A stretch of 64,000 bases of DNA from an uncultured Aquitalea sp. (lineage in GTDB: Bacteria; Pseudomonadota; Gammaproteobacteria; Burkholderiales; Chromobacteriaceae): positions 62,001-126,000 of the forward strand of contig NZ_CAMFLA010000009.1 in assembly GCF_945957525.1 (NCBI RefSeq), given 5' to 3'. The notes beneath the pieces were generated by a model. The model worked only from the letters and a program-made list of their open reading frames with translations. It was not told where the DNA came from and ran no database searches. Positions within the stretch are counted from its first letter, which is position 1; each line of letters starts with the position of its first letter. The translations under genes were made by a program, and so were the position numbers. This document shows, one piece after another, positions 1-64,000 of the stretch.

Positions 1-161
1 TCGTTGTCGCTGTTCTGGTACAGCTTGCCCAGCATGAAGGCGAAGCCGATGATGATGGCCAGCTCCGCCGCCATGGCAATGAGGAAGTAGCGCGCAAACA
101 GATTGGCCAGCGAGGGTTTGCGACCGCGGCGGTGCAGGGGCTTCAAGGGCCACATGGTCAT
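1..161 (-). CDS. Sensor histidine kinase, N-terminal fragment (RstB-like), cut by window edge
   Basis: Only the first 53 or so codons are present. The reading starts at ATG 161-159, overlapping the regulator stop by 4 bases (ATGA), so the two genes are translationally coupled. The residues visible are a basic start, MTMWPLKPLHRRGRKP, followed by one hydrophobic membrane segment around residues 25-45 and the start of a periplasmic loop. No catalytic domain is in view. The kinase assignment rests on its position directly after an OmpR-family regulator and on this N-terminal topology. A second ATG two codons later (155-153) is an alternative start. Confidence 0.75.
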   Translation of the reverse strand, partial: MTMWPLKPLHRRGRKPSLANLFARYFLIAMAAELAIIIGFAFMLGKLYQNSDN

Positions 162-865
162 TCCCAATCGCTGCGCGAGAACAGATAACCCTTGCCGCGT
201 ACGGTCTTGATGCGGGTAGGCGCGTCCGGGCTGTCGCCCAGCTTCTTGCGCAGGCGGGAGATACGGGCGTCGATGGAGCGATCCAGGCCGTCAAAACCGA
301 TGCCGCGCAGCTCGTTCATGATGTCGTCGCGCGACAGCACTTGTCCGGCGTGCGAGGCCAGCAGCCACAAAAGATCGAACTCGGCAGTGGTGAGCTCCAT
401 TTCCTCTCCGGACAAGTGGGCCGAGCGCGTGCCCTGGCTGATGGTGAACTGCCCGAAGGAGAGCTGATCGCTGTCCATCACCTCTGCAGGCGCGTCTTCG
501 CCGGTTCCGCGGCGCAGCAAGGCGCGGATGCGCGCCAGCAGGCGGCGCGGCTCCACTGGCTTGGCCAGGTAGTCGTCCGCGCCCAGTTCCAGACCGAGGA
601 TTTCGTCCACGTCTTCATCGCGCGCGGTCATGATGAGAATCCGCCCCTTGTAGGCCAGCCGCACTTCGCGGCAGACATCAAATCCCTCCTTGCCCGGCAG
701 CATCACGTCGAGGATGACGAGGTCGGGACGGGTTTGCAGGATGACGTCGCCGGCGGTGTCGCCGCGCGTGTGGCGGCTGACTTGATAACCGTGCTTGGTC
801 AGGTAGGCGGCGATGAGTTCGGACAAATGAATGTCATCTTCAACGATGAGGATGTGCGGGGCCAT
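158..865 (-). CDS. rstA: OmpR/PhoB-family response regulator, RstA-like
   Basis: This 235-residue regulator has a receiver domain (about 1-120) and a C-terminal winged-helix DNA-binding domain (about 135-232). The acidic pocket EDD is at residues 9-11, the phospho-acceptor Asp53 sits in LVILDVMLPGKEG, and the conserved Lys lies in DDYLAKPVEP. The stretch around IAAYLTKHG, RGD and MLPGKEGFDVCREVR resembles Escherichia coli RstA from memory, so RstA is the closest named relative; the regulon here is unknown. It is the first gene of a two-gene operon with the kinase and diverges from the CstA-type transporter gene, with about 160 bases of shared upstream DNA. Control of that transporter is possible but is inference from position only. 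Confidence 0.85.
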   Translation of the reverse strand: MAPHILIVEDDIHLSELIAAYLTKHGYQVSRHTRGDTAGDVILQTRPDLVILDVMLPGKEGFDVCREVRLAYKGRILIMTARDEDVDEILGLELGADDYLAKPVEPRRLLARIRALLRRGTGEDAPAEVMDSDQLSFGQFTISQGTRSAHLSGEEMELTTAEFDLLWLLASHAGQVLSRDDIMNELRGIGFDGLDRSIDARISRLRKKLGDSPDAPTRIKTVRGKGYLFSRSDWE

Positions 866-1024
866 GCCGGATCCGTTTACTCAGAGATGGCGAAATAGTA
901 CCACCGGGAAAGCCCTAACAGGCATGGGCTTGTATTTCATGGCTTATCCGCACAGAATCGACCGTACAAGAGCCCCATCCAGACCGGATAACGGGGCTCA
1001 ACATCATAAAAGGACAGAGATCAC

Positions 1025-3091
1025 ATGCAACGCTTAAAGGAATGGGCAATCTGGATTGCCGTTGCCTTGGCGGGAGCCGTCGCTTTCGCCACCGTAGCAC
1101 TCAATCGGGGCGAGCCCGTCAATGCGATCTGGCTCATCGTAGCGGCGGTGTCGGTGTATTCCATCGCATACCGCTTCTACAGCCGCTTCATCGCCAATAC
1201 CGTGATGGAGTTGGACGAACGCCGCCTGACGCCGGCTGAACGTCACAACGACGGTCTGGACTACGTGCCCACCAACAAGTGGGTGGTCTTCGGCCATCAT
1301 TTCGCCGCCATCGCCGGCGCCGGCCCGTTGGTGGGCCCGGTGCTGGCCGCGCAGATGGGTTACCTGCCCGGCACGCTGTGGATTCTGGTTGGCGTGATGC
1401 TGGCCGGCGCGGTGCAGGACTTCCTGATTCTGTTCCTTTCCATCCGCCGCGATGGCAAATCGCTGGGTGAAATGATCCGCATGGAGCTGGGTCCCATTCC
1501 GGGCGTCATCGCTTCCATCGGCATCCTGATGATCATGATCATCCTGCTGGCCGTGCTGGCGCTGGTGGTGGTCAAGGCGCTGGCCGGCAGCCCGTGGGGC
1601 ACCTTCACCATTGCTGCCACCATTCCGATTGCGCTGTTCATGGGCGTGTACACGCGTTACATCCGGCCGGGACGCATCGGTGAAATTTCCGTCATCGGTT
1701 TCGTGCTGCTGATGCTGGCCATCCTGTACGGCGGCGATGTGGCCCACAGTCCTACTCTGGCCCCGCTGTTCACCTTCCAGGGCACCACGCTGGCGTGGAT
1801 CCTGATTGGCTACGGCTTCATCGCTTCCGTGCTGCCGGTATGGCTGCTGCTGGCCCCGCGCGACTATCTGTCCACTTTCCTCAAGATCGGCACCATTGTC
1901 GGCCTGGCCATCGGCATCCTGTTTGTCGCGCCGAGTCTGCACATGCCGGCGCTGACCCGCTTCATTGATGGTTCCGGCCCGGTGTTCGCCGGCAACCTGT
2001 TCCCCTTCCTGTTCATCACCATCGCCTGCGGCGCGGTGTCCGGTTTCCATGCGCTGGTATCTTCCGGCACCACGCCCAAGCTGGTGGAAAACGAAGCGCA
2101 TGTGCGCATGGTGGGCTACGGCGCCATGCTGATGGAAAGCTTCGTCGCCATCATGGCGCTGATTGCCGCCTGCGTGCTGGACCCGGGCGTCTACTTCGCC
2201 ATGAACAGCCCAGCCGCCGTCATCGGCAAGACTGCGGCCGAAGCGGCGCAAGTGATCTCCGGCTGGGGCTTTGTCATCACGCCGGACATGCTGACCCAGA
2301 TGGCCAAGGACGTGGGCGAAAGCACCATCCTGTCCCGTGCCGGCGGTGCGCCGACACTGGCGGTGGGGATGGCTCACATCCTGTCCAACGTCATCGGCGG
2401 CAAGGCCATGATGGCCTTCTGGTATCACTTCGCCATCCTGTTTGAAGCGCTGTTCATCCTCACTACCATCGATGCGGGTACCCGCGTGCTGCGTTTCATG
2501 ATCCAGGATCTGCTGGGCCTGCTGGTAAAACCGATGGCCAATACCGAATCCTGGGTGGCCAACCTGGTGGCCACCGGCCTTGCCGTGGCAGGCTGGGGCT
2601 ACTTCCTGTATCAGGGCGTGGTGGATCCGCTGGGCGGCATCAATACGCTGTGGCCGCTGTTTGGTATTGCCAACCAGATGCTGGCCGGCATTGCCTTGAT
2701 CCTCGCCACCGTGGTGCTGATCAAGATGCAGAAGCTGCGCTATGTCTGGGTGACTGCCGTGCCGACGGTGTGGCTGCTGACCGTGACGCTGGTAGCCGGC
2801 TGGCAAAAGCTGTTCCACAGCAGCCCCAAGATCAGCTTCCTTGCCCACGCCGACAAGTTCTCCGCCGCCGCCGCTAAGGGCGAGTCGCTGGCCCCGGCGA
2901 AGAATCTGGCGCAGATGCACCAGATCATCTTCAATGACTATGTGGACGCCACCCTGACCGCCATGTTCATGGCGGTGGTGCTGGCCATGTTGTTGTTCTC
3001 GATCAACGTTGTCCGCAAGGCGCTGGCGGTGAAGTGGGTGACCACGCGCGAAGTGCCGGCGGCCTATCGTGAAGGAGGCGCCAATGCGTGA
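1025..3091 (+). CDS. cstA: CstA/BtsT-family peptide or pyruvate transporter
   Basis: This 688-residue polytopic inner-membrane protein belongs to the CstA carbon-starvation family (E. coli CstA about 700, BtsT about 716 residues). Family members import peptides or pyruvate with protons or sodium. The conserved first half is visible: SRFIANTVMELDERRLTPAE, then NKWVVFGHHFAAIAGAGPLVGPVLAAQ, then an AGAVQDF loop. Multiple hydrophobic segments continue to about residue 670. An AAAGGA-type ribosome-binding site precedes ATG 1025. It overlaps the small partner gene by 8 bases. Substrate choice between peptides and pyruvate cannot be read from sequence. Confidence 0.9.
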   Translation: MQRLKEWAIWIAVALAGAVAFATVALNRGEPVNAIWLIVAAVSVYSIAYRFYSRFIANTVMELDERRLTPAERHNDGLDYVPTNKWVVFGHHFAAIAGAGPLVGPVLAAQMGYLPGTLWILVGVMLAGAVQDFLILFLSIRRDGKSLGEMIRMELGPIPGVIASIGILMIMIILLAVLALVVVKALAGSPWGTFTIAATIPIALFMGVYTRYIRPGRIGEISVIGFVLLMLAILYGGDVAHSPTLAPLFTFQGTTLAWILIGYGFIASVLPVWLLLAPRDYLSTFLKIGTIVGLAIGILFVAPSLHMPALTRFIDGSGPVFAGNLFPFLFITIACGAVSGFHALVSSGTTPKLVENEAHVRMVGYGAMLMESFVAIMALIAACVLDPGVYFAMNSPAAVIGKTAAEAAQVISGWGFVITPDMLTQMAKDVGESTILSRAGGAPTLAVGMAHILSNVIGGKAMMAFWYHFAILFEALFILTTIDAGTRVLRFMIQDLLGLLVKPMANTESWVANLVATGLAVAGWGYFLYQGVVDPLGGINTLWPLFGIANQMLAGIALILATVVLIKMQKLRYVWVTAVPTVWLLTVTLVAGWQKLFHSSPKISFLAHADKFSAAAAKGESLAPAKNLAQMHQIIFNDYVDATLTAMFMAVVLAMLLFSINVVRKALAVKWVTTREVPAAYREGGANA

Positions 3092-3272
3092 ATGGTGGCG
3101 CGCGCTGAACAGTACCGCCAGGCTGATGGTGGGGGTGAAGGACTATGACCGTTACGTCGCTTCCCGCCGTCGCTTCAGCCCTGACGCGCCGGTGATGACG
3201 CGCGAAGAGTTCTTCCGCTTCTGCCAGGAAGAACGCTACGGCGGCAAGTCCATGAAAAAGTGTCCTTGCTGA
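3084..3272 (+). CDS. YbdD/YjiX-family small protein, CstA partner
   Basis: This 62-residue soluble protein starts at ATG 3084, five bases after a near-perfect AAGGAGG ribosome-binding site and overlapping the transporter stop. It is chosen over an upstream GTG at 3069, which would place that site inside the gene. The family (YbdD/YjiX, DUF466) almost always follows a CstA/BtsT gene. Conserved features seen are the Trp-rich start MREWWRALN, the YDRYVASRR segment, the FFRFCQEERYGG segment, and a Cys-Pro-Cys C-terminus. It probably supports transport, but its exact role is not known to me. Confidence 0.85.
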   Translation: MREWWRALNSTARLMVGVKDYDRYVASRRRFSPDAPVMTREEFFRFCQEERYGGKSMKKCPC

Positions 3273-3292
3273 CCGTATACCGGACCATAAGG

Positions 3293-3322
3293 AAAACCGC
3301 CCGCATGTTTGCGGGCGGTTTT
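3293..3322 (+). terminator. Rho-independent terminator after the cstA operon
   Basis: A perfect 12-bp stem (AAAACCGCCCGC at 3293-3304 with its complement at 3311-3322) closes a 6-base loop and is followed by a T-rich run. The A-rich 5' side lets it work for the convergent yeiH gene as well. Confidence 0.85.
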
Positions 3323-3362
3323 GTTTTTGGCCGTCGACGGCGGAGGTCGGAGATCGTGCGGC

Positions 3363-4388
3363 TCAGTGCAGCAGATGCATGATGCCGCTATTGATCAGCG
3401 TGCCGCCCACCAGCAACCAGGCAAACAGGATGGTGGCGAGCACCAAGGGGCGGGCACCGGCCTGACGGATGGCGGAGACGTGGGTGGTAAGACCCAGCGC
3501 GCCCATGGCCATGGCCAGCACTAGATTGTCCAGCGCAATCAGTTGATCCACTACATGGACCGGCAACAGGTGCAGCGAGTTGAAGCCGGCCATGCCGAGG
3601 AAGAGCACGGCGAACCAGGGAATGGTGATGCTGCGTTTTTCCTGCTGGCCGCCGCTGTGGCGGCGGGACAGCCAGGCCGACAGGATCACCAGGAAGGGGG
3701 CCAGCATCATCACGCGGATCATCTTGGTGATGACGGCGCTGGTGGCGGCGGTTTCGCTGACCGCGCGGCCGGCGGCCACGGCTTGCGCCACTTCATGCAC
3801 GGTGGAGCCAGTGAATACGCCGTAAGCGAATTCGGATACGCCAAGGTGCTCGATGGCGGCGTACATTACCGGGTAGAGGAACATGGCCAGCGTGCCGAAC
3901 ACCACCACCGTGGCCACGGCCACCGCCACTTTTTCTGCATGCGCCTTCACTACCGGCTCGGTGGCCAGTACTGCGGCCGCACCACAGATGGAGCTGCCTG
4001 CGCCAATCAGGATCACGCTTTGTTCATCCAGACCGAGTTTCTTTCGGCCAACCCAGAAAGCCAGCAGGAAAGTGGAAGACAACACCAGCGCGTCGATGGC
4101 GATGCCGGCCACGCCCACTGTGGCGATGTCCTGAAAGGTGAGCTTGAAGCCGTAAAGAATGATGCCAAGGCGCAGCAATTGCGCTTTGGAAAACGCCACG
4201 CCGTGGTGACAGGACTGCGCCAGCGCCGGGTAGAGCGTATTGCCCAGCAGCATGCCGCCAACAATGGCGATGGTGAGAGCCGACAGGCCAAGTTGGCTGA
4301 AAGCCGGCAGCGAGGCCAGCCAGATGGCGGCAAGCGCCAGGACCAGGGCCAGCGCGATGCCGGGAAGTCGTTGCGATAAAGTATTCAT
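3363..4388 (-). CDS. yeiH: YeiH-family (UPF0324) putative sulfate/sulfite exporter
   Basis: This 341-residue inner-membrane protein has about ten hydrophobic segments and belongs to UPF0324 (E. coli YeiH, 349 residues). Motifs seen include [15 protein letters not shown] and the helix [20 protein letters not shown], both typical of the family. Start ATG 4388 ([10 protein letters not shown]) fits the family length; the frame stays open upstream to 4469. It diverges from a LysR gene, the arrangement seen for yeiH and yeiE in enterics, where the regulator responds to sulfite. The exporter role is a family prediction. A copy of the TTGGCCGAA word lies inside it at 4043. Confidence 0.85.
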
Positions 4389-4480
4389 GATGGCTACCTG
4401 CTTGTGCTGTGAGGCGCTTGCCAGGAAGCGCCGGGACAGTCCCAACGATACGCCGTTGCCATTCAGCAAAAAAACGGATA

Positions 4481-4506
4481 ATTTTTCTATATATAATTAG
4501 AAAAAT
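4481..4506. promoter_or_regulatory. AT-rich palindrome between yeiH and yeiE, candidate LysR operator
   Basis: A perfect 9-bp inverted repeat ATTTTTCTA / TAGAAAAAT (4481-4489 and 4498-4506) surrounds the 8-base spacer TATATAAT. It lies in the divergent promoter region of the LysR regulator and its likely target. Inverted A/T-rich dyads are usual LysR-type binding sites. The extreme AT content against a GC-rich background also suits overlapping -10 elements. Confidence 0.5.
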
Positions 4507-4545
4507 TTATTATATGGCGGTGCAGTCCACTCAAAGAGAGATCAC

Positions 4546-5436
4546 ATGGCACTACGTATCAGCCTGCGCGAGTTGGAAGTCTTCGTCGCCATTGCCGATC
4601 ACGGCACCGTGACGGCGGCGGCGGATGGTATTGGTCTGACCCAGTCCGCCGCCAGCCAGGCGCTGGCTTCACTGGAGGGGGGACTATCAGCTACCGTCTT
4701 TGACCGGGTGGGCCGAAAGCTGCTGCTCAACGAACAGGGCCGGCTGCTGTTGCCGCGCGCCCGCGCCATGCTGGACAGCGCACAGGAGATGCAGCAGATG
4801 TTCACCGGCGACGCCGGCATGCATTTGCGGCTGGGGGCCAGCACCACCATTGGCAACTATCTGTTGCCGGCGCGATTAGCGGATTTCCGCTTGCGGCATC
4901 CGGCGGCAGTTGTGGAGTTGATGGTGGCCAATACCGCCGATGTAGTGGATGCGGTGGCCACCTTTCGCGTGGACGCCGGTTTCATCGAGGGCCCATGCCA
5001 TCATCCGGAGCTGGTGGTGGAACCCTGGCGGCAAGACCGCATGTGCGTCTTCGCCGCGGCGGGCCATCCGTTGGCAAAAGGCGAGGCGACGCTGGCGCAA
5101 TTGGGCGGCGCGGAGTGGGTGCTGCGGGAGGCCGGCTCCGGCACGCGCGAGGAGGTGGAGCGCCTGCTGCTGCCCCATCTGGGCAGCCTGGGACAGGTGA
5201 TGGAGCTGGGGCAGTCGGAGGCGATCAAACAGCTGGTGGCGGCCGGCATGGGCATCAGCTGCCTGTCCGCGCATGTGGTGGCGGAATGGCTGGCCGATGG
5301 CCGGCTGGTGGAGTTGCGCAGCCCGCTGCCGACCCTCTACCGTACCCTGTTTCGCGTGCGGCACAAGGACAAAGTCATGGGGCGCGGCATGGTCAGGTTT
5401 GCAGAGGACAATCCTCCGGACGAGCCGGTCGGCTGA
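4546..5436 (+). CDS. yeiE: LysR-family transcriptional regulator, YeiE-like
   Basis: This 296-residue LysR-type regulator has a winged helix-turn-helix at about residues 5-65 (LRELEVFVAIADHGTVTAAA, then LTQSAASQALASLE) and a substrate-binding-like effector domain from about 90. The ATG at 4546 follows AGAGAGATCAC. It diverges from yeiH, so it probably controls that exporter. Related enteric YeiE proteins sense sulfite, and a sulfur-oxyanion ligand is a reasonable inference here. The effector domain retains the VLREAGSGTREEVE segment that contacts ligands in CysB/YeiE-like proteins. Confidence 0.85.
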   Translation: MALRISLRELEVFVAIADHGTVTAAADGIGLTQSAASQALASLEGGLSATVFDRVGRKLLLNEQGRLLLPRARAMLDSAQEMQQMFTGDAGMHLRLGASTTIGNYLLPARLADFRLRHPAAVVELMVANTADVVDAVATFRVDAGFIEGPCHHPELVVEPWRQDRMCVFAAAGHPLAKGEATLAQLGGAEWVLREAGSGTREEVERLLLPHLGSLGQVMELGQSEAIKQLVAAGMGISCLSAHVVAEWLADGRLVELRSPLPTLYRTLFRVRHKDKVMGRGMVRFAEDNPPDEPVG

Positions 5437-5444
5437 ACAGCCGC

Positions 5445-5453
5445 TTCGGCCAA
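5445..5453 (-). repeat. Intergenic copy of the TTGGCCGAA word
   Basis: An exact copy lies just after the yeiE stop, before the terminator. It reads GCTTGGCCGAAGC on the minus strand and is one of five intergenic copies. Confidence 0.8.
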
Positions 5454-5483
5454 GCTTGTGTCGACGGTGCGTACCGCCGGCGG

Positions 5484-5520
5484 GCAAAAAAACAGCCGGG
5501 CATGACCGGCTGTTTTTTGC
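5484..5520. terminator. Bidirectional terminator between yeiE and thrB
   Basis: The stem GCAAAAAAACAGCCGG pairs with CCGGCTGTTTTTTGC around a 6-base loop. It has A-rich and T-rich flanks, so it can end both converging transcripts. Confidence 0.85.
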
Positions 5521-5533
5521 CAAAGAGCGAGGA

Positions 5534-6475
5534 TCAGTCCAGCCAGAACTCTTGCCGGGCGCGGTGCGCTTCCACCAGGCGCTGGAACACTTTCGGGTCC
5601 TTGGTGTAGGTGAGCTCGCCCGCCATCGGCTTGTAGAGATCCAGCAGCCGCGAGGTCCAGAAGCGCAATCCCGCGCCGCGCAGCATCACCGGCCAGGCGT
5701 CCCGTTCGCCCTGGGTCAGCGGACGCACCGACTGGTAGCCGGCCAGCAGGGCGCGCGCGTGTTCGGCGCCGATCTCGCCGTCCTCCTGCCGCGCCCAGTC
5801 GTTGACAGCGATGGCCAGGTCGTACAGCAGCACATCGTTGCAGGCGTAGTAGAAGTCGATGAAGCCGGCGATGTGGTCGCCGTCCATCAGCACATTGTCG
5901 CGGAACAGGTCTGCGTGGATCACGCCCACCGGCAGGTGGTCGAAGCGGTGGCTGTCCTGATACAGCACCTCTTCGCGCAGGCTGGCGGCGTCGGCGGCGT
6001 CCATGAACTCGTACAGTTGCGCGGCGGTGTCGCTCCACCAGCGCGGGCCGCGCGGGTTCTTCATGTGCCGCGGGAAGGTGTTGCCCGCCACATGCATCTG
6101 CGCCAGCATCTCGCCCACCGCGCGGCACTGAGCCGGCGACGGTGCGGAAACGTCGGCGCCGGACAGGCAGGACACCAGGCAGGCCGGCTTGCCGGCCAGC
6201 AGCGAGGCAAACTGGTCGGTGTGATCCGCCACCGGGGCCGGGCAGGCCACGCCGTGACGGGCCAGATGGCTCATCAGTGTCAGGTAGTAGGGCAGCTCCG
6301 TCAGCTGCAGGGTTTCAAACAGCGTCAGCACGTAACGGCCGTGCGTGGTGGTGACGAAGTAGTTGGTATTGGTGACGCCAGCGGCGATGCCTTTGAGCTC
6401 CACCAGCTGTCCCAGCGCGTAACGGGACAGCCAGTCGCGCATCATGTCATCGCTGACCGTGGTATAGACCGACAT
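5534..6475 (-). CDS. thrB: Homoserine kinase (APH-fold, type II ThrB)
   Basis: This 313-residue enzyme phosphorylates homoserine at the ATP-dependent step towards threonine. It belongs to the aminoglycoside-phosphotransferase-fold ThrB family of Pseudomonas and betaproteobacteria, not the GHMP type. Key pieces are GIAAGVTNTNYFV near the nucleotide loop, the catalytic loop HADLFRDNVLMDG, and the metal-binding GFIDFYYACND. It is the promoter-distal gene of a run with DUF2782, a neighbour pairing often seen next to polA. MetX at 30.5 kb uses the same substrate. Confidence 0.93.
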   Translation of the reverse strand: MSVYTTVSDDMMRDWLSRYALGQLVELKGIAAGVTNTNYFVTTTHGRYVLTLFETLQLTELPYYLTLMSHLARHGVACPAPVADHTDQFASLLAGKPACLVSCLSGADVSAPSPAQCRAVGEMLAQMHVAGNTFPRHMKNPRGPRWWSDTAAQLYEFMDAADAASLREEVLYQDSHRFDHLPVGVIHADLFRDNVLMDGDHIAGFIDFYYACNDVLLYDLAIAVNDWARQEDGEIGAEHARALLAGYQSVRPLTQGERDAWPVMLRGAGLRFWTSRLLDLYKPMAGELTYTKDPKVFQRLVEAHRARQEFWLD

Positions 6476-6484
6476 CGTGTTCCC

Positions 6485-6811
6485 TTAGAAGCGCTTCAGG
6501 ACCCATTGCGGGATGATGATGCGGCGATTCGGATCAATCTGCTTGAGACTGCCGCTGCCGTCGTCGTCCATCAGGTAGTAGGGAAAGCCGATGCTGGGCG
6601 TCACCTTCACCATATAGAGGTGACCGTTGAGGCGGTACTCTTCCACCTTGTCGTCGCCGCGCTGGATGATGCGCACTTCCGGCTCGGCGACGGCGCCGGC
6701 GGCGTCCTCGGTGATGGTGGGGGGCGGAGGCACCACGGCCGGAGCGGGCGGGGTGGCCGCCCAGACGGCGGCCATCGGCAGAACGGCCAGGGCAAGGAGA
6801 AGACGACGCAT
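6485..6811 (-). CDS. DUF2782 family secreted protein
   Basis: This 108-residue protein carries a Sec signal peptide (MRRLLLALAVLPMAAVWAA) and a Pro-rich stretch. The conserved domain from about residue 45 includes VRIIQRGDDKVEEYRLNG, a YMVKV strand, and the ending RRIIIPQWVLKRF. DUF2782 proteins of about this length commonly sit beside thrB and polA in beta- and gammaproteobacteria. A periplasmic location is likely; the function is unknown. Confidence 0.8.
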   Translation of the reverse strand: MRRLLLALAVLPMAAVWAATPPAPAVVPPPPTITEDAAGAVAEPEVRIIQRGDDKVEEYRLNGHLYMVKVTPSIGFPYYLMDDDGSGSLKQIDPNRRIIIPQWVLKRF

Positions 6812-6833
6812 AAACGGTCCTTTGGGAAAAGGC

Positions 6834-7562
6834 TTACAGGTTGAGGAGTTTCTCGCGTTCTTCGGGCAGGGCCTCGAAACCGCGGGTCTCGTAATGCTTG
6901 AAGATGGTGTCGACGATGGTTTGCGGATCGTCGATCAGCTGGATGAGGTCCAGATCTTCCGGGTTGATCATCTTCTCTTTTACCAGATGGTTTTTCACCC
7001 AGTCCAGCAAACCGCCCCAGAATTCGCTGCAACACAGGATAATGGGGATGCGGCGGCTTTTGCCGGTCTGGATCAGGGTGAGCGCTTCGAACATTTCGTC
7101 CAGCGTGCCGAAGCCGCCCGGCATCACCACATAGGCGATGGCGTGCTTGACGAACATCACCTTGCGACTGAAGAAGTGATTGAACTTGACCGAGAGATCC
7201 TGGTATTCGTTGGGCTTCTGCTCGTGGGGCAGCACGATGTTGAGCGCCACCGACGGGCTCTTGCCGTAATAGGCACCCTTGTTGGCGGCTTCCATGATGC
7301 CGGGGCCGCCGCCGGAAATAACTGAAAAGCCGGAGTCGGAAAGCAGGCGGGCAACCTCCTCGGTCAGCTTATAATACGCATGGTCGCGCGGGGTGCGCGC
7401 GCTGCCGAAGATGCTCACGGCCGGCGTAATGCCTTGCAGTTCTTCGGCCGACTCGACAAACTCCGACAGAATCTTCATTACATGCCACGCCTCGCGCGAA
7501 CGGAAGCGCTGCATCATGGCGTAGCGGTCGCTGGTCTGCGGCAACTTATCGGACAAGCTCAT
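6834..7562 (-). CDS. LOG-family protein (nucleoside 5'-monophosphate phosphoribohydrolase-like)
   Basis: This 242-residue Rossmann-fold protein belongs to the TIGR00730/LOG family. The hallmark PGGFGTLDEMFE motif is present, along with SGGGPGIMEAANKGA for phosphate binding. Characterised members release a base from a nucleoside 5'-monophosphate. The N-terminal extension of about 45 residues is longer than in small LOG proteins and matches the longer proteobacterial subgroup. It diverges from polA, with only 19 bases between start codons. Confidence 0.85.
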   Translation of the reverse strand: MSLSDKLPQTSDRYAMMQRFRSREAWHVMKILSEFVESAEELQGITPAVSIFGSARTPRDHAYYKLTEEVARLLSDSGFSVISGGGPGIMEAANKGAYYGKSPSVALNIVLPHEQKPNEYQDLSVKFNHFFSRKVMFVKHAIAYVVMPGGFGTLDEMFEALTLIQTGKSRRIPIILCCSEFWGGLLDWVKNHLVKEKMINPEDLDLIQLIDDPQTIVDTIFKHYETRGFEALPEEREKLLNL

Positions 7563-7581
7563 TTTTTCGCCTCTTTTTTCT

Positions 7582-10377
7582 ATGAAAACACTGTTATTGA
7601 TTGACGGCTCTTCTTATCTGTACCGCGCCTTTCACGCGATGCCCGATCTGCGCTCGCCGGATGGAAGGCCCACCGGCGCGGTATACGGCATGGTCAACAT
7701 GCTGCGCCGCCTGGAGAAAGAGGTACGGTTCGATTATAGCGCCTGCGTTTTCGACGCTAAAGGCAAGACCTTCCGCGACGACCTTTACCCCGAATACAAA
7801 GCCAACCGTCCGTCCATGCCGGAAGAGCTGGCGCAGCAGATCGCGCCGGTGCATGAAGTGGTGCAGGCCTCGGGCTGGCCGATGCTGATCGTGCCGGGCG
7901 TGGAGGCCGACGACGTCATCGGCACGCTGGCGCGCCGCGCCGCCGCCGCGGGCATGAAGGTGATCATTTCCACCGGCGACAAGGACATGGCGCAGCTGGT
8001 GGACCCGGATGTCACGCTGGTCAACACCATGACCAACGAAACGCTGGACGAGGCCGGGGTGAAAGAAAAATTCGGCGTGCCGCCGCGCCTCATTATCGAC
8101 TACCTCACGCTGATCGGCGACAAGGTGGACAATGTGCCCGGCGTTGACAAGTGCGGTCCCAAAACCGCCGTCAAATGGCTGGAGGAGTACGGCGATCTGG
8201 CTGCGGTCATCGCTTCGGCCGACAAGGTGGGCGGCAAGGTGGGCGAAAATCTGCGCGCCGCGCTGGACTGGCTGCCGCGCGGCCGCGAGCTGATCACCAT
8301 CAAGTGCGATGTGGATCTGGCTGCCGACATGCCGCAGGGTCTGGACAGTCTGGCCCACGGCCAAAAGGACAAGCCGCGCCTGGCGGCTTTGTTCAAGGAT
8401 CACGGTTTCCGCACCTTCTATCGGGAAATGACGGAAGGCGAGGAGACGCCGGCCGCGCCGGCCCCTGCGCCGCAGGCACCTCTGGCGCCGCAAGGCGGCA
8501 TGGACGATCTGTTCGCCAATCCCGCGCCAGCGCCGCAGGCTGCGCCCGAGGCCGCGCCGCGCCCACAGCGCGAGCGCCGCTATGAAACGCTGTTTGACGA
8601 AGCGCGGCTGAGCGCTTGGCTGGACAAGCTGCGCACGGCCAGGCTGGTGTCGCTGGATACCGAAACCACCAGCCTGGACCCGATGCTGGCCCGGCTGGTG
8701 GGCATCAGCTTTTCCGTGGAAGAGGGCGAGGCCGCCTATCTGCCGCTGGCGCACCATTACGCCGGCGCGCCGGATCAATTATCGCTGGATACCGCGCTGG
8801 CACTGCTCAAGCCCTGGCTTGAGGACGGCAACAGCGCTAAATGCGGCCAGAACCTCAAGTACGACCGGCACGTGTTCGCCAATCACGGCATCCGGCTTGC
8901 CGGCGTGCGCGATGACTCCATGTTGGCTTCCTACGTGCTGGAAAGCCATCAACGCCACAATATGGATGATCTGGCCGCCCGCCATCTGGGCGAAACCACG
9001 GTCAGCTATGAGGACATCTGCGGCAAAGGCGCCAAGCAGATCGGCTTTGGCGAGGTGGACGTCGCCATCGCCGCCAATTACGCGGCGGAAGACGCCGATA
9101 TCACGCTGCGGCTGAACCACTATTTTGCCGGCCAGTTGCAAGGCCGGCTGGCCGAGGTGTACCGCGATATCGAACTGCCGGTGGCCGAGGTACTGTTCAC
9201 CATGGAGCGGCATGGCGTGCTGATCGACCGCGAGCAGCTGGCCAGCCAGAGCCACCAGCTGGGCAGTGAAATGCTGCGGCTGGAGGCGCAGGCGTACGAG
9301 CTGGCCGGCCAGCCCTTCAATCTCAACTCGCCCAAGCAATTGCAGGAAATCCTCTTCGGCAAACTGGGCATTCCCACCAAGGGCGTGAAGAAAACGCCGT
9401 CCGGCGGTTACTCCACGGATGAGTCGGTGCTGGAAACCCTGGCGCTGGACCATCCGCTGCCCAAGTGCATCCTGGAATACCGCAGTCTCGCCAAGCTCAA
9501 GTCCACCTATACCGACAAGCTGCCCACGCTGATCAATCCGGATACCGGCCGTGTGCATACCAATTACGCGCAGGCGGTAGCGATTACCGGCCGCCTGGCC
9601 AGTTCCGATCCCAATTTGCAGAACATTCCCGTGCGGACGGTGGAAGGTCGTCGAGTGCGCGAAGCCTTTATCGCGCCTCCTGGTTGCCAGATCGTCAGCG
9701 CCGACTATTCGCAGATCGAGCTGCGCATCATGGCGCACCTGTCCGGCGACGAGGGCATGCTGGCCGCTTTCGCCAGCGGCGAGGACATCCACCGCGCCAC
9801 GGCGGCCGAAGTGTTCGGCGTGACGCTGGAGCAGGTGACGTCCGACCAGCGCCGCGCCGCCAAGGCCATCAACTTCGGCCTGATCTACGGCATGAGCGCC
9901 TTTGGGCTGGCGGCCCAGCTGGACATAGAACGCAGCGCGGCCCAGCAGTACATCGACCGCTATTTCATGCGCTATCCCGGTGTGGCCGAATACATGCAAA
10001 CCACGCGTGAAACGGCGCGGGAGCAAGGCTATGTGGAAACGGTTTTCGGCCGACGTCTCTATCTGCCGGAAATCCGCCTCTCCAACCCGGCGCGGCGCGC
10101 CGGGGCCGAACGCGCGGCCATCAACGCGCCCATGCAGGGCACGGCGGCGGACCTGATCAAACTGGCGATGATCGCCGTGCAGCAGTGGCTGAGCAACGAT
10201 GGCATGGCCAGCAAGCTCATCATGCAGGTGCATGACGAACTGGTGCTGGAGGTGCCGGAAGCGGAGCTGGCTGTGGTAAAGCAACGCCTGCCGGAAATCA
10301 TGGCCGGCGTCGCCAGTCTCAAGGTGCCGCTGTTGGCCGAAGTGGGGGCCGGTGCCAGCTGGGAAGCGGCGCACTGA
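7582..10377 (+). CDS. polA: DNA polymerase I
   Basis: This 931-residue enzyme has all three domains. The 5'-3' exonuclease/flap nuclease spans about 1-285. The 3'-5' proofreading exonuclease is intact, with its metal-binding Asp and Glu near 358-360 in SLDTETTS. Polymerase motif A (DYSQIELR) is near 705 and motif C (QVHDELVLE) near 882. An Ala/Pro-rich linker (about 290-335) separates the nuclease domains and is longer than I expect for E. coli (928 residues in total). No clear ribosome-binding site precedes ATG 7582, whose leader is CT-rich. A TTGGCCGAA copy sits near the 3' end at 10333. Confidence 0.97.
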   Translation: MKTLLLIDGSSYLYRAFHAMPDLRSPDGRPTGAVYGMVNMLRRLEKEVRFDYSACVFDAKGKTFRDDLYPEYKANRPSMPEELAQQIAPVHEVVQASGWPMLIVPGVEADDVIGTLARRAAAAGMKVIISTGDKDMAQLVDPDVTLVNTMTNETLDEAGVKEKFGVPPRLIIDYLTLIGDKVDNVPGVDKCGPKTAVKWLEEYGDLAAVIASADKVGGKVGENLRAALDWLPRGRELITIKCDVDLAADMPQGLDSLAHGQKDKPRLAALFKDHGFRTFYREMTEGEETPAAPAPAPQAPLAPQGGMDDLFANPAPAPQAAPEAAPRPQRERRYETLFDEARLSAWLDKLRTARLVSLDTETTSLDPMLARLVGISFSVEEGEAAYLPLAHHYAGAPDQLSLDTALALLKPWLEDGNSAKCGQNLKYDRHVFANHGIRLAGVRDDSMLASYVLESHQRHNMDDLAARHLGETTVSYEDICGKGAKQIGFGEVDVAIAANYAAEDADITLRLNHYFAGQLQGRLAEVYRDIELPVAEVLFTMERHGVLIDREQLASQSHQLGSEMLRLEAQAYELAGQPFNLNSPKQLQEILFGKLGIPTKGVKKTPSGGYSTDESVLETLALDHPLPKCILEYRSLAKLKSTYTDKLPTLINPDTGRVHTNYAQAVAITGRLASSDPNLQNIPVRTVEGRRVREAFIAPPGCQIVSADYSQIELRIMAHLSGDEGMLAAFASGEDIHRATAAEVFGVTLEQVTSDQRRAAKAINFGLIYGMSAFGLAAQLDIERSAAQQYIDRYFMRYPGVAEYMQTTRETAREQGYVETVFGRRLYLPEIRLSNPARRAGAERAAINAPMQGTAADLIKLAMIAVQQWLSNDGMASKLIMQVHDELVLEVPEAELAVVKQRLPEIMAGVASLKVPLLAEVGAGASWEAAH

Positions 10378-10815
10378 GGCTCTGCTCCTGCACGGCCTAG
10401 CCTTTGCCGGCCGCCTGGGAAGGCCCGACCCGACAGCTCGGCCAGCGTAGCCGCTGGGCTCCGTCGGCCGGCAAAGTCATGGGGTGAGAGGGTGCCGGAT
10501 CCGGCAACGCACTTGCTCATGCCGTCCCCTTGCCGTTTATTCCCCTTCCCCTGCCTTTTCCCTGGAAGGGAGCCTCGCTTTCCCGCGGGCAAGCGAGAGT
10601 GGCTGCAATTAGCAGAGCCTGGCCGGCACAGGCTTACCGGGTGATCCGCTCCGTCCGCTGCGGATGCCGCCCATGCCCAGAGGGCTACGGGCCGGCATGG
10701 GGTCATCGCCCGTGCCTGAATCAGAAAAAGCCGTCCGGCTATTCCGAGACGCGCCGTTTTGCCTGTCAGGCCTGCCGGGCAGAATGAGCGCTCTCTCTTC
10801 ACCCGACTTGCCGTC
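10378..10815. other. Structured non-coding gap between polA and the minor pilins
   Basis: These 438 bases hold no convincing gene. They contain several inverted repeats: a perfect 12-bp pair (CTTTGCCGGCCG at 10402-10413 with 10465-10476), a 14-bp palindrome (10493-10506), CTCGCTT/AAGCGAG (10574-10597) and CCCATGCC/GGCATGGG (10670-10701). No U-tract follows the first hairpin. I could not match it to RNase P RNA, tmRNA, 6S RNA or a known riboswitch. It may contain the pilin operon promoter, an RNA, or only GC-rich chance structure. Confidence 0.4.
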
Positions 10816-11385
10816 ATGCCGACTTTGCCAGCCCGTACGCCGCCGAGTTCGCTTTATTGCGGCCATACCTTGCCCGAGTTGCTCACCGTGCTCGCGGTGA
10901 TCGCTATTCTGGCGGCGCTGGCGGTGCCGGCCCTGCGTGACTTTTCCAGCTCCCATCAATTGGCCTCGCGCGTCAGGCTGTTGGCCAGCAGCTTGCAGGC
11001 GGCGCGTGGTGAAGCGCTGCGCAGTCAGGGCGTGGTGTGGGTCTGCTCGCTCAACAGCAAGCGCAATCTGGATATCCAGGGTTGCCAATCGGCGCGCCGT
11101 GAGGGTGCGGACTGGAGTCGCGGCGTGCTGGTATTCGCCGACAGGGTCGGCGGCAACGCTGGGCGCTATGACAGCGGCGAGCGAAGCAATCACGCGCTGT
11201 TTGCCGAAGACGGCATCACGGTGAGCGCCAATCTGGCGATCTTTGCCTTCAATGGCGAAGGCCGTCTGCGCGAGGACGCTTTGCCGCGTTTCGAATTGCG
11301 CGCGCCGGATGGTGGCTGCGTCAGTCTGCGTCTCAACCGCTATGGCCGTCATCGTATTTGCGAGAGCGAGGGCTGCTGTGCTTAG
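10816..11385 (+). CDS. fimT: Minor pilin, FimT/GspH type (Neisseria PilH position)
   Basis: This 189-residue pseudopilin has a short leader ending CG, the cleavage site, and a hydrophobic helix with Glu at +5 (G/HTLPELLTVLAVIAILA). A GspH/FimT globular domain follows, with Cys residues in its second half. Start ATG 10816 gives a 16-residue leader, normal for class III signal peptides; the frame is open further upstream. The residue after the cleavage site is His instead of the usual Phe, and +4 is Pro. It is first of five overlapping genes whose order equals Neisseria pilH-I-J-K-X. These proteins prime pilus assembly at the inner membrane. Confidence 0.82.
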   Translation: MPTLPARTPPSSLYCGHTLPELLTVLAVIAILAALAVPALRDFSSSHQLASRVRLLASSLQAARGEALRSQGVVWVCSLNSKRNLDIQGCQSARREGADWSRGVLVFADRVGGNAGRYDSGERSNHALFAEDGITVSANLAIFAFNGEGRLREDALPRFELRAPDGGCVSLRLNRYGRHRICESEGCCA

Positions 11386-11752
11386 GCGGGCTGTGGCGGC
11401 GGGTTTCAGCTTGCTGGACGCTGTGTGCGTCTTGCTGTTGCTGAGCTTGGGCGGGTTGAGTACGGCGGCCATTGGCGTGCAAGCCTGGCGCGAAGTGGCC
11501 GACAGCGAAGGGCGGGAGCAGGCAGCGTGGCTGGCGGATGAGCTGCTGGAGAGGCGAGTGTCGGGTGTGGTGCCCGGTGTTGGCCGAAGCCATGGCCGCT
11601 TTATTGTGAGTCTGTGCCAGCTGGGTGTGGATGGAACTGCTTGCAGCGAGAGCGGCGCGTCAATGCTCCGCATCGGCTGGCGCTTGCGTGGTAGCGGCTC
11701 GACAGAGGAGGGGGCGCATGTACTACCGTGGCCAGATCAGGACCCACCCTGA
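11378..11752 (+). CDS. pilV: Minor pilin, PilV/PilI type
   Basis: This 124-residue pseudopilin starts at GTG 11378, inside the end of fimT (8-base overlap). It has the short leader VLRRAVAAG, then FSLLDAVCVLLLLSLGG. Position +5 of the mature protein is Asp (GAC) instead of the near-invariant Glu, a conservative but unusual change. The C-terminal region is short and Ser/Gly-rich with two Cys residues. It overlaps pilW by 35 bases. The PilV assignment rests on gene order and signal type, because the globular part is too divergent to place by eye. Confidence 0.75.
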   Translation: MLRRAVAAGFSLLDAVCVLLLLSLGGLSTAAIGVQAWREVADSEGREQAAWLADELLERRVSGVVPGVGRSHGRFIVSLCQLGVDGTACSESGASMLRIGWRLRGSGSTEEGAHVLPWPDQDPP

Positions 11753-12554
11753 GCGCGGCTTCACGCTGAGCGAACTGCTGGTGGGAATGGGGCTGGGCTT
11801 GCTCTTGCTGGCTGTTTTGGCAGGTTTGCTGGCGCAGTTGGCCACGACCGCGCGCGACATCATGACGCGCCGAGAGGCAGCACAGGACGCGCGGCTGGCC
11901 CTGCAGCAACTGCAGGCGGACATCCGCATGGCCGGCGCTTTTCATTGCGGTCAGCTGCCGTCTCCTGCCGTCGGCCTGCCCGCGCCGTGGGCCGAGCTGG
12001 CCGCGCAGCGCCTTCCCCTGAGTCTGAACGATGGGCAGCTGGCGCTCTGGCATGGCGGCGAGGCTTGGGACGTGCGCCCTGTGCCTCCCGGCGTGCGCTT
12101 CCAGGCGCTGGCTCCGCTGCCGGCAGTGCGCGAAGGCCAATGGCTGTGGTTGGGGCATTGCGGCGGGGGAGGCTTGCTGCGTTGGGGGCGAGACATCAAG
12201 CCGGATGCGGACGGGCTGCTAGTGGTGCCCGCTTCACTGATACCGCCCGCTGCAGAGAGCGGCTGGATGTTGCAGAGCGTGGCGCTCAGAAATTACCGGC
12301 TGAATGGTGCGGCGGGGGTTGTGCAGCTGGTGGCGAGCGAATGGCGCGGTGAGCAGCTGGAGGAGACGGTGTTGGCCGAAGGCTTGAGGGATGGGCGCTG
12401 GCAAGTATTGTCCCATCGCCCTTGCCGCTGGTCAGCCGGGACCACGCATCAGCTGCCGGTATTGCTGGCGCTGAGCCTGACCAGTCGCGACGGCGAGCGA
12501 ACGTTGCAGGTGGCGCCGCGCCTGGGGACGCGCTGTGTGGCGGAGGGCGCATGA
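11718..12554 (+). CDS. pilW: Minor pilin, PilW/PilJ type
   Basis: This 278-residue prepilin-like protein has a 14-residue leader, the canonical site G/FTLSELLVGMG with Glu+5, and a long N-terminal helix. The large globular domain fits PilW, usually the biggest minor pilin. ATG 11718 follows GAGGAGGGGG, a strong ribosome-binding site. The coding end overlaps pilX by ATGA. It is expected to join FimT, PilV and PilX in the pilus-tip priming complex. Confidence 0.82.
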   Translation: MYYRGQIRTHPERGFTLSELLVGMGLGLLLLAVLAGLLAQLATTARDIMTRREAAQDARLALQQLQADIRMAGAFHCGQLPSPAVGLPAPWAELAAQRLPLSLNDGQLALWHGGEAWDVRPVPPGVRFQALAPLPAVREGQWLWLGHCGGGGLLRWGRDIKPDADGLLVVPASLIPPAAESGWMLQSVALRNYRLNGAAGVVQLVASEWRGEQLEETVLAEGLRDGRWQVLSHRPCRWSAGTTHQLPVLLALSLTSRDGERTLQVAPRLGTRCVAEGA

Positions 12555-13174
12555 GGGCGCGGGGTAGCGTGCTGCCGTTGGCGATGCTGATGCTGCTGGC
12601 AATGGGCATTATTGCCCTGAGTCTGTCGCGCCAGCTCAAAGAGGAGGCGCGGGGTGCGGGACAACTGGCCGATGCGGGTCTGGCGTTTCATCTGGCCGAG
12701 CTGGGGTTGCGCGGCGGGGAAGCGGCAGCATTGCGGCTGGATGCCGAACTGGAGGGCCATGCTGCGCCCGAAAGCTGGTTTACCGCCAGCTGCGGCAGGG
12801 AGGCGAATCCGGCGGGCTGGCGGACAGGCTTGTGCAGCTTGGGCCTACCGGTGCAGGCAAGGTTGGCCGAAGGACGGCAAGCGGTGCTGCACCCCTGCGG
12901 TGCGGCCAGACAGCATATCTGGCAGGCGGCGATGGCGCAGGGCCGTTGCCCGAAGGTGATGTCGGGCGAACTGGCCTGGGCCAACCCGCATTATGTGATC
13001 GAGTTGCTGGTAACGGCGCATCGGCAGGACGAGGCGACAGGGAGGGTGTACCGGATTACTGCGCGCGGCTGGGGGCGGCAGCCAGAAAGCGTGGCCACGC
13101 TGCAGAGTGTGTACTGGACGCCGCATGGCGCGGCGGGAAGGCGGCTGGCATGGCAAACCCTGCCGGAGTACTGA
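12551..13174 (+). CDS. pilX: Minor pilin, PilX/PilK type
   Basis: This 207-residue protein has a very short N-terminus (MRARG/SVLPLAMLMLLAMG) followed by one membrane helix. It lacks Glu at +5, as is usual for the PilX N-terminal family. The start overlaps the pilW stop (ATGA). The body contains paired Cys residues and a Trp-rich end. It is fourth in the minor-pilin operon, the expected place for PilX/PilK. Confidence 0.78.
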   Translation: MRARGSVLPLAMLMLLAMGIIALSLSRQLKEEARGAGQLADAGLAFHLAELGLRGGEAAALRLDAELEGHAAPESWFTASCGREANPAGWRTGLCSLGLPVQARLAEGRQAVLHPCGAARQHIWQAAMAQGRCPKVMSGELAWANPHYVIELLVTAHRQDEATGRVYRITARGWGRQPESVATLQSVYWTPHGAAGRRLAWQTLPEY

Positions 13175-13602
13175 AAGCGCGCCGCAGGCCATACCGTACG
13201 TTACGGGGCGTCACCCTGCTCGAGTTGCTGACGGTGCTGACCATGATCAGCCTGCTGGCGGCGTTGGCGCTGCCGGCCTGGCAGGCGCAGACGGATAAGG
13301 CCAGGTTGGCCGAAGCGCGGGCGCTGCTGCTGGAGTGCGGTCGTTTTCTGGAGCGTTGGCGTGCGCAATACGGTCGTTACACCGATACCTCCACGCGCTG
13401 GCCGCGCTTGCCTGTGGCGGCGACGTCGCATTTCGACATCGTGTTTGGCGCGGGGGCCGCCAATACCGATGCCGGCAAGTTCCTGCTGCGCGCGGTGCCA
13501 AAGCGGGGGAGCGGCACGACGGTGCTGGAGCTGAATCAGGACGGCAATCTGAAACAGTGCGAGCGGGAGGGCGACCGGCTGGTGCGCTGCCGGCTGGCGT
13601 GA
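13150..13602 (+). CDS. Minor pilin, PilE-like (Neisseria PilX/ComP-like position)
   Basis: This 150-residue type IV pilin-like protein has leader ...TLRG followed by VTLLELLTVLTMISLLAALA, with Glu+5 present and Val at +1. A small globular domain follows with a Cys pair (LECGRF at the front, LKQCEREG and VRCRLA at the end) that could form the pilin D-loop. ATG 13150 overlaps pilX by 25 bases. In Neisseria this slot holds PilX, and the DNA-uptake receptor ComP is a similar small pilin. Whether this one binds DNA is open. Confidence 0.78.
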   Translation: MANPAGVLKARRRPYRTLRGVTLLELLTVLTMISLLAALALPAWQAQTDKARLAEARALLLECGRFLERWRAQYGRYTDTSTRWPRLPVAATSHFDIVFGAGAANTDAGKFLLRAVPKRGSGTTVLELNQDGNLKQCEREGDRLVRCRLA

Positions 13603-13683
13603 ACGCATCGGCACGGCGCCTTGGCGCATGGCCGGAATCGCCTGGGGCGGGCTGTATCGTCATGCATGCCCGCCTGGCAACGC

Positions 13684-13711
13684 AAAAGGCAGACCATGCG
13701 GTCTGCCTTTT
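13684..13711. terminator. Bidirectional terminator between the pilin operon and emrB
   Basis: AAAAGGCAGACC and GGTCTGCCTTTT form a perfect 12-bp stem with a 4-base loop, flanked by A and T runs. It can end both converging operons. Confidence 0.88.
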
Positions 13712-13745
13712 GGCGGTCGTGGCGGATGCCGGACGGTGAGCGTGC

Positions 13746-15278
13746 TCAGTGCGCGCCGTCCGCGCCGCCGCTGGCGGTGAACGGTGGCTTGGCGAACCAG
13801 ACCAGCGCGATCAGCGCCAGAAACATCATGCCGAACAACCAGAACACCTCATTGGCGCCAATCAGCGAGCCCTGCTTGGTAATTTGCATGGCGGTGACGG
13901 CATTTTGCTGCTGGGCGGACAGGCCCATATCGCCCATCAGGCGGAACCACATTACCGAGGCCTGATCGTACAGCGTCACATGCTCGGTCAGCTGCGCGTG
14001 GTGCAAGGCTTCGCGCCGGTCCCACAGTGTGGTGGTGATGGAGGTGCCGATGCTGCCTGCCAGAATGCGCAGGAAGTTGGACAGGCTGGATGCGCTGGCA
14101 ATCTGGCTGGGCGGCAGGCCGGACAAGGTGATGGTGGTCAGCGGCATGAAGAAGCAGGCTACGCCGATGCCCTGAATGAACTGCGGCCACACGACATAGG
14201 CGAAGTCCATGTCTGCGTTGAAGGTGCTGCGCCAGAAGAAGCAGGCCGCATACACGGTAAAGCTGAGGGTGACCAGCCAGCGCATGTCCAGCCGGTGGGC
14301 GTTCTTGCCGATGACGGGCGAGAGAAACACCGGCAGGATGCCGATGGGCGCGGCGGCGAGGCCAGCCCAGGTGGCGGTGTAGCCCATCTGCGTTTGCAAC
14401 ATCAGCGGAATCAGCACCACCGCGCCGAAATACAGCATGAAGCCTAGGCTGATGGCCACCGCGCCCACCGTGAAGTTGCGGCGCTTGAACAGGCTGAGGT
14501 CGACAATGGGGTGTTCTTCGCCCAGTTCCCAGATCACCAGATACAGCAGCGACACCACGGCCACAATGCTCAGCACCACGATTTCAGTGGAGTTGAACCA
14601 GTCCAGCTCCTTGCCGCGGTCCAGCATCATCTGCAGCGCACCCACGCCCACCACCAGCAAAGCGAGGCCGATCTTGTCGATGGGCAGGTTGACGATGGCG
14701 GTTTCGCGTTCCTTGAGGATGCGCCAGCTGATGAAGGCGGCGGCCAGACCCACAGGCACGTTGATGAAGAAGATCCAGCCCCAGTGCCAGTTGTCGCTGA
14801 TGACGCCGCCGAGGATGGGGCCGAATACCGGCGCCACGATCACGGTCATGGCCCATAGCGCCAGCGCCAGGCCCTTTTTCTCCGGCGGGTAGCAGGACAT
14901 CAGCAAGCTTTGCGATAGCGGAATCATCGGGCCGGCCACCGCGCCTTGCAGCACGCGGAACAGAATCAGCATTTCCAGACTGGTGGACATGCCGCACATC
15001 CACGACGTCAGCACAAACAGCAGGGTGGAGATGGTGAACAGCTTCACTTCGCCCATCTGCTTGGCCAGCCAGCCGGTCAGCGGTACGGCGATGGCGTTGG
15101 CGACGCCGAAGGAGGTGATCACCCAGGTGCCCTGGCTGGTGGCTGCGCCAAGGTTGCCCGAAATGGTGGGCAGGGCCACGTTGGCGATGGTGGTGTCCAG
15201 CACTTGCATGAACACCGACATCGACAGGGCCAGGGTGATCCACACCAGGCGGGAGCCTGAAAGTGGAGGAGGATTCAT
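13746..15278 (-). CDS. emrB: EmrB/DHA2-family multidrug MFS transporter
   Basis: This 510-residue inner-membrane proton antiporter has 14 predicted helices. Characteristic pieces are the helix-1 motif MQVLDTTIANVALPTISG, RVLQGAVAGPMIPLSQ, and motif C in VFGPILGGVISD. It exports hydrophobic drugs, uncouplers or fatty acids with a membrane-fusion partner and an outer-membrane channel. It is the last gene of emrR-nodT-emrA-emrB. No TTGGCCGAA word occurs in this operon. Confidence 0.92.
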   Translation of the reverse strand: MNPPPLSGSRLVWITLALSMSVFMQVLDTTIANVALPTISGNLGAATSQGTWVITSFGVANAIAVPLTGWLAKQMGEVKLFTISTLLFVLTSWMCGMSTSLEMLILFRVLQGAVAGPMIPLSQSLLMSCYPPEKKGLALALWAMTVIVAPVFGPILGGVISDNWHWGWIFFINVPVGLAAAFISWRILKERETAIVNLPIDKIGLALLVVGVGALQMMLDRGKELDWFNSTEIVVLSIVAVVSLLYLVIWELGEEHPIVDLSLFKRRNFTVGAVAISLGFMLYFGAVVLIPLMLQTQMGYTATWAGLAAAPIGILPVFLSPVIGKNAHRLDMRWLVTLSFTVYAACFFWRSTFNADMDFAYVVWPQFIQGIGVACFFMPLTTITLSGLPPSQIASASSLSNFLRILAGSIGTSITTTLWDRREALHHAQLTEHVTLYDQASVMWFRLMGDMGLSAQQQNAVTAMQITKQGSLIGANEVFWLFGMMFLALIALVWFAKPPFTASGGADGAH

Positions 15279-15404
15279 GATCGGACTATCCCCAGTGGGG
15301 CGCGCGTCAGGCGCGCCCGCGGATTGTTGGCGCCCCCGGCCGCACCGACAGCGTCAGCGCGGGAACGGGGAAAATGACCGCCGAGGCATCGGCGGCGCTA
15401 GCGC

Positions 15405-16550
15405 TTATTGCGCGTTGGCGGCCAGCAGGCTGGCTACCAGATCGTCGGCTTCCTTGAGGTCCGGCGTCAGCACGCGGCTTTCCTGCGCCGCGGCGGCGCG
15501 CGGCGCCTCGGCCAAGGTAGGACCATCCTGTTTGGAGGTGTCCACCACGGCGTCTACCGACAGACCCACGCGCAAGGGATGCTCTTTCAGCTCTTTCGGG
15601 TCCAGCTGAATGCGCACCGGCACGCGTTGCACTACCTTGATCCAGTTGCCGGTGGCGTTTTGCGCCGGCAACAGCGAGAAGGCGCTGCCGGTGCCTGCGG
15701 ACAGGCCCAGCACCTTGCCGTGGTAGCTCACCTTGCTGCCGTACAGGTCGGCTTTGAGCTCAACCTCCTGGCCGATGCGGATCTTGGCCAGTTGCACTTC
15801 CTTGAAGTTGGCGTCCACCCATACGCTATCCAGCGGCACCACCACCATCAGCGGGCTGCCGGCGGCGATGCGCTGGCCCACTTGCACATTGCGGCGGGCG
15901 ACATAACCGGATACCGGGGCCTTGACTTCGGTGCGCTTGAGCGCGAGCCAGGCTTCCTTCAGGCGGCTGGCGGCGCGTTGCACATTGGGATGCTTGGCCA
16001 GCGTGTCCTTGCCCACCAGCGCGTCGGTGGCCTTGGCCTGTTCGCGGGCGGCATCGAGCGCCGCCTTGGCGGTGGCCACGGCGTCGCGGGCGTGGCCCAG
16101 CTCTTCGGCCGACATGGCTTCGGTGCCGGCCAGTTTTTCACGGCGTTGCAGGTCGGCCTGGGCGCGGGTGAGTTCCGCTTCGCGCAGGGCGACTTGCGCA
16201 GCCAGTTGCTGGGTGCTGGTCATCAGCTGACGGGTTTCGCGCACGGTCTGCACGAACTCGTTGCGGGCGCGCTCAAACGCGAGCTTCGCGTCGCTGTTGT
16301 CCAGTGTCACTACCGTCTGGCCTGCATTGACGCGATCGGTGTCCTCCGAGGCGATCTTCACCACGGTGCCGCCCACTTCCGGCGTCAGTTGCACCATGTG
16401 GCCGGCCACATAGGCGTCGTCGGTGCTTTCCTGATGGCTCAGCACCAGAGCCCAGTAAGCGCCGTAGCCCACCGCCAGCGCGGCGATCAGGCCGGTGGCG
16501 ACAAAGAGGTTGCGTTTGCGGCTTTTTGCCGTCTCGAGTTTCTTGTCCAT
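15405..16550 (-). CDS. emrA: EmrA/FarA membrane-fusion (HlyD-type) efflux subunit
   Basis: This 381-residue periplasmic adaptor has a single N-terminal membrane anchor (about 15-35). A lipoyl half-motif flanks a long coiled-coil hairpin (about 95-200), and a beta-barrel domain contains VPLDSVWVDANFKE. It links EmrB to the outer-membrane factor. It sits 13 bases downstream of the outer-membrane factor gene and 126 bases before emrB. Confidence 0.92.
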   Translation of the reverse strand: MDKKLETAKSRKRNLFVATGLIAALAVGYGAYWALVLSHQESTDDAYVAGHMVQLTPEVGGTVVKIASEDTDRVNAGQTVVTLDNSDAKLAFERARNEFVQTVRETRQLMTSTQQLAAQVALREAELTRAQADLQRREKLAGTEAMSAEELGHARDAVATAKAALDAAREQAKATDALVGKDTLAKHPNVQRAASRLKEAWLALKRTEVKAPVSGYVARRNVQVGQRIAAGSPLMVVVPLDSVWVDANFKEVQLAKIRIGQEVELKADLYGSKVSYHGKVLGLSAGTGSAFSLLPAQNATGNWIKVVQRVPVRIQLDPKELKEHPLRVGLSVDAVVDTSKQDGPTLAEAPRAAAAQESRVLTPDLKEADDLVASLLAANAQ

Positions 16551-16563
16551 GATGTGCGTGTCC

Positions 16564-17991
16564 TTATCGGGTCGGCTGGCTGGCTTCGCTGGTGCTAAAG
16601 CCGCCGCCCAGAGCGGTGTTCAGTGCGGACCAGGCCAGACGGTTGGCGGCCAGGGCGTCGATGTGTCCGGATTGCTGGTTGAGGTCGGCTTCTTGTGCGT
16701 CCAGCACCGCCAGCTTGTTCACCAGGCCGGCCTTGAAGCGGGCGGTGGTGGAGTCCGAATCCTTACGGCTGAGGCGAGTGGCCTGGCGCGAGTCGGACAG
16801 CTGGCTGGCAGTCTTCTGCCAGGTGGACAGGCTATCGGCGGCGTCGCGCAGGGCGTCCAGTACGGTCTGGTTGTAGCTCTCCACCGCCATATCGTAACGG
16901 GCGCGGGTGGCAGCAAGATTGGATTGCAAGGCGCCGGAAGTGAAGATGGGCAGGCTGATGGCCGGGGTGATGCCCAGCACGCGGGACTGGTTTTTCAGCA
17001 GATTGCCGCTTTCCAGCGCCGACTGGCCGATGAAGCCGGTCAGGCTGACATTGGGGTAGAACTCCGCCTTGGCGGCCTTGATCGATTCGTTCATGGCTTC
17101 AACCCGCATGCGCTGGGCGACGATGTCCGGGCGGCGGCCCAGCAAGTCCAGCGTCAAGGCGGCGTCCTGCAGTTGCGGGGCCGGTTTCATGGCGGCGGCC
17201 TGCAGGCCCTTGAGCGCGTCCGGCGTCTGGCCGCTCAGCGCGGCCAGGGCGTGGCGGGCATGATCGAGGTCGGCGGCCAGTGCGCTTTGTTGCTGGCTCA
17301 GGCGGCGAGTCTGGATTTCCGCCTGATTGAGCGCATCGGCGGACAGCAGGCCGGCGTTGACGCGGGCGCGCACCAGCGCAACGCGGCTTTCAGCCAACTG
17401 TTGGCGCGCCTTGAGCACGTCCTGTTGCGCTTGAATGCGTTGCAGGCTGGTGTATTGCGCGATGACGGCCTGGGTGATGGTCAGGCGGGCCTGGCTGGCT
17501 TCCAGCGCGATGGCTTGCTGATTGCCCAGCGCGGCCTTCACTTCAGCCCGGTGCTTGCCCCAGAAGTCGATTTCCCAGCTGCCGCCCAGCGACAGCGTGT
17601 AGACATTGTAGAAGTTGCCGCCAATGGGGGGCGGAAACAGGCCGTACAGCGAGTAGCGCTCTCTGTCCATGCTGGCGTTGGCGGATACCTGCGGGCCCTC
17701 GCGGCTTTCGGTCAGACCGACGGCGGCGCGCGCTTCGCGCAGGCGGGCGTCGGCCAGCTTCAGCGACGGCGATTGCGCCAGCGCGGTCTGGATCAGCTGG
17801 TTGAGGGCGGCATCATCCAGTTGACGCCACCAGTCGGCGGCGACGGCGGCTCGTCCGCCGGCCGGCAGCTTGAGCGCCTCGGCCGTCAGTGGTTTGGCCG
17901 GCTCGCTGTCCTGGCCGAAACTGGCGCAGCCCCCCAGCAGCGTGGTGAGCATCAGCAGGCCCGCGGCCTGCTGCCAATGGGGTTTATTCAC
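16564..17991 (-). CDS. Outer-membrane efflux lipoprotein (NodT/OprM type)
   Basis: This 475-residue TolC-superfamily channel has a lipoprotein signal with lipobox LLGGC near residue 22, then two outer-membrane-factor repeats rich in long helices (for example DAALTLDLLGRRPDIVAQRM). NodT-type family members form trimeric exit ducts. With EmrA and EmrB it completes a tripartite pump in a single operon. In E. coli the Emr pump borrows TolC encoded elsewhere. An operator-like palindrome lies directly upstream (18035-18056). Confidence 0.9.
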   Translation of the reverse strand: MNKPHWQQAAGLLMLTTLLGGCASFGQDSEPAKPLTAEALKLPAGGRAAVAADWWRQLDDAALNQLIQTALAQSPSLKLADARLREARAAVGLTESREGPQVSANASMDRERYSLYGLFPPPIGGNFYNVYTLSLGGSWEIDFWGKHRAEVKAALGNQQAIALEASQARLTITQAVIAQYTSLQRIQAQQDVLKARQQLAESRVALVRARVNAGLLSADALNQAEIQTRRLSQQQSALAADLDHARHALAALSGQTPDALKGLQAAAMKPAPQLQDAALTLDLLGRRPDIVAQRMRVEAMNESIKAAKAEFYPNVSLTGFIGQSALESGNLLKNQSRVLGITPAISLPIFTSGALQSNLAATRARYDMAVESYNQTVLDALRDAADSLSTWQKTASQLSDSRQATRLSRKDSDSTTARFKAGLVNKLAVLDAQEADLNQQSGHIDALAANRLAWSALNTALGGGFSTSEASQPTR

Positions 17992-18034
17992 CTTGTGGGT
18001 CTCCAGAGTCCATCTCGATGATAGATGGTGTGAT

Positions 18035-18056
18035 GATAGTCACTAGCGTTATTATC
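18035..18056. promoter_or_regulatory. EmrR operator candidate before the efflux genes
   Basis: This 22-base stretch reads ATAGTCACT-N3-GTTA-N-TAT. It matches the reverse complement of the palindrome before emrR (18592-18613) at 16 of 22 positions, including an unbroken 9-base core. It lies between the emrR stop and the outer-membrane factor start. Confidence 0.55.
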
Positions 18057-18088
18057 AGGGCGCAACAATGCGGGGGTGGACCACGGCC

Positions 18089-18583
18089 TTACCCGCCCAG
18101 CTTTACCAGCAGTTTGCGCAGCAGTTTTTCCATCAGGACTTTCTCTTCCTCGTCAAAGCCCTTCCACAGTTCGCGATGGCAATCACGAGTGGGCGGCAGC
18201 AGTTTTTCCACCAGCGCCAAGCCTTCAGCCGTCAGTTCCAGCCGCACCTTGCGACGGTCTTCCTCGCAGGGCAGGCGGGTGGCCCAGCTATTGCGCACCA
18301 GCTCGTCGGCGATGCGGGTGGCGTTGGTGCGTGAGGAATCCAGCGTATCGCTGATGTCCGAGGGATACAGGGCCTGATTGGGACAGGCGTACATGGCCAG
18401 CAACGCCATCCACAGCGTTTCGTTCAGGCCGTATTCCTTGAGCGTTTCGTTCAGGTAGGAAGTCAGGCGCGGCAGGATGTGGAAATACAGGCGGGTGATG
18501 ATCACTTCCTGGCGCGGGACACCGGGAAAGCGCTGCTCGATGCGGTCAACCGCCTGTTCCAGCTGATGGAAGGACTTGTTCAT
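18089..18583 (-). CDS. emrR: MarR-family repressor MprA/EmrR
   Basis: This 164-residue MarR-family regulator has a winged helix. Segments NETLWMALLA, SSRTNATRIADELVR and EDRRKVRLELTAEG closely match E. coli MprA/EmrR as I recall it, giving good confidence in orthology. EmrR represses its own operon and releases DNA on binding hydrophobic drugs or uncouplers. Start ATG 18583 (MNKSFHQLE) is chosen because a perfect-looking operator lies just upstream; an upstream in-frame start at 18637 would put the operator inside the gene. It is the first gene of the efflux operon. Confidence 0.9.
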   Translation of the reverse strand: MNKSFHQLEQAVDRIEQRFPGVPRQEVIITRLYFHILPRLTSYLNETLKEYGLNETLWMALLAMYACPNQALYPSDISDTLDSSRTNATRIADELVRNSWATRLPCEEDRRKVRLELTAEGLALVEKLLPPTRDCHRELWKGFDEEEKVLMEKLLRKLLVKLGG

Positions 18584-18591
18584 CCGGCAAT

Positions 18592-18613
18592 AATAGTAAC
18601 TTGAGTGACTATT
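18592..18613. promoter_or_regulatory. EmrR operator candidate at the emrR promoter
   Basis: AATAGT-A-ACT-TG-AGT-G-ACTATT is a 22-bp palindrome with one mismatched pair, 9 bases before the emrR start codon. MarR-family proteins bind such dyads as dimers, so this fits autorepression. A related site is at 18035-18056. Confidence 0.6.
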
Positions 18614-18678
18614 TTGCAAGAAATTATATGCCTGCAATTAGTTGCGTGTGGCAAGCAAATCACAGGCTGGCGACAAGG

Positions 18679-18981
18679 TTATCCCTGACGATGATGATGG
18701 CCGTGCCATTGCTCGCGTAGTTTTTCGCGCTCTTCCGGCGACATGGCAGCCCATTTGCGCCAGTGGTGGCGGCCATGCCAGCCGCCGTGGCCGCGAAAGC
18801 CGCCAAACAAGATGCGCGACAGCAAGAGCAGGCCCAGCGCGTGGGGGTAGTCCAGCGGCAGGGCGCTGGCGAAGAGGGCGGGCATCACCCAGTTCCACAG
18901 CAACATCACTACGCCGCCGATAGCGGCGACAGCGGCCAGCGCCAGCAGGATTTTGGCGGCGCAACGGAAAGATTTGGTCAT
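18679..18981 (-). CDS. Small His-rich two-helix membrane protein, ECF-sigma partner
   Basis: This 100-residue protein starts at ATG 18981 after a GGAG ribosome-binding site, 10 bases past the sigma-factor stop. It has two hydrophobic helices (about 8-28 and 45-62) joined by WNWVMPALF and LDYPHALGLLLLSRILFGGF. The polar tail holds eight His residues, with GHGGWHGRHHW and WHGHHHRQG flanking SPEEREKLREQ. Similar short proteins follow ECF sigma factors in other bacteria. Metal or stress sensing, or an anti-sigma role, is inference from the His tail and the operon. Confidence 0.75.
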   Translation of the reverse strand: MTKSFRCAAKILLALAAVAAIGGVVMLLWNWVMPALFASALPLDYPHALGLLLLSRILFGGFRGHGGWHGRHHWRKWAAMSPEEREKLREQWHGHHHRQG

Positions 18982-18991
18982 GAGGGGCTCC

Positions 18992-19567
18992 TTATAAGTC
19001 CATGTCTTCATAAAGCGTCTGCAGACGCTCGCGCAGGCTGAGTACGGCGTAACGCTTGCGCGACAGCAGCGTGTTGATCGGCAGTCCGGCGTCTTCGGCC
19101 AACTCGCGAAATGAGCGGCCTTCCAGTTCATGGGCGACAAATACCTCGCGCTGGGACGCCGGCAGCGCGTCCAGCGCCGCCTGCAATTCGGTCAACGCCA
19201 CCTGTCGCGCATAGAGCGCGGCGGGGTCGTTGTCGTCCGCGGGCAAAGCCAAATTCAGCCACAGGTCGTCGTCGTCTTCGCTCGGGCCCAGTTCCGCCAG
19301 CGGCGTCTCGCGTTTCTTGCGGAAGCGGTCGACGATGCGGTTGCGCGCCACCTGATACAGCCAGGCGGTGGCTTGTTCGATGGGCGAGGGCAGACGGTAG
19401 GCCTGCACGAATTCGTAGAACACGTCTTGCAAGATATCCTCCGCCTCGGCCACATCGCCGATGCGCTTGCGGATGAATTGCCGCAGCCGGCCCTGTTCAC
19501 GGGTGACGGTATCGGCGATGTCGCGGTCGGCGCGGCTCATCGTAGAGGAGGAATTTGTCGTTGCCAT
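18992..19567 (-). CDS. ECF-type RNA polymerase sigma factor
   Basis: This 191-residue extracytoplasmic-function sigma factor contains region 2 (EDILQDVFYEFVQAY, WLYQVARNRIVDRFRKK) and region 4 (LPASQREVFVAHELEGRSF then LSRKRYAVLSLRERL). An acidic insert (EDDDD) lies between them. ATG 19567 is one candidate start; a second at MSRADRD lies ten codons on, and neither has a strong ribosome-binding site. It is co-transcribed with the His-rich membrane protein. No classical zinc anti-sigma factor is adjacent. A TTGGCCGAA copy at 19094 lies in region 4 (LAED). Confidence 0.88.
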   Translation of the reverse strand: MATTNSSSTMSRADRDIADTVTREQGRLRQFIRKRIGDVAEAEDILQDVFYEFVQAYRLPSPIEQATAWLYQVARNRIVDRFRKKRETPLAELGPSEDDDDLWLNLALPADDNDPAALYARQVALTELQAALDALPASQREVFVAHELEGRSFRELAEDAGLPINTLLSRKRYAVLSLRERLQTLYEDMDL

Positions 19568-19786
19568 GCCTGTGATGACGGTGCTGGCGACGAAATATTG
19601 TGCGCCGGGGAAAAATATTTTCCGGCGGAGGGATGGAGGGCCGATGCGGCGCGGATGACGGGGAAGGGGGCTTGTCGGCGCTGAGAACGCGCCGAAGCAG
19701 GCTGTAAGCATGACAAGGCCCAGCGCGGCCGGGCCTGAAGAAGCCTGACCGCAGGCGACCGGAGGCCGCCGGTGGTCAGGGAGGGC

Positions 19787-20137
19787 TTACTGGTTGAGCA
19801 GGCCGAGTACATTCTCGGGCGGGCGGCCCACCACGGCGCGATCGCCGGCAACGGCGATGGGGCGCTCTATCAGGTTCGGATTTTCCACCATGGCCTCGAT
19901 CAGGTTCTCGCGTTCCAGCGTGATGTCGTCAAGGCACAGTGTTTCGTATTCCTCTTCCTTGGTGCGCAAGATGTCGCGCGGATCAAGGTTGAGCAGGGTG
20001 AGGATGTGATCGAGCTCCTCCGTGGTGGGCGGATGCTTGAGGTATTCGATCACTTCCACTTCGGCGCCGGCGTCCTGCAGCAGGGCGAGGGCTTCGCGAG
20101 ATTTGGAACAGCGCGGGTTGTGGTACAGGCGGATCAT
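19787..20137 (-). CDS. ArsC/YfgD-family thioredoxin-fold reductase
   Basis: This 116-residue ArsC-superfamily protein has the active-site Cys10 in the motif HNPRCSKSREAL and the family's LIERPIAV segment. Related proteins reduce arsenate with glutaredoxin (ArsC) or have unknown thiol roles (YfgD). No ars genes are nearby, so YfgD-type function is at least as likely as arsenate resistance. Start ATG 20137 gives the standard length. Confidence 0.85.
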   Translation of the reverse strand: MIRLYHNPRCSKSREALALLQDAGAEVEVIEYLKHPPTTEELDHILTLLNLDPRDILRTKEEEYETLCLDDITLERENLIEAMVENPNLIERPIAVAGDRAVVGRPPENVLGLLNQ

Positions 20138-20403
20138 GGGAGCGCTCCCTTTTTGATTATGTGGTTCAGCAGGGGATGCCACGCCATCGCGCCTTGGGCT
20201 GGCGACGCGGGGGTGTATCCATCTTAGGCAGAAAATCTTTTTCTTGTGTAGTTGCACAGGTCTTGCGCGGGGCAGGCTGTGGCGCGCGCGCATTCTGCGG
20301 CAAAGCGCGGGGCAAGCCAAGCGGGTGGTGTAAGCCGGAAGCGGGTTTTGTGAGCGGCTCTCATCTGGGCTACCATGCAAGGCCCACTGCCTTAGTCATT
20401 GCC

Positions 20404-21606
20404 ATGTCGCGCACCAATAACAACCATTTCGGCCTCGCCATCCTGCTGGCCGCCCTCTCCACGCTGGGGCCGTTCTCCATCGATACCTTCCTGCCAGCGA
20501 TGCAGGCGATTGGTCAGTCGCTGTCGGCCTCGCCCATCCAGATGCAGCAGGCGCTGACGGTGTATTTGCTGTCCTATGCGGTGATGATGCTGTGGCACGG
20601 TTCCATTTCCGATGCGGTGGGCCGACGGCCGGTCGTGCTGGTAACCACGCTGCTGTTTTCACTGGCTTCCATCGGCTGTGCCTTTTCCACCTCGCTGGGC
20701 GGGTTGCTGCTGTTCCGCGCCTTGCAGGGTTTGTGCGGCGGAGCGGGGCTGGTGGTGGGGCGCGCCATCATCCGCGACAAGCTGGACGGCGCGGCGGCGC
20801 AACGGCTGATGTCGCAAGTGACCATGCTGTTTTCGCTGTCGCCGGCCATCGCGCCGGTGGTGGGCGGCTGGTTGTTCGGCGCTTTCGGCTGGCAGTCGAT
20901 TTTTGTGTTCATGGCACTGGTGGGCATGTTGTTGTTTGTCATGAGCTGGTTTGCGCTGGCGGAAACCCATCATGAGCCGCATCGCACGCCGCTGCATTTC
21001 GGCCAATTGATGCGCAACTATCTGCAGGTTGGCCGAAAGCGTGAATTCCAATTGCTGGCGGCGGCGGTGTCCTTCAATTTTGCCGGCTTCTTTCTCTACA
21101 TCCCCTCCGCGCCGGTGTTTCTGATCCAGCACTTGCATCTGCGTCCGGACCAGTTCTTGTGGATGTTCGGCCCAGCGGTGTCCGGCATCATGTTCGGCGC
21201 TTTCCTCTCCGGCAAGATGGCCGGCCGGCGTGGCCCGCGTGAAACGGTGTCGCTGGGTTACGTGCTGATGTTCATCGCCGCTTCGGCCAACCTGCTTTAC
21301 AACTGGCTGCAACCGCAGGCGGTCATGCCCTGGGCGGTGTTGCCTCTGGCCCTTTACACCACCGGCATGTCGCTGGCGGCGCCGTCCATCACGCTCAATC
21401 TGATGGATCAATTCCCGGCCCTGCGCGGCACGGTATCCTCGCTGCAAGGTTTTCTGCAGACCATGATGTCCAGCATCGTGGCGGGCGTGGTGGCCCCGCT
21501 GGTGTGGGGCAGCACGCTGAGCCTGTCCTTGTGCATGATGGCTTTTCTGGTGGTGGGTTTCCTCTTCCGCATGGCCTATCGCCGCCGGATAAGCCGGCTG
21601 GCTTGA
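20404..21606 (+). CDS. bcr: Bcr/CflA-family drug-resistance MFS transporter
   Basis: This 400-residue MFS protein has 12 helices. Family motifs include FSIDTFLPAMQAIG in helix 1, the loop GSISDAVGRRPV, and RALQGLCGGAGLVVGRAIIRD. Members export bicyclomycin, chloramphenicol or sulfonamides by proton exchange. ATG 20404 gives the standard N-terminus; the frame is open upstream to 20161 but is not hydrophobic. Three TTGGCCGAA words occur inside it (20998, 21029, 21282), two of them only 22 bases apart and in opposite orientation. Confidence 0.88.
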   Translation: MSRTNNNHFGLAILLAALSTLGPFSIDTFLPAMQAIGQSLSASPIQMQQALTVYLLSYAVMMLWHGSISDAVGRRPVVLVTTLLFSLASIGCAFSTSLGGLLLFRALQGLCGGAGLVVGRAIIRDKLDGAAAQRLMSQVTMLFSLSPAIAPVVGGWLFGAFGWQSIFVFMALVGMLLFVMSWFALAETHHEPHRTPLHFGQLMRNYLQVGRKREFQLLAAAVSFNFAGFFLYIPSAPVFLIQHLHLRPDQFLWMFGPAVSGIMFGAFLSGKMAGRRGPRETVSLGYVLMFIAASANLLYNWLQPQAVMPWAVLPLALYTTGMSLAAPSITLNLMDQFPALRGTVSSLQGFLQTMMSSIVAGVVAPLVWGSTLSLSLCMMAFLVVGFLFRMAYRRRISRLA

Positions 21607-21807
21607 GGCTGGGCCGCCATGGCTTGATTGGCGCTGTCCATGCCTTCCGGGGTAATGCGGTTTGGGCTGGAAATGCCGCAAGATAGCGCTCGCGGCCTTG
21701 CTTGCCACCACAGCGCCGAAGCCCTGGCGCGGCCGGCGTCGGCTTGCTTTCTGTCAGCGCTTGCTTGCGGATATTTACCTTTTCACGACGATCTTTCTCT
21801 TGCGAAT

Positions 21808-21826
21808 GGTAATGATTCTCAAATAC
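21808..21826 (+). promoter_or_regulatory. Fur-box candidate upstream of ftrABCD
   Basis: GGTAATGATTCTCAAATAC matches the 19-base E. coli Fur consensus at 12 positions by my alignment. A second half-site, ATTATCATT, follows at about 21838-21846. The region is AT-rich against a GC-rich background and lies 60-80 bases before the first iron-transport gene. Confidence 0.6.
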
Positions 21827-21887
21827 AATCGAGAAAAATTATCATTCGCTTGCCGGGCTTTACGCCCTCTACTGAAAGGTCTGTGAG

Positions 21888-22433
21888 ATGCGTTCCACTC
21901 TGAGCAACATCCTGCTGGGCATGCTTGCCCTGTCCGCCGCCGCCGCCGTGTCCGCCAAGGAATACCCGATCGGCAAACCCGCGCTGAAGAACGGCATGGA
22001 AATCGGCGCGGTTTACTTGCAGCCCACCAAGATGGAACCGGAAGGCATGATGCGCAAGGCGGAAGAGTCCGACGTGCATCTGGAAGCCGACATTCATGCG
22101 GTAAAGAACAACCCCAATGGTTTTGAAGAGGGCGCCTGGATGCCTTACCTGATGGTGAAGTATGAAATCACCAAGGTGGGCGGCAAGGGCAGCATCAAGG
22201 GCGACATGATGCCGATGGTGGCCAACGACGGCCCGCACTACGGCGATAACGTGAAGCTGCAAGGCCCGGGCAAGTACAAGCTCAAGCTCACCATTCTGCC
22301 GCCGAGCGAAAACCCGCACGCGCATTTCGGTCGCCATGTGGACAAGGAAACCGGCGTGGGTCCGTGGTTCAAGACCTTTGAAGTGAATTACGACTTTACC
22401 TACGCCGGCATCGGCAAGAAGGGCGGCTACTAA
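21888..22433 (+). CDS. ftrA: P19/FetP-type periplasmic iron-binding protein
   Basis: This 181-residue secreted protein has a Sec signal peptide (cleavage near VSA/KEY) and the P19/Tp34 beta-sandwich domain. Metal-ligand candidates are Met and His residues in TKMEPEGMM, SDVHLEADIHAV and NPHAHFGRHVD. In the FtrABCD systems of Bordetella, Brucella and Burkholderia this protein binds iron and copper and feeds the permease. GAAAGG precedes ATG 21888. It leads the four-gene operon. Confidence 0.92.
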   Translation: MRSTLSNILLGMLALSAAAAVSAKEYPIGKPALKNGMEIGAVYLQPTKMEPEGMMRKAEESDVHLEADIHAVKNNPNGFEEGAWMPYLMVKYEITKVGGKGSIKGDMMPMVANDGPHYGDNVKLQGPGKYKLKLTILPPSENPHAHFGRHVDKETGVGPWFKTFEVNYDFTYAGIGKKGGY

Positions 22434-22469
22434 GCGCAGGGGAAAATGCTGATCCTGCGTCGCGCCAGC

Positions 22470-22503
22470 GGGTCCCGCTCAAGTGCAGTCAGAGCGGGCC
22501 CTG
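22470..22503 (+). terminator. Hairpin between ftrA and ftrB (read-through terminator or mRNA stabiliser)
   Basis: CCCGCTC (22474-22480) pairs with GAGCGGG (22492-22498), extended by flanking GGG/CC. It is followed by CCCTGTTTGCTCC, only weakly U-rich. It may set the ratio of ftrA to the downstream genes. Confidence 0.4.
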
Positions 22504-22621
22504 TTTGCTCCTGCGGCTCGGGCTTGTTCGGCAAATGAGAATGCGAACGCAAGTCATTCTTGTGTAATATGATGAAACAGCGCTCCCGCAGGAGGCGCTG
22601 TCTTTCATCGGGGAATCGCAA

Positions 22622-22942
22622 ATGAAAATGATAGTGCTGCTGTTGTCGCTGTTTTCCGCCGTCGCCTTCGCCGACGACATGCCCACCTTCAAGCTTGAAC
22701 TGAAGGACGGCACGCTCAATCCGGCCCGCATCCAGGTGCCGGCCAAGACCAAGTTCCGCCTGGAAGTGCGCAACACCGGCAAGACGCCGGTGGAGTTTGA
22801 AAGCACGCAGCTGCGCAAAGAAAAGGTGCTGGCGCCGGGCGCTGTGTCGTCCGTGGTGATCCAGCCGCTGGATGCCGGCGAATACAAGTTTTACGACGAA
22901 TTTCACATGGCGACCGCCAAGGGCGTGATCGTCGCCAAGTAA
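22622..22942 (+). CDS. ftrB: Periplasmic cupredoxin-like protein FtrB
   Basis: This 106-residue protein has a signal peptide (MKMIVLLLSLFSAVAFA) and a single cupredoxin-like domain ending YKFYDEFHMATAKGV, where His and Met are copper-ligand candidates. In ftrABCD systems FtrB is thought to oxidise ferrous iron during transport. It lies 188 bases after ftrA and 15 bases before the permease. Family length agrees. Confidence 0.88.
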   Translation: MKMIVLLLSLFSAVAFADDMPTFKLELKDGTLNPARIQVPAKTKFRLEVRNTGKTPVEFESTQLRKEKVLAPGAVSSVVIQPLDAGEYKFYDEFHMATAKGVIVAK

Positions 22943-22957
22943 GCGCAGAGGCTCGAG

Positions 22958-23776
22958 ATGGGACAGGTACTCTTCATCGTCTGGCGCGAGAGCGTGGAAG
23001 CGCTGCTCGTGGTGGGCATTCTCAATGCCTGGATGAACCAGAATCCGGAAGGGCGCGCCGGCAAGCCCTGGCTGTGGGCCGGGGTGGGTTTGGGGCTGGC
23101 GCTGGCCGTGGGTCTGGCGATGGCGCTGTTTTCCGCCAGCAGCCTGATGGCCGGTTCGCAGGACGTATTTCAGGTAGTGATGGAATTCATGGCCTCCGGC
23201 CTGATCGTGCAGATGGTGCTGTGGATGCGCGAACACGGCCGCACGCTGAAAAAGGAACTGGAAGCCGGCCTTGCCGATAACGCCCGGCAGGCCAACTGGT
23301 GGGGAGTGACCATTCTGGCCGCCATCGCCATTGCCCGCGAGGGCAGTGAAACCGTGATCTTCCTCTACGGCATGCTGGGCAGCGCCGACGGCGACACGCT
23401 GTGGCGCATGAGCGGCGCGGCGGCGATGGGTTTGGCGCTGGCCGGTCTTACTTTCTACATCCTGCAATTGGGTGGCAAGGTGTTGTCCTGGCGTTTGTTC
23501 TTCCGCGTCACCGAAATCATGCTGCTGTTGCTGGGCGCTTCGCTGTTTTTGTCCGGCGTGGAAAAACTGATCTCCATGGAGATTTTGCCGGCCTTGGTGG
23601 ACCCGGTGTGGGACAGCTCTTTTCTGCTTGACGACATGTCGCCGGCAGGCGGCGTGGTGGCCTCGCTCACGGGCTATCGTGCGCACCCCGCGCTGATGAG
23701 CCTGCTGGCTTACGCTGTGTTCTGGTCGGGCGTGGCCATGTTGTTCCGCTGGCGTCAGCGCCGAGTGATGGCATGA
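22958..23776 (+). CDS. ftrC: FTR1-family iron permease
   Basis: This 272-residue inner-membrane permease has seven helices. The two iron-translocation motifs occur as RESVE (near residue 9) and REGSE (near 130). The second follows the REGxE form, while the first departs from it at the third position. It moves iron across the inner membrane and works with FtrB. It overlaps ftrD by ATGA. Its match to the operon order A-B-C-D is exact. Confidence 0.93.
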   Translation: MGQVLFIVWRESVEALLVVGILNAWMNQNPEGRAGKPWLWAGVGLGLALAVGLAMALFSASSLMAGSQDVFQVVMEFMASGLIVQMVLWMREHGRTLKKELEAGLADNARQANWWGVTILAAIAIAREGSETVIFLYGMLGSADGDTLWRMSGAAAMGLALAGLTFYILQLGGKVLSWRLFFRVTEIMLLLLGASLFLSGVEKLISMEILPALVDPVWDSSFLLDDMSPAGGVVASLTGYRAHPALMSLLAYAVFWSGVAMLFRWRQRRVMA

Positions 23777-25221
23777 GTCGCAGCGCGTCTTCCCCCGAGG
23801 CCGCGACCGTCAGGTCGTGGCCTGCTCCCGCTTCCTGTGCTTCGGCCAACCCTGGCGGTGGTCGTCTTGCTCGCGCGGGCGACTGGCTGCGCCGTCATGG
23901 CGGCTTGATTCGCGGCTTGCAGTGGGTGGTGGTGGTGGTCTATGCCTTCTTGCTGATCGTGCCGGCCTGTTTGCCTTTGCCGGATGACGCGGCGCGGGCT
24001 TTCAACAATCTCACCATCCTGGCGCAGTTTGCCTTCTGGGGCATCTGGTGGCCCTTCGTGTTGCTGTCCATGCTGTTGTTCGGCCGGTTGTGGTGCGGCG
24101 TGCTTTGTCCGGAGGGCGCGCTGACCGAGTGGGCGGCGCGCAAGGGCATGGGCCGACCGATTCCGCGCTGGATGCGTTGGGGCGGCTGGCCCTTCGTCGC
24201 TTTTGTACTGACCACGGTCTACGGCCAGTTGGTCAGCGTATACCAGTATCCCAAGGCGGCCTTGTTGGTGCTGGGCGGCTCGACGGTGGCGGCGGTGGCG
24301 GTGGGCGCGGTGTACACGCGCGGCAAGCGCGCCTGGTGCCGGCATTTGTGTCCGGTCAATGGCGTGTTCGGCCTCTTGTCTAAGCTGGCCCCCATGCACT
24401 ACCGGGTGGATGAGGCGCGCTGGCAGGCTTCTCAGCGGCAAACCATCCGCATTCAGGCGGTGGATTGCGCGCCTTTGCAACCCCTGCGGCACATGCAGGG
24501 CGGCAGCGGCTGCCATATGTGCGGTCGTTGTAGCGGTCATCGCGACGCCATCAGCTTGAGCCTGCGCTCTCCCGCGGACGAAGTGGTGCGGGTGGCGGAG
24601 CGCGAAGCGGACGGCTGGCAAACCCTGTTGATTGTATTCGGCCTGCTGGGCGTGGCGCTGGGCGCCTTCCACTGGACGGTCAGCCCCTGGTTCGTGGCGC
24701 TCAAGCAGGGCGCGGCAGAGTGGCTGGTGGATCATGACATGCTGGCCTTGCTGGATACCGAAGCGCCGTGGTGGCTGCTCACGCACTACCCCGAGCACAA
24801 CGATGTGTTTTCCTGGCTGGACGGCTTGGCGCTGATCGCCTATGTGCTGGCCACCGCGCTGGCGATGGGGTCGATGCTTTTGATGTCCCTGGGCTTGTCG
24901 GTGCTGGCGGCGGGCAAGTGGCGCATGCAGCGCCTGCATCATCTGGCGCAAAGCCTGATTCCGCTGGCGGGTGTGGGCGTGTTCCTCGGCCTGTCGGCGC
25001 TGACCATCACCCTGTTGAAGGAGGAGGGCGTGGGCACCCACTGGGCCAATGATGTGCGACTGTGCCTGCTGGCGCTGGCCAATGGCTGGTCGCTGTGGCT
25101 GGGCTGGCGTATTGTCGGCCGCTGGACTGGTGGTTGGCGTCGTCTGCTGGCCTTGCCGGGGCTGATGCTGGCGCTGGCGGCGGTGGATGCCAGCTGGGGC
25201 TTCATGTTCTGGTGGTGGTAA
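23773..25221 (+). CDS. ftrD: Polytopic 4Fe-4S ferredoxin-type membrane protein FtrD
   Basis: This 482-residue protein has several membrane helices and three Cys motifs: CGVLCP, CRHLCP and GCHMCGRCSGH. The arrangement resembles NapH/NosR-type membrane iron-sulfur proteins. In FtrABCD it is proposed to accept the electron from FtrB-mediated iron oxidation. Residues 1-35 are Ser/Ala-rich and cytoplasmic. A TTGGCCGAA copy falls in this region (CASANPGG). Confidence 0.9.
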   Translation: MSRSASSPEAATVRSWPAPASCASANPGGGRLARAGDWLRRHGGLIRGLQWVVVVVYAFLLIVPACLPLPDDAARAFNNLTILAQFAFWGIWWPFVLLSMLLFGRLWCGVLCPEGALTEWAARKGMGRPIPRWMRWGGWPFVAFVLTTVYGQLVSVYQYPKAALLVLGGSTVAAVAVGAVYTRGKRAWCRHLCPVNGVFGLLSKLAPMHYRVDEARWQASQRQTIRIQAVDCAPLQPLRHMQGGSGCHMCGRCSGHRDAISLSLRSPADEVVRVAEREADGWQTLLIVFGLLGVALGAFHWTVSPWFVALKQGAAEWLVDHDMLALLDTEAPWWLLTHYPEHNDVFSWLDGLALIAYVLATALAMGSMLLMSLGLSVLAAGKWRMQRLHHLAQSLIPLAGVGVFLGLSALTITLLKEEGVGTHWANDVRLCLLALANGWSLWLGWRIVGRWTGGWRRLLALPGLMLALAAVDASWGFMFWWW

Positions 25222-25247
25222 GCCAGGCGGGCTGCTGGGGATACAAT

Positions 25248-25279
25248 GAAAAACGCGACGGGAAACCGTCGCGTTTTTC
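25248..25279. terminator. Terminator between ftrD and ybaK
   Basis: A perfect 14-bp stem (GAAAAACGCGACGG with CCGTCGCGTTTTTC) is closed by a GAAA tetraloop. A-rich and T-rich ends allow use in both directions. Confidence 0.9.
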
Positions 25280-25296
25280 CTATGCAGGTCGCCGGC

Positions 25297-25779
25297 TCAG
25301 GCTGCGGCGTTGACCAGCTGCGGCTTGAGCACGCGCATGACATCGGCCGGGGCAACGCCGATAAGGAAGCCGCGTTTGCCGCCATTGATATAGATGCGCG
25401 GCAATTCGGCTATGCCGGCTTCCATGTAAACCGGCATCGGATGGCGAGTGCCGAAGGGGCTGGTGCCGCCAACCTGGTAGCCGCTGTGCTTGTCGGCGGT
25501 TTTCGGGTCGCAGGGGGTGATTTTTTTTGCACCCACCTGCTTGGCCAGCATGCCGGTGCCCACCTCGCAGTCGCCGTGCATCAGCACGATCAGGGGTTTC
25601 TTGTTCTCGTCTTCCATGATCAACGTCTTCACTACGCAGTGCTCGTCCACGCCCAACTCGCGGGCGGAAACGGCGGTGCCGCCGCGTTCCTCGTATTTGT
25701 AGAGATGCTCGGTGTAGTCCACCTTGTGCTCGCGCAAGACACGGATGGCCTGGGTAACGGGGGATTTTTCCTTGGACAT
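25297..25779 (-). CDS. ybaK: Cys-tRNA(Pro) deacylase YbaK
   Basis: This 160-residue protein of the YbaK/EbsC family hydrolyses Cys-tRNA(Pro) formed by mischarging. Family segments include VVKTLIMEDENKKPLIVLMHGD, the Lys-containing AKKITPCDP, and the substrate loop GYQVGGTSPFGTRHPMPVY. The length matches E. coli YbaK (159). It converges on ftrD. Confidence 0.93.
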   Translation of the reverse strand: MSKEKSPVTQAIRVLREHKVDYTEHLYKYEERGGTAVSARELGVDEHCVVKTLIMEDENKKPLIVLMHGDCEVGTGMLAKQVGAKKITPCDPKTADKHSGYQVGGTSPFGTRHPMPVYMEAGIAELPRIYINGGKRGFLIGVAPADVMRVLKPQLVNAAA

Positions 25780-25812
25780 GATCGACTGGGCTGAAACGGC
25801 AAAACGGTCACT

Positions 25813-27027
25813 TTAGGAGCTTGGCGGCTGGCCTGCAATGCCTGTTTGCCGATGGTTGCGCACCAGCCCCCGCGCGGACGCCAGCGCCAGCGCAGACATC
25901 ATCAGCGAAATCAGCAGGATGATGACGCCGGTGGGCAGCGTTGCGCCGCCCAAGGATACCGCCAACCCGGCTAACGGTTGGGAGAGGTTGTTCAGCATCA
26001 CGATCAGCCCGGAGGTCTTGCCCATGTCCTGCGCGGGAATCAGCCGCATGCGGCGGCTGCGGATGAAGACATTGAAAATCTTGTCCGCGCCGATGATCAG
26101 CAGATAGCCGGCAACATAGCCGCCAAAGCTGCTGGCTGCCCAGCTCAGCAGGCCGCCCGCCATGATCAGGCTTACCGCCAGCAGCCCGACCGGCAAGGAT
26201 TGCGCCCGGATGCGGGCAACGATCAGCAACACCACGATGGTGGCAGCCGCCCCAGCCGCCTGCAGGCAGGCCAGCGCCGCGCCGGACTGATGATGCACGC
26301 CGGTTGTCATGGCGGCCGTGGTGGCCAGCGTGACGCCCAGTACGCCGTTGATGGCGCTGGCCAGCAGCACCAGTCGCCCCAGGCCGGGCAGCGTGAGAAT
26401 GTGCCGCAGGCCCTGGCGCAAATCAGCGGTTAGCGTGGCCCCGGGGAGTGGCGGCGCAAGCAGCGTCGGGCGGTTGAAACGCCGCCACAGCAAAAAGCAG
26501 GCATCCGCCGCCAGGAAAAGAAGCACGGCACTCAAAACCACGCCCTGCTAGGGCAGCCGGCTCAACAGGGAGGCTGCCAGCAGTGGGCCGAGGATCATGC
26601 CGCTCTGATCGCCCAGTTGCGCGTGGGCCAGGGTTTTTTCCAGCCGATGCCGGCGAAACACCTGCGCCAGAATCACCTCCCGGGCCAGTTGCCCCAGCGA
26701 GGAGAGTGCGCCGCAGCCGGCGGACAGCAGCAACAACCAAACAATATGCGGCCAGTACCAGCAAGCTGCCAGACACAACCCGGCCAGCGCGGCCCGCCAT
26801 GCCTGACTGGACTGCAGCAAGGTCAGCGCCGAGCGTCGGTCGCACCACAGCCCGCACACGGGAAACGCCAGATAACGAGGGAGGGATTCGGCAAAGAACG
26901 CCGCACCGGACCAGACCACGCTGCCGGTTTGCCGAAACACCTCCAGCGGCACCAGAAACAGCAGCATCTGGTCGGCCAAGCGGGCTAAGGTCAGCGACAG
27001 GTAAAACAGCAGCGGGGATTGGAGCAT
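25813..27027 (-). pseudogene. MFS transporter gene interrupted by one in-frame amber codon
   Basis: Two open stretches, 26548-27027 and 25813-26547, lie in the same frame and together encode one transporter of about 400 residues with 12 helices. They are separated only by TAG at 26550-26548, in LLSRLP-stop-QGVVLSAV. The first part has the MFS helix-1 to helix-4 region including CDRRSALTLLQ; the second runs helices 6 to 12. Both halves keep normal hydrophobicity and codon pattern, so the change is recent or a sequencing error. CAG, TGG or TAC could have been the ancestral codon. The substrate is unknown. Confidence 0.8.
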
Positions 27028-27118
27028 GGGAAACGCATGGCGGGGTGGGTAAGCTGGTGTACCCGCCTTGTGCTCGCCTCGTCAAGCCCGGGGCGGCGGC
27101 TAGCGCGATTGTGCCACG

Positions 27119-27127
27119 TTGGCCGAA
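27119..27127 (+). repeat. Intergenic copy of the TTGGCCGAA word
   Basis: The copy CACGTTGGCCGAAGCA lies between the divergent MFS pseudogene and the monooxygenase-fold gene, 42 bases before the latter's start. Confidence 0.8.
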
Positions 27128-27168
27128 GCAGCATGCCACACTGGGGCTTTGCCCGGACCGGAGCCGCC

Positions 27169-27480
27169 ATGATTCTTGAAGCCGCAGTCTTGCCCGTCAT
27201 TCCGGCGCGCGTCGCCGAATTCGAAGCCGCCTTTGCCGAGGCGCAAACCCTGATCGCCGGGATGCCCGGATATCGAGGGCATGAGTTGCAACGTTGCCTG
27301 GAAACGCCGGGCCGCTATCTCTTGCTGGTGCGCTGGGACAGCGTTGCCGATCACGAGGAGGGCTTTCGCCGCTCGCCGGCGTATCAGGAGTGGAAACGGC
27401 TGCTGCATCACTTCTATCAGCCGTTTCCGCTGGTCGAGCATTTCACGTTGGCGTGCGGCGGTTTTGCCGCCAATGCATGA
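27169..27480 (+). CDS. ABM-fold (antibiotic biosynthesis monooxygenase family) protein
   Basis: This 103-residue protein has the dimeric alpha-beta barrel signature of the ABM superfamily. Segments seen are VLPVIPARVAEFEAAF, PGYRGHELQRC, YLLLVRWDSVADHEEGFR and the end HFYQPFPLVEHF. Members include heme-degrading and quinol monooxygenases, and many lack a known substrate. ATG 27169 gives full family length. Its last 38 bases overlap the 3' end of the convergent msrQ gene. Confidence 0.8.
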   Translation: MILEAAVLPVIPARVAEFEAAFAEAQTLIAGMPGYRGHELQRCLETPGRYLLLVRWDSVADHEEGFRRSPAYQEWKRLLHHFYQPFPLVEHFTLACGGFAANA

Positions 27481-28075
27481 GCCGCATGCCCAGCAGCAGC
27501 GCCAGCGCAAGGGCAAACATCGCCGGTTGGGTGAGGTCGCGTTTTACCAGCCACCAGTAGTGCAACACGCCGAGCAGTGCTACCAGGTAAACCAGTTTGT
27601 GCAGTTGTCCCCAGTGGCGCTTGAGCCGGCGCATCCAGCCTTGGGTGGAGGTGATGGCCAAAGGCGTCATCAGTAACATGGCGGCAAAGCCGACGGTGAC
27701 GAAGGGGCGCTTGGCGATGTCGTGGACAATGCCGCCCCAGTCGAACATCTGGTCCAGCCACAGATACGTGGCCAGATGCAGGCTGCCGTAGAAAAAGGCG
27801 TACAGGCCCAGCATGCGACGCAGCCGCAGCGGCCAGCCCCAGCCACTGAGCCGGCGCAGCGGGGTGGCGCACAGCGTGATCAGCAGGAAGCTCAGTGCCC
27901 AGGTGCCGGTGGAGCGGGTGATGAACTCCACCGGATTGACCGCGTCGCCGACGTAGACGATCCACGATGCGCGGGCGAGCGGGACCAGCGCGAGCAGGAA
28001 GACCACCGTTTTCAGGGCAGCCAGTTTGAGATCGCGGCGCGGCGCGCTGGCGTTTTTCATGGCGAGTGTGGTCAT
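27443..28075 (-). CDS. msrQ: MsrQ, heme-binding membrane subunit of MsrPQ
   Basis: This 210-residue inner-membrane b-type cytochrome (YedZ/MsrQ) has about six helices. His ligand candidates lie in YGSLHLATYLW, RHWGQLHKLVYLVALLGVLH and MHWRQN. It passes electrons from the quinone pool or flavin reductase to MsrP. The ATG follows the msrP stop by one base, and the pair is an operon. The 3' end overlaps the convergent ABM gene. Confidence 0.92.
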   Translation of the reverse strand: MTTLAMKNASAPRRDLKLAALKTVVFLLALVPLARASWIVYVGDAVNPVEFITRSTGTWALSFLLITLCATPLRRLSGWGWPLRLRRMLGLYAFFYGSLHLATYLWLDQMFDWGGIVHDIAKRPFVTVGFAAMLLMTPLAITSTQGWMRRLKRHWGQLHKLVYLVALLGVLHYWWLVKRDLTQPAMFALALALLLGMRLMHWRQNRRTPT

Positions 28076-28076
28076 G

Positions 28077-28994
28077 TCAGTAGTTCTTGCGCAGATCCAT
28101 GCCGCGATACAGCGTGGCCACCTGTTCGCCATAGCCGTTGAACATCTGGGTCTTGCGTTTGAAGAGTTCGCCGATGCGCCGTTCACTGGCCTGGCTCCAG
28201 CGCGGGTGATCCACCTCCGGGTTCACATTGGAGTAGAAGCCATACTCGCGCGCATTGGCCATGTTCCAGCTGGTGGCCGGCATGGTTTCCTGCAGATGGA
28301 TGCGCACGATGGATTTGATGCTCTTGAAGCCGTATTTCCATGGCACCACCAGTCGCAGCGGTGCGCCGTTCTGGTTGGGCAGCACATCGTTGTAGAGGCC
28401 CACCGCCAGAATGGTGAGCGGGTGCATGGCCTCATCCATGCGCAGGCCTTCGCGGTAGGGCCAGTCCAGCACGCGGCTGCGCTGACCCGTCATTTCAGAG
28501 GGGCGCTGCAGGGTTTCAAAGGCCACGTACTTGGCGCGAGAGTTGGGTTGCACTTGCTTGAGCAGGCTGGAGAGCGGAAAGCCTATCCAGGGAATCACCA
28601 TGCTCCAGCCCTCCACGCAGCGCAGACGGTAGATGCGCTCTTCCAGCGGCTGACGCAGCAGCTCTTCAATGCCGAAGCTGCGCGGCTTGCCGGCTTCGCC
28701 GTCCACGGCCACTGTCCACGGTCGGGTTTTCAGCGCGCCGGCGTACAGCGCAGGCTCGGATTTGTCCGTGCCGAATTCGTAGAAATTGTTGTAGCTGGTG
28801 ATCTCTTTCAGGCTGTTGGCCTTGTCGTTGGGCGCCAGCGTGGACAGCGGGCTCTTGCGGCCGGACAGGGCGGCCAGCGTTTCCTGCGACAGCAACAAAC
28901 CGGCCGCGCCCAGCATGAAGGCGCGGCGATTGAAATAGACCGATTCCGAGGTGATTTCCGACGGGAGGATGTCGGCGGGCTTCTTGATCAGCAT
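28077..28994 (-). CDS. msrP: MsrP, periplasmic methionine sulfoxide reductase (molybdopterin)
   Basis: This 305-residue enzyme reduces methionine sulfoxide in periplasmic proteins. It has a Tat signal with Arg23-Arg24 in [11 protein letters not shown] and the molybdenum-ligating Cys in [11 protein letters not shown]. The C-terminal sulfite-oxidase-like fold includes [18 protein letters not shown] 28994 follows GGAGAAACGACC. It is first of the msrPQ operon. Confidence 0.94.
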
Positions 28995-29091
28995 GGTCGT
29001 TTCTCCGGGGGCTTTCCTGTTTTGTCGGCAAAGCAGCGGCGATCTGACACTCAATATTGCTGATCGTTCTCTATTTTTCCATTGAAAAACG

Positions 29092-30018
29092 CTATGCAGC
29101 GGCGCTGAGCCAGGGTTGGCCCAGCGCGCTGCCCTGGCCGCCTTCTTCGGCCAACCTCTGGCCGATGGCCTGCAGCGCTTGCCAGCGCGGCCCGCACCAG
29201 TCCGGCGCGATGAGCGTGGGCGTCTGCGCGGTGGCGGAAATGCGGTGGAATACCACCTCGGTAGGGGTGTGGCGAATCATGCGCGCCGCTAGCCCGGCAT
29301 ACTCATCCAGCGTCATGGGCATCACCTCGCCGCGCTGATGCTGGGCCGCCATGCGGCTGCCGCGCACAATCATCAAGGGGTGTAGCTTGAGGCCGTCCAC
29401 CCCCATTTCCAGCACCGTATCCAGTGTGGCCATCATGTCGCCGGCGGTTTCGCCCGGCAAGCCGGCAATCAGGTGCGTACACACTTTCAGGCCGCGCTGG
29501 CGCGCGCGCCGCACTGCGTCGCGGTAATCGGCCAGCGTGTGCCCGCGGTGGATGCGGCGTTGTGTGAAATCGTGCGCGGTTTGCAGGCCCAGCTCCAGCC
29601 ACACCTCGCTGCCCAGGTCCTGATAGCCCTGCAGCAGATCCAGCGCGGCATCCGGCACGCAGTCCGGACGGGTGCCGACGCACAGGCCCACCACGTCGGC
29701 GGCGGCCAGCGCTTCGTCGTACAGTCGGCGCAGGGTGTCCACTTCGGCGTAAGTGCTGGTGTAGGCCTGAAAATAGGCGAGATAGCGGCGGGCGCGATCG
29801 GTGCGGGCCTTTTCGCGCTGAATCTGTGCGGCAATGCCCAGCGCGGCGGGCTCCCGGCCAAAGCTGCGCACATTGCAAAAAGTGCAGCCGCCGCGCCCCA
29901 GCGTGCCGTCGCGATTGGGGCAAGTGAAGTCGCCGGCCAGCGAGAGTTTGTGCACCGGCTCGCCGAAACGGCGGCGCAGGTAGTGGCTGAAGGTGTGCAG
30001 GTAGCGCGTGAGGTCCAT
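29092..30018 (-). CDS. Radical SAM protein, YhcC/TIGR01212 family
   Basis: This 308-residue protein belongs to the Elp3/MiaB-like radical SAM group. The iron-sulfur cluster motif is visible near residues 29-44, with a first Cys in [14 protein letters not shown] and a CxxC in [10 protein letters not shown]. Later segments ([34 protein letters not shown]) are typical of TIGR01212. The function of the family is unsettled. A TTGGCCGAA word lies near its C-terminal end (29146, RLAEEGG). Confidence 0.9.
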
Positions 30019-30095
30019 CGGAAACAGCCGGGTCGGCAGGAAAACGGCCAGTCTAGCGGCCTGAGCAGGCGGCCTGCTTGCGACACGTCAAGGGT

Positions 30096-30104
30096 TGGCC
30101 GAAG
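30096..30104 (+). repeat. Intergenic copy of the TTGGCCGAA word
   Basis: The copy AGGGTTGGCCGAAGGC sits between the radical SAM gene start and the end of the small membrane protein gene. Confidence 0.8.
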
Positions 30105-30113
30105 GCCAGACAT

Positions 30114-30296
30114 TCAGAGGATGTCGAAGCCCAGCAGAAACAGGCCGACAAACAGCGCCGAGGCCAGTATCAGCGCCAGCGCCAAGGTGCTGATGAATTC
30201 GCGCAGCGCGCGCTTCTGGCCGCGATCCAGCACCCAGCGCACCAGGGCGTAGAATAGGGCGAACAGCAGCAAGAGGCGGAACAGGCGACCAATCAT
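30114..30296 (-). CDS. Small two-helix membrane protein, unknown
   Basis: This 60-residue protein starts [19 protein letters not shown] and ends [19 protein letters not shown]. The two hydrophobic helices are joined by a basic loop ([11 protein letters not shown]). I do not recognise the family. It could be cotranscribed with the radical SAM gene 95 bases downstream. A start three codon groups upstream is possible. Confidence 0.6.
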
Positions 30297-30379
30297 GGCG
30301 GAGCAGGGCAAGGGAAGGAGCCGCGATTATCCGGCCCCGCGCGCGCGCAAGGCAAGGCCGGCTCTGGATAAAATGCGGC

Positions 30380-30475
30380 AGACAAGCGATGATAGACCCC
30401 TTGCAGCCTATAGGAGGCTCCGCAGCGAGAAGGGCGGTCACCGTCCCCGGCGGAGTGAAATCAATAGAGGCCTTA
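30380..30475 (+). other. Structured metX leader candidate
   Basis: The 96 bases before metX can fold: GCCT-ATAGG-AGGC forms a small hairpin, and GGGCGG-TCA-CCGTCCC forms a second. They are followed by CGGCGGAGTGAAATCAA and the AGAGG ribosome-binding site. I could not match it to SAM-I, SAM-II, SAH or cobalamin riboswitches. It may be a leader control element or ordinary GC-rich sequence. Confidence 0.3.
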
Positions 30476-31624
30476 ATGCCCATGTCCGACAACCAACAAT
30501 CGGTCGGCATCGTGGCGGCGCAGACTGCCGTCTTCGATACCCCGCTGACGCTGGCCAGCGGCACCGTGCTGTCTTCGTACGAGTTGCGCTACGAAACCTA
30601 CGGCACGCTCAATGCCCGCGCCAGTAACGCCATCCTCATCTGCCACGCTCTGTCCGGCCACCACCACGTGGCCGGCCGCTATCATGCGGACGACAAGGCA
30701 CCTGGCTGGTGGGACAACATGGTGGGCCCCGGCAAGCCCATCGATACCAACCGCTTTTTCGTGGTGGGCGTGAACAACCTCGGCGGCTGCCACGGCAGCA
30801 CCGGGCCTTCCTCCATCAACCCCGATACCGGCAAACCCTGGGGCTCGGCCTTTCCGGTAGTGACGGTGCCCGATTGGGTAAACGCGCAGGCGCGGCTGGC
30901 CGAGCGCTTGGGCATCCGCCGCTGGGCGGCGGTGATCGGCGGCAGCCTCGGCGGCATGCAGGCCATGCAGTGGAGCATCGACTATCCCGAGCGGCTGGCC
31001 CATGCGCTGGTGATCGCCTCTGCGCCCAAGCTGTCGGCGCAGAACATCGCTTTCAACGATGTGGCCCGTCAGGCCATCATCACCGACCCGGATTTCCACG
31101 GCGGCGATTTTTATGCCGTGGAAGCCATTCCCCGTCGCGGCCTGCGCCTGGCGCGCATGCTGGGGCACATCACCTATCTGTCCGATGACGGCATGGGCGA
31201 GAAATTCGGCCGTATGCTGCGCAGCGGCGAGTATCAGTTCGGTTACGAAGTGGAGTTCGAGATCGAGTCCTATCTGCGTTATCAGGGCGACAAGTTCTCC
31301 GATTACTTCGACGCCAACACCTATCTGTTGATGACCAAGGCGCTGGATTATTTCGACCCGGCCCGTGATTTCGACGATGATCTCGCCGTCGCGTTGAGGC
31401 AGGCCAGCGCCCGCTTCATGGTGGCCAGCTTTACTTCCGACTGGCGCTTCGCGCCGGATCGCTCGCAGGAAATCGTCAAGGCGCTGGTGGAGGCCGATCG
31501 CGACGTGGTGTACGCCGAGATCGAGTCCGTACATGGTCACGACGCCTTCCTCATGACCGATCAACCTTATGTGGACTTGATGCGAGCCTATCTCAAGCGT
31601 GTGGCAGAGGAGGTGGGGGCATGA
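30476..31624 (+). CDS. metX: Homoserine O-acyltransferase MetX
   Basis: This 382-residue alpha/beta-hydrolase-fold enzyme acylates homoserine to start methionine synthesis. The nucleophile Ser157 lies in [12 protein letters not shown]. Other parts of the triad are expected in [12 protein letters not shown] (Asp) and VHGHDAFL (His). ATG 30476 is 5 bases from AGAGG; a second ATG two codons later is an alternative. Acetyl-CoA versus succinyl-CoA specificity cannot be told here, and many betaproteobacterial MetX enzymes use succinyl-CoA. It is coupled to metW by ATGA. Confidence 0.94.
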
Positions 31625-32217
31625 GTTCCACCCTTTCTCTGCGCGAAGATCTGCGGCTGATCGCCGACTGGGTGGCTCCCGACAGCCGGGTGCTGGACCT
31701 GGGTTGCGGCGACGGCGCCTTGCTGGCCTGGCTGGCGCGTCACAAATCGGTGCGCGGCTACGGCGTGGACCTGGACGTGGCCAATGTGGTGCGCTGCGTG
31801 GAAAACGGCGTCAACGCCGTGCAGGGCAACCTGGAAACCGGTCTGGCCGAATTCAACGACCTGCGTTTTGATCACGTGGTGCTGTCGCAAACCATCCAGG
31901 CCATGCACAACACCGAGCAGATCTTGCTGGAGATGCTGCGCGTAGGGCGCGAGGCCATTGTCACCTTCCCCAACTTCGGTTTTTGGGAAAACCGTTTGCA
32001 GATACTGCAAGGCCACATGCCGGTGTCGGAAACTATCCCCTACCAGTGGTACAACACGCCCAATATCCACTGGTGCATGCTGGGCGACTTCGAGGCGCTG
32101 TGCGCCAAGAACGGCATCAGCGTGCTGGAGCGGGTGGTGATGAACGAAGGCCGGCGCGTGCATCTCTTCCCCAATCTGCGCGGCAGTCTGGCCTTTTACC
32201 GGGTGGCGCGCCGCTGA
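31621..32217 (+). CDS. metW: MetW, SAM-methyltransferase-like partner of MetX
   Basis: This 198-residue protein has the class I methyltransferase glycine motif [15 protein letters not shown]. The family-specific segments [17 protein letters not shown] and [14 protein letters not shown] are present. MetW is required with MetX for methionine synthesis in several proteobacteria. The overlap with metX (ATGA) implies balanced expression. A terminator follows at 32236. Confidence 0.94.
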
Positions 32218-32235
32218 CCTTCGCTGTACAGCAAG

Positions 32236-32274
32236 CGGCGGCAGGTGGCACCATGCCCCCTGTCGCCGTTTTTT
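32236..32274 (+). terminator. Terminator after metXW
   Basis: CGGCGGCAGG pairs with CCTGTCGCCG (one G-U pair) around a 13-base loop, followed by six T. A TTGGCCGAA copy abuts it at 32276. Confidence 0.8.
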
Positions 32275-32275
32275 C

Positions 32276-32284
32276 TTCGGCCAA
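32276..32284 (-). repeat. Intergenic copy of the TTGGCCGAA word
   Basis: The copy lies directly after the metXW terminator T-run and 12 bases before the ampG start codon, so it also spans the ribosome-binding-site region of ampG. Confidence 0.8.
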
Positions 32285-32296
32285 CTCATTATTCTC

Positions 32297-33580
32297 ATGA
32301 CCGATCAGCAAGCCGTTTCCTGGCGCGAGGCCATTTTCTCCCGCAACATGCTTATCTGCGTGTTTACCGGGTTCGCCTCCGGCCTGCCGCTATACACCCT
32401 CATCAATCTGCTGCCGGCCTGGCTGCGCAGCGAAGGCGTAGATCTCAAATCCATCGGTCTGTTTGCCCTGATAGGCCTGCCTTACACCTGGAAATTCCTC
32501 TGGTCGCCGCTGATGGACCGCTTCGTGCCCCCGCTGTTGGGACGCCGGCGCGGCTGGATGCTGCTGACCCAGCTGGCGCTGCTGGGCGGACTGGCGCTGT
32601 TCAGCCGCTTCGATCCCAGGTTGAGCTTGCAGGGCATTGCCGCGCTGGCGGCGGTGGTGGCCTTCTTTTCCGCTAGCCAGGACATTGTGCTGGACGCGTA
32701 CCGGCGCGAGATTCTCAGCGATGTGGAGCTGGGCTTGGGCAATACCATCCACATCAACGCCTACCGTCTGGCCGGGCTGGTGCCGGGATCGTTGTCGCTG
32801 ATTCTGGCCGACCACATGAGCTGGTCGTCGGTGTTTCTCATTACCGCCTTGTTCATGCTGCCGGGCGTGTTGCTGACGCTGTGCGTCAGCGAGCCGGCGC
32901 TGGCCGCCGCGCCGCCGCGCACCTTGCGCGAGGCGGTAGTGGAGCCTTTCCACGAATTTCTCACTCGCCAGGGCTGGCGCAGCGCCGCCCTGATTCTGGG
33001 TTTCATCTTTCTCTACAAGCTGGGCGACAGCATGGCCACCGCGCTGGCCACGCCTTTCTATCTGGATATGGGCTTCGCCAAGTCGGAGATCGGTCTGGTG
33101 GCCAAGAACGCCGGGCTGTGGCCGGCGGTCATCGGCGGGCTGGTGGGCGGGGTATGGATGATCCGTCTCGGCATCAACCGCTCGCTCTGGCTGTTTGGCG
33201 TGGTGCAGGTATTGTCGATTCTGGGCTTTGCCTGGCTGGCGAGTTACGGCCGCTTTGCCGTTATCGGCCAGACCGAGCTGGCACGGCTGGCGCTGGTCAT
33301 TGGTTTTGAAGCGCTGGGCGTGGGCTTGGGTACGGCGGCCTTCGTCGCCTATATTGCCCGCACCACGCATCCGGCCTATACCGCCACCCAGTTTGCGCTG
33401 TTCACCAGCCTGTCCGCCGTGCCGCGCACACTGGCCAACGCCGGTACGGGTTACATCGTGGCGGCGGTGGGATGGATGGACTTTTTCCTCATTTGCACAT
33501 TGCTGGCCTTGCCGGGCATGCTGCTGCTGTTTAAGGTGGCGCCGTGGGGCGAGAGTGGACAGCAAGGGAGTCACTCGTGA
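32297..33580 (+). CDS. ampG: AmpG-family muropeptide permease
   Basis: This 427-residue MFS protein has 12 helices. The N-terminal region FTGFASGLPLYTLINLLPAWL, the loop LIGLPYTWKFLWSPLMDR, and the SASQDIVLDAYRREIL segment are AmpG hallmarks. It imports anhydromuropeptides for cell-wall recycling and beta-lactamase induction. The gene overlaps the next one by 4 bases. No classical ribosome-binding site is seen; the site is occupied by the repeat word. Confidence 0.93.
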   Translation: MTDQQAVSWREAIFSRNMLICVFTGFASGLPLYTLINLLPAWLRSEGVDLKSIGLFALIGLPYTWKFLWSPLMDRFVPPLLGRRRGWMLLTQLALLGGLALFSRFDPRLSLQGIAALAAVVAFFSASQDIVLDAYRREILSDVELGLGNTIHINAYRLAGLVPGSLSLILADHMSWSSVFLITALFMLPGVLLTLCVSEPALAAAPPRTLREAVVEPFHEFLTRQGWRSAALILGFIFLYKLGDSMATALATPFYLDMGFAKSEIGLVAKNAGLWPAVIGGLVGGVWMIRLGINRSLWLFGVVQVLSILGFAWLASYGRFAVIGQTELARLALVIGFEALGVGLGTAAFVAYIARTTHPAYTATQFALFTSLSAVPRTLANAGTGYIVAAVGWMDFFLICTLLALPGMLLLFKVAPWGESGQQGSHS

Positions 33581-33918
33581 AGAGATTGATGCTAATGATG
33601 GCGTTGCTGCCGGCTCTGGCGATGGCCGATGCGTCGGTGGCCAGCGATGCCGCCGCCAGTGGACCGGTGCTGCTGGCCAAGCATTATCAGTGCGCCGGCA
33701 AGCGAACGCTGGTGGTGGAGTACCCGGAAGACGGCGTGTCGGATGTGGTGCCCATCCGTGTGCACTGGAAGGGTGTGGGTTATCGTCTGGCGCGGGTGAC
33801 CGGCGACCGTTACGTCAGCCAGCAACTGGTGTGGTGGCGCAAGGGCGATGAGGCCACGCTGACCACGCGCGGCGGGAGGGTGCTGGTGCGGGAGTGTCGT
33901 GCGGAGGCGGCGGAATAA
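33577..33918 (+). CDS. MliC/PliC-like periplasmic lysozyme inhibitor
   Basis: This 113-residue protein starts at GTG 33577, 6 bases after AGGGAG and overlapping the ampG stop. It has a signal peptide (VKRLMLMMALLPALAMA). The small beta-barrel domain fits MliC (PF09864): YQCAGKRTLVVEY, then YRLARV, RYVSQQLVWWRKGDEATL and a terminal Cys. MliC proteins block C-type lysozyme. The lipobox Cys is absent, so the protein would be soluble in the periplasm. Coupling to ampG suggests a shared cell-wall context. Confidence 0.75.
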   Translation: MKRLMLMMALLPALAMADASVASDAAASGPVLLAKHYQCAGKRTLVVEYPEDGVSDVVPIRVHWKGVGYRLARVTGDRYVSQQLVWWRKGDEATLTTRGGRVLVRECRAEAAE

Positions 33919-33982
33919 TATCCGCCAAGCACGCCGCAGAGCCGGCATCGGCTCAAGCTTTCCACGCGATTTTGTTGGGGGC

Positions 33983-34000
33983 TTCGGCCAAGCTTGGCCG
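33983..34000. repeat. Palindromic double copy of the TTGGCCGAA word
   Basis: TTCGGCCAAGCTTGGCCG contains the 16-bp perfect palindrome CGGCCAAGCTTGGCCG. One arm is an exact word and the other matches 7 of 9 bases. It lies between the mliC-like gene and the terminator. Confidence 0.75.
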
Positions 34001-34012
34001 GGCAAACTAGCC

Positions 34013-34048
34013 AAAACAAACGGGAACCTGCGGGTTCCCGTTTGTTTT
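34013..34048. terminator. Bidirectional terminator between the ampG operon and fsr
   Basis: A perfect 16-bp stem (AAAACAAACGGGAACC with GGTTCCCGTTTGTTTT) surrounds a 4-base loop. A and T runs are on both sides. Confidence 0.92.
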
Positions 34049-34074
34049 GACAACAGCCAATGGCAAGCAAGGGC

Positions 34075-35280
34075 TCAGGCCTTGCGGTGCTTGCCCTGAT
34101 GCAAGTCCGGCAATAGCACCGTGATCACCCCCAGCAAGGGCAGCCAGGCGCAGATTCGGTACACGGTTTCGATACCGTAGTGGTCGGCCAGTTGGCCCAG
34201 TACCGCCGCGCCGATGCCGCCAATGCCGAAGGCAAAGCCGAAGAACAGCCCGGACACCATGCCCACCTTGCCCGGCACCAGCTCCTGCGCATACACCAGA
34301 ATCGCGGAGAAGGCGGAAGCCAGAATGAAGCCGATGACGAAGGACAGCACGCTGGTCCAGAACAGATCGGCATAGGGCAGCGCCAGCGTGAACGGCGCCA
34401 CGCCGAGAATGGAGAACCAGATCACCCGCTTGCGGCCGATGGCGTCGCCGATGGGTCCGCCCAGCACCGTCCCCGCCGCCACGGCAAACAGGAAAATGAA
34501 CAAATGCAGCTGCGCCGCCTGCACGCCCAGCCCGAAATGCTGCATCAGGTAGAAGGTGAAATAACTGGTGATGCTGGTCATGTAGAAATATTTGGAGAAC
34601 ACCAGCAGCACCAGCACCCCCAGGGTCAGCGCTACCCGGCCTCGGCTGAGATCCGGCGGCACGATAGGCTTGGCGGCCTTGGCGCTGCGCTGTTGATGAC
34701 TGTACCAGGCGCCCACGCGCCACAGCACTGCCATGCCCAGCAGCGCGGCCAGCGAAAACCAGGCCAGGCTGGGTTGGCCGAAGGGATAGACCACCAGCGC
34801 CGCCAGCAGCGGGCCGGTGGCGGAGCCGGCGTTGCCGCCCACCTGGAACAGCGACTGCGCCAGCCCGTGCCGCCCGCCCGAGGCCATGCGCGCCACGCGG
34901 GACGATTCCGGATGGAAAATCGACGAGCCGGTGCCCACCAGCGCCGCCGCTGCCAGCAACATGGGGTAACTGCCCGCTTGCGACAGCAGCAACAGGCCGC
35001 ACAGGGTGGAGCCCATGCCGAATACCAGCGAATACGGCAGCGGGTGCTTGTCGGTATACAGGCCCACCAGCGGTTGCAGCAGCGAGGCCGTGCACTGGTA
35101 GGTCAGGGTCATCAGGCCGATCTGGGCGAAACTGAGATGAAAGCCGCCCTTGAGCAGGGGGTAGATAGCCAGAATCAGCGATTGCAGCATGTCGTTGAGA
35201 AAATGGGTGAAGCTGATCGCACCCAGCACCCGGAAGCGGGTGTCTTGCGGCGCTGTGGCCGCTTGTGTGGCGCTGGTCAT
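34075..35280 (-). CDS. fsr: Fosmidomycin-resistance-type MFS exporter Fsr
   Basis: This 401-residue MFS transporter has 12 helices. Segments GAISFTHFLNDMLQSLILAI, then IFHPESSRVARMASGGRHG and LAQSLFQVGGNAGS match E. coli Fsr very closely from memory. It exports fosmidomycin and related compounds. ATG 35280 gives the E. coli length (about 406); the frame stays open upstream without family similarity. It diverges from an AraC-type gene that probably regulates it. One TTGGCCGAA word encodes FGQP. Confidence 0.92.
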   Translation of the reverse strand: MTSATQAATAPQDTRFRVLGAISFTHFLNDMLQSLILAIYPLLKGGFHLSFAQIGLMTLTYQCTASLLQPLVGLYTDKHPLPYSLVFGMGSTLCGLLLLSQAGSYPMLLAAAALVGTGSSIFHPESSRVARMASGGRHGLAQSLFQVGGNAGSATGPLLAALVVYPFGQPSLAWFSLAALLGMAVLWRVGAWYSHQQRSAKAAKPIVPPDLSRGRVALTLGVLVLLVFSKYFYMTSITSYFTFYLMQHFGLGVQAAQLHLFIFLFAVAAGTVLGGPIGDAIGRKRVIWFSILGVAPFTLALPYADLFWTSVLSFVIGFILASAFSAILVYAQELVPGKVGMVSGLFFGFAFGIGGIGAAVLGQLADHYGIETVYRICAWLPLLGVITVLLPDLHQGKHRKA

Positions 35281-35385
35281 GGTGTGTGGATTCCTGAGTG
35301 GTGGGAAACAAGGCGCGCCGGCACCCATCCCGCTCCGCATTGCGCCTGTATCGTCTGCATCGGTGCGCGAGGGCAAGGTGGGATG

Positions 35386-35411
35386 TTGTTAACGGTTCTC
35401 AATGCTAACAA
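35386..35411. promoter_or_regulatory. Inverted repeat in the fsr / araC-type divergent region
   Basis: TTGTTA (35386-35391) and TAACAA (35406-35411) are separated by 14 bases. It is a candidate operator of the AraC-type regulator, or part of its promoter. Confidence 0.3.
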
Positions 35412-35467
35412 GCTCGTTTTTGTCTTTCCTGCGATAATGCGGCAATCATCTTTGTGAAAGGGGCGTT

Positions 35468-36271
35468 GTGGACCGCTTCACTCACCTGCATGAGTTTGAC
35501 ACCGGCATTGCGCCGGTAGTGGCCAAGGCCCGCGATTATCCGGCCGGCGAGGAGTCTCCGCGGCATGCCCATCCCACTGCCCAGCTGTTGTACGCGGTAG
35601 AGGGGGTGATGGTGGTGACGACCGAGTGGGGGCAGTGGATCGTGCCGCCCACGCGCGGCATCTGGTTGCCGATCCGTACCTGGCATCAGGTGCGCATGGT
35701 AACGCCGGTGCGCATGCGCACCGTGTATGTGCGCGCCGACAGTCTGGACGGTTTGCCGGAGCAGTGTCGGGTATTGGCCATTACGCCACTGATGCGCGAG
35801 CTGATCCTGGCCGCCATGAGCGTGCCCGTGCCGTATGACGCCGATTCCCGCGATGACCGCCTGATGCGGCTGTTGCTGGACGAAATCCGCACACTGCCCT
35901 CGCTGGCGCTGTCCTTGCCACGGCCCAGTTCCGCGCCCCTGCAAAACCTGTGCGACGCCATGTTGAGCCGGCTGGACGACGATACGTCGCTGGACGGCTG
36001 GGCGCGGCAGCTGGCCATGGATGCCCGCACGCTGCAGCGGCGCTTCCAGCGGGAAACGGGTTTGTCTTTCGGGCAGTGGCGGCGGCAGGCGCGGCTGATC
36101 GGCGCGCTGGAGAGGCTGGCGGCCGGGCGCAGCGTACTGGAGGTGGCGCTGGATCTGGGCTACGCCAGCCCCAGCGCCTTCGCCACCATGTTCAAGCGCG
36201 AGCTGGGCGCCTCGCCCAGCAGCTTCTTTGCCGTGCCGGAGCCGATGGACTATCCGGTGGTGCGGGAGTAG
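35468..36271 (+). CDS. AraC-family regulator with N-terminal cupin, probable fsr regulator
   Basis: This 267-residue regulator has a cupin-like sensor domain (about 10-120, with HAHPTAQLLYAVEGVM) and a C-terminal double helix-turn-helix. Segments LDGWARQLAMDARTLQRRFQ, SFGQWRRQARL and LGYASPSAFATMFKRELG mark it. It starts at GTG 35468 after AAAGGGG. Divergence from fsr suggests control of drug export. Confidence 0.88.
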   Translation: MDRFTHLHEFDTGIAPVVAKARDYPAGEESPRHAHPTAQLLYAVEGVMVVTTEWGQWIVPPTRGIWLPIRTWHQVRMVTPVRMRTVYVRADSLDGLPEQCRVLAITPLMRELILAAMSVPVPYDADSRDDRLMRLLLDEIRTLPSLALSLPRPSSAPLQNLCDAMLSRLDDDTSLDGWARQLAMDARTLQRRFQRETGLSFGQWRRQARLIGALERLAAGRSVLEVALDLGYASPSAFATMFKRELGASPSSFFAVPEPMDYPVVRE

Positions 36272-36419
36272 ATGCGCAGCGGCGGCCCCTGAGGGTGTTG
36301 ACGGATTTGCAAGCAAAGGCGAAGGTGGCGGACAAAGCGGCATGGCGCAAGGGACATGTGCGTTCTCTCGCCGCTTTCAGCGCCTTATCGGCATGGCGCA
36401 GCCAGTGCTTGGCCGGTTT

Positions 36420-38276
36420 TCAGGGCAACTGGCGGCGCAAACGGTCCAGCTGGCTGAGGCTCTCGTCGAGAATCAGCAGCTGCAGCAACTGCTCGGCCAG
36501 TTGTTTGGCGCCTTGCTGGTAGGCTTCGGCAAACCTGTCCACTGCCGCCGCATCCAGCAGGCCATCGCTCAGGCCGGACAGGCGCGCGCCAAGGCCGGCA
36601 ATGCGCGGCGCGAGGCCGCCTTGCAGCCAGCCGTTGAGCGGCGGATTGAAGCCGCGTTTCTTGCGTTCGAAAAAGTCGGCGGGCAGCGCCTTGTGCATCA
36701 AAGGCCGGAAAATTTGCTTGGCGGGCCGGGTGTAGCGCAGGGCCGGCGGCGCGGCCAGCAGGGCTTGGTACAGCTGGTGATCCAGCAAGGGCGCTCGCCC
36801 TTCCAGGCCGTGCGCCATGGTGCACAGGTCGGATTTAGTCAGGATGTAATCCGGCAGATAGTTGGCGAAATCGATCGCCAGCAGGGTTTGCAGACCGGCA
36901 GGGCCGTCATGCGGCGCTGCGCCGTTGGGGTCGGCGTCGCGCCAGTAGCTCAGTCGCGCCAGCGGCTTGTCGCCCTGCAGATAGCGGCGCTGGCCCGGGG
37001 TGAGGCCGGAAAAGCGCAGCGCGTAGGCCTCTTCCCAGCGCATGGCCAGTTCCGCGGCCAGCTTGCCCTGTTTGCCGTCCAGCGAGGGGCGGATGCCCAG
37101 CGGCAAACGCAGGCCCTTGCGCCAGCGGGTGCGCAGATGCTTGCCGATGCGCTTGTAGCCGCCCAGCAGTTCATCGCCGCCATCGCCCACCAGCACCACT
37201 TTCACCGCCTGGCTGACCTGGCGCGCCAGATACCAAGTGGGGAAGCTGGAGGGGTCGGCAAAGGGCTGGTCCAGATCGGCGACGATGCGTTCGAAGTCGA
37301 CGGACAGGTCTGCCGGCATGGTCACAGGCTGATTGCCCAGCCCCATGCGGCGGGCGGAGTCGGCGGCGTCGCCGGCTTCGTCCATGGGGGAGCCGGGAAA
37401 GGCGGCGGTAAAGGTGGTAAAGCCGGTGTAGCCCTGTTCGGCCAACCTGCTGGCCACCAGAGTGGAGTCAATGCCGCCGGACAGCAGTACGCCCAGCGGA
37501 CGGTCCGCCACCGTGCGCATGGCGATGGCGCGATCCAGTTCCGCTTGCCAGTCCTGTTGCAGCGGCGCGGGTTGCCAGTAGCGGCGCTTGCTCAGGCGAC
37601 GGGTAGCCAGATCAAACTCCAGGCAGTGGCCGTTTTCCAATCGCTGGATGTGGCGGAATACCGTCTGCGGCGAGGGGATGTAGCGATGGGCAAGGTAGGC
37701 GTCCAGCGCTTCCGGCAGGAAGTCGCGCTGACTGGCGGGCAGGAAGGGCAGCACGGCGCGCACCAGCGAGCCAAAGGCCAGATTGCCGTCTTGCAGGGCG
37801 TAGACCAGCGGCTTCTCGCCCATGCGGTCGCGCGCCAGATGCACTTTCTGGCTGTTCAGGTCGAGGATGGCGAAGGCGAACATGCCGCGCAGCCGTTGCA
37901 GGAGCGTGTCGATGCCCCAGGCTTCATAGGCGCGCAGGATGAATTCGGTGTCGGAATGGGTATTGAAGACCGCGCCCCCGGCTTCCAGCGCTTGCTTGTC
38001 GGCTTCCCAGTCGTAGACCTCGCCGTTGTAACAGATCCACACCGAGCCGTCGGCGTTGCCCATGGGCTGATTGGCGCAGGCGCGCAAGTCGATGATGGAC
38101 AGGCGGGCGTGCAACAGGGCGTTGTGGATGGCGTCTTCGCCGGCCGGACGGCCTTCGCGGTCCAGCCGCAGCTGGTTGGAGGCGTCAGGACCGCGCCGGG
38201 CCAGTTCGGCCAACATGGCGTCGGCGGTGCTGGCGGCAACAGGGGTTTGCGAGAAAAAGCCGGCGATTCCACACAT
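36420..38276 (-). CDS. asnB: Asparagine synthase (glutamine-hydrolysing)
   Basis: This 618-residue enzyme starts MCGIAGFF, so Cys2 is the glutaminase nucleophile. The N-terminal glutamine amidotransferase domain includes RLSIIDL and ICYNGEVYDW. The synthetase domain has the ATP loop LLSGGIDSTLVA and VGDGGDELLGGYKRI. It makes asparagine or amidates an exopolysaccharide precursor; the domain order is that of AsnB. Two TTGGCCGAA words encode LAE. No terminator with a U-tract was found at either end. Confidence 0.94.
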   Translation of the reverse strand: MCGIAGFFSQTPVAASTADAMLAELARRGPDASNQLRLDREGRPAGEDAIHNALLHARLSIIDLRACANQPMGNADGSVWICYNGEVYDWEADKQALEAGGAVFNTHSDTEFILRAYEAWGIDTLLQRLRGMFAFAILDLNSQKVHLARDRMGEKPLVYALQDGNLAFGSLVRAVLPFLPASQRDFLPEALDAYLAHRYIPSPQTVFRHIQRLENGHCLEFDLATRRLSKRRYWQPAPLQQDWQAELDRAIAMRTVADRPLGVLLSGGIDSTLVASRLAEQGYTGFTTFTAAFPGSPMDEAGDAADSARRMGLGNQPVTMPADLSVDFERIVADLDQPFADPSSFPTWYLARQVSQAVKVVLVGDGGDELLGGYKRIGKHLRTRWRKGLRLPLGIRPSLDGKQGKLAAELAMRWEEAYALRFSGLTPGQRRYLQGDKPLARLSYWRDADPNGAAPHDGPAGLQTLLAIDFANYLPDYILTKSDLCTMAHGLEGRAPLLDHQLYQALLAAPPALRYTRPAKQIFRPLMHKALPADFFERKKRGFNPPLNGWLQGGLAPRIAGLGARLSGLSDGLLDAAAVDRFAEAYQQGAKQLAEQLLQLLILDESLSQLDRLRRQLP

Positions 38277-38372
38277 GATGTTCGTTCCACGGCGGGCGTT
38301 TGGCCCGGTTCAGATTCGGTAAGGCGAAGCGGCGGCAGTATCTGTTGGGGCCTGCCGCCTGTCAAACGCGGC

Positions 38373-38978
<606 letters not shown>

Positions 38979-39087
38979 TCATCCGGATGCAGGAAACTGT
39001 CGGCATGATAAATCACTTCCGCCCGGCTGGCGCGGCGGCGGCCCCGCCGGCTTGCCTCAAGCCGCGTTTGCCTTTACCTTGCGCCAG

Positions 39088-40299
39088 ATGAATCTGCCAC
39101 AACGCTTCAACAATCCCCTCGGTTTCGCCGGCTTCGTGATGCGGCGCATGGGCTCGCACCGCCTGATGCAGGTGTCCGGCAGCCTTACCTTCACCACGTT
39201 GCTGGCGCTGGTGCCGCTGTTCACCATCGCGCTGACGGTGATTTCCGCGTTTCCGGTGTTTTCCGATTACAGCACACGCTTCAAGGTGATGCTGCTGTCC
39301 ACGCTGGTGCCGGAGTTCGCCGGCAAGGTGATTTCCGTTTACATGCGCCAGTTTGCCGACAACGCCGAAAAGCTCACCGCCGCCGGCATTGTGATGCTGG
39401 GCGTCACCTCGCTGATGCTGATGGCCACCATCGAGCGCACCTTCAACAGCATCTGGAGCGTGCGGCGCGGCCGGCCCTGGGTGCAGCAAAGCATGGTGTA
39501 CTGGACCGTGCTGACGCTGGGACCGCTGGTGCTGGGCGGCGGCCTGCTGGCCTGGCGCTGGCTGATCAAGCTGGCTCGCTTCGAGAAAACCATGCCGTTG
39601 TTGGCGGACATGGTGGAAGCGGGGGGCGCGGTCATTCTCACCGGCATGGTGCTGTCCCTGCTGTACCGCATCGTGCCCAACCGTTTCGTGCCCATCAAAC
39701 ATGCCTTGTGGGGCGCGCTGGTAACGGCGTTGCTGCTGGAAGCCACCAAGCTGGGCTTCGGTTACTACATTGGTCAGGTGGCCAATTACCAGCTGGTGTA
39801 CGGCGCTTTCGCCAGCATTCCGATTTTCCTGCTCTGGGTGTACTGCCTGTGGATGGTGGTGCTGGCCGGTGCTGTGTTCACTGCTTGCCTTTCCTATTGG
39901 GAGGGCGATGCCTGGCGTCGGCGGATGGAGCCGCGCCGTCGTTTTCTGGACGCGGTGGAAGTGATGCTGATGCTGGATGCGGCGCAGGAAGAAGGCCGGC
40001 CGCTGTCGCCGGTGCAGATGCGCCAGCAGGTGAAGATAGGCTATGACGAGCTGGGCCTGGTACTGGATCGCCTTGCGCGACAGGGCTATGTGCAAAAAGG
40101 CCCGCGCGATGGCTGGGTGCTGATGAAGAAGCTGCCGGCGGTCACCTTGTCCGAGCTGTTCCAGCTGTTTGTCTACCGGGCCGATCTGGGCCGCGACGAC
40201 GATATCGGGCAGGGCGTGGAAGAGCTGCTCGGCCCGGTGACCGAGCGGCTTCAGGATGTCACGCTGGACGACTTTGCCCGCCGAGTCGGGCGGAAGTAG
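39088..40299 (+). CDS. YihY/BrkB-family membrane protein with C-terminal winged-helix-like extension
   Basis: This 403-residue protein has about six helices of the UPF0761/BrkB family, with the N-terminal signature SGSLTFTTLLALVPLFTIAL. E. coli YihY has about 290 residues, so the last 110 or so form an extra domain; EEGRPLSPVQMRQQVKIGYD and LDRLARQGYVQKGPRDGWVL look like a winged-helix fold. Longer versions occur in betaproteobacteria. The function is unknown, and older RNase BN naming does not apply. The final 49 bases overlap the convergent DUF3025 gene. Confidence 0.85.
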   Translation: MNLPQRFNNPLGFAGFVMRRMGSHRLMQVSGSLTFTTLLALVPLFTIALTVISAFPVFSDYSTRFKVMLLSTLVPEFAGKVISVYMRQFADNAEKLTAAGIVMLGVTSLMLMATIERTFNSIWSVRRGRPWVQQSMVYWTVLTLGPLVLGGGLLAWRWLIKLARFEKTMPLLADMVEAGGAVILTGMVLSLLYRIVPNRFVPIKHALWGALVTALLLEATKLGFGYYIGQVANYQLVYGAFASIPIFLLWVYCLWMVVLAGAVFTACLSYWEGDAWRRRMEPRRRFLDAVEVMLMLDAAQEEGRPLSPVQMRQQVKIGYDELGLVLDRLARQGYVQKGPRDGWVLMKKLPAVTLSELFQLFVYRADLGRDDDIGQGVEELLGPVTERLQDVTLDDFARRVGRK

Positions 40300-41066
40300 T
40301 CGGTATTGTCGTAAAAGGCCGGGTCTTCGTTGTCCGGCCACCAGCCCGGAATGCCCAGCAAGGGCAGTGGCCATAATTCACGCGGCGACGCCAGCCAGGC
40401 GTCGTCGTCCAGCAGCGTCGCCAGTCGCCGGTCGAGTTCGGCCAACCTGGCACCGGCATCCAGTGCGAAGAAACTGTCTTCCACCGCCAGCGCCAGCGCT
40501 TTGCCGCACCAGCCAATGTGCGGCGCAAGACCCACTTCCCACAGCGCATGTCCCAGTGCAAACGGCTGGATGCGTCGTCCCCAGTCCGCTCTGTGGCGCA
40601 AAAACAGCGTGTGCCATTGCATATCGTCCAGTGCCTGCGTGAGAGCCGGGTCGCAGACAGCGACGATCAGGCCGCACTCATCCAGCAAGGTGGCGGCGTC
40701 GCGTCGCGGGCCGCGTTTGACCTCGCCTCGCTCAATGGCCCGCACATGGCGCGCGTTCAGCGCCGACTTGCTGCGCGGCCAGGCCAGCCAGGCCAGCGCG
40801 TTGAACCAGTCGTGCCAGTTGGCGTAGCGGGTGGGCACTTCGCCGGTGCCGCCGATGTGCATCTCGTAATAGGCGTCCGGTTCGAGGTCGCAGCAAAAAC
40901 GCAGCTTGTCGGGCAGCGGACCAAGCCCGGCGGCGCGTGCTTCGGCCAACAAGCGGTCGTAGGCGGCCTGATCGGGCCAGTCCGGCAGCGTAGCGGGGTC
41001 GAACAGGCCCCGCAGGGGGTGATAGAGCGGGTGCGTCAGATAGCGGTTGTGCCAGTCGGCTTGCAT
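40251..41066 (-). CDS. DUF3025 family protein
   Basis: This 271-residue soluble protein is Trp-rich. Segments FCCDLEPDAYYEMHI, RYANWHDWFNALAWLAWPRSKSAL and WGRRIQPFALGHALWEV are typical of DUF3025. Its ending, PLPLLGIPGWWPDNEDPAFY, is also conserved. No catalytic motif is known to me. ATG 41066 gives the family start; a longer frame extends to 41135. Two TTGGCCGAA words occur. Confidence 0.82.
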   Translation of the reverse strand: MQADWHNRYLTHPLYHPLRGLFDPATLPDWPDQAAYDRLLAEARAAGLGPLPDKLRFCCDLEPDAYYEMHIGGTGEVPTRYANWHDWFNALAWLAWPRSKSALNARHVRAIERGEVKRGPRRDAATLLDECGLIVAVCDPALTQALDDMQWHTLFLRHRADWGRRIQPFALGHALWEVGLAPHIGWCGKALALAVEDSFFALDAGARLAELDRRLATLLDDDAWLASPRELWPLPLLGIPGWWPDNEDPAFYDNTDYFRPTRRAKSSSVTS

Positions 41067-41104
41067 GAGGGCGGGAGGGAAGTGGCGGCATGAAAGCCGC
41101 CATT

Positions 41105-43354
41105 TTACTGCAGGGCGAGGCTGTCGTCGTGGCACACCCGGTTGCGGCCGCTGTCCTTGGCCTGGTACAGCAATTTGTCGGCGCGTTTGAGCGCGTCTTC
41201 GATGCTGTCCCCCTCGCCGGTGAGCATGGTCAATCCCACGCTGACGGTGAAGCGGATTTGCTGGCCACTGTTTTCCACCGGTGTTTCCCCTACCGCTTCC
41301 CGCAGCCGTTCGGCCACTTGTACCGCCTGTTCCGGTCGCGTGTTGACCAGCACGGCGGCAAACTCCTCACCGCCCAGCCGGCCGGCAAGATCCGAGCCGC
41401 GCAGCACTTCGCGGCACACGGCGGCAAAGCGGGCGATCACCGTGTCGCCGGCGGCATGGCCGTAACGGTCGTTGATGCCCTTGAAGCGGTCCAGATCCAT
41501 CATCAGCACCGCCAGCGGCTGCTGATAACGCTGGCTGCGGCGCAGTTCGTGTTCTGCCAGTTCCAGGAATTGGCGGCGATTGTGCATGCCGGTCAGGCTG
41601 TCCTGCGTGGCCAAGCGATAGAGTTGTCGCTCGTGCGTGTCGCGTTGCAGGGCAATGGACGTGATGTGCGAGCTGCGGTACACCAGACGCATTTCGTCCG
41701 GGCTGGGGGTGCGCGGCGTCGGGTAGTAAATGGCGAAAGTGCCGAGCAATTTGCGGTCGGTATTGAAGATGGGCGTGGACCAGCAGGCGCGCAAGCCGAA
41801 GGGCAGCACCACGTCGGCGTAGTTTTTCCATAGCGGGCTGGTGGCGATGTCCTCCACGATGATGGTGCGCTTCCACCAGGCGGCGGTGCCGCAAGAGCCC
41901 ACCTCGGGGCCGATACCGATACCTTCTATCAAGGCCAGATAGCCGGGCGGCAGCTGTTTGCCGGAGGCTACGCGCAGATGCTGTCCGCTGTCGTCCAGCA
42001 ACATCACCGAACACATACCGTCGGCCAACTGTGTCTCTATCATGGCGCAGATTTGCGCCAGCACGTCAGCCAGCGGCTGGTTGGCCACAATCATTTCCAT
42101 CACGGCATTTTCCTCGCTGAGCAGGCGGCGCGCCAGCAGGGTATCGGTGATTTCCCGGTCTACCGTCAAAATGCTGGTCAGGGTGCCGTTGACGTCGAAC
42201 TCCGGAAACAGCCGTGTTTCGAAAATGAAGCGCCGGCTGGGCAGCGCCACTTCCAGCTCGAAGCTGCGCGGCTCCCAGGTTTGCATCAGCTGGCGGCATT
42301 CGTCGATGAAGTGCGCGACCGTGCTGTCCGGCCAGCCTTTTTCACTGATGTGCTTGCCAATATGCTCGTCCCGCACCAGCGGCGAGTAACGGCCAATGCT
42401 GCGGTTGATGAACTGGCACCGCAGGTCCAGATCGTAGCGGGCGATGATATCGGTGGAGTTGTCCACCAGCGTGCGGAATTCCTGTTCGCGCTTGCGCATT
42501 GCCGCTTCGGCCAACTTGCGCGAGGTGATGGCCTGGCACAAGGACACGACTTCCATCGCATCATCGCCGCGCTCAGGCAGCCGCAGGCGTTGCTCGATCC
42601 ACTCCCAGTGCTCCTGTTGGTGACGCAGACGGTATTCCAGGCATACCTGCCGCTCCGCCGCTGCTTGCGGGGCGATGAGCGCGTTTTCCAGGATGGGCCG
42701 ATCATCGGGATGCAGCAGCGCCATCCAGTCGGCCAGCGGCATCTCGTCGCAATCTGAAGGCAGTCCGAGCAGATTGTGCAGCGCTTGCGGCGAGCAGCGC
42801 ACCACGCGTTTGTCCAGATCGAAGCGCACGAGGCCCAGGCGCGCGCCCTGCAGCGTCCCCTGCAGATGCTGGTAATCCAGCAGTTGACGGCGGCTGGCGG
42901 AGACATCGCGCAACAGCAACAGCATGACCCGGCTGCTGCCCGGCAGCAAGATGAGGTTGATCACTGCATGGGGACGGGTGGGCGTGCTCATCGGGCTGTC
43001 GATGGCGTTGCCCATGGCGATGCGGCGATGCAGGATGTCTGCGCACAAGGCAGCCGGCAGGCCTGTGTCTTTCAGATGTTCGGGCAGGGTATCCCATAGC
43101 TGCAGACAACCCTTGCCGTGCGCCAGAATCTGTCCGTCCTCGGCCACTACGATCAGCGCGGCATCGGTTTGTCGCGCGCTGAAGCACAAGGACGCTGTCT
43201 TGCGCTTATGGTAATGACGGCGCATCAGCGTCGCACCAAGCCAGATGCCGGCCGCCATTGTCGAGAGGGCCGCTGCCTGCCAGTCGCCGGGCAGGTGGCC
43301 GTTATCGGTTGCCAGCGCCAGCGGCGCGGACAGCAGCCCGGTCAGGCATGCCAT
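41105..43354 (-). CDS. Membrane-anchored PAS/GAF diguanylate cyclase
   Basis: This protein of about 749 residues has N-terminal hydrophobic segments, PAS domains (about 180-430 including DNSTDIIARYDLDLR), a GAF domain (about 440-580) and a GGDEF domain at the end. The catalytic motif is GGEEF in RLGGEEFAAVL. An RxxD inhibitory site (RGSD) lies exactly five residues before it. Cyclic-di-GMP production with product inhibition is expected. The start is uncertain: ATG 43354 has AGGGGG directly against it, and the frame runs to TTG 43453. Confidence 0.85.
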   Translation of the reverse strand: MACLTGLLSAPLALATDNGHLPGDWQAAALSTMAAGIWLGATLMRRHYHKRKTASLCFSARQTDAALIVVAEDGQILAHGKGCLQLWDTLPEHLKDTGLPAALCADILHRRIAMGNAIDSPMSTPTRPHAVINLILLPGSSRVMLLLLRDVSASRRQLLDYQHLQGTLQGARLGLVRFDLDKRVVRCSPQALHNLLGLPSDCDEMPLADWMALLHPDDRPILENALIAPQAAAERQVCLEYRLRHQQEHWEWIEQRLRLPERGDDAMEVVSLCQAITSRKLAEAAMRKREQEFRTLVDNSTDIIARYDLDLRCQFINRSIGRYSPLVRDEHIGKHISEKGWPDSTVAHFIDECRQLMQTWEPRSFELEVALPSRRFIFETRLFPEFDVNGTLTSILTVDREITDTLLARRLLSEENAVMEMIVANQPLADVLAQICAMIETQLADGMCSVMLLDDSGQHLRVASGKQLPPGYLALIEGIGIGPEVGSCGTAAWWKRTIIVEDIATSPLWKNYADVVLPFGLRACWSTPIFNTDRKLLGTFAIYYPTPRTPSPDEMRLVYRSSHITSIALQRDTHERQLYRLATQDSLTGMHNRRQFLELAEHELRRSQRYQQPLAVLMMDLDRFKGINDRYGHAAGDTVIARFAAVCREVLRGSDLAGRLGGEEFAAVLVNTRPEQAVQVAERLREAVGETPVENSGQQIRFTVSVGLTMLTGEGDSIEDALKRADKLLYQAKDSGRNRVCHDDSLALQ

Positions 43355-43664
43355 CCCCCTGCTTGTGTATCCGTATTGTTTCACCCGCGCACCCGCTATT
43401 GATGTTGCGGCCTCCGTTCCTGTTTTGCGGAGGCTCTTCCGAACGCTGTTCAATGCCGCGCCGACAAGGGCGAAACGGCAGGAGAACCGGCTGTGCGCAA
43501 GGCACGGCCCCGCTTCTGCGCCGTGGTCGGCTTTGCACAGGTTCTCAGATCATCATGGCATTTTGTCGGGCGTTTGTACTGATGAAAATCACAAGCGGCG
43601 CGGCTTTGACGTCGTATTTGCGCAACATTTCCAGTATGCTGACGCGATTGTCGCGGAGTGCCTC
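43355..43664. other. 310-base divergent gap between the GGDEF gene and cysG
   Basis: It holds a hairpin GCCTCCG/CGGAGGC (43410-43434). The rest contains both upstream regions, with no clear -35/-10 pair. No RNA gene, repeat word or extra coding region is recognised. Part may belong to the GGDEF gene if its start lies further upstream. Confidence 0.5.
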
Positions 43665-45116
43665 ATGGATTTCTTTCCCATCTTCCTGAAGCTGCAGGAA
43701 GCCCCCTGTCTGGTTGTCGGCGGCGGCGAAGTCGCCTTGCGCAAAGTGCGTTTGCTGCAGGCTGCCGGCGCGCGCCTGACCGTGGTCGCGCCGCAGCTGG
43801 CGCCCGAACTGGCCGGCATGGCCGACGCGGGCGCGCTGACGTGGCGTGAAGGCGTATTCGAGGCTGATATGGCGGCCGGGCAGAGGCTGGTGGTGGCCGC
43901 CACCAACCAGCGCGAGGTCAACCGGGCGGTGTCCGACGCCGCGCAGGCGCTGGGCATCCCGGTAAATGTGGTTGATGATCCCGAGCTGTCCACCTACATC
44001 ACGCCCGCCATTGTCGACCGCTCGCCGCTGGTGATCGCCGTTTCCACCGGCGGCGGTGTGCCGGTGCTGGCGCGTCTGGTGCGGGCGAGGCTGGAAAGCC
44101 TGATTCCCGCCGGTTTCGGCCAACTGGCGCGTTTCGCCGCCGGTTTCCGCGACCGGGTCAAGGCGCGGTTTGGCGAGGTGGAAGCCCGCCGCGCGTTCTG
44201 GGAGTCGGTGCTGGAAGGCCCGTTGGCCGAAGCCGTGATGAACGGCGACGAGAGCATGGCGCGCCAGGACATGGAGCGCAGGTTGGCCGAAGCGGACGAT
44301 CGTCCGTCCGGCGCGGTGTATCTGGTGGGCGCGGGGCCGGGCAATCCCGACTTGCTGACCTTTCGCGCCCTGCGGCTGATGCAACAGGCCGATGCGGTGT
44401 TGTTCGACAACCTTGTGGCGCCGGAGCTTCTGGAGTTGGTACGGCGCGACGCCGAGCGCATTCATGTGGGTAAATCCCGCGCCAACCATACCCTGCCGCA
44501 GGAAGACATCAATTTGCTGATGGTGCGGCTGGCCAAGGAGGGCCGCCGGGTGCTGCGGCTGAAGGGCGGCGACCCGTTCACCTTCGGGCGCGGTGGGGAG
44601 GAAATTGAAACCCTGGCGGAACACGGCGTGCCTTTCGAAGTGGTGCCGGGCATCACGTCGGCCAACGGCGCGGCCAGTTATGCCGGCATTCCGCTCACCC
44701 ATCGTGATCACGCCCAGTCGGTCACCTTTGTCACCGGCCACAAAAAAGACGGCAGCATCAGCCTGGACTGGCCTGCGCTGACCCGGCCCGACCAGACCGT
44801 GGTGGTGTACATGGGGCTGACCATGGCCGGCGAGTTGTGCGAGGCCTTCATTCACAACGGCAAGCCAGCCGATACGCCGGCGGCGGTGGTGGAATGGGCG
44901 ACCACGGCGCGCCAACGTACCGTGGTGGGCACACTGAGCACCTTGCCGGCACTGATTTCCGCTTATGATGTGGCTTCACCCGCATTGATCATCATCGGCA
45001 GCGTGGTGTCGCTGGCCGGCAAACTCAGCTGGTACCGGCGCATTGAAAACGAGCCTGTTACAATAGCGGTCCCGGACGCGGCTTCCGCACCGACCGGGAA
45101 TCAGGGTAGGGTGTAA
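43665..45116 (+). CDS. cysG: Siroheme synthase CysG (trifunctional)
   Basis: This 483-residue enzyme makes siroheme from uroporphyrinogen III. The N-terminal NAD-dependent dehydrogenase/ferrochelatase part (about 1-200) starts with VVGGGEVALRKVRLLQ. The C-terminal methyltransferase (about 215-465) carries YLVGAGPGNPDLLTFRAL, the GGDPFTFGRGGEE loop and PGITSANGAASYAGIPLTHR. Siroheme serves sulfite and nitrite reductases. Three TTGGCCGAA words lie within 180 bases (44115, 44223, 44283), the densest spot in the window. Confidence 0.95.
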   Translation: MDFFPIFLKLQEAPCLVVGGGEVALRKVRLLQAAGARLTVVAPQLAPELAGMADAGALTWREGVFEADMAAGQRLVVAATNQREVNRAVSDAAQALGIPVNVVDDPELSTYITPAIVDRSPLVIAVSTGGGVPVLARLVRARLESLIPAGFGQLARFAAGFRDRVKARFGEVEARRAFWESVLEGPLAEAVMNGDESMARQDMERRLAEADDRPSGAVYLVGAGPGNPDLLTFRALRLMQQADAVLFDNLVAPELLELVRRDAERIHVGKSRANHTLPQEDINLLMVRLAKEGRRVLRLKGGDPFTFGRGGEEIETLAEHGVPFEVVPGITSANGAASYAGIPLTHRDHAQSVTFVTGHKKDGSISLDWPALTRPDQTVVVYMGLTMAGELCEAFIHNGKPADTPAAVVEWATTARQRTVVGTLSTLPALISAYDVASPALIIIGSVVSLAGKLSWYRRIENEPVTIAVPDAASAPTGNQGRV

Positions 45117-45149
45117 ATAAACAAGAACGGACAACAAGAAGACAGAGGC

Positions 45150-45557
45150 ATGGTTGGCGTATTACTGATTTCTCATTACAACCTGGGCGACGCCTTGCGC
45201 GACTGCGCCAGACACATTCTGGGCCGCGACCCGGAAAATCTGGCCGTGATGAGCGTGGACAAGGCCGAGGACCCGGACCTCAAGCTGGCTGAAGCAGCCC
45301 GTTTGGTGGCCGGTCTGGAACAGGGAGACGGCGTGGTGGTGCTGACCGACATGTACGGCGGCACGCCCTCCAATATTGCCAGCCGACTCATCAACCCGGG
45401 CAAGGTGGAGGCCGTTGCCGGCGTCAGCCTGCCCATGCTGGTGCGCGCGCTCAGTTACAGCAGCCAGCCGCTTGAGATTGTGGTCAGCAAGGCCATCACC
45501 GGCGGCCTGGAAGGCGTGCTTTACATCATCCCAGGGGACGGCAATGTTGCGCGTTGA
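45150..45557 (+). CDS. PTS EIIA component, mannose family
   Basis: This 135-residue EIIA(Man)-type protein starts MVGVLLISHYNLGDAL, with His9 as the phosphorylation site, and contains LTDMYGGTPSNIASRL. It overlaps ptsH by 14 bases. No EIIB/EIIC permease is encoded nearby, so the chain EI-HPr-EIIA is probably regulatory. Betaproteobacteria usually have this arrangement. Confidence 0.9.
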   Translation: MVGVLLISHYNLGDALRDCARHILGRDPENLAVMSVDKAEDPDLKLAEAARLVAGLEQGDGVVVLTDMYGGTPSNIASRLINPGKVEAVAGVSLPMLVRALSYSSQPLEIVVSKAITGGLEGVLYIIPGDGNVAR

Positions 45558-45813
45558 AATACAGATCATCAATAAGCTCGGCCTGCATGCGCGGGCGTCC
45601 AGCAAATTCACCCAACTGGCCAGCCAGTTCAAGAGCGATATCGGCATTGCCCGCAACGGCCGCCGCGTCAACGGCAAGAGCATCATGGGCGTCATGATGC
45701 TGGCGGCCGCCAAGGGCGCCACGGTGGAGCTGGACGTGAGCGGCGCGGACGAAGAACAAGCCATGGCGGCGCTGACGGCGCTGATCAACAACCGGTTCGA
45801 CGAAGCCGAATAA
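45544..45813 (+). CDS. ptsH: Phosphocarrier protein HPr
   Basis: This 89-residue HPr has active-site His15 in GLHARASSKF and Ser46 in NGKSIMGVMML. Ser46 is the HPr-kinase target in organisms that have it, and no such kinase is in this window. It starts at ATG 45544 inside the EIIA gene end. Confidence 0.95.
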   Translation: MLRVEIQIINKLGLHARASSKFTQLASQFKSDIGIARNGRRVNGKSIMGVMMLAAAKGATVELDVSGADEEQAMAALTALINNRFDEAE

Positions 45814-45841
45814 GCGCGGCCGGCAAGGGAGGATAGGCGCG

Positions 45842-47581
45842 ATGAACATCATCCTGCATGGAGTCGCCATCGGCGGCGGCATCGCCATCGGCCGCGCCCA
45901 TCTCATCTCCCACAGCATGGACGATGTGGCCCACTACTCGCTGGAAGATCACGAGATCGCGGCCGAAGTCACCCGTTTCGACGACGCGGTGCGCGCCACC
46001 CGCAAAGAGCTGGAAATGCTCTGGGGCAGTATTCCGGAAAACGCGCCCGCCGAACTGGGCGCGTTTTTGTCCCTGCACATCATGCTGCTGGGCGACGTCA
46101 CCATCTCGCGCGAACCGCGCGACATCATCGAAAAGCAGGCCTGCAACGCCGAGTGGGCGCTGAAGCTACAATGCGACCAGCTGGTGGAGCAGTTCGACGC
46201 CATCGAAGAAGACTACCTGCGCGAGCGCAAGAACGACGTGCTGCAAGTGGTGGAGCGCATCTTCAAGAATCTGGATGGTCACGCGCCGCAACTGCCGGCG
46301 CCGGGCGATTTGCTGGAAGATACCATTCTGGTGGCGCACGACCTGTCGCCGGCCGACATGGCCTATTTCAAGGATTCCAACTTCGCCGCCTTTGTCACCG
46401 ATGTGGGCGGCACCACTTCGCACACCGCGATTCTGGGCCGCAGCCTCGACCTGCCGTCGGTCATCGCCCTGCACCAGGCGCGGGAGCTGGTTCGTGAGGA
46501 CGAACAGATCATCGTCGACGGCCAGCAGGGCGTGCTGATCGTCAATCCCGACGAGCTGGTGCTCAATGAGTACCGCCGCCGCCAGCGCGCCTGGCGCGAC
46601 GCTCGCCGCAAATTGTCCTCCATCCGCAAGTCCAGCGCCCAGACCAAGGACGGCACGCCGGTGGAGCTGCTGGCCAACATCGAACTGCCAAAGGACGTCG
46701 ACGACGTGCGCGATTCCGGCGCGGTGGGCGTGGGCCTGTTTCGCAGCGAGTTTCTCTTCCTCGGCCGCGACACCCTGCCCACCGAAGATGAGCAGTTCGA
46801 GTCCTACCGCACGGTGGCCGAGGCGCTCAAAGGCCAGCCGGTCACCATCCGCACCATGGATTTGGGCGCGGACAAGAACCCCAAGTGGCTGAACCACGAT
46901 GTGGCCGACAATCCGGCGCTGGGCCTGACCGGCATCCGGCTGTGCCTGGCCGAGCCGCTGATGTTCCGCGCCCAACTGCGCGCGTTGTTGCGGGCCTCGG
47001 TGTTCGGCAAGATCAAGATCCTGTTCCCGATGGTGAACTCTCTGGGCGAATTGAAGCAGGCCATCGCCCAGGTGGAGTACGCCAAGCAAGAGCTGAAGGA
47101 GGAAGGCCAGAGGTTTGCCGAAGACGTGGAAGTGGGCGCCATGATCGAAATCCCCTCCGCCGCGCTAGTGGTGGGCAGCTTCCTCAAGCATGTGGATTTT
47201 CTTTCCATCGGCACCAACGACCTGATTCAGTACACACTGGCCATCGACCGCAACGACGATTCGGTCAGCCATCTGTACGATCCAGTGCACCCGGCGGTGC
47301 TCAAGCTCATCCTGCACACCATCCGCACCGGCATCAAAGGCAATGTGCCGGTGTCCGTCTGCGGCGAAATGGCCGGTGACCCGCGCCTGACGCGACTGCT
47401 GCTGGCCATGGGCTTGCGCAAGTTTTCCATGCACCCGTCCAGCCTGCTGTCGGTGAAGCAGGTGGTGCTCAATACCCATCTGGACGACATCGCCCCGATT
47501 GCGGGACGCATGCTGCGTTCGGAAGACCCTGATAAAATCGCCGATCTTTTGCAATTGCTGAATGCCGGTCCGGGTGACTGA
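45842..47581 (+). CDS. ptsI: PTS Enzyme I
   Basis: This 579-residue phosphoenolpyruvate-protein phosphotransferase has active-site His194 in GGTTSHTAILGRS. The C-terminal PEP-binding barrel includes GVGLFRSEFLFLGR, the metal site FLSIGTNDLIQYTLAIDRND, and VCGEMAGDP. It lies 28 bases after ptsH. No TTGGCCGAA word occurs in the pts genes. Confidence 0.96.
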   Translation: MNIILHGVAIGGGIAIGRAHLISHSMDDVAHYSLEDHEIAAEVTRFDDAVRATRKELEMLWGSIPENAPAELGAFLSLHIMLLGDVTISREPRDIIEKQACNAEWALKLQCDQLVEQFDAIEEDYLRERKNDVLQVVERIFKNLDGHAPQLPAPGDLLEDTILVAHDLSPADMAYFKDSNFAAFVTDVGGTTSHTAILGRSLDLPSVIALHQARELVREDEQIIVDGQQGVLIVNPDELVLNEYRRRQRAWRDARRKLSSIRKSSAQTKDGTPVELLANIELPKDVDDVRDSGAVGVGLFRSEFLFLGRDTLPTEDEQFESYRTVAEALKGQPVTIRTMDLGADKNPKWLNHDVADNPALGLTGIRLCLAEPLMFRAQLRALLRASVFGKIKILFPMVNSLGELKQAIAQVEYAKQELKEEGQRFAEDVEVGAMIEIPSAALVVGSFLKHVDFLSIGTNDLIQYTLAIDRNDDSVSHLYDPVHPAVLKLILHTIRTGIKGNVPVSVCGEMAGDPRLTRLLLAMGLRKFSMHPSSLLSVKQVVLNTHLDDIAPIAGRMLRSEDPDKIADLLQLLNAGPGD

Positions 47582-47603
47582 TCCGCTGGCTTTCCCGGCC
47601 TTC

Positions 47604-47637
47604 CCAAACGGCAGCTGCCTTGCAGTCTGCCGTTTGG
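47604..47637 (+). terminator. Terminator-like hairpin after ptsI
   Basis: CCAAACGGCAG pairs perfectly with CTGCCGTTTGG (11 bp, 12-base loop). The following sequence is only moderately T-rich. Confidence 0.55.
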
Positions 47638-47686
47638 CGTTCTATCGCCCCCGCAGCATCACATCCGTCAGGAGCGTCGTTTTCGC

Positions 47687-48808
47687 ATGACCCGTCTCGC
47701 CATCGTCAGACAGAAATACAATCCCGCAGGGGGCGCGGAGCGCTTCGTCAGCCGCGCACTGACTGCGCTGCGCGAGCAGGGCGGGCTGGAGGTGTCGCTG
47801 ATTGCCCGCAAATGGGAGCAGGTGGACGGCATTCGCGCTTTGCTGATCAGCCCCTTTTACCTGGGCAGCCTGTGGCGGGACTGGAGTTTTGCCCGCGCTG
47901 CGCGCCGGCTGTGGACGCGCGAGGGTTTCGATCTGGTGCAATCGCACGAGCGCATTCCCGGCTGCGACATCTTCCGCGCCGGCGATGGCGTGCACCGCCG
48001 CTGGTTGCAGCTGCGCCGTCGTCATCTCTCCGCCTGGGGCCGTTTCGCCTTGTGGTGCAACCCTTACCACCACTATGTGCAGCGCGCCGAGGCCGCCATG
48101 TTCCGCCATCCGCGCATGCGGCTGGTGATTTGCAATTCCGAGATGGTGAAACGGGAAATCCAGCAGGACTTTGGTCTGCCGGACGAACGTTTCGCCGTGG
48201 TGTACAACGGCGTGGACACTAGCGCTTTCCATCCCGATCTCAGCCGCCATCGCGCCGCCATGCGCGCCCAGTGGCATGTGTCGGAAGCCGCGCCGCTGCT
48301 GGTGTATGTCGGTTCCGGCTTTGAGCGCAAGGGCGTGGCCCGCGCGCTGGAGCAGTTGCGGCGCTTGCCCGAGCTGCACCTGGTAGTGGTGGGGCACGAC
48401 AAGCGCGCCGGGCGTTACCAACGGTTGGCCGAAGCGCTGGGCGTGGCGCAACGGGTGCGTTTTGTCGGCGCGCAGAAGGATGTCAAACCCTTCTATGGCA
48501 TGGCGGATGCCTTTATCCTGCCTACGCTGTATGATCCCTTTCCCAATGTGTGCGTCGAGGCGATGGCCGCCGGTTTGCCGGTTTTCACCAGTGATACCTG
48601 CGGCGCTGCCGAGTTTGTCGCGGACGGCGTCAACGGCTGGGTGGCGAGCGTCGCCGAGCCGGACAAATGGCAACTGGGCTTGCAAGCCTGGCTGGCCGAC
48701 CGCGAGCGCTGGCCCGCCTGGCGGGCCGCCGCCCGGGAGGCGGCCGAGCCGCTGACGCTCAGCGCCATGGCCGCGCTGATGCTCCGACATTATCAGGCCT
48801 TGCTGTGA
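47687..48808 (+). CDS. waaG: GT4-family core glycosyltransferase, WaaG-like
   Basis: This 373-residue GT-B enzyme has KYNPAGGAERFVSRAL at the N-terminus. The donor-binding half contains VGSGFERKGVARALEQL and DPFPNVCVEAMAAGLPVFTS (the E-x7-E region). The PGCDIFRAGDGVH segment parallels the WaaG PGLDVYFAAD segment. It probably adds the first hexose to the heptose region of lipopolysaccharide core. It heads a row of core genes ending in msbA. Confidence 0.82.
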   Translation: MTRLAIVRQKYNPAGGAERFVSRALTALREQGGLEVSLIARKWEQVDGIRALLISPFYLGSLWRDWSFARAARRLWTREGFDLVQSHERIPGCDIFRAGDGVHRRWLQLRRRHLSAWGRFALWCNPYHHYVQRAEAAMFRHPRMRLVICNSEMVKREIQQDFGLPDERFAVVYNGVDTSAFHPDLSRHRAAMRAQWHVSEAAPLLVYVGSGFERKGVARALEQLRRLPELHLVVVGHDKRAGRYQRLAEALGVAQRVRFVGAQKDVKPFYGMADAFILPTLYDPFPNVCVEAMAAGLPVFTSDTCGAAEFVADGVNGWVASVAEPDKWQLGLQAWLADRERWPAWRAAAREAAEPLTLSAMAALMLRHYQALL

Positions 48809-48865
48809 TGACCCCGCGTCAGGCAACGCAGGCCTACTGAATGAACGGCTTTGGCCGACAGAAAC

Positions 48866-49948
48866 ATGAGTCAAGACCAGATCGACCTTTCCCAAGTCCG
48901 GCGCGCGCTGATCATCAAACTGCGCCACCACGGCGATGTTCTGCTGACCTCGCCGGTGTTCTCCGCGCTCAAGGCGCAAGCGCCGGCTATGGAGGTCGAC
49001 GCGCTGGTATACCGCGACACGCAGGAAATGCTCACGCTGCACCCCGCCATCCGTGAGGTGCACACCATCGACCGCCACTGGAAGAAATTGGGCCCCTTCG
49101 GCCAACTTCGCGCCGAGTGGGCGCTGTTGTCCCGGTTGCGCGCGCGCGATTACGATCTGGTGATCACGCTCACCGAACACAATCGCGGCGCCTGGTATGC
49201 GCGCCTCTTGGGCGCGCGCTGGCGCGTGGGGCCGGACGGCGGCTATGGCCGTTTCTTCCGCAAGAGTTTCACCCATCGCTACCTGCAAGTGCCGGGCAAC
49301 CGCCGCCACACCATCGAGATCCATCTGGATGCGCTGCGTCGCATCGGCGCGCATCCGGCGGAAGCCGAGCGCGAGCTGACGTTGGTGCCTGGCCACAATG
49401 CCGAAGCCACTTTCGCCGCCAAGCTCGACAAGCTGGGTTTGCGCGCCGGCGAGTACGTGCTGGTGCATCCCACGTCCCGTTGGCTATTCAAGAGCTGGCC
49501 GGCCGCCAATATGGCCCAATTGGTGGACAGGCTGACTGCCGCCGGACGCAAAGTGCTGCTCACCGCCGCGCCCAGCCCGGAGGAAATGGCCATGCTGGCG
49601 GACATCCAGTCGCGCCTGACGCGGCCGGTGGCCAGTCTGGCCGGCGAGCTAAGCCTGAAAGAGCTGGCTGCCGCCATTGACCAGGCGCGGCTCTACATCG
49701 GCGTGGACTCGGTGCCCATGCACATCGCCTCGGCAATGAAAACCCCCTGCGTGGCGCTGTTCGGCCCGTCCGGCGATATCGAATGGGGACCGTGGCGGGT
49801 GCCGCACCGCGTGGTATCGCTGACCATGCCCTGCCGGCCGTGTGGCAACGCCGGTTGCGGCGGTGGTTGGCGCAGCGAATGCATTGAGCGCATCGGCGTG
49901 GATCAGGTGTGGCAAGCGGTGGACGCGGTGTGGGAGGAGAGCGCATGA
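48866..49948 (+). CDS. GT9 heptosyltransferase, WaaQ-like
   Basis: This 360-residue enzyme of glycosyltransferase family 9 has the N-terminal RRALIIKLRHHGDVLLTSPV and donor-site GVDSVPMHIASAMKTPCVALFGPSG. The VHPTSRWLFKSWP segment resembles WaaQ (heptosyltransferase III). ATG 48866 is preferred over an upstream TTG. It overlaps the next gene by ATGA. Confidence 0.85.
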   Translation: MSQDQIDLSQVRRALIIKLRHHGDVLLTSPVFSALKAQAPAMEVDALVYRDTQEMLTLHPAIREVHTIDRHWKKLGPFGQLRAEWALLSRLRARDYDLVITLTEHNRGAWYARLLGARWRVGPDGGYGRFFRKSFTHRYLQVPGNRRHTIEIHLDALRRIGAHPAEAERELTLVPGHNAEATFAAKLDKLGLRAGEYVLVHPTSRWLFKSWPAANMAQLVDRLTAAGRKVLLTAAPSPEEMAMLADIQSRLTRPVASLAGELSLKELAAAIDQARLYIGVDSVPMHIASAMKTPCVALFGPSGDIEWGPWRVPHRVVSLTMPCRPCGNAGCGGGWRSECIERIGVDQVWQAVDAVWEESA

Positions 49949-51075
49949 AGAAGCAGCGTCGCTTGCCCGGTCGTTTGCTGATTTTCGCCGCGCTGTTGTG
50001 CCGCTTGCCCTGGCAGTGGCTGCGGCGGCGTCCCGCGGAAGAGACAGTACGGCGTATTCTGGTGCTGCATCAGTTTTTGCTGGGCGACGCCTTGATGGCC
50101 ACCAGCCTGTTGGCCAAACTGCGCGAGCGTTACCCTGCCGCCCAGATCGTGCTGGCCTGCCCGCAGGGGCAGGTGAGCCTGTACCGCAGCCGGCCCTATG
50201 GTGTTGAGGCCATCGGCTGGCATCCCCGCGATTTCGCCTCGGTGCGCCGCTTGTTCGCCATGCCGCGTTTTGACCTCGCCTTTCTGAGCGGAGAGAACCG
50301 CTTGTCCTTTCTGGCGCGGGCCATCGGCGCGCGCTGGATCATCGGCTTTGCCGACGAAGCACCGGCCTACAAGAACTGGCTGTTGGACGAAGCCATCCCG
50401 TACAGCCCGGTGCCTGAATCCTGGACTGATACCGCCTCCAGCCTGGTAGCGGGGCCGGATCCCAAGCCCTTCAGTCTTGCCGACTGGCCGCTGGATGAAG
50501 TCAGCCTCCCGGTCTTCGGCCAACCTTATGTCGTGCTGCATGTCGGCGCGAGTTCGCCTACCCGTTACTGGCCTGCCGACAACTGGCGGGCGCTGGCCAC
50601 CCGCATTCGCGCCAGGGGACTGACCCTAGTCTGGTCCTGCGGGCCCGGCGAAGAGCGCTTGGTGGACGAGATCGGTCCTGAGCCGGAGGACGCGACAATG
50701 GCGGGCTGTCTCAGTCTGGTGCAATTGCGTGCATTGCTGCACGGCGCGCGCGCCGCGGTTTGCCCGGACACCGGCGTAGCGCACCTGGCCAAGATTGCCG
50801 CTGCGCCGCAAGTGATGCTGTTCGGCCCGGGCAGTGAAACCCTGTTCGGCGCCAGCCGTTTTTTCAGCGCCACCCCCTGTCTGGGCGTAGGCCCGGCCTG
50901 GTTTCCCTGCCGCATCCAGCGCGATATGCATTACCGTCAGACCGACTGGGCAATGCGCTGCTATCGCACTGTGGGCGCCGGGGAAGGACAGTGCCGCAAG
51001 CCGCAGTGCATGGCGGTGACAAGGCCTGACGATGTCATGAACGTATTGGAGGAGTTGCTGAATGAGTCTGCCTGA
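49945..51075 (+). CDS. GT9-family glycosyltransferase (heptosyltransferase-like)
   Basis: This 376-residue family 9 enzyme has a short basic N-terminal hydrophobic region (GRLLIFAALLCRLPWQWL), then RILVLHQFLLGDALMATSLL. The donor site is CPDTGVAHLAKIAAAPQVMLFGPGS. Cys residues cluster at the C-terminus. It is paired with the preceding heptosyltransferase and overlaps the ligase gene by 14 bases. The acceptor is unknown. Confidence 0.8.
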   Translation: MKKQRRLPGRLLIFAALLCRLPWQWLRRRPAEETVRRILVLHQFLLGDALMATSLLAKLRERYPAAQIVLACPQGQVSLYRSRPYGVEAIGWHPRDFASVRRLFAMPRFDLAFLSGENRLSFLARAIGARWIIGFADEAPAYKNWLLDEAIPYSPVPESWTDTASSLVAGPDPKPFSLADWPLDEVSLPVFGQPYVVLHVGASSPTRYWPADNWRALATRIRARGLTLVWSCGPGEERLVDEIGPEPEDATMAGCLSLVQLRALLHGARAAVCPDTGVAHLAKIAAAPQVMLFGPGSETLFGASRFFSATPCLGVGPAWFPCRIQRDMHYRQTDWAMRCYRTVGAGEGQCRKPQCMAVTRPDDVMNVLEELLNESA

Positions 51076-52402
51076 CTTCGGCAAACCGGCGTTGCGCTGG
51101 AATGATTACCTGGTGGCGGCGCTGAGTCTGGTATTCCTGACGCTGGCCAGCGTGTCGCACACCATCGCTTTGCGCTATACGATTCTGGTGCTGTTGCTGG
51201 GGTTTGCAGCGCTGGAGCGCCACAGTGTTCAACGCCTGTGGCGCGAGCAGCAGGCTCCTCTGCTGGCCGTGTGGGGCTTTCTTGCCTATGCCTTGCTGCA
51301 CACATTTCTCTTGTCGCACTGGTTCAATCGCTCTATTGGCGAGTTCTACAATCAGCTGCTGGTAGGTGGTTTATGGTTTACCGCCGGCCTGATCCTGTTC
51401 CGCCGTTGGCGGGGCCTTTCAGTGGCGGACATGGTGATTCTGGCTGGCGTTATGCTGGCCAGCGTAGAGCTGGCGCATGGTCTGGTTTCACTGGTGACGA
51501 CAGGCGTATGGCCGTTTGCGGAGACTTTCACCACGGATACCAAGCTGGAATTCACCTTTTTCATGAATTTTGTGCTGGGTTTTATTGCAGCGGTATTCTG
51601 CTTCGGCAATGCGGGGGGGCCGCGTTTCAGCCGGCTGCCCAAGTGGCTGCTGATACTGGGTGCGCTGATCATTTTGCTTGCCAGCGTGAGAGCGGGCGCG
51701 CGCAACGGGATGATCGGCATGGTGTATCTGGTGTTGTCGATCTTCATTATCTATACGGTGTTCGAAGGTTTTCGCTTTGGCTGGAAGCGGACCTTGACCA
51801 TCGCTTCCTTGCTCTTGGTTGGTATTGTCGGCGTTATCGCTTTCGCCATTCATCAGGACAGCCGCAACAAGGCGTTTTTCGAATCCGTCGACGCCGGCTG
51901 GCACTACCAGCGGACTGAAGCGTGGTTGCGCATTGCCCCTTTGCCGAACATGAGCAATGGTCAGCCGGTGGACGGCTCCGCCTACGAGCGCGTGGCCTGG
52001 ATTCATAGCGGGCTGGATCTGATTCGCGACAATCCGCTGGGTTACGGTTTTGCCCGCAATACCTTCGGTTTGGCACTGCAATACAAGGGCTACCATCCCA
52101 ATACCGTGGCGCACAGCCATAGCGGTTTCATCGATTTCGGCATTGGTCTCGGACTGATCGGCGTCCTGTTGTGGGCGGCGCTGTGCCTGGTGTTCATTTA
52201 CCGCGGCTTTCGCGCCTTCCGCAGCCGCAAGGATGCGTTGGGTCTGGCGCTGATGCTGGTCACTGCCGGCTATCTGGGGCGGATGATGATGGAAAGCATC
52301 AATAAGGACCATATGTTGCACATTTTCCTGTTTACCGCCGGCGCGGTGCTGGCCGAACTGGCATTGCGCGGCGAAGCGAGCGAGGTCAAGCGCGATGCGT
52401 GA
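51062..52402 (+). CDS. waaL: O-antigen ligase / WaaL-family membrane protein
   Basis: This 446-residue inner-membrane protein has about 12 helices and a large periplasmic loop between about 270 and 345. The Wzy_C/WaaL domain shows ASVRAGARNGMIGMVYLVL and the periplasmic His in HPNTVAHSHSGFIDFGIGLG. It transfers O-antigen or a related polymer to lipid A-core. Its placement among core transferases supports ligase over polymerase. Confidence 0.82.
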   Translation: MSLPDFGKPALRWNDYLVAALSLVFLTLASVSHTIALRYTILVLLLGFAALERHSVQRLWREQQAPLLAVWGFLAYALLHTFLLSHWFNRSIGEFYNQLLVGGLWFTAGLILFRRWRGLSVADMVILAGVMLASVELAHGLVSLVTTGVWPFAETFTTDTKLEFTFFMNFVLGFIAAVFCFGNAGGPRFSRLPKWLLILGALIILLASVRAGARNGMIGMVYLVLSIFIIYTVFEGFRFGWKRTLTIASLLLVGIVGVIAFAIHQDSRNKAFFESVDAGWHYQRTEAWLRIAPLPNMSNGQPVDGSAYERVAWIHSGLDLIRDNPLGYGFARNTFGLALQYKGYHPNTVAHSHSGFIDFGIGLGLIGVLLWAALCLVFIYRGFRAFRSRKDALGLALMLVTAGYLGRMMMESINKDHMLHIFLFTAGAVLAELALRGEASEVKRDA

Positions 52403-53303
52403 TCTGGCCAAATACACCCTGCCCGAGTGGCTGCAGGCTTTGCCCTTGTCGGACGCCTGGAAGCAAACACGCAATGATGTCTGGCAGGCTTTTTACAATG
52501 GCAAGCCGGCGCAGGGGCTGGAGGCTTTCCTCGCACAGGCGACTGGGCGTCATCTGGGTCTGGTGGTGGCTTTCGAGCAACCCTGGGCGCTCAACTGGCA
52601 ATTGTCGCTGGCGGCGAAAAATGTGCCTGGGCTGCAAATGCTGGTGTTCGACAACTCGCGCGAAGCCGCGATGCGCGAGCGCATTGCCGAGGTTTGCCGA
52701 AGCCATGGCGTGGCCTATCTGAGCCTGCCGCCGGGCAAGACCCGGCACGTTAACCGCTCGCATGGGCTGGCCATGAACTGGATTTACCGTAATGTGGTGT
52801 TGCGCCTGCAGCCGGATAGCTTCATGTTCATCGATCACGACATGATTCCGGTGCTGCCCAATCCCTATCCCGCACAGGTGGCGGAGCAGCCCATCTATGG
52901 GCGTTACAATTCGGCCAAACCCTGGTCCTGGCAGTTCTGGGCCGGCTATTGCGCCTTCCGTTTTGATTTCGCGCAGGGCCGCCGCATCAATTTCATGTAC
53001 GACTTTGGCAACGATCTGGATACCGGCGGCCGCAACTGGCCATCGGTGTACCGTCATTTCCAGCCCGGGTCGCTGCGCATGGCCGCGCATGAGTTTGTCC
53101 CGGTTACCGACCCCGTCACCGGGGAAGCCGCCACTGTGGAAATGGTGGATGGCAGCTGGTTCCACATCGGCGGCATCAGCTACAACAATACCTTCCAGAA
53201 GAAGTCGGAATTGTGCGAGCATCTGGCCGCCGCGCTGGAGCAAGGCGCAGACTGGACCGATCTTTGTCCCGCCATGCGGCCCGACGCTTCGGCCAACGTT
53301 TAA
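52395..53303 (+). CDS. Putative glycosyltransferase of unrecognised family
   Basis: This 302-residue soluble protein lies between waaL and msbA, with overlap to waaL. It has FMFIDHDMIPVLPNPYP, where DHD resembles the metal-binding DxD of GT-A enzymes, and the later WQFWAGYCAFRFDFAQG and SWFHIGGISYNNTFQKK. The N-terminal half reads like a nucleotide-sugar domain (LGLVVAFEQPWALNW, LQMLVFDNS). I do not recognise the family. Core or O-chain modification is inferred from position. Two TTGGCCGAA words occur. Confidence 0.6.
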   Translation: MRDLAKYTLPEWLQALPLSDAWKQTRNDVWQAFYNGKPAQGLEAFLAQATGRHLGLVVAFEQPWALNWQLSLAAKNVPGLQMLVFDNSREAAMRERIAEVCRSHGVAYLSLPPGKTRHVNRSHGLAMNWIYRNVVLRLQPDSFMFIDHDMIPVLPNPYPAQVAEQPIYGRYNSAKPWSWQFWAGYCAFRFDFAQGRRINFMYDFGNDLDTGGRNWPSVYRHFQPGSLRMAAHEFVPVTDPVTGEAATVEMVDGSWFHIGGISYNNTFQKKSELCEHLAAALEQGADWTDLCPAMRPDASANV

Positions 53304-53314
53304 CGGAATACCTC

Positions 53315-55063
53315 ATGAACCAACATAATTGGCGCATCTACCGCCGTCTGCTTGGCTATCTGTGGCAGTACTGGAAGGTTTTCCTGCTGTCGCTGGTTTC
53401 CATGACCATCGCCGCGCTGACCGAACCGGCCTTTGCCCGCCTGATGAAACCGCTGATAGACGGCGGCTTTGTCGATAAAGACCCCAAAGTGATTGTCTGG
53501 GTGCCGCTGGCCATTGTGGGCGTGTTTGTCGCGCGCGGCATTTCCAGCTTCATCAATGAATACACGTCAAGCTGGCTGGCCGGGCATCTGGTGCAGCAAT
53601 TGCGGCGGGAGATGTTTGCCAAGATGCTGCGCTTACCGGTGCATTATTACGCCGACAATCAGTCCGGCCGCCTGGTGTCGCGTATTTCCTTCGATGTGAA
53701 CCAGGTGACCGAGGCCGGCTTCAATATCATTACCGTTACCGTCAAGGATGGCGTCACCGCTATCAGTCTCCTGGCCTGGTTGCTGTGGATAGACTGGCAG
53801 TTGACGCTGATCTGTCTGCTGGTGCTGCCCATTGTGACGGTTTGCATGCGTATCGTGGCCAAGCGCTTGCGCAGTCTGGCGCTGGAGAACCAGCAGCATA
53901 TGGCGGACCTGACGCAAATTCTGGGCGAGGCCGTTGATTGTCAGAAGGTGATCAAGGTTTACGGCGGCGAATCCTACGAAGAGCAGCGCTTCAATGAGGC
54001 AGCGCTGTCCATTCGCCGCAATGCGGTCAAGCAAAGCGCCGCCAGTTCGGCTAACACCGGCGTCACCCAATTGATGATTGCCTGTGCGCTGGCCGCCATC
54101 CTGTACTTTGCCGCCATGCGCGCCCAGCATGGCGCGTTTACCGCCGGTGATTTCATGTCCTTCCTCACGGCCATGATGCTGCTGTTTGCACCGGTGAAGC
54201 GCATCACCGGCATCTCGCAAGCCATGCAGCGGGGTCTGGCGGCGGCGGAAAGCGTGTTCCAGTTTCTGGATGAACCGGGCGAGCCCGACACGGGCGCCCG
54301 CGCCATGCCGGCCACCTCGGGCCGCCTGGCGTTCAATGCGGTCAGCTTCCGCTACCCTCAGGCCGAGCGACAGATTCTCAACAATATCAATCTGGCGGTC
54401 GCCCCCGGCGAAACCGTCGCGCTGGTAGGCTCCTCCGGCAGCGGCAAGACGACACTGGTCAGCCTCATCCCGCGCTTCTACGAGCCGCAGGCCGGTCTTA
54501 TCACCCTGGACGACGTGCCGCTGGCGGACATCCCCCTGCGCGATCTGCGTCGGCACATCGCGCTGGTGAGTCAGGACGTGGTGCTGTTCAACGATAGCGT
54601 GGCTGCGAATATCGCTTACGGCCTGCAACGCGGCGTGTCGCGCGAGCAGGTGGTGGAAGCGGCTCGCGCCGCCAATGCGCTGGAGTTCATTGAGGCGATG
54701 CCGCAAGGTTTCGATACCCTGATCGGCGAAAACGGCGTACGTCTGTCCGGTGGCCAGCGCCAGCGCCTGGCCATCGCCCGCGCCTTGCTGAAGAACGCGC
54801 CGCTGTTGATTCTGGACGAGGCTACGTCTGCGCTGGATACGCAGTCCGAGCGGCTGGTGCAGGCGGCGCTGGAAAACCTGATGAAAGATCGCACCACGAT
54901 TGTGATTGCGCACCGGCTTTCCACTATCGAGAACGCGGATCGCATCATCGTGATGCATCAGGGGGAGATCGCGGAGGCGGGAACCCATCGCCAGTTGATC
55001 GAGCAAAACGGCCTGTATGCGCGCTTGCACAGCCTGCAGTTTGCCGAAGCGGCGGAAGGCTGA
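53315..55063 (+). CDS. msbA: Lipid A export ABC transporter MsbA
   Basis: This 582-residue half-transporter has six helices and a C-terminal nucleotide-binding domain. Walker A is GSSGSGKTT, the signature is LSGGQRQRLAIARALL, Walker B is LLILDEATSALD, and the switch His is in IVIAHRLSTIENAD. It flips lipid A-core across the inner membrane. ATG 53315 matches E. coli length (582). A terminator follows at 55087. Confidence 0.95.
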   Translation: MNQHNWRIYRRLLGYLWQYWKVFLLSLVSMTIAALTEPAFARLMKPLIDGGFVDKDPKVIVWVPLAIVGVFVARGISSFINEYTSSWLAGHLVQQLRREMFAKMLRLPVHYYADNQSGRLVSRISFDVNQVTEAGFNIITVTVKDGVTAISLLAWLLWIDWQLTLICLLVLPIVTVCMRIVAKRLRSLALENQQHMADLTQILGEAVDCQKVIKVYGGESYEEQRFNEAALSIRRNAVKQSAASSANTGVTQLMIACALAAILYFAAMRAQHGAFTAGDFMSFLTAMMLLFAPVKRITGISQAMQRGLAAAESVFQFLDEPGEPDTGARAMPATSGRLAFNAVSFRYPQAERQILNNINLAVAPGETVALVGSSGSGKTTLVSLIPRFYEPQAGLITLDDVPLADIPLRDLRRHIALVSQDVVLFNDSVAANIAYGLQRGVSREQVVEAARAANALEFIEAMPQGFDTLIGENGVRLSGGQRQRLAIARALLKNAPLLILDEATSALDTQSERLVQAALENLMKDRTTIVIAHRLSTIENADRIIVMHQGEIAEAGTHRQLIEQNGLYARLHSLQFAEAAEG

Positions 55064-55086
55064 GCGGAACAAGGCGTTCAGACAAA

Positions 55087-55125
55087 GAAAAACGGCCGCG
55101 CTGCTTTGGCAGGCGGCCGTTTTTC
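55087..55125. terminator. Terminator after msbA
   Basis: A perfect 13-bp stem (GAAAAACGGCCGC with GCGGCCGTTTTTC) has a 13-base loop. It can serve the convergent FimV-like gene too. Confidence 0.88.
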
Positions 55126-55143
55126 ATGGGTATCCGGCGAGGT

Positions 55144-55527
55144 TCAGGCCTTGGCGGCGAACAGGGGATCCTGCGGGGCCAGGCGTCGACCGTTCTCCTG
55201 AATGGTGTGCCAGACCGGCTGGTCTTTCACTTGATGCTGCACATCGCGTGCCAATGAGCAGTAGGCCTTGCTGTCGCTGCTGGACGAATAGGCGCGCAGC
55301 AGAGCCACCTTGGCAGCCAGATTGTCCGGTTCGTCGCGCAGCGCGTCTTTCAGTACGCGCACGGCGTCCCGGTTTCGGCCATAGGCCAGAAATACTTCCG
55401 CTTCCCCTACCGGATCAATGCCGCGAGCGCGCGGCTTCTTGTATGTCGCTTTCCGCCAGGCACTACGCAACCCGTAGTAGCCCGCCATCAAGCCAAAACT
55501 TGCCGTCATTGCCGTGAGTATTTCCAC
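55144..55527 (-). CDS. Short FimV C-terminal-like membrane protein (TPR)
   Basis: This 127-residue protein has one N-terminal membrane helix (LTAMTASFGLMAGYYGL), a basic stretch, and a domain like the FimV C-terminal region. That domain has DPVGEAEVFLAYGRNRDAV, then VLKDALRDEPDNLAAKVALL and the ending LAPQDPLF. GTG 55527 is chosen because GGAGGG lies 7 bases upstream; an ATG at 55575 has none. FimV proteins organise type IV pilus assembly and cell poles. LysM and the long linker of FimV are missing. Confidence 0.68.
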   Translation of the reverse strand: MEILTAMTASFGLMAGYYGLRSAWRKATYKKPRARGIDPVGEAEVFLAYGRNRDAVRVLKDALRDEPDNLAAKVALLRAYSSSSDSKAYCSLARDVQHQVKDQPVWHTIQENGRRLAPQDPLFAAKA

Positions 55528-55661
55528 TGCGCTTCCCTCCAGGACTCTCGATGTTGTTTGCTTGGTGTTATCCATCGATTATTCGGCGGGTTGATTATTG
55601 CGGCAATCCGTAGAAATCCTTAACAAAATAATTAGGACAAGCGGTTTGTGAGAATACGACA

Positions 55662-55685
55662 GAAGCCCCCGCTTGCGGAGGCTTC
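55662..55685 (-). terminator. Hairpin after aroB
   Basis: GAAGCC and GGCTTC close an imperfect GC-rich stem. The following minus-strand bases are only weakly U-rich. Confidence 0.45.
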
Positions 55686-55700
55686 CTGGAGGGGAACGGC

Positions 55701-56789
55701 TCAGCGCTGGATGAAGGGACCGGACAGGAGTTCGCGCAGCAAATCGTCAGACAGACCGGCTTGAATGACAGCCTGGCCAAGGGACTTCAGCAGCACGAAG
55801 CGAATTACACCGGATTGTACTTTTTTGTCATGACCCATATAGGCCAGCCATTGTTCGAAACCCAGATCCGGCGAAAGGGTGGGCAAGCCGGCGGCGGCAA
55901 TAAGGCGCGTGGCGCGCGCCACCTCCGCCTGGCCCAGCCAACCCTGCAGGCGGGAGGCTTCCGCCGCCAGCACCATGCCGGCGCCTACGGCTTCACCGTG
56001 CAGCCACTTGCCATAGCCCAGCCCGGTCTCGATCGCGTGACCAAAGGTATGACCCAGATTCAACAGCGCGCGAACGCCGTTTTCCTTTTCATCCTGGCCG
56101 ACGATCTCTGCTTTCATTTCGCAGGAACGGCGCACGGCGTATTGCAGCGCGTCAGGGTCGCGAGCGCGTAGCGCGGCCATATTGTCTTCCAGCCAGCCGA
56201 GGAAATGCTCGTCGCCGAGCAGACCGTACTTGATCACTTCGGCCAACCCCGCCGACAGCTCGCGGTCCGGCAACGTGCTCAGCAGCGCCATATCGGCCAG
56301 CACCAGTCTGGGCTGATAAAACGCACCAATCATGTTCTTGCCGAGAGGATGGTTGATGGCGGTCTTGCCGCCTACCGAGGAGTCCACTTGCGCCAGCAGG
56401 GTGGTGGGAATCTGGATGAACGGTGCGCCGCGTTGGTAGCAGGCGGCGGCAAAGCCGGTCATGTCGCCGATAACGCCGCCGCCCAAGGCGATCAGGGTGG
56501 TCTTGCGCTCGGCATTGGCACCCAGCAGCGCGTCGAAAATCAGATTGAGCGTTTGCCAGTCCTTGTGCGCTTCGCCATCGGGCAGCACGACCGGCATCAC
56601 TTGCACGCCCTTGGCCTCCAGCGCCCCCTGCAAGCGCGCCAGATAGAGCGGGGCAACGGTGGCATTGGTGATGATGGCCGCTTGTGGAATGGGCAGGGCC
56701 GGCAGCAGCAGTTCGATCTGGTCCAGCAATCCGTGGCCGATATGAATGGGGTAGCGGGTGTCGGGCAGGGTCAGATCGAGGGTAATCAT
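55701..56789 (-). CDS. aroB: 3-dehydroquinate synthase
   Basis: This 362-residue enzyme of the shikimate pathway has [21 protein letters not shown] for NAD and metal binding. [20 protein letters not shown] and the metal-site [12 protein letters not shown] are also present. It sits one base after aroK, and the two share transcription. Length matches E. coli AroB (362). Confidence 0.96.
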
Positions 56790-56790
56790 G

Positions 56791-57321
56791 TCAGGGGCGG
56801 TTTCCGGAGGAGGGCGGTTGCAACTGGTCCAGCAAGCGGCATACCAGCAGGTTCACGTTTTGCTGGCTGGTATCGATGACGATGTCCGCAACTTCGCGGT
56901 AAAGCGGGTCGCGTTCTTGGAACAGGCTTTCCAGCTTGGCGCGGGGATTGGCGATTTGCAGCAGCGGGCGGTTCTTGTCGTGCTGGGTGCGGGCCAGCAG
57001 ATCGTCGATGCCGGCGCGCAAATAAATAACGGTGCCATGGCTGGCCAGATTTTGCCGGTTTTCTTCGCGCAACACGGCGCCGCCGCCCGTGGCGAGCACA
57101 ATATTGTCCATGCGGACCAGATCGGCAATCACGGAGGACTCCCGATCGCGAAAGCGCAATTCGCCTTCAATGTCGAAGATGGTGGCGACGCGAACGCCGG
57201 TGCGCGCCTCGATCTCATGATCGGAATCGTAAAAGGTTTTTCCGGTTTTTCGGGCCAGTGCGCGCCCGACGGTGGTCTTGCCGGCACCCATCAGACCCAC
57301 CAGAAAAAAATTGCCTGCCAT
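56791..57321 (-). CDS. aroK: Shikimate kinase
   Basis: This 176-residue kinase phosphorylates shikimate. The P-loop is [32 protein letters not shown] and LATGGGAV bind substrate. Start ATG 57321 (MAGNFFLV) gives the family length; two more ATGs (57330, 57339) are in frame. A strong terminator-like hairpin covers all three ATGs, and its U-tract encodes the NFF residues. No good ribosome-binding site is present. Expression may depend on pilQ transcription reading through. Confidence 0.9.
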
Positions 57322-57338
57322 GTTTTCCATGGCAGGCA
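57303..57338 (-). terminator. Intrinsic terminator after pilQ overlapping the aroK start
   Basis: On the minus strand TGCCTGCCATG pairs perfectly with CATGGCAGGCA (57338-57328 and 57322-57312) around GAAAA, followed by A and seven U. It lies 35 bases after the pilQ stop. The hairpin contains the aroK start codons. Confidence 0.75.
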
Positions 57339-57372
57339 TTGTAGCTGATGCGGATGGTATCTGTCTGCGCTG

Positions 57373-59484
57373 TCAGCGGTTGCTGAGGTTGAGATCTTCC
57401 ACCACGCGCGGAGTGAGGAAAACGATCAGTTCGGAGCGATTGTTCTTCTCGGCTTTGCTGCGGAACAGCGCGCCAAGGAAGGGGACATCGCCCAGCACTG
57501 GTACCTTGTTGACGGTGGTGTCCACGGTTTGCTGATAGATGCCGCCAATGACCACCGTGCCGCCGTTTTCCACCAGTACCTGCGTCTTCACGTTTTTGGA
57601 ATCGATGGAAGGCGTGCCGCCCACCAGCAACGTGGTGTTGGGCGTGTCCTTGTTGATTTCAACCTGCATCACCACGCGGTTGTCCGGGGTGATCTGCGGG
57701 GTGACCTTCAGGCTGAGCACCGCTTTTTTGAAGGAAACGGTGGTGGCGCCGCTGGAGCTGGCTTCCTGGTAAGGAATTTCCGTGCCCTGTTCGATGCTGG
57801 CGGCGATGCGGTCGGCGGTCATGATGCGCGGACTGGCAATCACCTTGCCGGCGTCTTCGGTTTGCAGGGCGTCGATTTCCAGACCAATGGCGGCGCGGCT
57901 GCCAGCGCCGAAGACGGCGGCAATCGAGTTGTAGGCGCCGGAGAGCGGCAGGTTAACGCCGGTATTCAGCGGTACTTTATCTGTTGATAAGCCGCGACCG
58001 ACATTGAATGCCGTAGTAGCGTCTGACAGCGTACCGCCGAGAGCAGTGCCGCCGGAGACGCGCGCCACCGCCAGCTTGACGCCCAGGTTGCGGCTCCAGT
58101 TTTCATTGGCCTCTACGATGCGGGCTTCGATCAGTACCTGCTTGACGGGGATGTCGGTCTTGGTGATCAGGTCGCGGATCTTGTCGATGGTGGTTTGGGT
58201 ATCGTTGATGATCAGCGTATTGGTTTTGGGGTCGATCAAAGCGCTGCCGCGCTCGGACAGGATGGTGTCCTTCTTGCCGGTGCTGTTGTCGCCTTCGAGA
58301 ATCTTCTTGAAATCCTCAGCGGAGCGATAGCGGAGCACGAAGGTTTCAGAACGGACCGGTTCCAGCGCCGACAATTGCTGGCGGGCCTCCAGCACTTGCT
58401 TGTCGCGCGCCAGCAATTCATCACGCGGCGCGATATTGATGATATTGCCGTTGCGGCGCTGATCCAGGCCCTTGGTTTGCAGAATCAGATCCAGTGCCTG
58501 ATCCCACGGCACATCCTTGAGGCGCAAGGTGATGTTGCCGGCGACCGAGTCGCTAGTGACGATATTGAGGCCGGTGAATTCCGCGATGACCTGCAGCACG
58601 GTGCGCACTTCGATGTTCTGGAAGTTCAGCGAGAGCTTGTCGCCCTTGTACTGCGGTTTGACATTGAGCGGATTGGCATTGTTGTTGCCATTGCCGTTGG
58701 CCGAAGCCTCGACGGTGGGTTTGCGCACTTCCACGACCAGCTTGCGCTCGGTCTGATAGGAAGAGAAATCCCAGTCGCCGTTAGGCTGGATCAGAATGCG
58801 GCTGTTGCGTCCCTGATTCAGGCCTATCACCTTGTCTACCGGCGTGGCGAAGTCGGTGACGTCCATGCGGCGCTCCAATGAGCGCGGCAGGTTGGCCCCT
58901 GTGATGTCGACCACCAGATTCTTGCCCTCACGGCGAATGTCCACTGGTGTGGAGTCGGATGGCAGGGCGATTTCAACACGACCTTCGCCGGTTTTGCCGC
59001 GACGGAAGTCGAGGCCCAGCGGCGTGCCGGCGGTTGCTGCAACGGCTTGAGCGGTTTCAGCTGCCGGGCGCTCCACCGGCGTCGCGCTTTGTTTGGCGTC
59101 GACTGCGGTATTGCCCAGCTTTACCAGCAGCTTGTTGCCGTTGACGCTGGAAGTGTAAGTGACATTGCGGGAGAGATTCAGCACCAGGCGAGAACGACCA
59201 TTGGCTTCCACCGCCACCGCGGACTTCACCACCGGATTGCCCAGATCAATGAAGCTCTTGGGCAACTTCACCTTGGTGTCGGCAAAGTCGAAGGCTACGC
59301 GCGATGGGTTGGCGATGGCGAAGCTGTTGGGCTTGACCGCCGGGCCGTCGAAAGTAACCTGCAGCAATTGGGCGTCGCCGTCAGTCTGGGCGATATCGAT
59401 CGCAGTGATGGCGGCGCCAGCCTGGGCAAGGGTGAATGCGAAGGACAGGCCAAGTCCCGACAACAGTTTGATGGAGTTCTTCAT
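57373..59484 (-). CDS. pilQ: Type IV pilus secretin PilQ
   Basis: This 703-residue outer-membrane secretin has a signal peptide (cleavage near AQAG), AMIN domains (about 30-135 and 155-260), N0/N1 domains, and the C-terminal secretin domain with VLIEARIVEANENWSRNLGV and TVVIGGIYQQTVDTTVNKVP. It forms the gated pore for pili and DNA uptake. It is the last gene of pilMNOPQ. One TTGGCCGAA word occurs, in a Gly/Asn-rich linker. Confidence 0.96.
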   Translation of the reverse strand: MKNSIKLLSGLGLSFAFTLAQAGAAITAIDIAQTDGDAQLLQVTFDGPAVKPNSFAIANPSRVAFDFADTKVKLPKSFIDLGNPVVKSAVAVEANGRSRLVLNLSRNVTYTSSVNGNKLLVKLGNTAVDAKQSATPVERPAAETAQAVAATAGTPLGLDFRRGKTGEGRVEIALPSDSTPVDIRREGKNLVVDITGANLPRSLERRMDVTDFATPVDKVIGLNQGRNSRILIQPNGDWDFSSYQTERKLVVEVRKPTVEASANGNGNNNANPLNVKPQYKGDKLSLNFQNIEVRTVLQVIAEFTGLNIVTSDSVAGNITLRLKDVPWDQALDLILQTKGLDQRRNGNIINIAPRDELLARDKQVLEARQQLSALEPVRSETFVLRYRSAEDFKKILEGDNSTGKKDTILSERGSALIDPKTNTLIINDTQTTIDKIRDLITKTDIPVKQVLIEARIVEANENWSRNLGVKLAVARVSGGTALGGTLSDATTAFNVGRGLSTDKVPLNTGVNLPLSGAYNSIAAVFGAGSRAAIGLEIDALQTEDAGKVIASPRIMTADRIAASIEQGTEIPYQEASSSGATTVSFKKAVLSLKVTPQITPDNRVVMQVEINKDTPNTTLLVGGTPSIDSKNVKTQVLVENGGTVVIGGIYQQTVDTTVNKVPVLGDVPFLGALFRSKAEKNNRSELIVFLTPRVVEDLNLSNR

Positions 59485-59999
59485 TATTTCTGCCCTTGTT
59501 CATCCAGGTACATGCTGGTTTCGCGTTGTACCCATTCTCCGTTCAGATCTTCCACGGTTTCGGAAAGCGTGAGTTCAGTCTCGGTGATGCGTTTGACCTG
59601 GCCGAAATTCGGCCCGATGAAATTGCCGGGCTGAACGCGGTAGACGCTGCTCTCCGGGGTGCGGATCAGCGCGTAGGTGACACCGTTGCGCTTGAGCAGG
59701 CCCACCATCTTCAATTTGTCGAGGTCGTAGTTTTCCAGCGCTTCGCGCGGCCTCTTGAAGTCGGGCGCATTGGCCATGTTCTGTTTCTTGCCCATCTGCA
59801 GCTTGGCGGCGTTGAAGGGGTCGGGCAGATCAAAGGCGTTGTAGGCGAATGGCTGATACACCTGGGCTTGCGGCAAGGGTTCGATCTGACCGCGCAGGCC
59901 CTGGCTTTTCTGGATGGTCCATTCGCGCAGGTCTTCCGTGTCGCTGGCGCCGCAGGCGGCCAACAGCAGGGGGCAAAGCAGTGCGAGAGTTCTTTTCAT
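59484..59999 (-). CDS. pilP: Type IV pilus lipoprotein PilP
   Basis: This 171-residue lipoprotein has lipobox LLAAC (Cys16). The C-terminal beta-sandwich domain shows LVGLLKRNGVTYALIRTP and VQPGNFIGPNFGQV. PilP joins PilN-PilO to the secretin. The end overlaps pilQ by one base. Confidence 0.94.
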   Translation of the reverse strand: MKRTLALLCPLLLAACGASDTEDLREWTIQKSQGLRGQIEPLPQAQVYQPFAYNAFDLPDPFNAAKLQMGKKQNMANAPDFKRPREALENYDLDKLKMVGLLKRNGVTYALIRTPESSVYRVQPGNFIGPNFGQVKRITETELTLSETVEDLNGEWVQRETSMYLDEQGQK

Positions 60000-60015
60000 G
60001 GTGTCTGTCTCACGC

Positions 60016-60642
60016 TCACTTCTTCGGCGGCAGGCTGCCGGCGGCCGCCAGGCGTTCTTCGGGTTCGAGCGCGCGGAACGTCATGGCGGTGGCGTCCATT
60101 GTCAGTCTGGCCGCATCCTTGCCCTGACCCGGAGTCAGGCCGATGTCGCTGATGGTGACGATGCGTGACAACTGGGCCACATCGCTGACGAATGCCGCCA
60201 GGTCGGAGTAGCTGCCAGTCAGCTTGATCTGGATCGGCACTTGCGCCATTTCGCTGGTCTTGATTTCGTTGCCCGGCTTGAACAGCTCGAATTGCAGACC
60301 GCGTCCAATACCGGCCTGGTTGATCTCAGTCAGCAGCGAGTCCATGTCTGACTTGGTGGGCAACTGCTTGAGCAGGGCTCCGAAGGAAACCTGGATTTCT
60401 TTCAGTTGCTGTTGCAGGGCTTCCAGATTGACGGCTTGGCGCTTTTTGTCGACAAAGGTCTGTTTGAGCTGTTCTTCCTGTTGCTTGGCGCTTTCGAGCT
60501 TGTCCATTTCATCGCTGAGCACCAGAAAGTACCCGGCGGCCATCAGCAAGATGGCGATAAGGACCATGACGATAGCCTGGGCCGGCAAGGGCCAGTTGGG
60601 CATGTCCTTTGGATCGAGATTGCGGAATTCGTCTAGGGTCAT
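60016..60642 (-). CDS. pilO: Type IV pilus alignment protein PilO
   Basis: This 208-residue protein has a single N-terminal helix (AQAIVMVLIAILLMAAGYF), a coiled coil (about 48-100) and a ferredoxin-like domain. It pairs with PilN. It overlaps pilN by 4 bases. Confidence 0.94.
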   Translation of the reverse strand: MTLDEFRNLDPKDMPNWPLPAQAIVMVLIAILLMAAGYFLVLSDEMDKLESAKQQEEQLKQTFVDKKRQAVNLEALQQQLKEIQVSFGALLKQLPTKSDMDSLLTEINQAGIGRGLQFELFKPGNEIKTSEMAQVPIQIKLTGSYSDLAAFVSDVAQLSRIVTISDIGLTPGQGKDAARLTMDATAMTFRALEPEERLAAAGSLPPKK

Positions 60643-61235
60643 GGCTTCGGTCCTTGCGGCGGGACTTGGGCTGCGGGCGCGCTGGCAGCGGATTGAGCCG
60701 GCTTCAGCGAAGTGACGAGGCTGAACTCGCTGACGCGCTGGTTGTTGACGATGCTGGCCTTCACTTCCACCAGCACCGGATTGGTGAAGATGGAAGATTG
60801 CGCCAGCGTGCGCATGTAGTTGGACACGCGGGCACCAGAGAGCGCGTAACCGGACAACGCAAAATCATTGCCGGTTTGTTTGAAGGTTTTCAGGTAGACG
60901 CCGTCCGGGGTTTGCCGGATCAACTGGTCGAAAACGTAAACGCTCTGGTTGCGACCCTGCTCAAGACGCTCCACCAGCTGCTTGCGGTTCAAGAGGTCGT
61001 CGCGTTGCTTTTTCAACGTGCCGATGTCCTTGATCTGCTGATCAAGCTTGCTGATTTCGCCTTGTAGGAACTGGTTGCGCGCTTCTTGCCGCGAAATGCG
61101 GCTGTCGTAGATCAGATAGGTCAGCGCTACCAGCAGCAGTGCCGCAGCAATGGACGCGCCCATGAAAATCTGGAAGCGCAGCCTGTGGGCGGCTTTCTTC
61201 TGTTCACGGTGAGGCAGGAGGTTGATGCGGATCAT
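60639..61235 (-). CDS. pilN: Type IV pilus assembly protein PilN
   Basis: This 198-residue bitopic protein begins MIRINLLPHREQKK, the conserved cytoplasmic motif that docks into PilM. One helix and a coiled coil follow (about 45-80). The C-terminal tail is Ala/Pro-rich. Confidence 0.95.
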   Translation of the reverse strand: MIRINLLPHREQKKAAHRLRFQIFMGASIAAALLLVALTYLIYDSRISRQEARNQFLQGEISKLDQQIKDIGTLKKQRDDLLNRKQLVERLEQGRNQSVYVFDQLIRQTPDGVYLKTFKQTGNDFALSGYALSGARVSNYMRTLAQSSIFTNPVLVEVKASIVNNQRVSEFSLVTSLKPAQSAASAPAAQVPPQGPKP

Positions 61236-62347
61236 CAGTCGAACCTCCTCATGGCCAGCCCGCAGGCAACCAGCAGCGCCGGTGCGTCGAGCAGCAGGTC
61301 CTTGAGGCGGATGCCGCTGGATTGGACCATGGTGGTGAATGGGTTGGCGATCATGGTGCTGATCTGGGTGCGAGAAGCGACTGCGTCGTCCAGGCCCGGC
61401 AGCATGCTGCAGCCGCCTGCCAGCAGGATGTAGTCGACGCGCAGGTATTGCGACACGCTGACGGTGGTGTAGAAGAATTGCAGCGCACGCTGGATTTCCT
61501 GAGCCAACGAGTCAACGAAGGGGTGCAGCAGTTCGGATTCGTAACCGTCGGGCATCGCCATGCTGCGCTTGCCGTTCTCCGCCTCTTCAAAGCTGATGCC
61601 GTAGCGGCGCTGGATATCGCGCGTGAGCTGTTGTCCGCCGAAAGCCTGTTCCCGATAATAGATTTGCTGGCCGTTGCGGATGACGTTGCAGTGGATTTTT
61701 GTGGCGCCGATGTCGAACAGGGCGAAAGTCTGATTCATGCCGTGATCAGGCAATTGCTGCTGGATCTGCTCGAAGGCGGTCATCATGGCGAAGGATTCCA
61801 CATCCACCAGATGGGCTTTCAGGCCAGCCATTTCCACCACGGCGACGCGCTCTTCCACCTTTTCCTTGCGGGCTGCGCACAGCAGCACTTCCAGATCGTC
61901 AACGCTGCCCGGCGAGGGACCGAGCACTTGATAATCCAGATTCACTTCGTCGAGCGGGAAGGGGATGATCTGGTTGGCTTCGGATTCGATCATGCCTTCC
62001 ATGTCGTCCGATTGCGTCACCGGCACCAGCAGCTTCTTGTAGATGGCCATGGCTGTGGGAATGGCGATGGCGACATTCTTGGTGGAGCTGCCCAGACGCT
62101 TCCATGCCTTGCGGATGGCGTCGGCGATGCCCTCGATGTCTACCAAGTTGCCTTCAGACAAGGCATCCTTGGGGAGATGTTCAATAACGTAGCGTTCAAT
62201 CTGGTAGTTCTTGCCGGAGCGGGATAGCTCCACCAGTTTGACGGAGGTGCTGCTGATGTCGAGACCGAGCAAGGGAACATTCTTGGACTTCCCCAATCCA
62301 AGATTGTCCAGCCAGTTGGTCCCGATCCCTAGTTTGTCGGATAGCAT
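61235..62347 (-). CDS. pilM: Type IV pilus actin-like protein PilM
   Basis: This 370-residue cytoplasmic ATPase-fold protein has PLLGLDISSTSVKLVEL and FALFDIGATKIHCNVI as nucleotide-binding phosphate loops. ILLAGGCSMLPGLDD is the third. It forms rings binding PilN and heads the operon. It diverges from the PBP1A gene, as is common in proteobacteria. Confidence 0.95.
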   Translation of the reverse strand: MLSDKLGIGTNWLDNLGLGKSKNVPLLGLDISSTSVKLVELSRSGKNYQIERYVIEHLPKDALSEGNLVDIEGIADAIRKAWKRLGSSTKNVAIAIPTAMAIYKKLLVPVTQSDDMEGMIESEANQIIPFPLDEVNLDYQVLGPSPGSVDDLEVLLCAARKEKVEERVAVVEMAGLKAHLVDVESFAMMTAFEQIQQQLPDHGMNQTFALFDIGATKIHCNVIRNGQQIYYREQAFGGQQLTRDIQRRYGISFEEAENGKRSMAMPDGYESELLHPFVDSLAQEIQRALQFFYTTVSVSQYLRVDYILLAGGCSMLPGLDDAVASRTQISTMIANPFTTMVQSSGIRLKDLLLDAPALLVACGLAMRRFD

Positions 62348-62411
62348 CAGTGAAGGCCCCGAATTAGGTCTAGTGCGGCAGATTTCCTTCTGCCGCGGTC
62401 AATGTTTAGTC

Positions 62412-62438
62412 TTGCATCCATTCACAAGACGTTATAAT
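62412..62438 (+). promoter_or_regulatory. Promoter candidate of the PBP1A gene
   Basis: A consensus TATAAT lies at 62433-62438. TTGCAT at 62412 leaves a short 15-base spacer; TCTTGC two bases earlier gives 17. A small hairpin GCTTTC-TTCC-GAAAGC (62441-62456) follows before the start codon. Confidence 0.5.
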
Positions 62439-62467
62439 CCGCTTTCTTCCGAAAGCCTATTCTAATT

Positions 62468-64000
62468 ATGTTCAAACGACTGCTTGCGATTCTGGCCGGC
62501 TTGGTCATTGGTGGGGCCGTTCTGGTAGCGGGTGCCGCTGCCATTGCGATCATCATAACCTACCCGCGTTTGCCAAGTCTTGATGTGCTGACGGATTACC
62601 GTCCGAAAATTCCGCTCAGGGTCTACTCCGCTGATAACCAATTGATCGGAGAATTCGGCGAGGAGCGGCGATCTTTCGCTCGCATCCATGAGGTGCCGCA
62701 GCTGATGAAGCAGGCGCTGCTGGCTGCCGAAGACGAGCGTTTCTATCAGCACAGCGGCGTGGATTATGTTGGTGTGCTGCGCGCCGCGGTGGGCAATATT
62801 GTATCCGGGCACGCCCGTTCCGGGGCAAGCACCATCACCATGCAAGTGGCGAAAAACTTTTTCCTGTCCAGTGAAAAGACTTTCACCCGGAAGTTTAATG
62901 AAGCATTGCTGGCTTTCAAGATCGAACACACGCTGTCCAAGGATCAGATTCTGGAGCTGTACTTCAACCAGATCTATCTGGGACAACGCGCCTATGGTTT
63001 TTCGGCTGCGGCCCAAGCCTATTTCGGTAAGCAGATCAATGACCTGAGCGTCGCGGAAATGGCCATGCTGGCTGGTTTGCCGAAGGCGCCTTCCGCTTAC
63101 AACCCCATCGTCAATCCGGATCGCGCCAAGCTGCGTCAGCAGTATGTGTTGCGCCGCATGCGCGAGCTGAACTTCATCACCCAAGAGCAGTACCAGGCGG
63201 CGGTGAATGAACCGTTGAAGCTGGCGGGCAATGCGGTGGACGGCAACCAGCCGGCGCTGTACGTGGCGGAAATGGTGCGTCAGGCGATGTACGAACGCTA
63301 TAAGGACGCGGCCTACACCGAAGGCTTCAAGGTGTACACCACGCTGGACAGTCATCACCAGCAGTGGGCCTATGACGCGCTGCGCGCCGGCTTGGTGGAT
63401 TTCGATCGCAAGCAGGGCTACCGCGCGCCGGAAAGTTATGTCGACTTGTCGGCGGCAGAGGGCGAGGATCAGACGGAGTTGCTGGACGACGCACTGTCTG
63501 AATTACGCGACAGTGGCGACATGTTGCCCGCCATCGTGCTGTCCGCCAGCCCGTCCGAAGTGCGTGCTTATATGCGTGGCGGCAAGGTGGCGGTCATCAA
63601 GGGCGCTGGGCTGGACTTCGCCCGTCGCGGGCTGAGCGCCAAGCTGGCGGCCGACAAACAGATCCGCCGCGGCGCGGTGATCCGCATCCGCGCACATGAA
63701 AAAGGCTATTGGGAGATTGTGCAGATGCCGGAAGTGGAGGGCGCTTTCGTCTCCATGGATACCCGCACCGGCGCCATCAAGTCGCTGGTGGGCGGTTTTG
63801 ATTTCAACCGCCGCAGCTTCAATCACGTGACCCAGGCTTGGCGTCAGCCGGGCTCCACCTTCAAGCCCTTCATTTACTCGGCGGGCGTGGAGCGCGGCAT
63901 CACGCCGTCCACCATGATCAACGATGCCCCGCTGACCGTGCCGGGCCAGCCGGGCCAGGCGGCGTGGGAGCCCAAGAACGATGACGGCAAGTTCGCCGGT
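62468..64000 (+). CDS. mrcA: Penicillin-binding protein 1A, N-terminal part, cut by window edge
   Basis: The first 511 codons are open to the window end. A membrane anchor (about 3-30) precedes a GT51 glycosyltransferase domain with AAEDERFYQHSGVD and ASTITMQVAKNFFL. The transpeptidase domain begins with the SxxK motif in RQPGSTFKPFIYS. An OB-like insert precedes it (about 280-400). It polymerises and cross-links peptidoglycan. Start ATG 62468 gives MFKRLLAILAGL. Confidence 0.95.
   Translation, partial: MFKRLLAILAGLVIGGAVLVAGAAAIAIIITYPRLPSLDVLTDYRPKIPLRVYSADNQLIGEFGEERRSFARIHEVPQLMKQALLAAEDERFYQHSGVDYVGVLRAAVGNIVSGHARSGASTITMQVAKNFFLSSEKTFTRKFNEALLAFKIEHTLSKDQILELYFNQIYLGQRAYGFSAAAQAYFGKQINDLSVAEMAMLAGLPKAPSAYNPIVNPDRAKLRQQYVLRRMRELNFITQEQYQAAVNEPLKLAGNAVDGNQPALYVAEMVRQAMYERYKDAAYTEGFKVYTTLDSHHQQWAYDALRAGLVDFDRKQGYRAPESYVDLSAAEGEDQTELLDDALSELRDSGDMLPAIVLSASPSEVRAYMRGGKVAVIKGAGLDFARRGLSAKLAADKQIRRGAVIRIRAHEKGYWEIVQMPEVEGAFVSMDTRTGAIKSLVGGFDFNRRSFNHVTQAWRQPGSTFKPFIYSAGVERGITPSTMINDAPLTVPGQPGQAAWEPKNDDGKFAG

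Follow-up and report, generated by a model that had tools for sequence, protein, structure and literature searches.

The 9-base word TTGGCCGAA, repeated throughout the 64-kb stretch of Aquitalea DNA that was analysed (hereafter, the window), probably represents the principal dialect of an uptake sequence that is read by ComP, resembling the neisserial DUS but with CCG in the place of the CTG core; from the sequence comparisons reported here we give this reading a probability of about 0.8. An uptake sequence of a new type had been proposed in a preliminary description, and the copy number in the genome, the strand balance, the comparison with a codon null, the dialects and the presence of a ComP orthologue support it.

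Abundance, form and distribution of the word

A recount of the window gave 33 exact copies, 13 on the + and 20 on the − strand, the first at 4043–4051 and the last at 58697–58705, as first described (Table 1). This number was reached in none of 100 dinucleotide shuffles (mean 0.87, largest 5) and, against an order-3 Markov background, TTGGCCGAA ranked first among the 9-mers of the window (33 vs. 0.85 expected) and GTTGGCCGAA among the 10-mers (29 vs. 0.23). A genome-wide count, which had been suggested as a check, is not near expectation: the 4.05 Mb genome holds 1,497 copies, 735 on the + and 762 on the − strand, within and between genes and at a mean spacing of about 2.4 kb, vs. 92 copies (42 + 50) of the reversed word.

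The full word of this genome is approximately AGGTTGGCCGAAG, with TTGGCCG as its core. The strict part is 10 bases long, GTTGGCCGAA, and the flanks are looser, with AG before and G after; in 188 copies from a 464-kb sample of the genome, the bases before the word were A in 56%, G in 49% and G in 91% of the cases, and G followed in 77%. When single bases were changed in GTTGGCCGAAG, which occurs 135 times vs. 0.65 expected, the sole abundant variant within the 10-mer had T instead of G at +4 (55 vs. 0.64), followed by C at +3 (12 vs. 1.2) and by a change of the first base (7 vs. 0.82); the last base of GTTGGCCGAAG changed from G to A or C gave 18 and 16 copies, and each alteration of the CCG gave 0–1. 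A second form, GTTTGCCGAA, absent from the preliminary description, is found 616 times in the genome (306 + 310; reversed control, 8) and 9 times in the window.

Table 1. Copies of the word TTGGCCGAA and of the second form GTTTGCCGAA, and pilus, uptake and other genes of the window.
Feature	Position	Strand	Evidence or remark
Word	4043..4051	-	
Word	5445..5453	-	
Word	10333..10341	+	inside polA
Word	11580..11588	+	in pilV-like frame
Word	12372..12380	+	inside pilW-like gene
Word	12863..12871	+	inside pilX-like gene
Word	13306..13314	+	inside comP orthologue
Word	19094..19102	-	
Word	20998..21006	-	inverted relative to copy at 21029
Word	21029..21037	+	
Word	21282..21290	-	
Word	23841..23849	-	
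Word	27119..27127	+	
Word	29146..29154	-	
Word	30095..30103	+	
Word	32276..32284	-	
Word	33983..33991	-	
Word	34774..34782	+	
Word	37437..37445	-	
Word	38205..38213	-	
Word	40437..40445	-	
Word	40941..40949	-	
Word	42506..42514	-	
Word	44115..44123	-	
Word	44223..44231	+	
Word	44283..44291	+	
Word	48425..48433	+	
Word	49097..49105	-	
Word	50515..50523	-	
Word	52910..52918	-	
Word	53288..53296	-	
Word	56238..56246	-	
Word	58697..58705	+	inside pilQ, antisense
Second form	9355..9364	-	
Second form	11199..11208	+	
Second form	26927..26936	+	
Second form	36525..36534	-	
Second form	47113..47122	+	
Second form	51077..51086	-	
Second form	52692..52701	+	
Second form	55039..55048	+	
Second form	63075..63084	+	
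polA	frame 7582-10377		contains one + word copy
fimT/GspH-type minor pilin	10816..11385	+	PF12019 7.3e-7
pilV-like minor pilin, open frame, start uncertain	11225..11752	+	prepilin-like GFSLLDAV in translation
pilW-like minor pilin	11718..12554	+	PF07963 4e-5; W by position only
pilX-like minor pilin	12551..13174	+	PF13681 6.2e-13
comP orthologue (minor type IV pilin, 150 aa), candidate receptor	13150..13602	+	PDB search, PF16732, tree
pilQ secretin	57373..59484	-	PF00263 5.8e-51, PF11741
pilP	59484..59999	-	PF04351
pilO	60016..60642	-	PF04350
pilN	60639..61235	-	PF05137
pilM	61235..62347	-	PF11104

The window copies fall in sense frames 0 and 1 and in antisense frames 0 and 2. In the 464-kb sample, 145 coding copies were distributed over sense frames 0, 1 and 2 (90, 6 and 2, respectively) and antisense frames 0 and 2 (21 and 26). 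The dominant reading is LAE, with 90 of the 145 copies, as might be expected of a codon, codon-pair or mutational bias, and a strong preference for one frame had been named beforehand as a sign against an uptake sequence. Such a preference is present in form, but the counts still exceed what codon usage gives: synonymous-codon shuffles yielded 16.6 copies (largest of 60: 27) vs. the 145 observed, and LAE is spelled as TTGGCCGAA in 90 of 210 cases, with 9.8 expected. Moreover, the density is higher in predicted intergenic DNA (0.671/kb, a value that missed genes may inflate) than in coding DNA (0.363/kb), and the reversed control word has the same composition as the abundant one; we consider a bias of this kind extremely improbable. 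The word does lie both in genes and between them, as claimed, in excess of the synonymous-codon null. As to the frame preference, however, one orientation is reported in PMC2346458 to be commoner in reading frame for all uptake sequences examined.

Along contig C1 of this genome (320 kb) we counted 60 copies on the + and 66 on the − strand, with a GC skew of one sign in all 16 bins, which speaks against a replication-strand bias; the copies per bin were unclustered (variance/mean 0.72–0.91). The proposed inspection of spacing, strand and intergenic share thus gave even spacing, balanced strands and an intergenic density above the coding one. Taken together, the shuffled codons, the balance between strands and the even distribution make effects of codons, of the replication strand or of domains improbable. 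A role as terminator was also rejected, since only 5 pairs lie less than 60 bases apart in 464 kb vs. 4.6 expected; 4 of the 5 are inverted at 12–18 bases, and such a use would at most be secondary. The window was also scanned for Rfam families and tRNAs, with no matches.

Dialects in the family

In a survey of 61 genomes of the family, the shared part AGGTTGGCCG was abundant in 23 (135–1,267 copies), and the other 38 had 5–50 copies. The comparison with related genera, suggested at the outset, revealed among these 23 genomes three end-dialects, in which the final two bases of the word track genus and CCG is always found. The AA ending belongs to this genome and to genera g2, g3, g6 and g10; the AG ending to g4, where GTTGGCCGAG has 1,940 and 1,590 copies (next highest genome, 165); and the CA ending to g5, where GTTGGCCGCA has 1,871–2,895 copies in 13 of 13 genomes, and at most 58 elsewhere. 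At the polA loci we counted 41 CA, 0 AA and 0 AG in g5, 7 AG and no other ending in g4, and 16 AA and no other ending in the AA genera; in 147 kb from non-carriers there were 0 AA and 0 CA (reversed control, 0). The words therefore differ in place within one homologous gene. The PolA tree was built from 54 of the 61 family genomes and from 5 of the 15 outgroup genomes found.

The named carriers are Pseudogulbenkiania and Gulbenkiania, both Chromobacteriaceae, and Crenobacter, put in Neisseriaceae by NCBI. In the rest of the order, none of 386 sampled genomes had more than 64 copies. Within this genus, the word is dense in one species and absent at such density from nine others. No dominant k-mer, as an alternative dialect, emerged from 60–100 kb samples of the non-carriers G001, G003, G005, G015, G016 and G017; a 60-kb sample from contig C1 of G018, a carrier with 1,910 copies in total, also lacked the word, so little weight can be put on a negative sample.

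This pattern bears on two further explanations. Abundance and even spacing would suit a site for chromosome organisation or recombination resembling KOPS, Chi or matS, but the strand balance in a region whose GC skew keeps one sign, the genus-specific end bases and the density in one species and not in nine others of the genus make such a site very unlikely. The word could also be the target of a DNA methyltransferase or another epigenetic system, as in the case of HIP1 of cyanobacteria, also a highly iterated short word, which the text available from PMC4390886 links to methyltransferases. HIP1, however, is palindromic and our word is not; flanking bases are preferred on both sides, and the end bases vary by genus around a constant core, so that we hold this explanation to be highly improbable too.

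Pilus genes and the candidate receptor

The secretin and minor pilins attributed to the window agree with the Pfam matches; the stretch 11327–11752, in the pilV-like frame, had no Pfam match. Both PilQ and ComEC are encoded in this genome, and ComEC is found in 59 of the 61 family genomes, which rules it out as a divider of carriers from non-carriers.

The minor pilin cluster includes a comP orthologue. In a PDB sequence search, its product matched 2m3k (2.8e-10), 5hz7 (3.5e-10) and 2nba (3.9e-10), with the next match at 5.4e-5; among the four PF16732 pilins tested, it alone matches ComP chains, and the three paralogues gave none at E ≤ 10. The protein scores 41 bits with the Pfam ComP_DUS model PF16732 (cut-off 27.3), but the paralogue L044 scores far higher, at 80.7 bits, and the model is thus no test of receptor identity. 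In the tree, the window protein groups with Neisseria ComP against the three paralogues (100/99). The receptor, at first supposed to be different from the neisserial one, is therefore probably not different in kind. A search for ComP in plasmids was without match, and a scan of genome contigs with a single ComP query gave no confirmed match.

A ComP match (E ≤ 1e-8) was found in 57 of the 61 family genomes, including all 23 word carriers, and the 4 genomes without a match have no word either. In 34 of the 61, nine other species of this genus among them, ComP is matched without an abundant word, and ComP is therefore not sufficient. In the alignment and tree, which take in every genome with a match except 7 from g7 (50 of 57), the CA dialect corresponds to one ComP clade (100/99) and the AA dialect to more than one. 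The globular part contains 2 cysteines in 47 of the 50 aligned orthologues and 3 in the window protein, and none of the 50 has the cysteine that lies in the GFC stretch of neisserial ComP; two disulfides are needed by neisserial ComP, according to PMC12061091. The DUS receptor is further marked by an electropositive stripe and by a fold of one helix and a five-stranded sheet with a DD region; as to charge, the net value for the globular part is +7 in the window protein, −4 to +4 in the other carriers and, in g2, g3 and g6, −2 to −4.

The missing disulfide, the negative charge in several carriers and the genomes with ComP and no word could indicate an uptake sequence whose reader is another pilin or surface protein, for instance of the FimT type; there are 18 prepilin-like matches in the genome, with FimT/GspH-types in three clusters. 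Against such a reader, which we regard as unlikely, stand the PDB matches limited to the window protein, the presence of ComP in every carrier, the ComP-less genomes without the word and the coincidence of the CA dialect with one ComP clade.

Relation to known systems and proposed mechanism

Aligned in register, AGGTTGGCCGAA shares 9 of 12 positions with AG-mucDUS and with AG-simDUS and has CCG where DUS has CTG (in this comparison wadDUS was left out, and king3DUS was taken from the text of the paper). The likeness is modest, as 196 of 20,000 shuffled words reach at least an equal match when every shift and both strands are allowed, and 70 do so in register. Of the initial idea of a separate dialect without the CTG core, the absence of CTG stands, but not the lack of relation to DUS. 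As in neisserial DUS, a 10–12 base word is present in hundreds to thousands of copies on both strands, with one core and genus-level dialects, an initial AGG and a G-A towards the end, a ComP orthologue is encoded, and two forms share one genome, as described for Simonsiella in the available text of PMC3630211; C at +9, a feature of the g5 dialect, also occurs in king3DUS. In contrast, the CTG at +6 to +8, required in N. meningitidis, is CCG here; the A at +10, reportedly conserved across the eight known DUS dialects, is kept in the AA and CA dialects, but g4, with its AG dialect, has G there; the ComP orthologues are without a cysteine of the second disulfide; and the carriers include Pseudogulbenkiania, Gulbenkiania and Crenobacter. 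The USS of Pasteurellaceae (AAGTGCGGT / ACAAGCGGT, core GCGG, according to the accessible section of PMC12616744) is likewise an abundant word with the same genomic behaviour, but differs in its core, in having no ComP and in belonging to another bacterial class. We found no paper describing this word system, and a literature text search for the words returned, among the matches listed, titles on unrelated subjects.

In the proposed mechanism, double-stranded DNA bearing the word would be bound by ComP located on the type IV pilus, at its tip or along its side, pilus retraction would draw the bound DNA through PilQ, and ComEC would pass one strand inward. Word-bearing fragments would recombine back more often, so that copies would accumulate and drift in concert with receptor preference; a molecular-drive-like loop of this type is the proposal made for known uptake sequences. 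The two forms, GTTGGCCGAA and GTTTGCCGAA, would mean that the ComP of this species tolerates G or T at DUS +4.

It is plausible that ComP-based specific uptake is older than Neisseriaceae and was present in an ancestor shared with Chromobacteriaceae, with CTG or CCG interchangeable as core, and that it was lost several times while ComP was retained; the species of the window would have kept it, in bilingual form, in a clade (g1 + g7) otherwise without it. A CCG core together with ComP orthologues in carriers from Pseudogulbenkiania and Gulbenkiania would alter the existing account of DUS. With its 57 ComP matches, three end-dialects, one double dialect and genomes that lack the abundant word, the family offers a ready natural data set on how a pilin reads DNA and on the joint change of receptor and word. 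Moreover, these environmental, non-neisserial bacteria would lend themselves to tests of uptake specificity, and the word would supply the 12-base tag needed for transforming them.

Abundance and placement of the word

The preliminary description had reported 33 copies of the nine-base word TTGGCCGAA in the window, and both the count and the positions were borne out, as was the claimed excess, with 0.87 copies in shuffles and 0.85 under an order-3 Markov model. The genome-wide count that it had proposed, performed on the draft assembly of the same genome (4.05 Mb, 35 contigs; the window is G000:C9:62001-126000), gave 735 and 762 copies on the two strands, versus 42 and 50 of the reversed word, our composition control. 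When k-mers were ranked in a 464 kb sample (the window plus 400 kb), the top 10-mer was GTTGGCCGAA, the top 11-mer GTTGGCCGAAG and the top 12-mers GGTTGGCCGAAG and AGGTTGGCCGAA. One-base variants of the 11-mer were scarce in this sample, except for G to T at base 4 of the 10-mer: the main form counted 135 copies (0.65 expected) and the G to T form 55 (0.64 expected). This second form reached 616 copies across the genome; none of the 60 other family genomes had more than 66.

In the 464 kb, where 416 genes were predicted with a simple codon-usage caller, 145 copies were coding and 43 intergenic, the latter figure being possibly inflated by missed genes. Sixty synonymous-codon shuffles gave a mean of 16.6 coding copies and a maximum of 27, and LAE was written as TTGGCCGAA in 90 of 210 cases, versus 9.8 expected. 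Along 320 kb of contig C1 the strands were balanced (60 +, 66 -), with a GC skew of single sign in 16 of 16 bins, and no clustering of copies was found (variance/mean per bin 0.72-0.91). These figures speak against codon usage, strand and clustering as the source of the excess.

The widest word-free gap in these 320 kb (14.5 kb, L002 and L003, GC 0.555) spans dense short genes resembling, by eye, a ribosomal protein operon, and terminates at an elongation factor Tu-like gene. An inverted copy pair with 18 bases between, followed by TTTT, forms a terminator-like hairpin on contig C3; three other inverted pairs, 12-17 bases apart, occur in the 464 kb.

Features and their coordinates
Feature	Location	Coordinates
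Candidate receptor gene comP	window	13150-13602
PilMNOPQ	window	57373-62347
Two adjacent major-pilin-type genes (PF00114; L042, L043)	contig C1	76-79 kb
Widest word-free gap	contig C1	34215-48762
Inverted copy pair	contig C3	L019:8936

Dialects within the family

Among 61 Chromobacteriaceae genomes (genera g1-g10), the shared part of the word, AGGTTGGCCG, counted 135-1,267 copies in 23 and 5-50 in 38; among 386 genomes evenly drawn from other families of the order, the maximum was 64. The ending of the word tracks genus: TTGGCCGAA in g2, g3, g6, g10 and the window's species, GTTGGCCGAG in g4, GTTGGCCGCA in g5. In nine other species of the window's genus TTGGCCGAA had 43-99 copies and the reversed control 33-114, so that within this genus it is abundant only in the window's genome. 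At the polA loci alone the spelling was again genus-specific, and one homologous stretch carried different spellings, a pattern to be expected if copies were continually re-acquired under a receptor particular to each genus.

GTTTGCCGAA was mildly raised in the nine other species of the window's genus (g1), such as G008 (25-66 copies, reversed control 4-22), and is possibly the remnant of a lost dialect. Two g8 genomes, G024 and G033, had 92 and 85 copies of GTTGGCCGAG (control 21 and 17), with AGGTTGGCCG not raised (31 and 20 versus 26 and 24). No word was enriched in 60 kb (L034, L077, L078) of a 183-kb contig, C1, with GC of about 0.52-0.53, in the carrier G018, whose genome totals 1,910 copies; this sampled contig is perhaps a plasmid or foreign DNA.

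ComP as candidate receptor

The pilus secretin and minor pilins claimed for the window are indeed encoded there, as PilMNOPQ and a cluster ordered fimT, pilV-like, pilW-like, pilX and, finally, comP; ComEC is encoded elsewhere in the genome, where two major-pilin-type genes also lie side by side. Prepilin-like matches in the genome numbered 18, of which three in the window. Four pilins matched Pfam ComP_DUS and the paralogue L044 outscored the others, therefore this label is no guide to receptor identity. The window protein matched the ComP structures 2m3k, 5hz7 and 2nba (2.8e-10 to 3.9e-10; next match 5.4e-5), and for the paralogues L041, L044 and L047 no ComP chain appeared in PDB at E <= 10. 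When 14 ComPs from the family and two neisserial segments were placed in a tree with these three paralogues, one branch (support 100/99) split the 16 ComPs from the paralogues. Of the 61 family genomes, 57 gave a ComP match; those lacking one were the four g9 genomes, which are also word-free. comP lies less than 7 kb from polA in examples of g1, g2, g3, g6, g7 and g8, not in g4, g5 and g10.

A ComP-alignment scan yielded nine named loci. Seven are ComP orthologues, their aligned part identical to that of genomes of g2, g3, g4 and g6; the other two are from Pseudomonas (35 and 32% identity), with no copy of GTTGGCCGAA in either, one holding two GTTGGCCGAG and one GTTGGCCGCA. NCBI taxonomy places Pseudogulbenkiania in Chromobacteriaceae, whose genera include Gulbenkiania, and Crenobacter in Neisseriaceae.

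Words at the loci of named ComP orthologues
Carrier	Word	Copies
Pseudogulbenkiania ferrooxidans 2002	GTTGGCCGAA	7
Pseudogulbenkiania subflava	GTTGGCCGAA	6
Pseudogulbenkiania MAG	GTTGGCCGAA	0 (locus only 7.8 kb)
Gulbenkiania mobilis	GTTGGCCGAA	10
Neisseriaceae bacterium JH1-16	GTTGGCCGAA	14
Crenobacter oryzisoli	GTTGGCCGAA	4
Crenobacter luteus	GTTGGCCGAG	8 in 10 kb

On genomic evidence alone, we suggest, with a probability of roughly 0.8, that the word is an uptake sequence read by ComP. Non-carriers possessing ComP, a missing cysteine and an uneven charge speak against the ComP reading.

Relation to neisserial DUS and history

The neisserial DUS AGGTCGTCTGAA and AGGCTGCCTGAA equal AGGTTGGCCGAA at 9 of 12 positions in register, an agreement reached by 70 of 20,000 shuffled words in register and by 196 of 20,000 at any shift or strand. 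As the preliminary description had stated, the CTG core of Neisseriaceae is absent, the core being CCG; since this defining feature fails, we did not file the word as a neisserial DUS. It would work like one and is probably homologous to it.

Frye et al. (2013, PMC3630211) report that Laribacter, Lutiella, Pseudogulbenkiania and two Chromobacterium genomes show no obvious DUS, describe C. violaceum as without ComP, date the origin of DUS after the split from those genera, and refer to Table S1D for their over-represented 10-mers, in which the word may be printed unrecognised. It was unreported in the literature searched on DUS, ComP and natural transformation in Chromobacteriaceae, Pseudogulbenkiania, Vogesella and Chromobacterium, bioRxiv preprints and most subscription papers lying outside its scope.

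On a PolA tree built with a quick method (54 family and 5 outgroup rows), the presence of the word required at least five changes, and the window's species was the sister of nine non-carriers, nested within a non-carrier clade. The shared core is in keeping with a single origin followed by repeated loss; transfer or regain of the word is a possible alternative.
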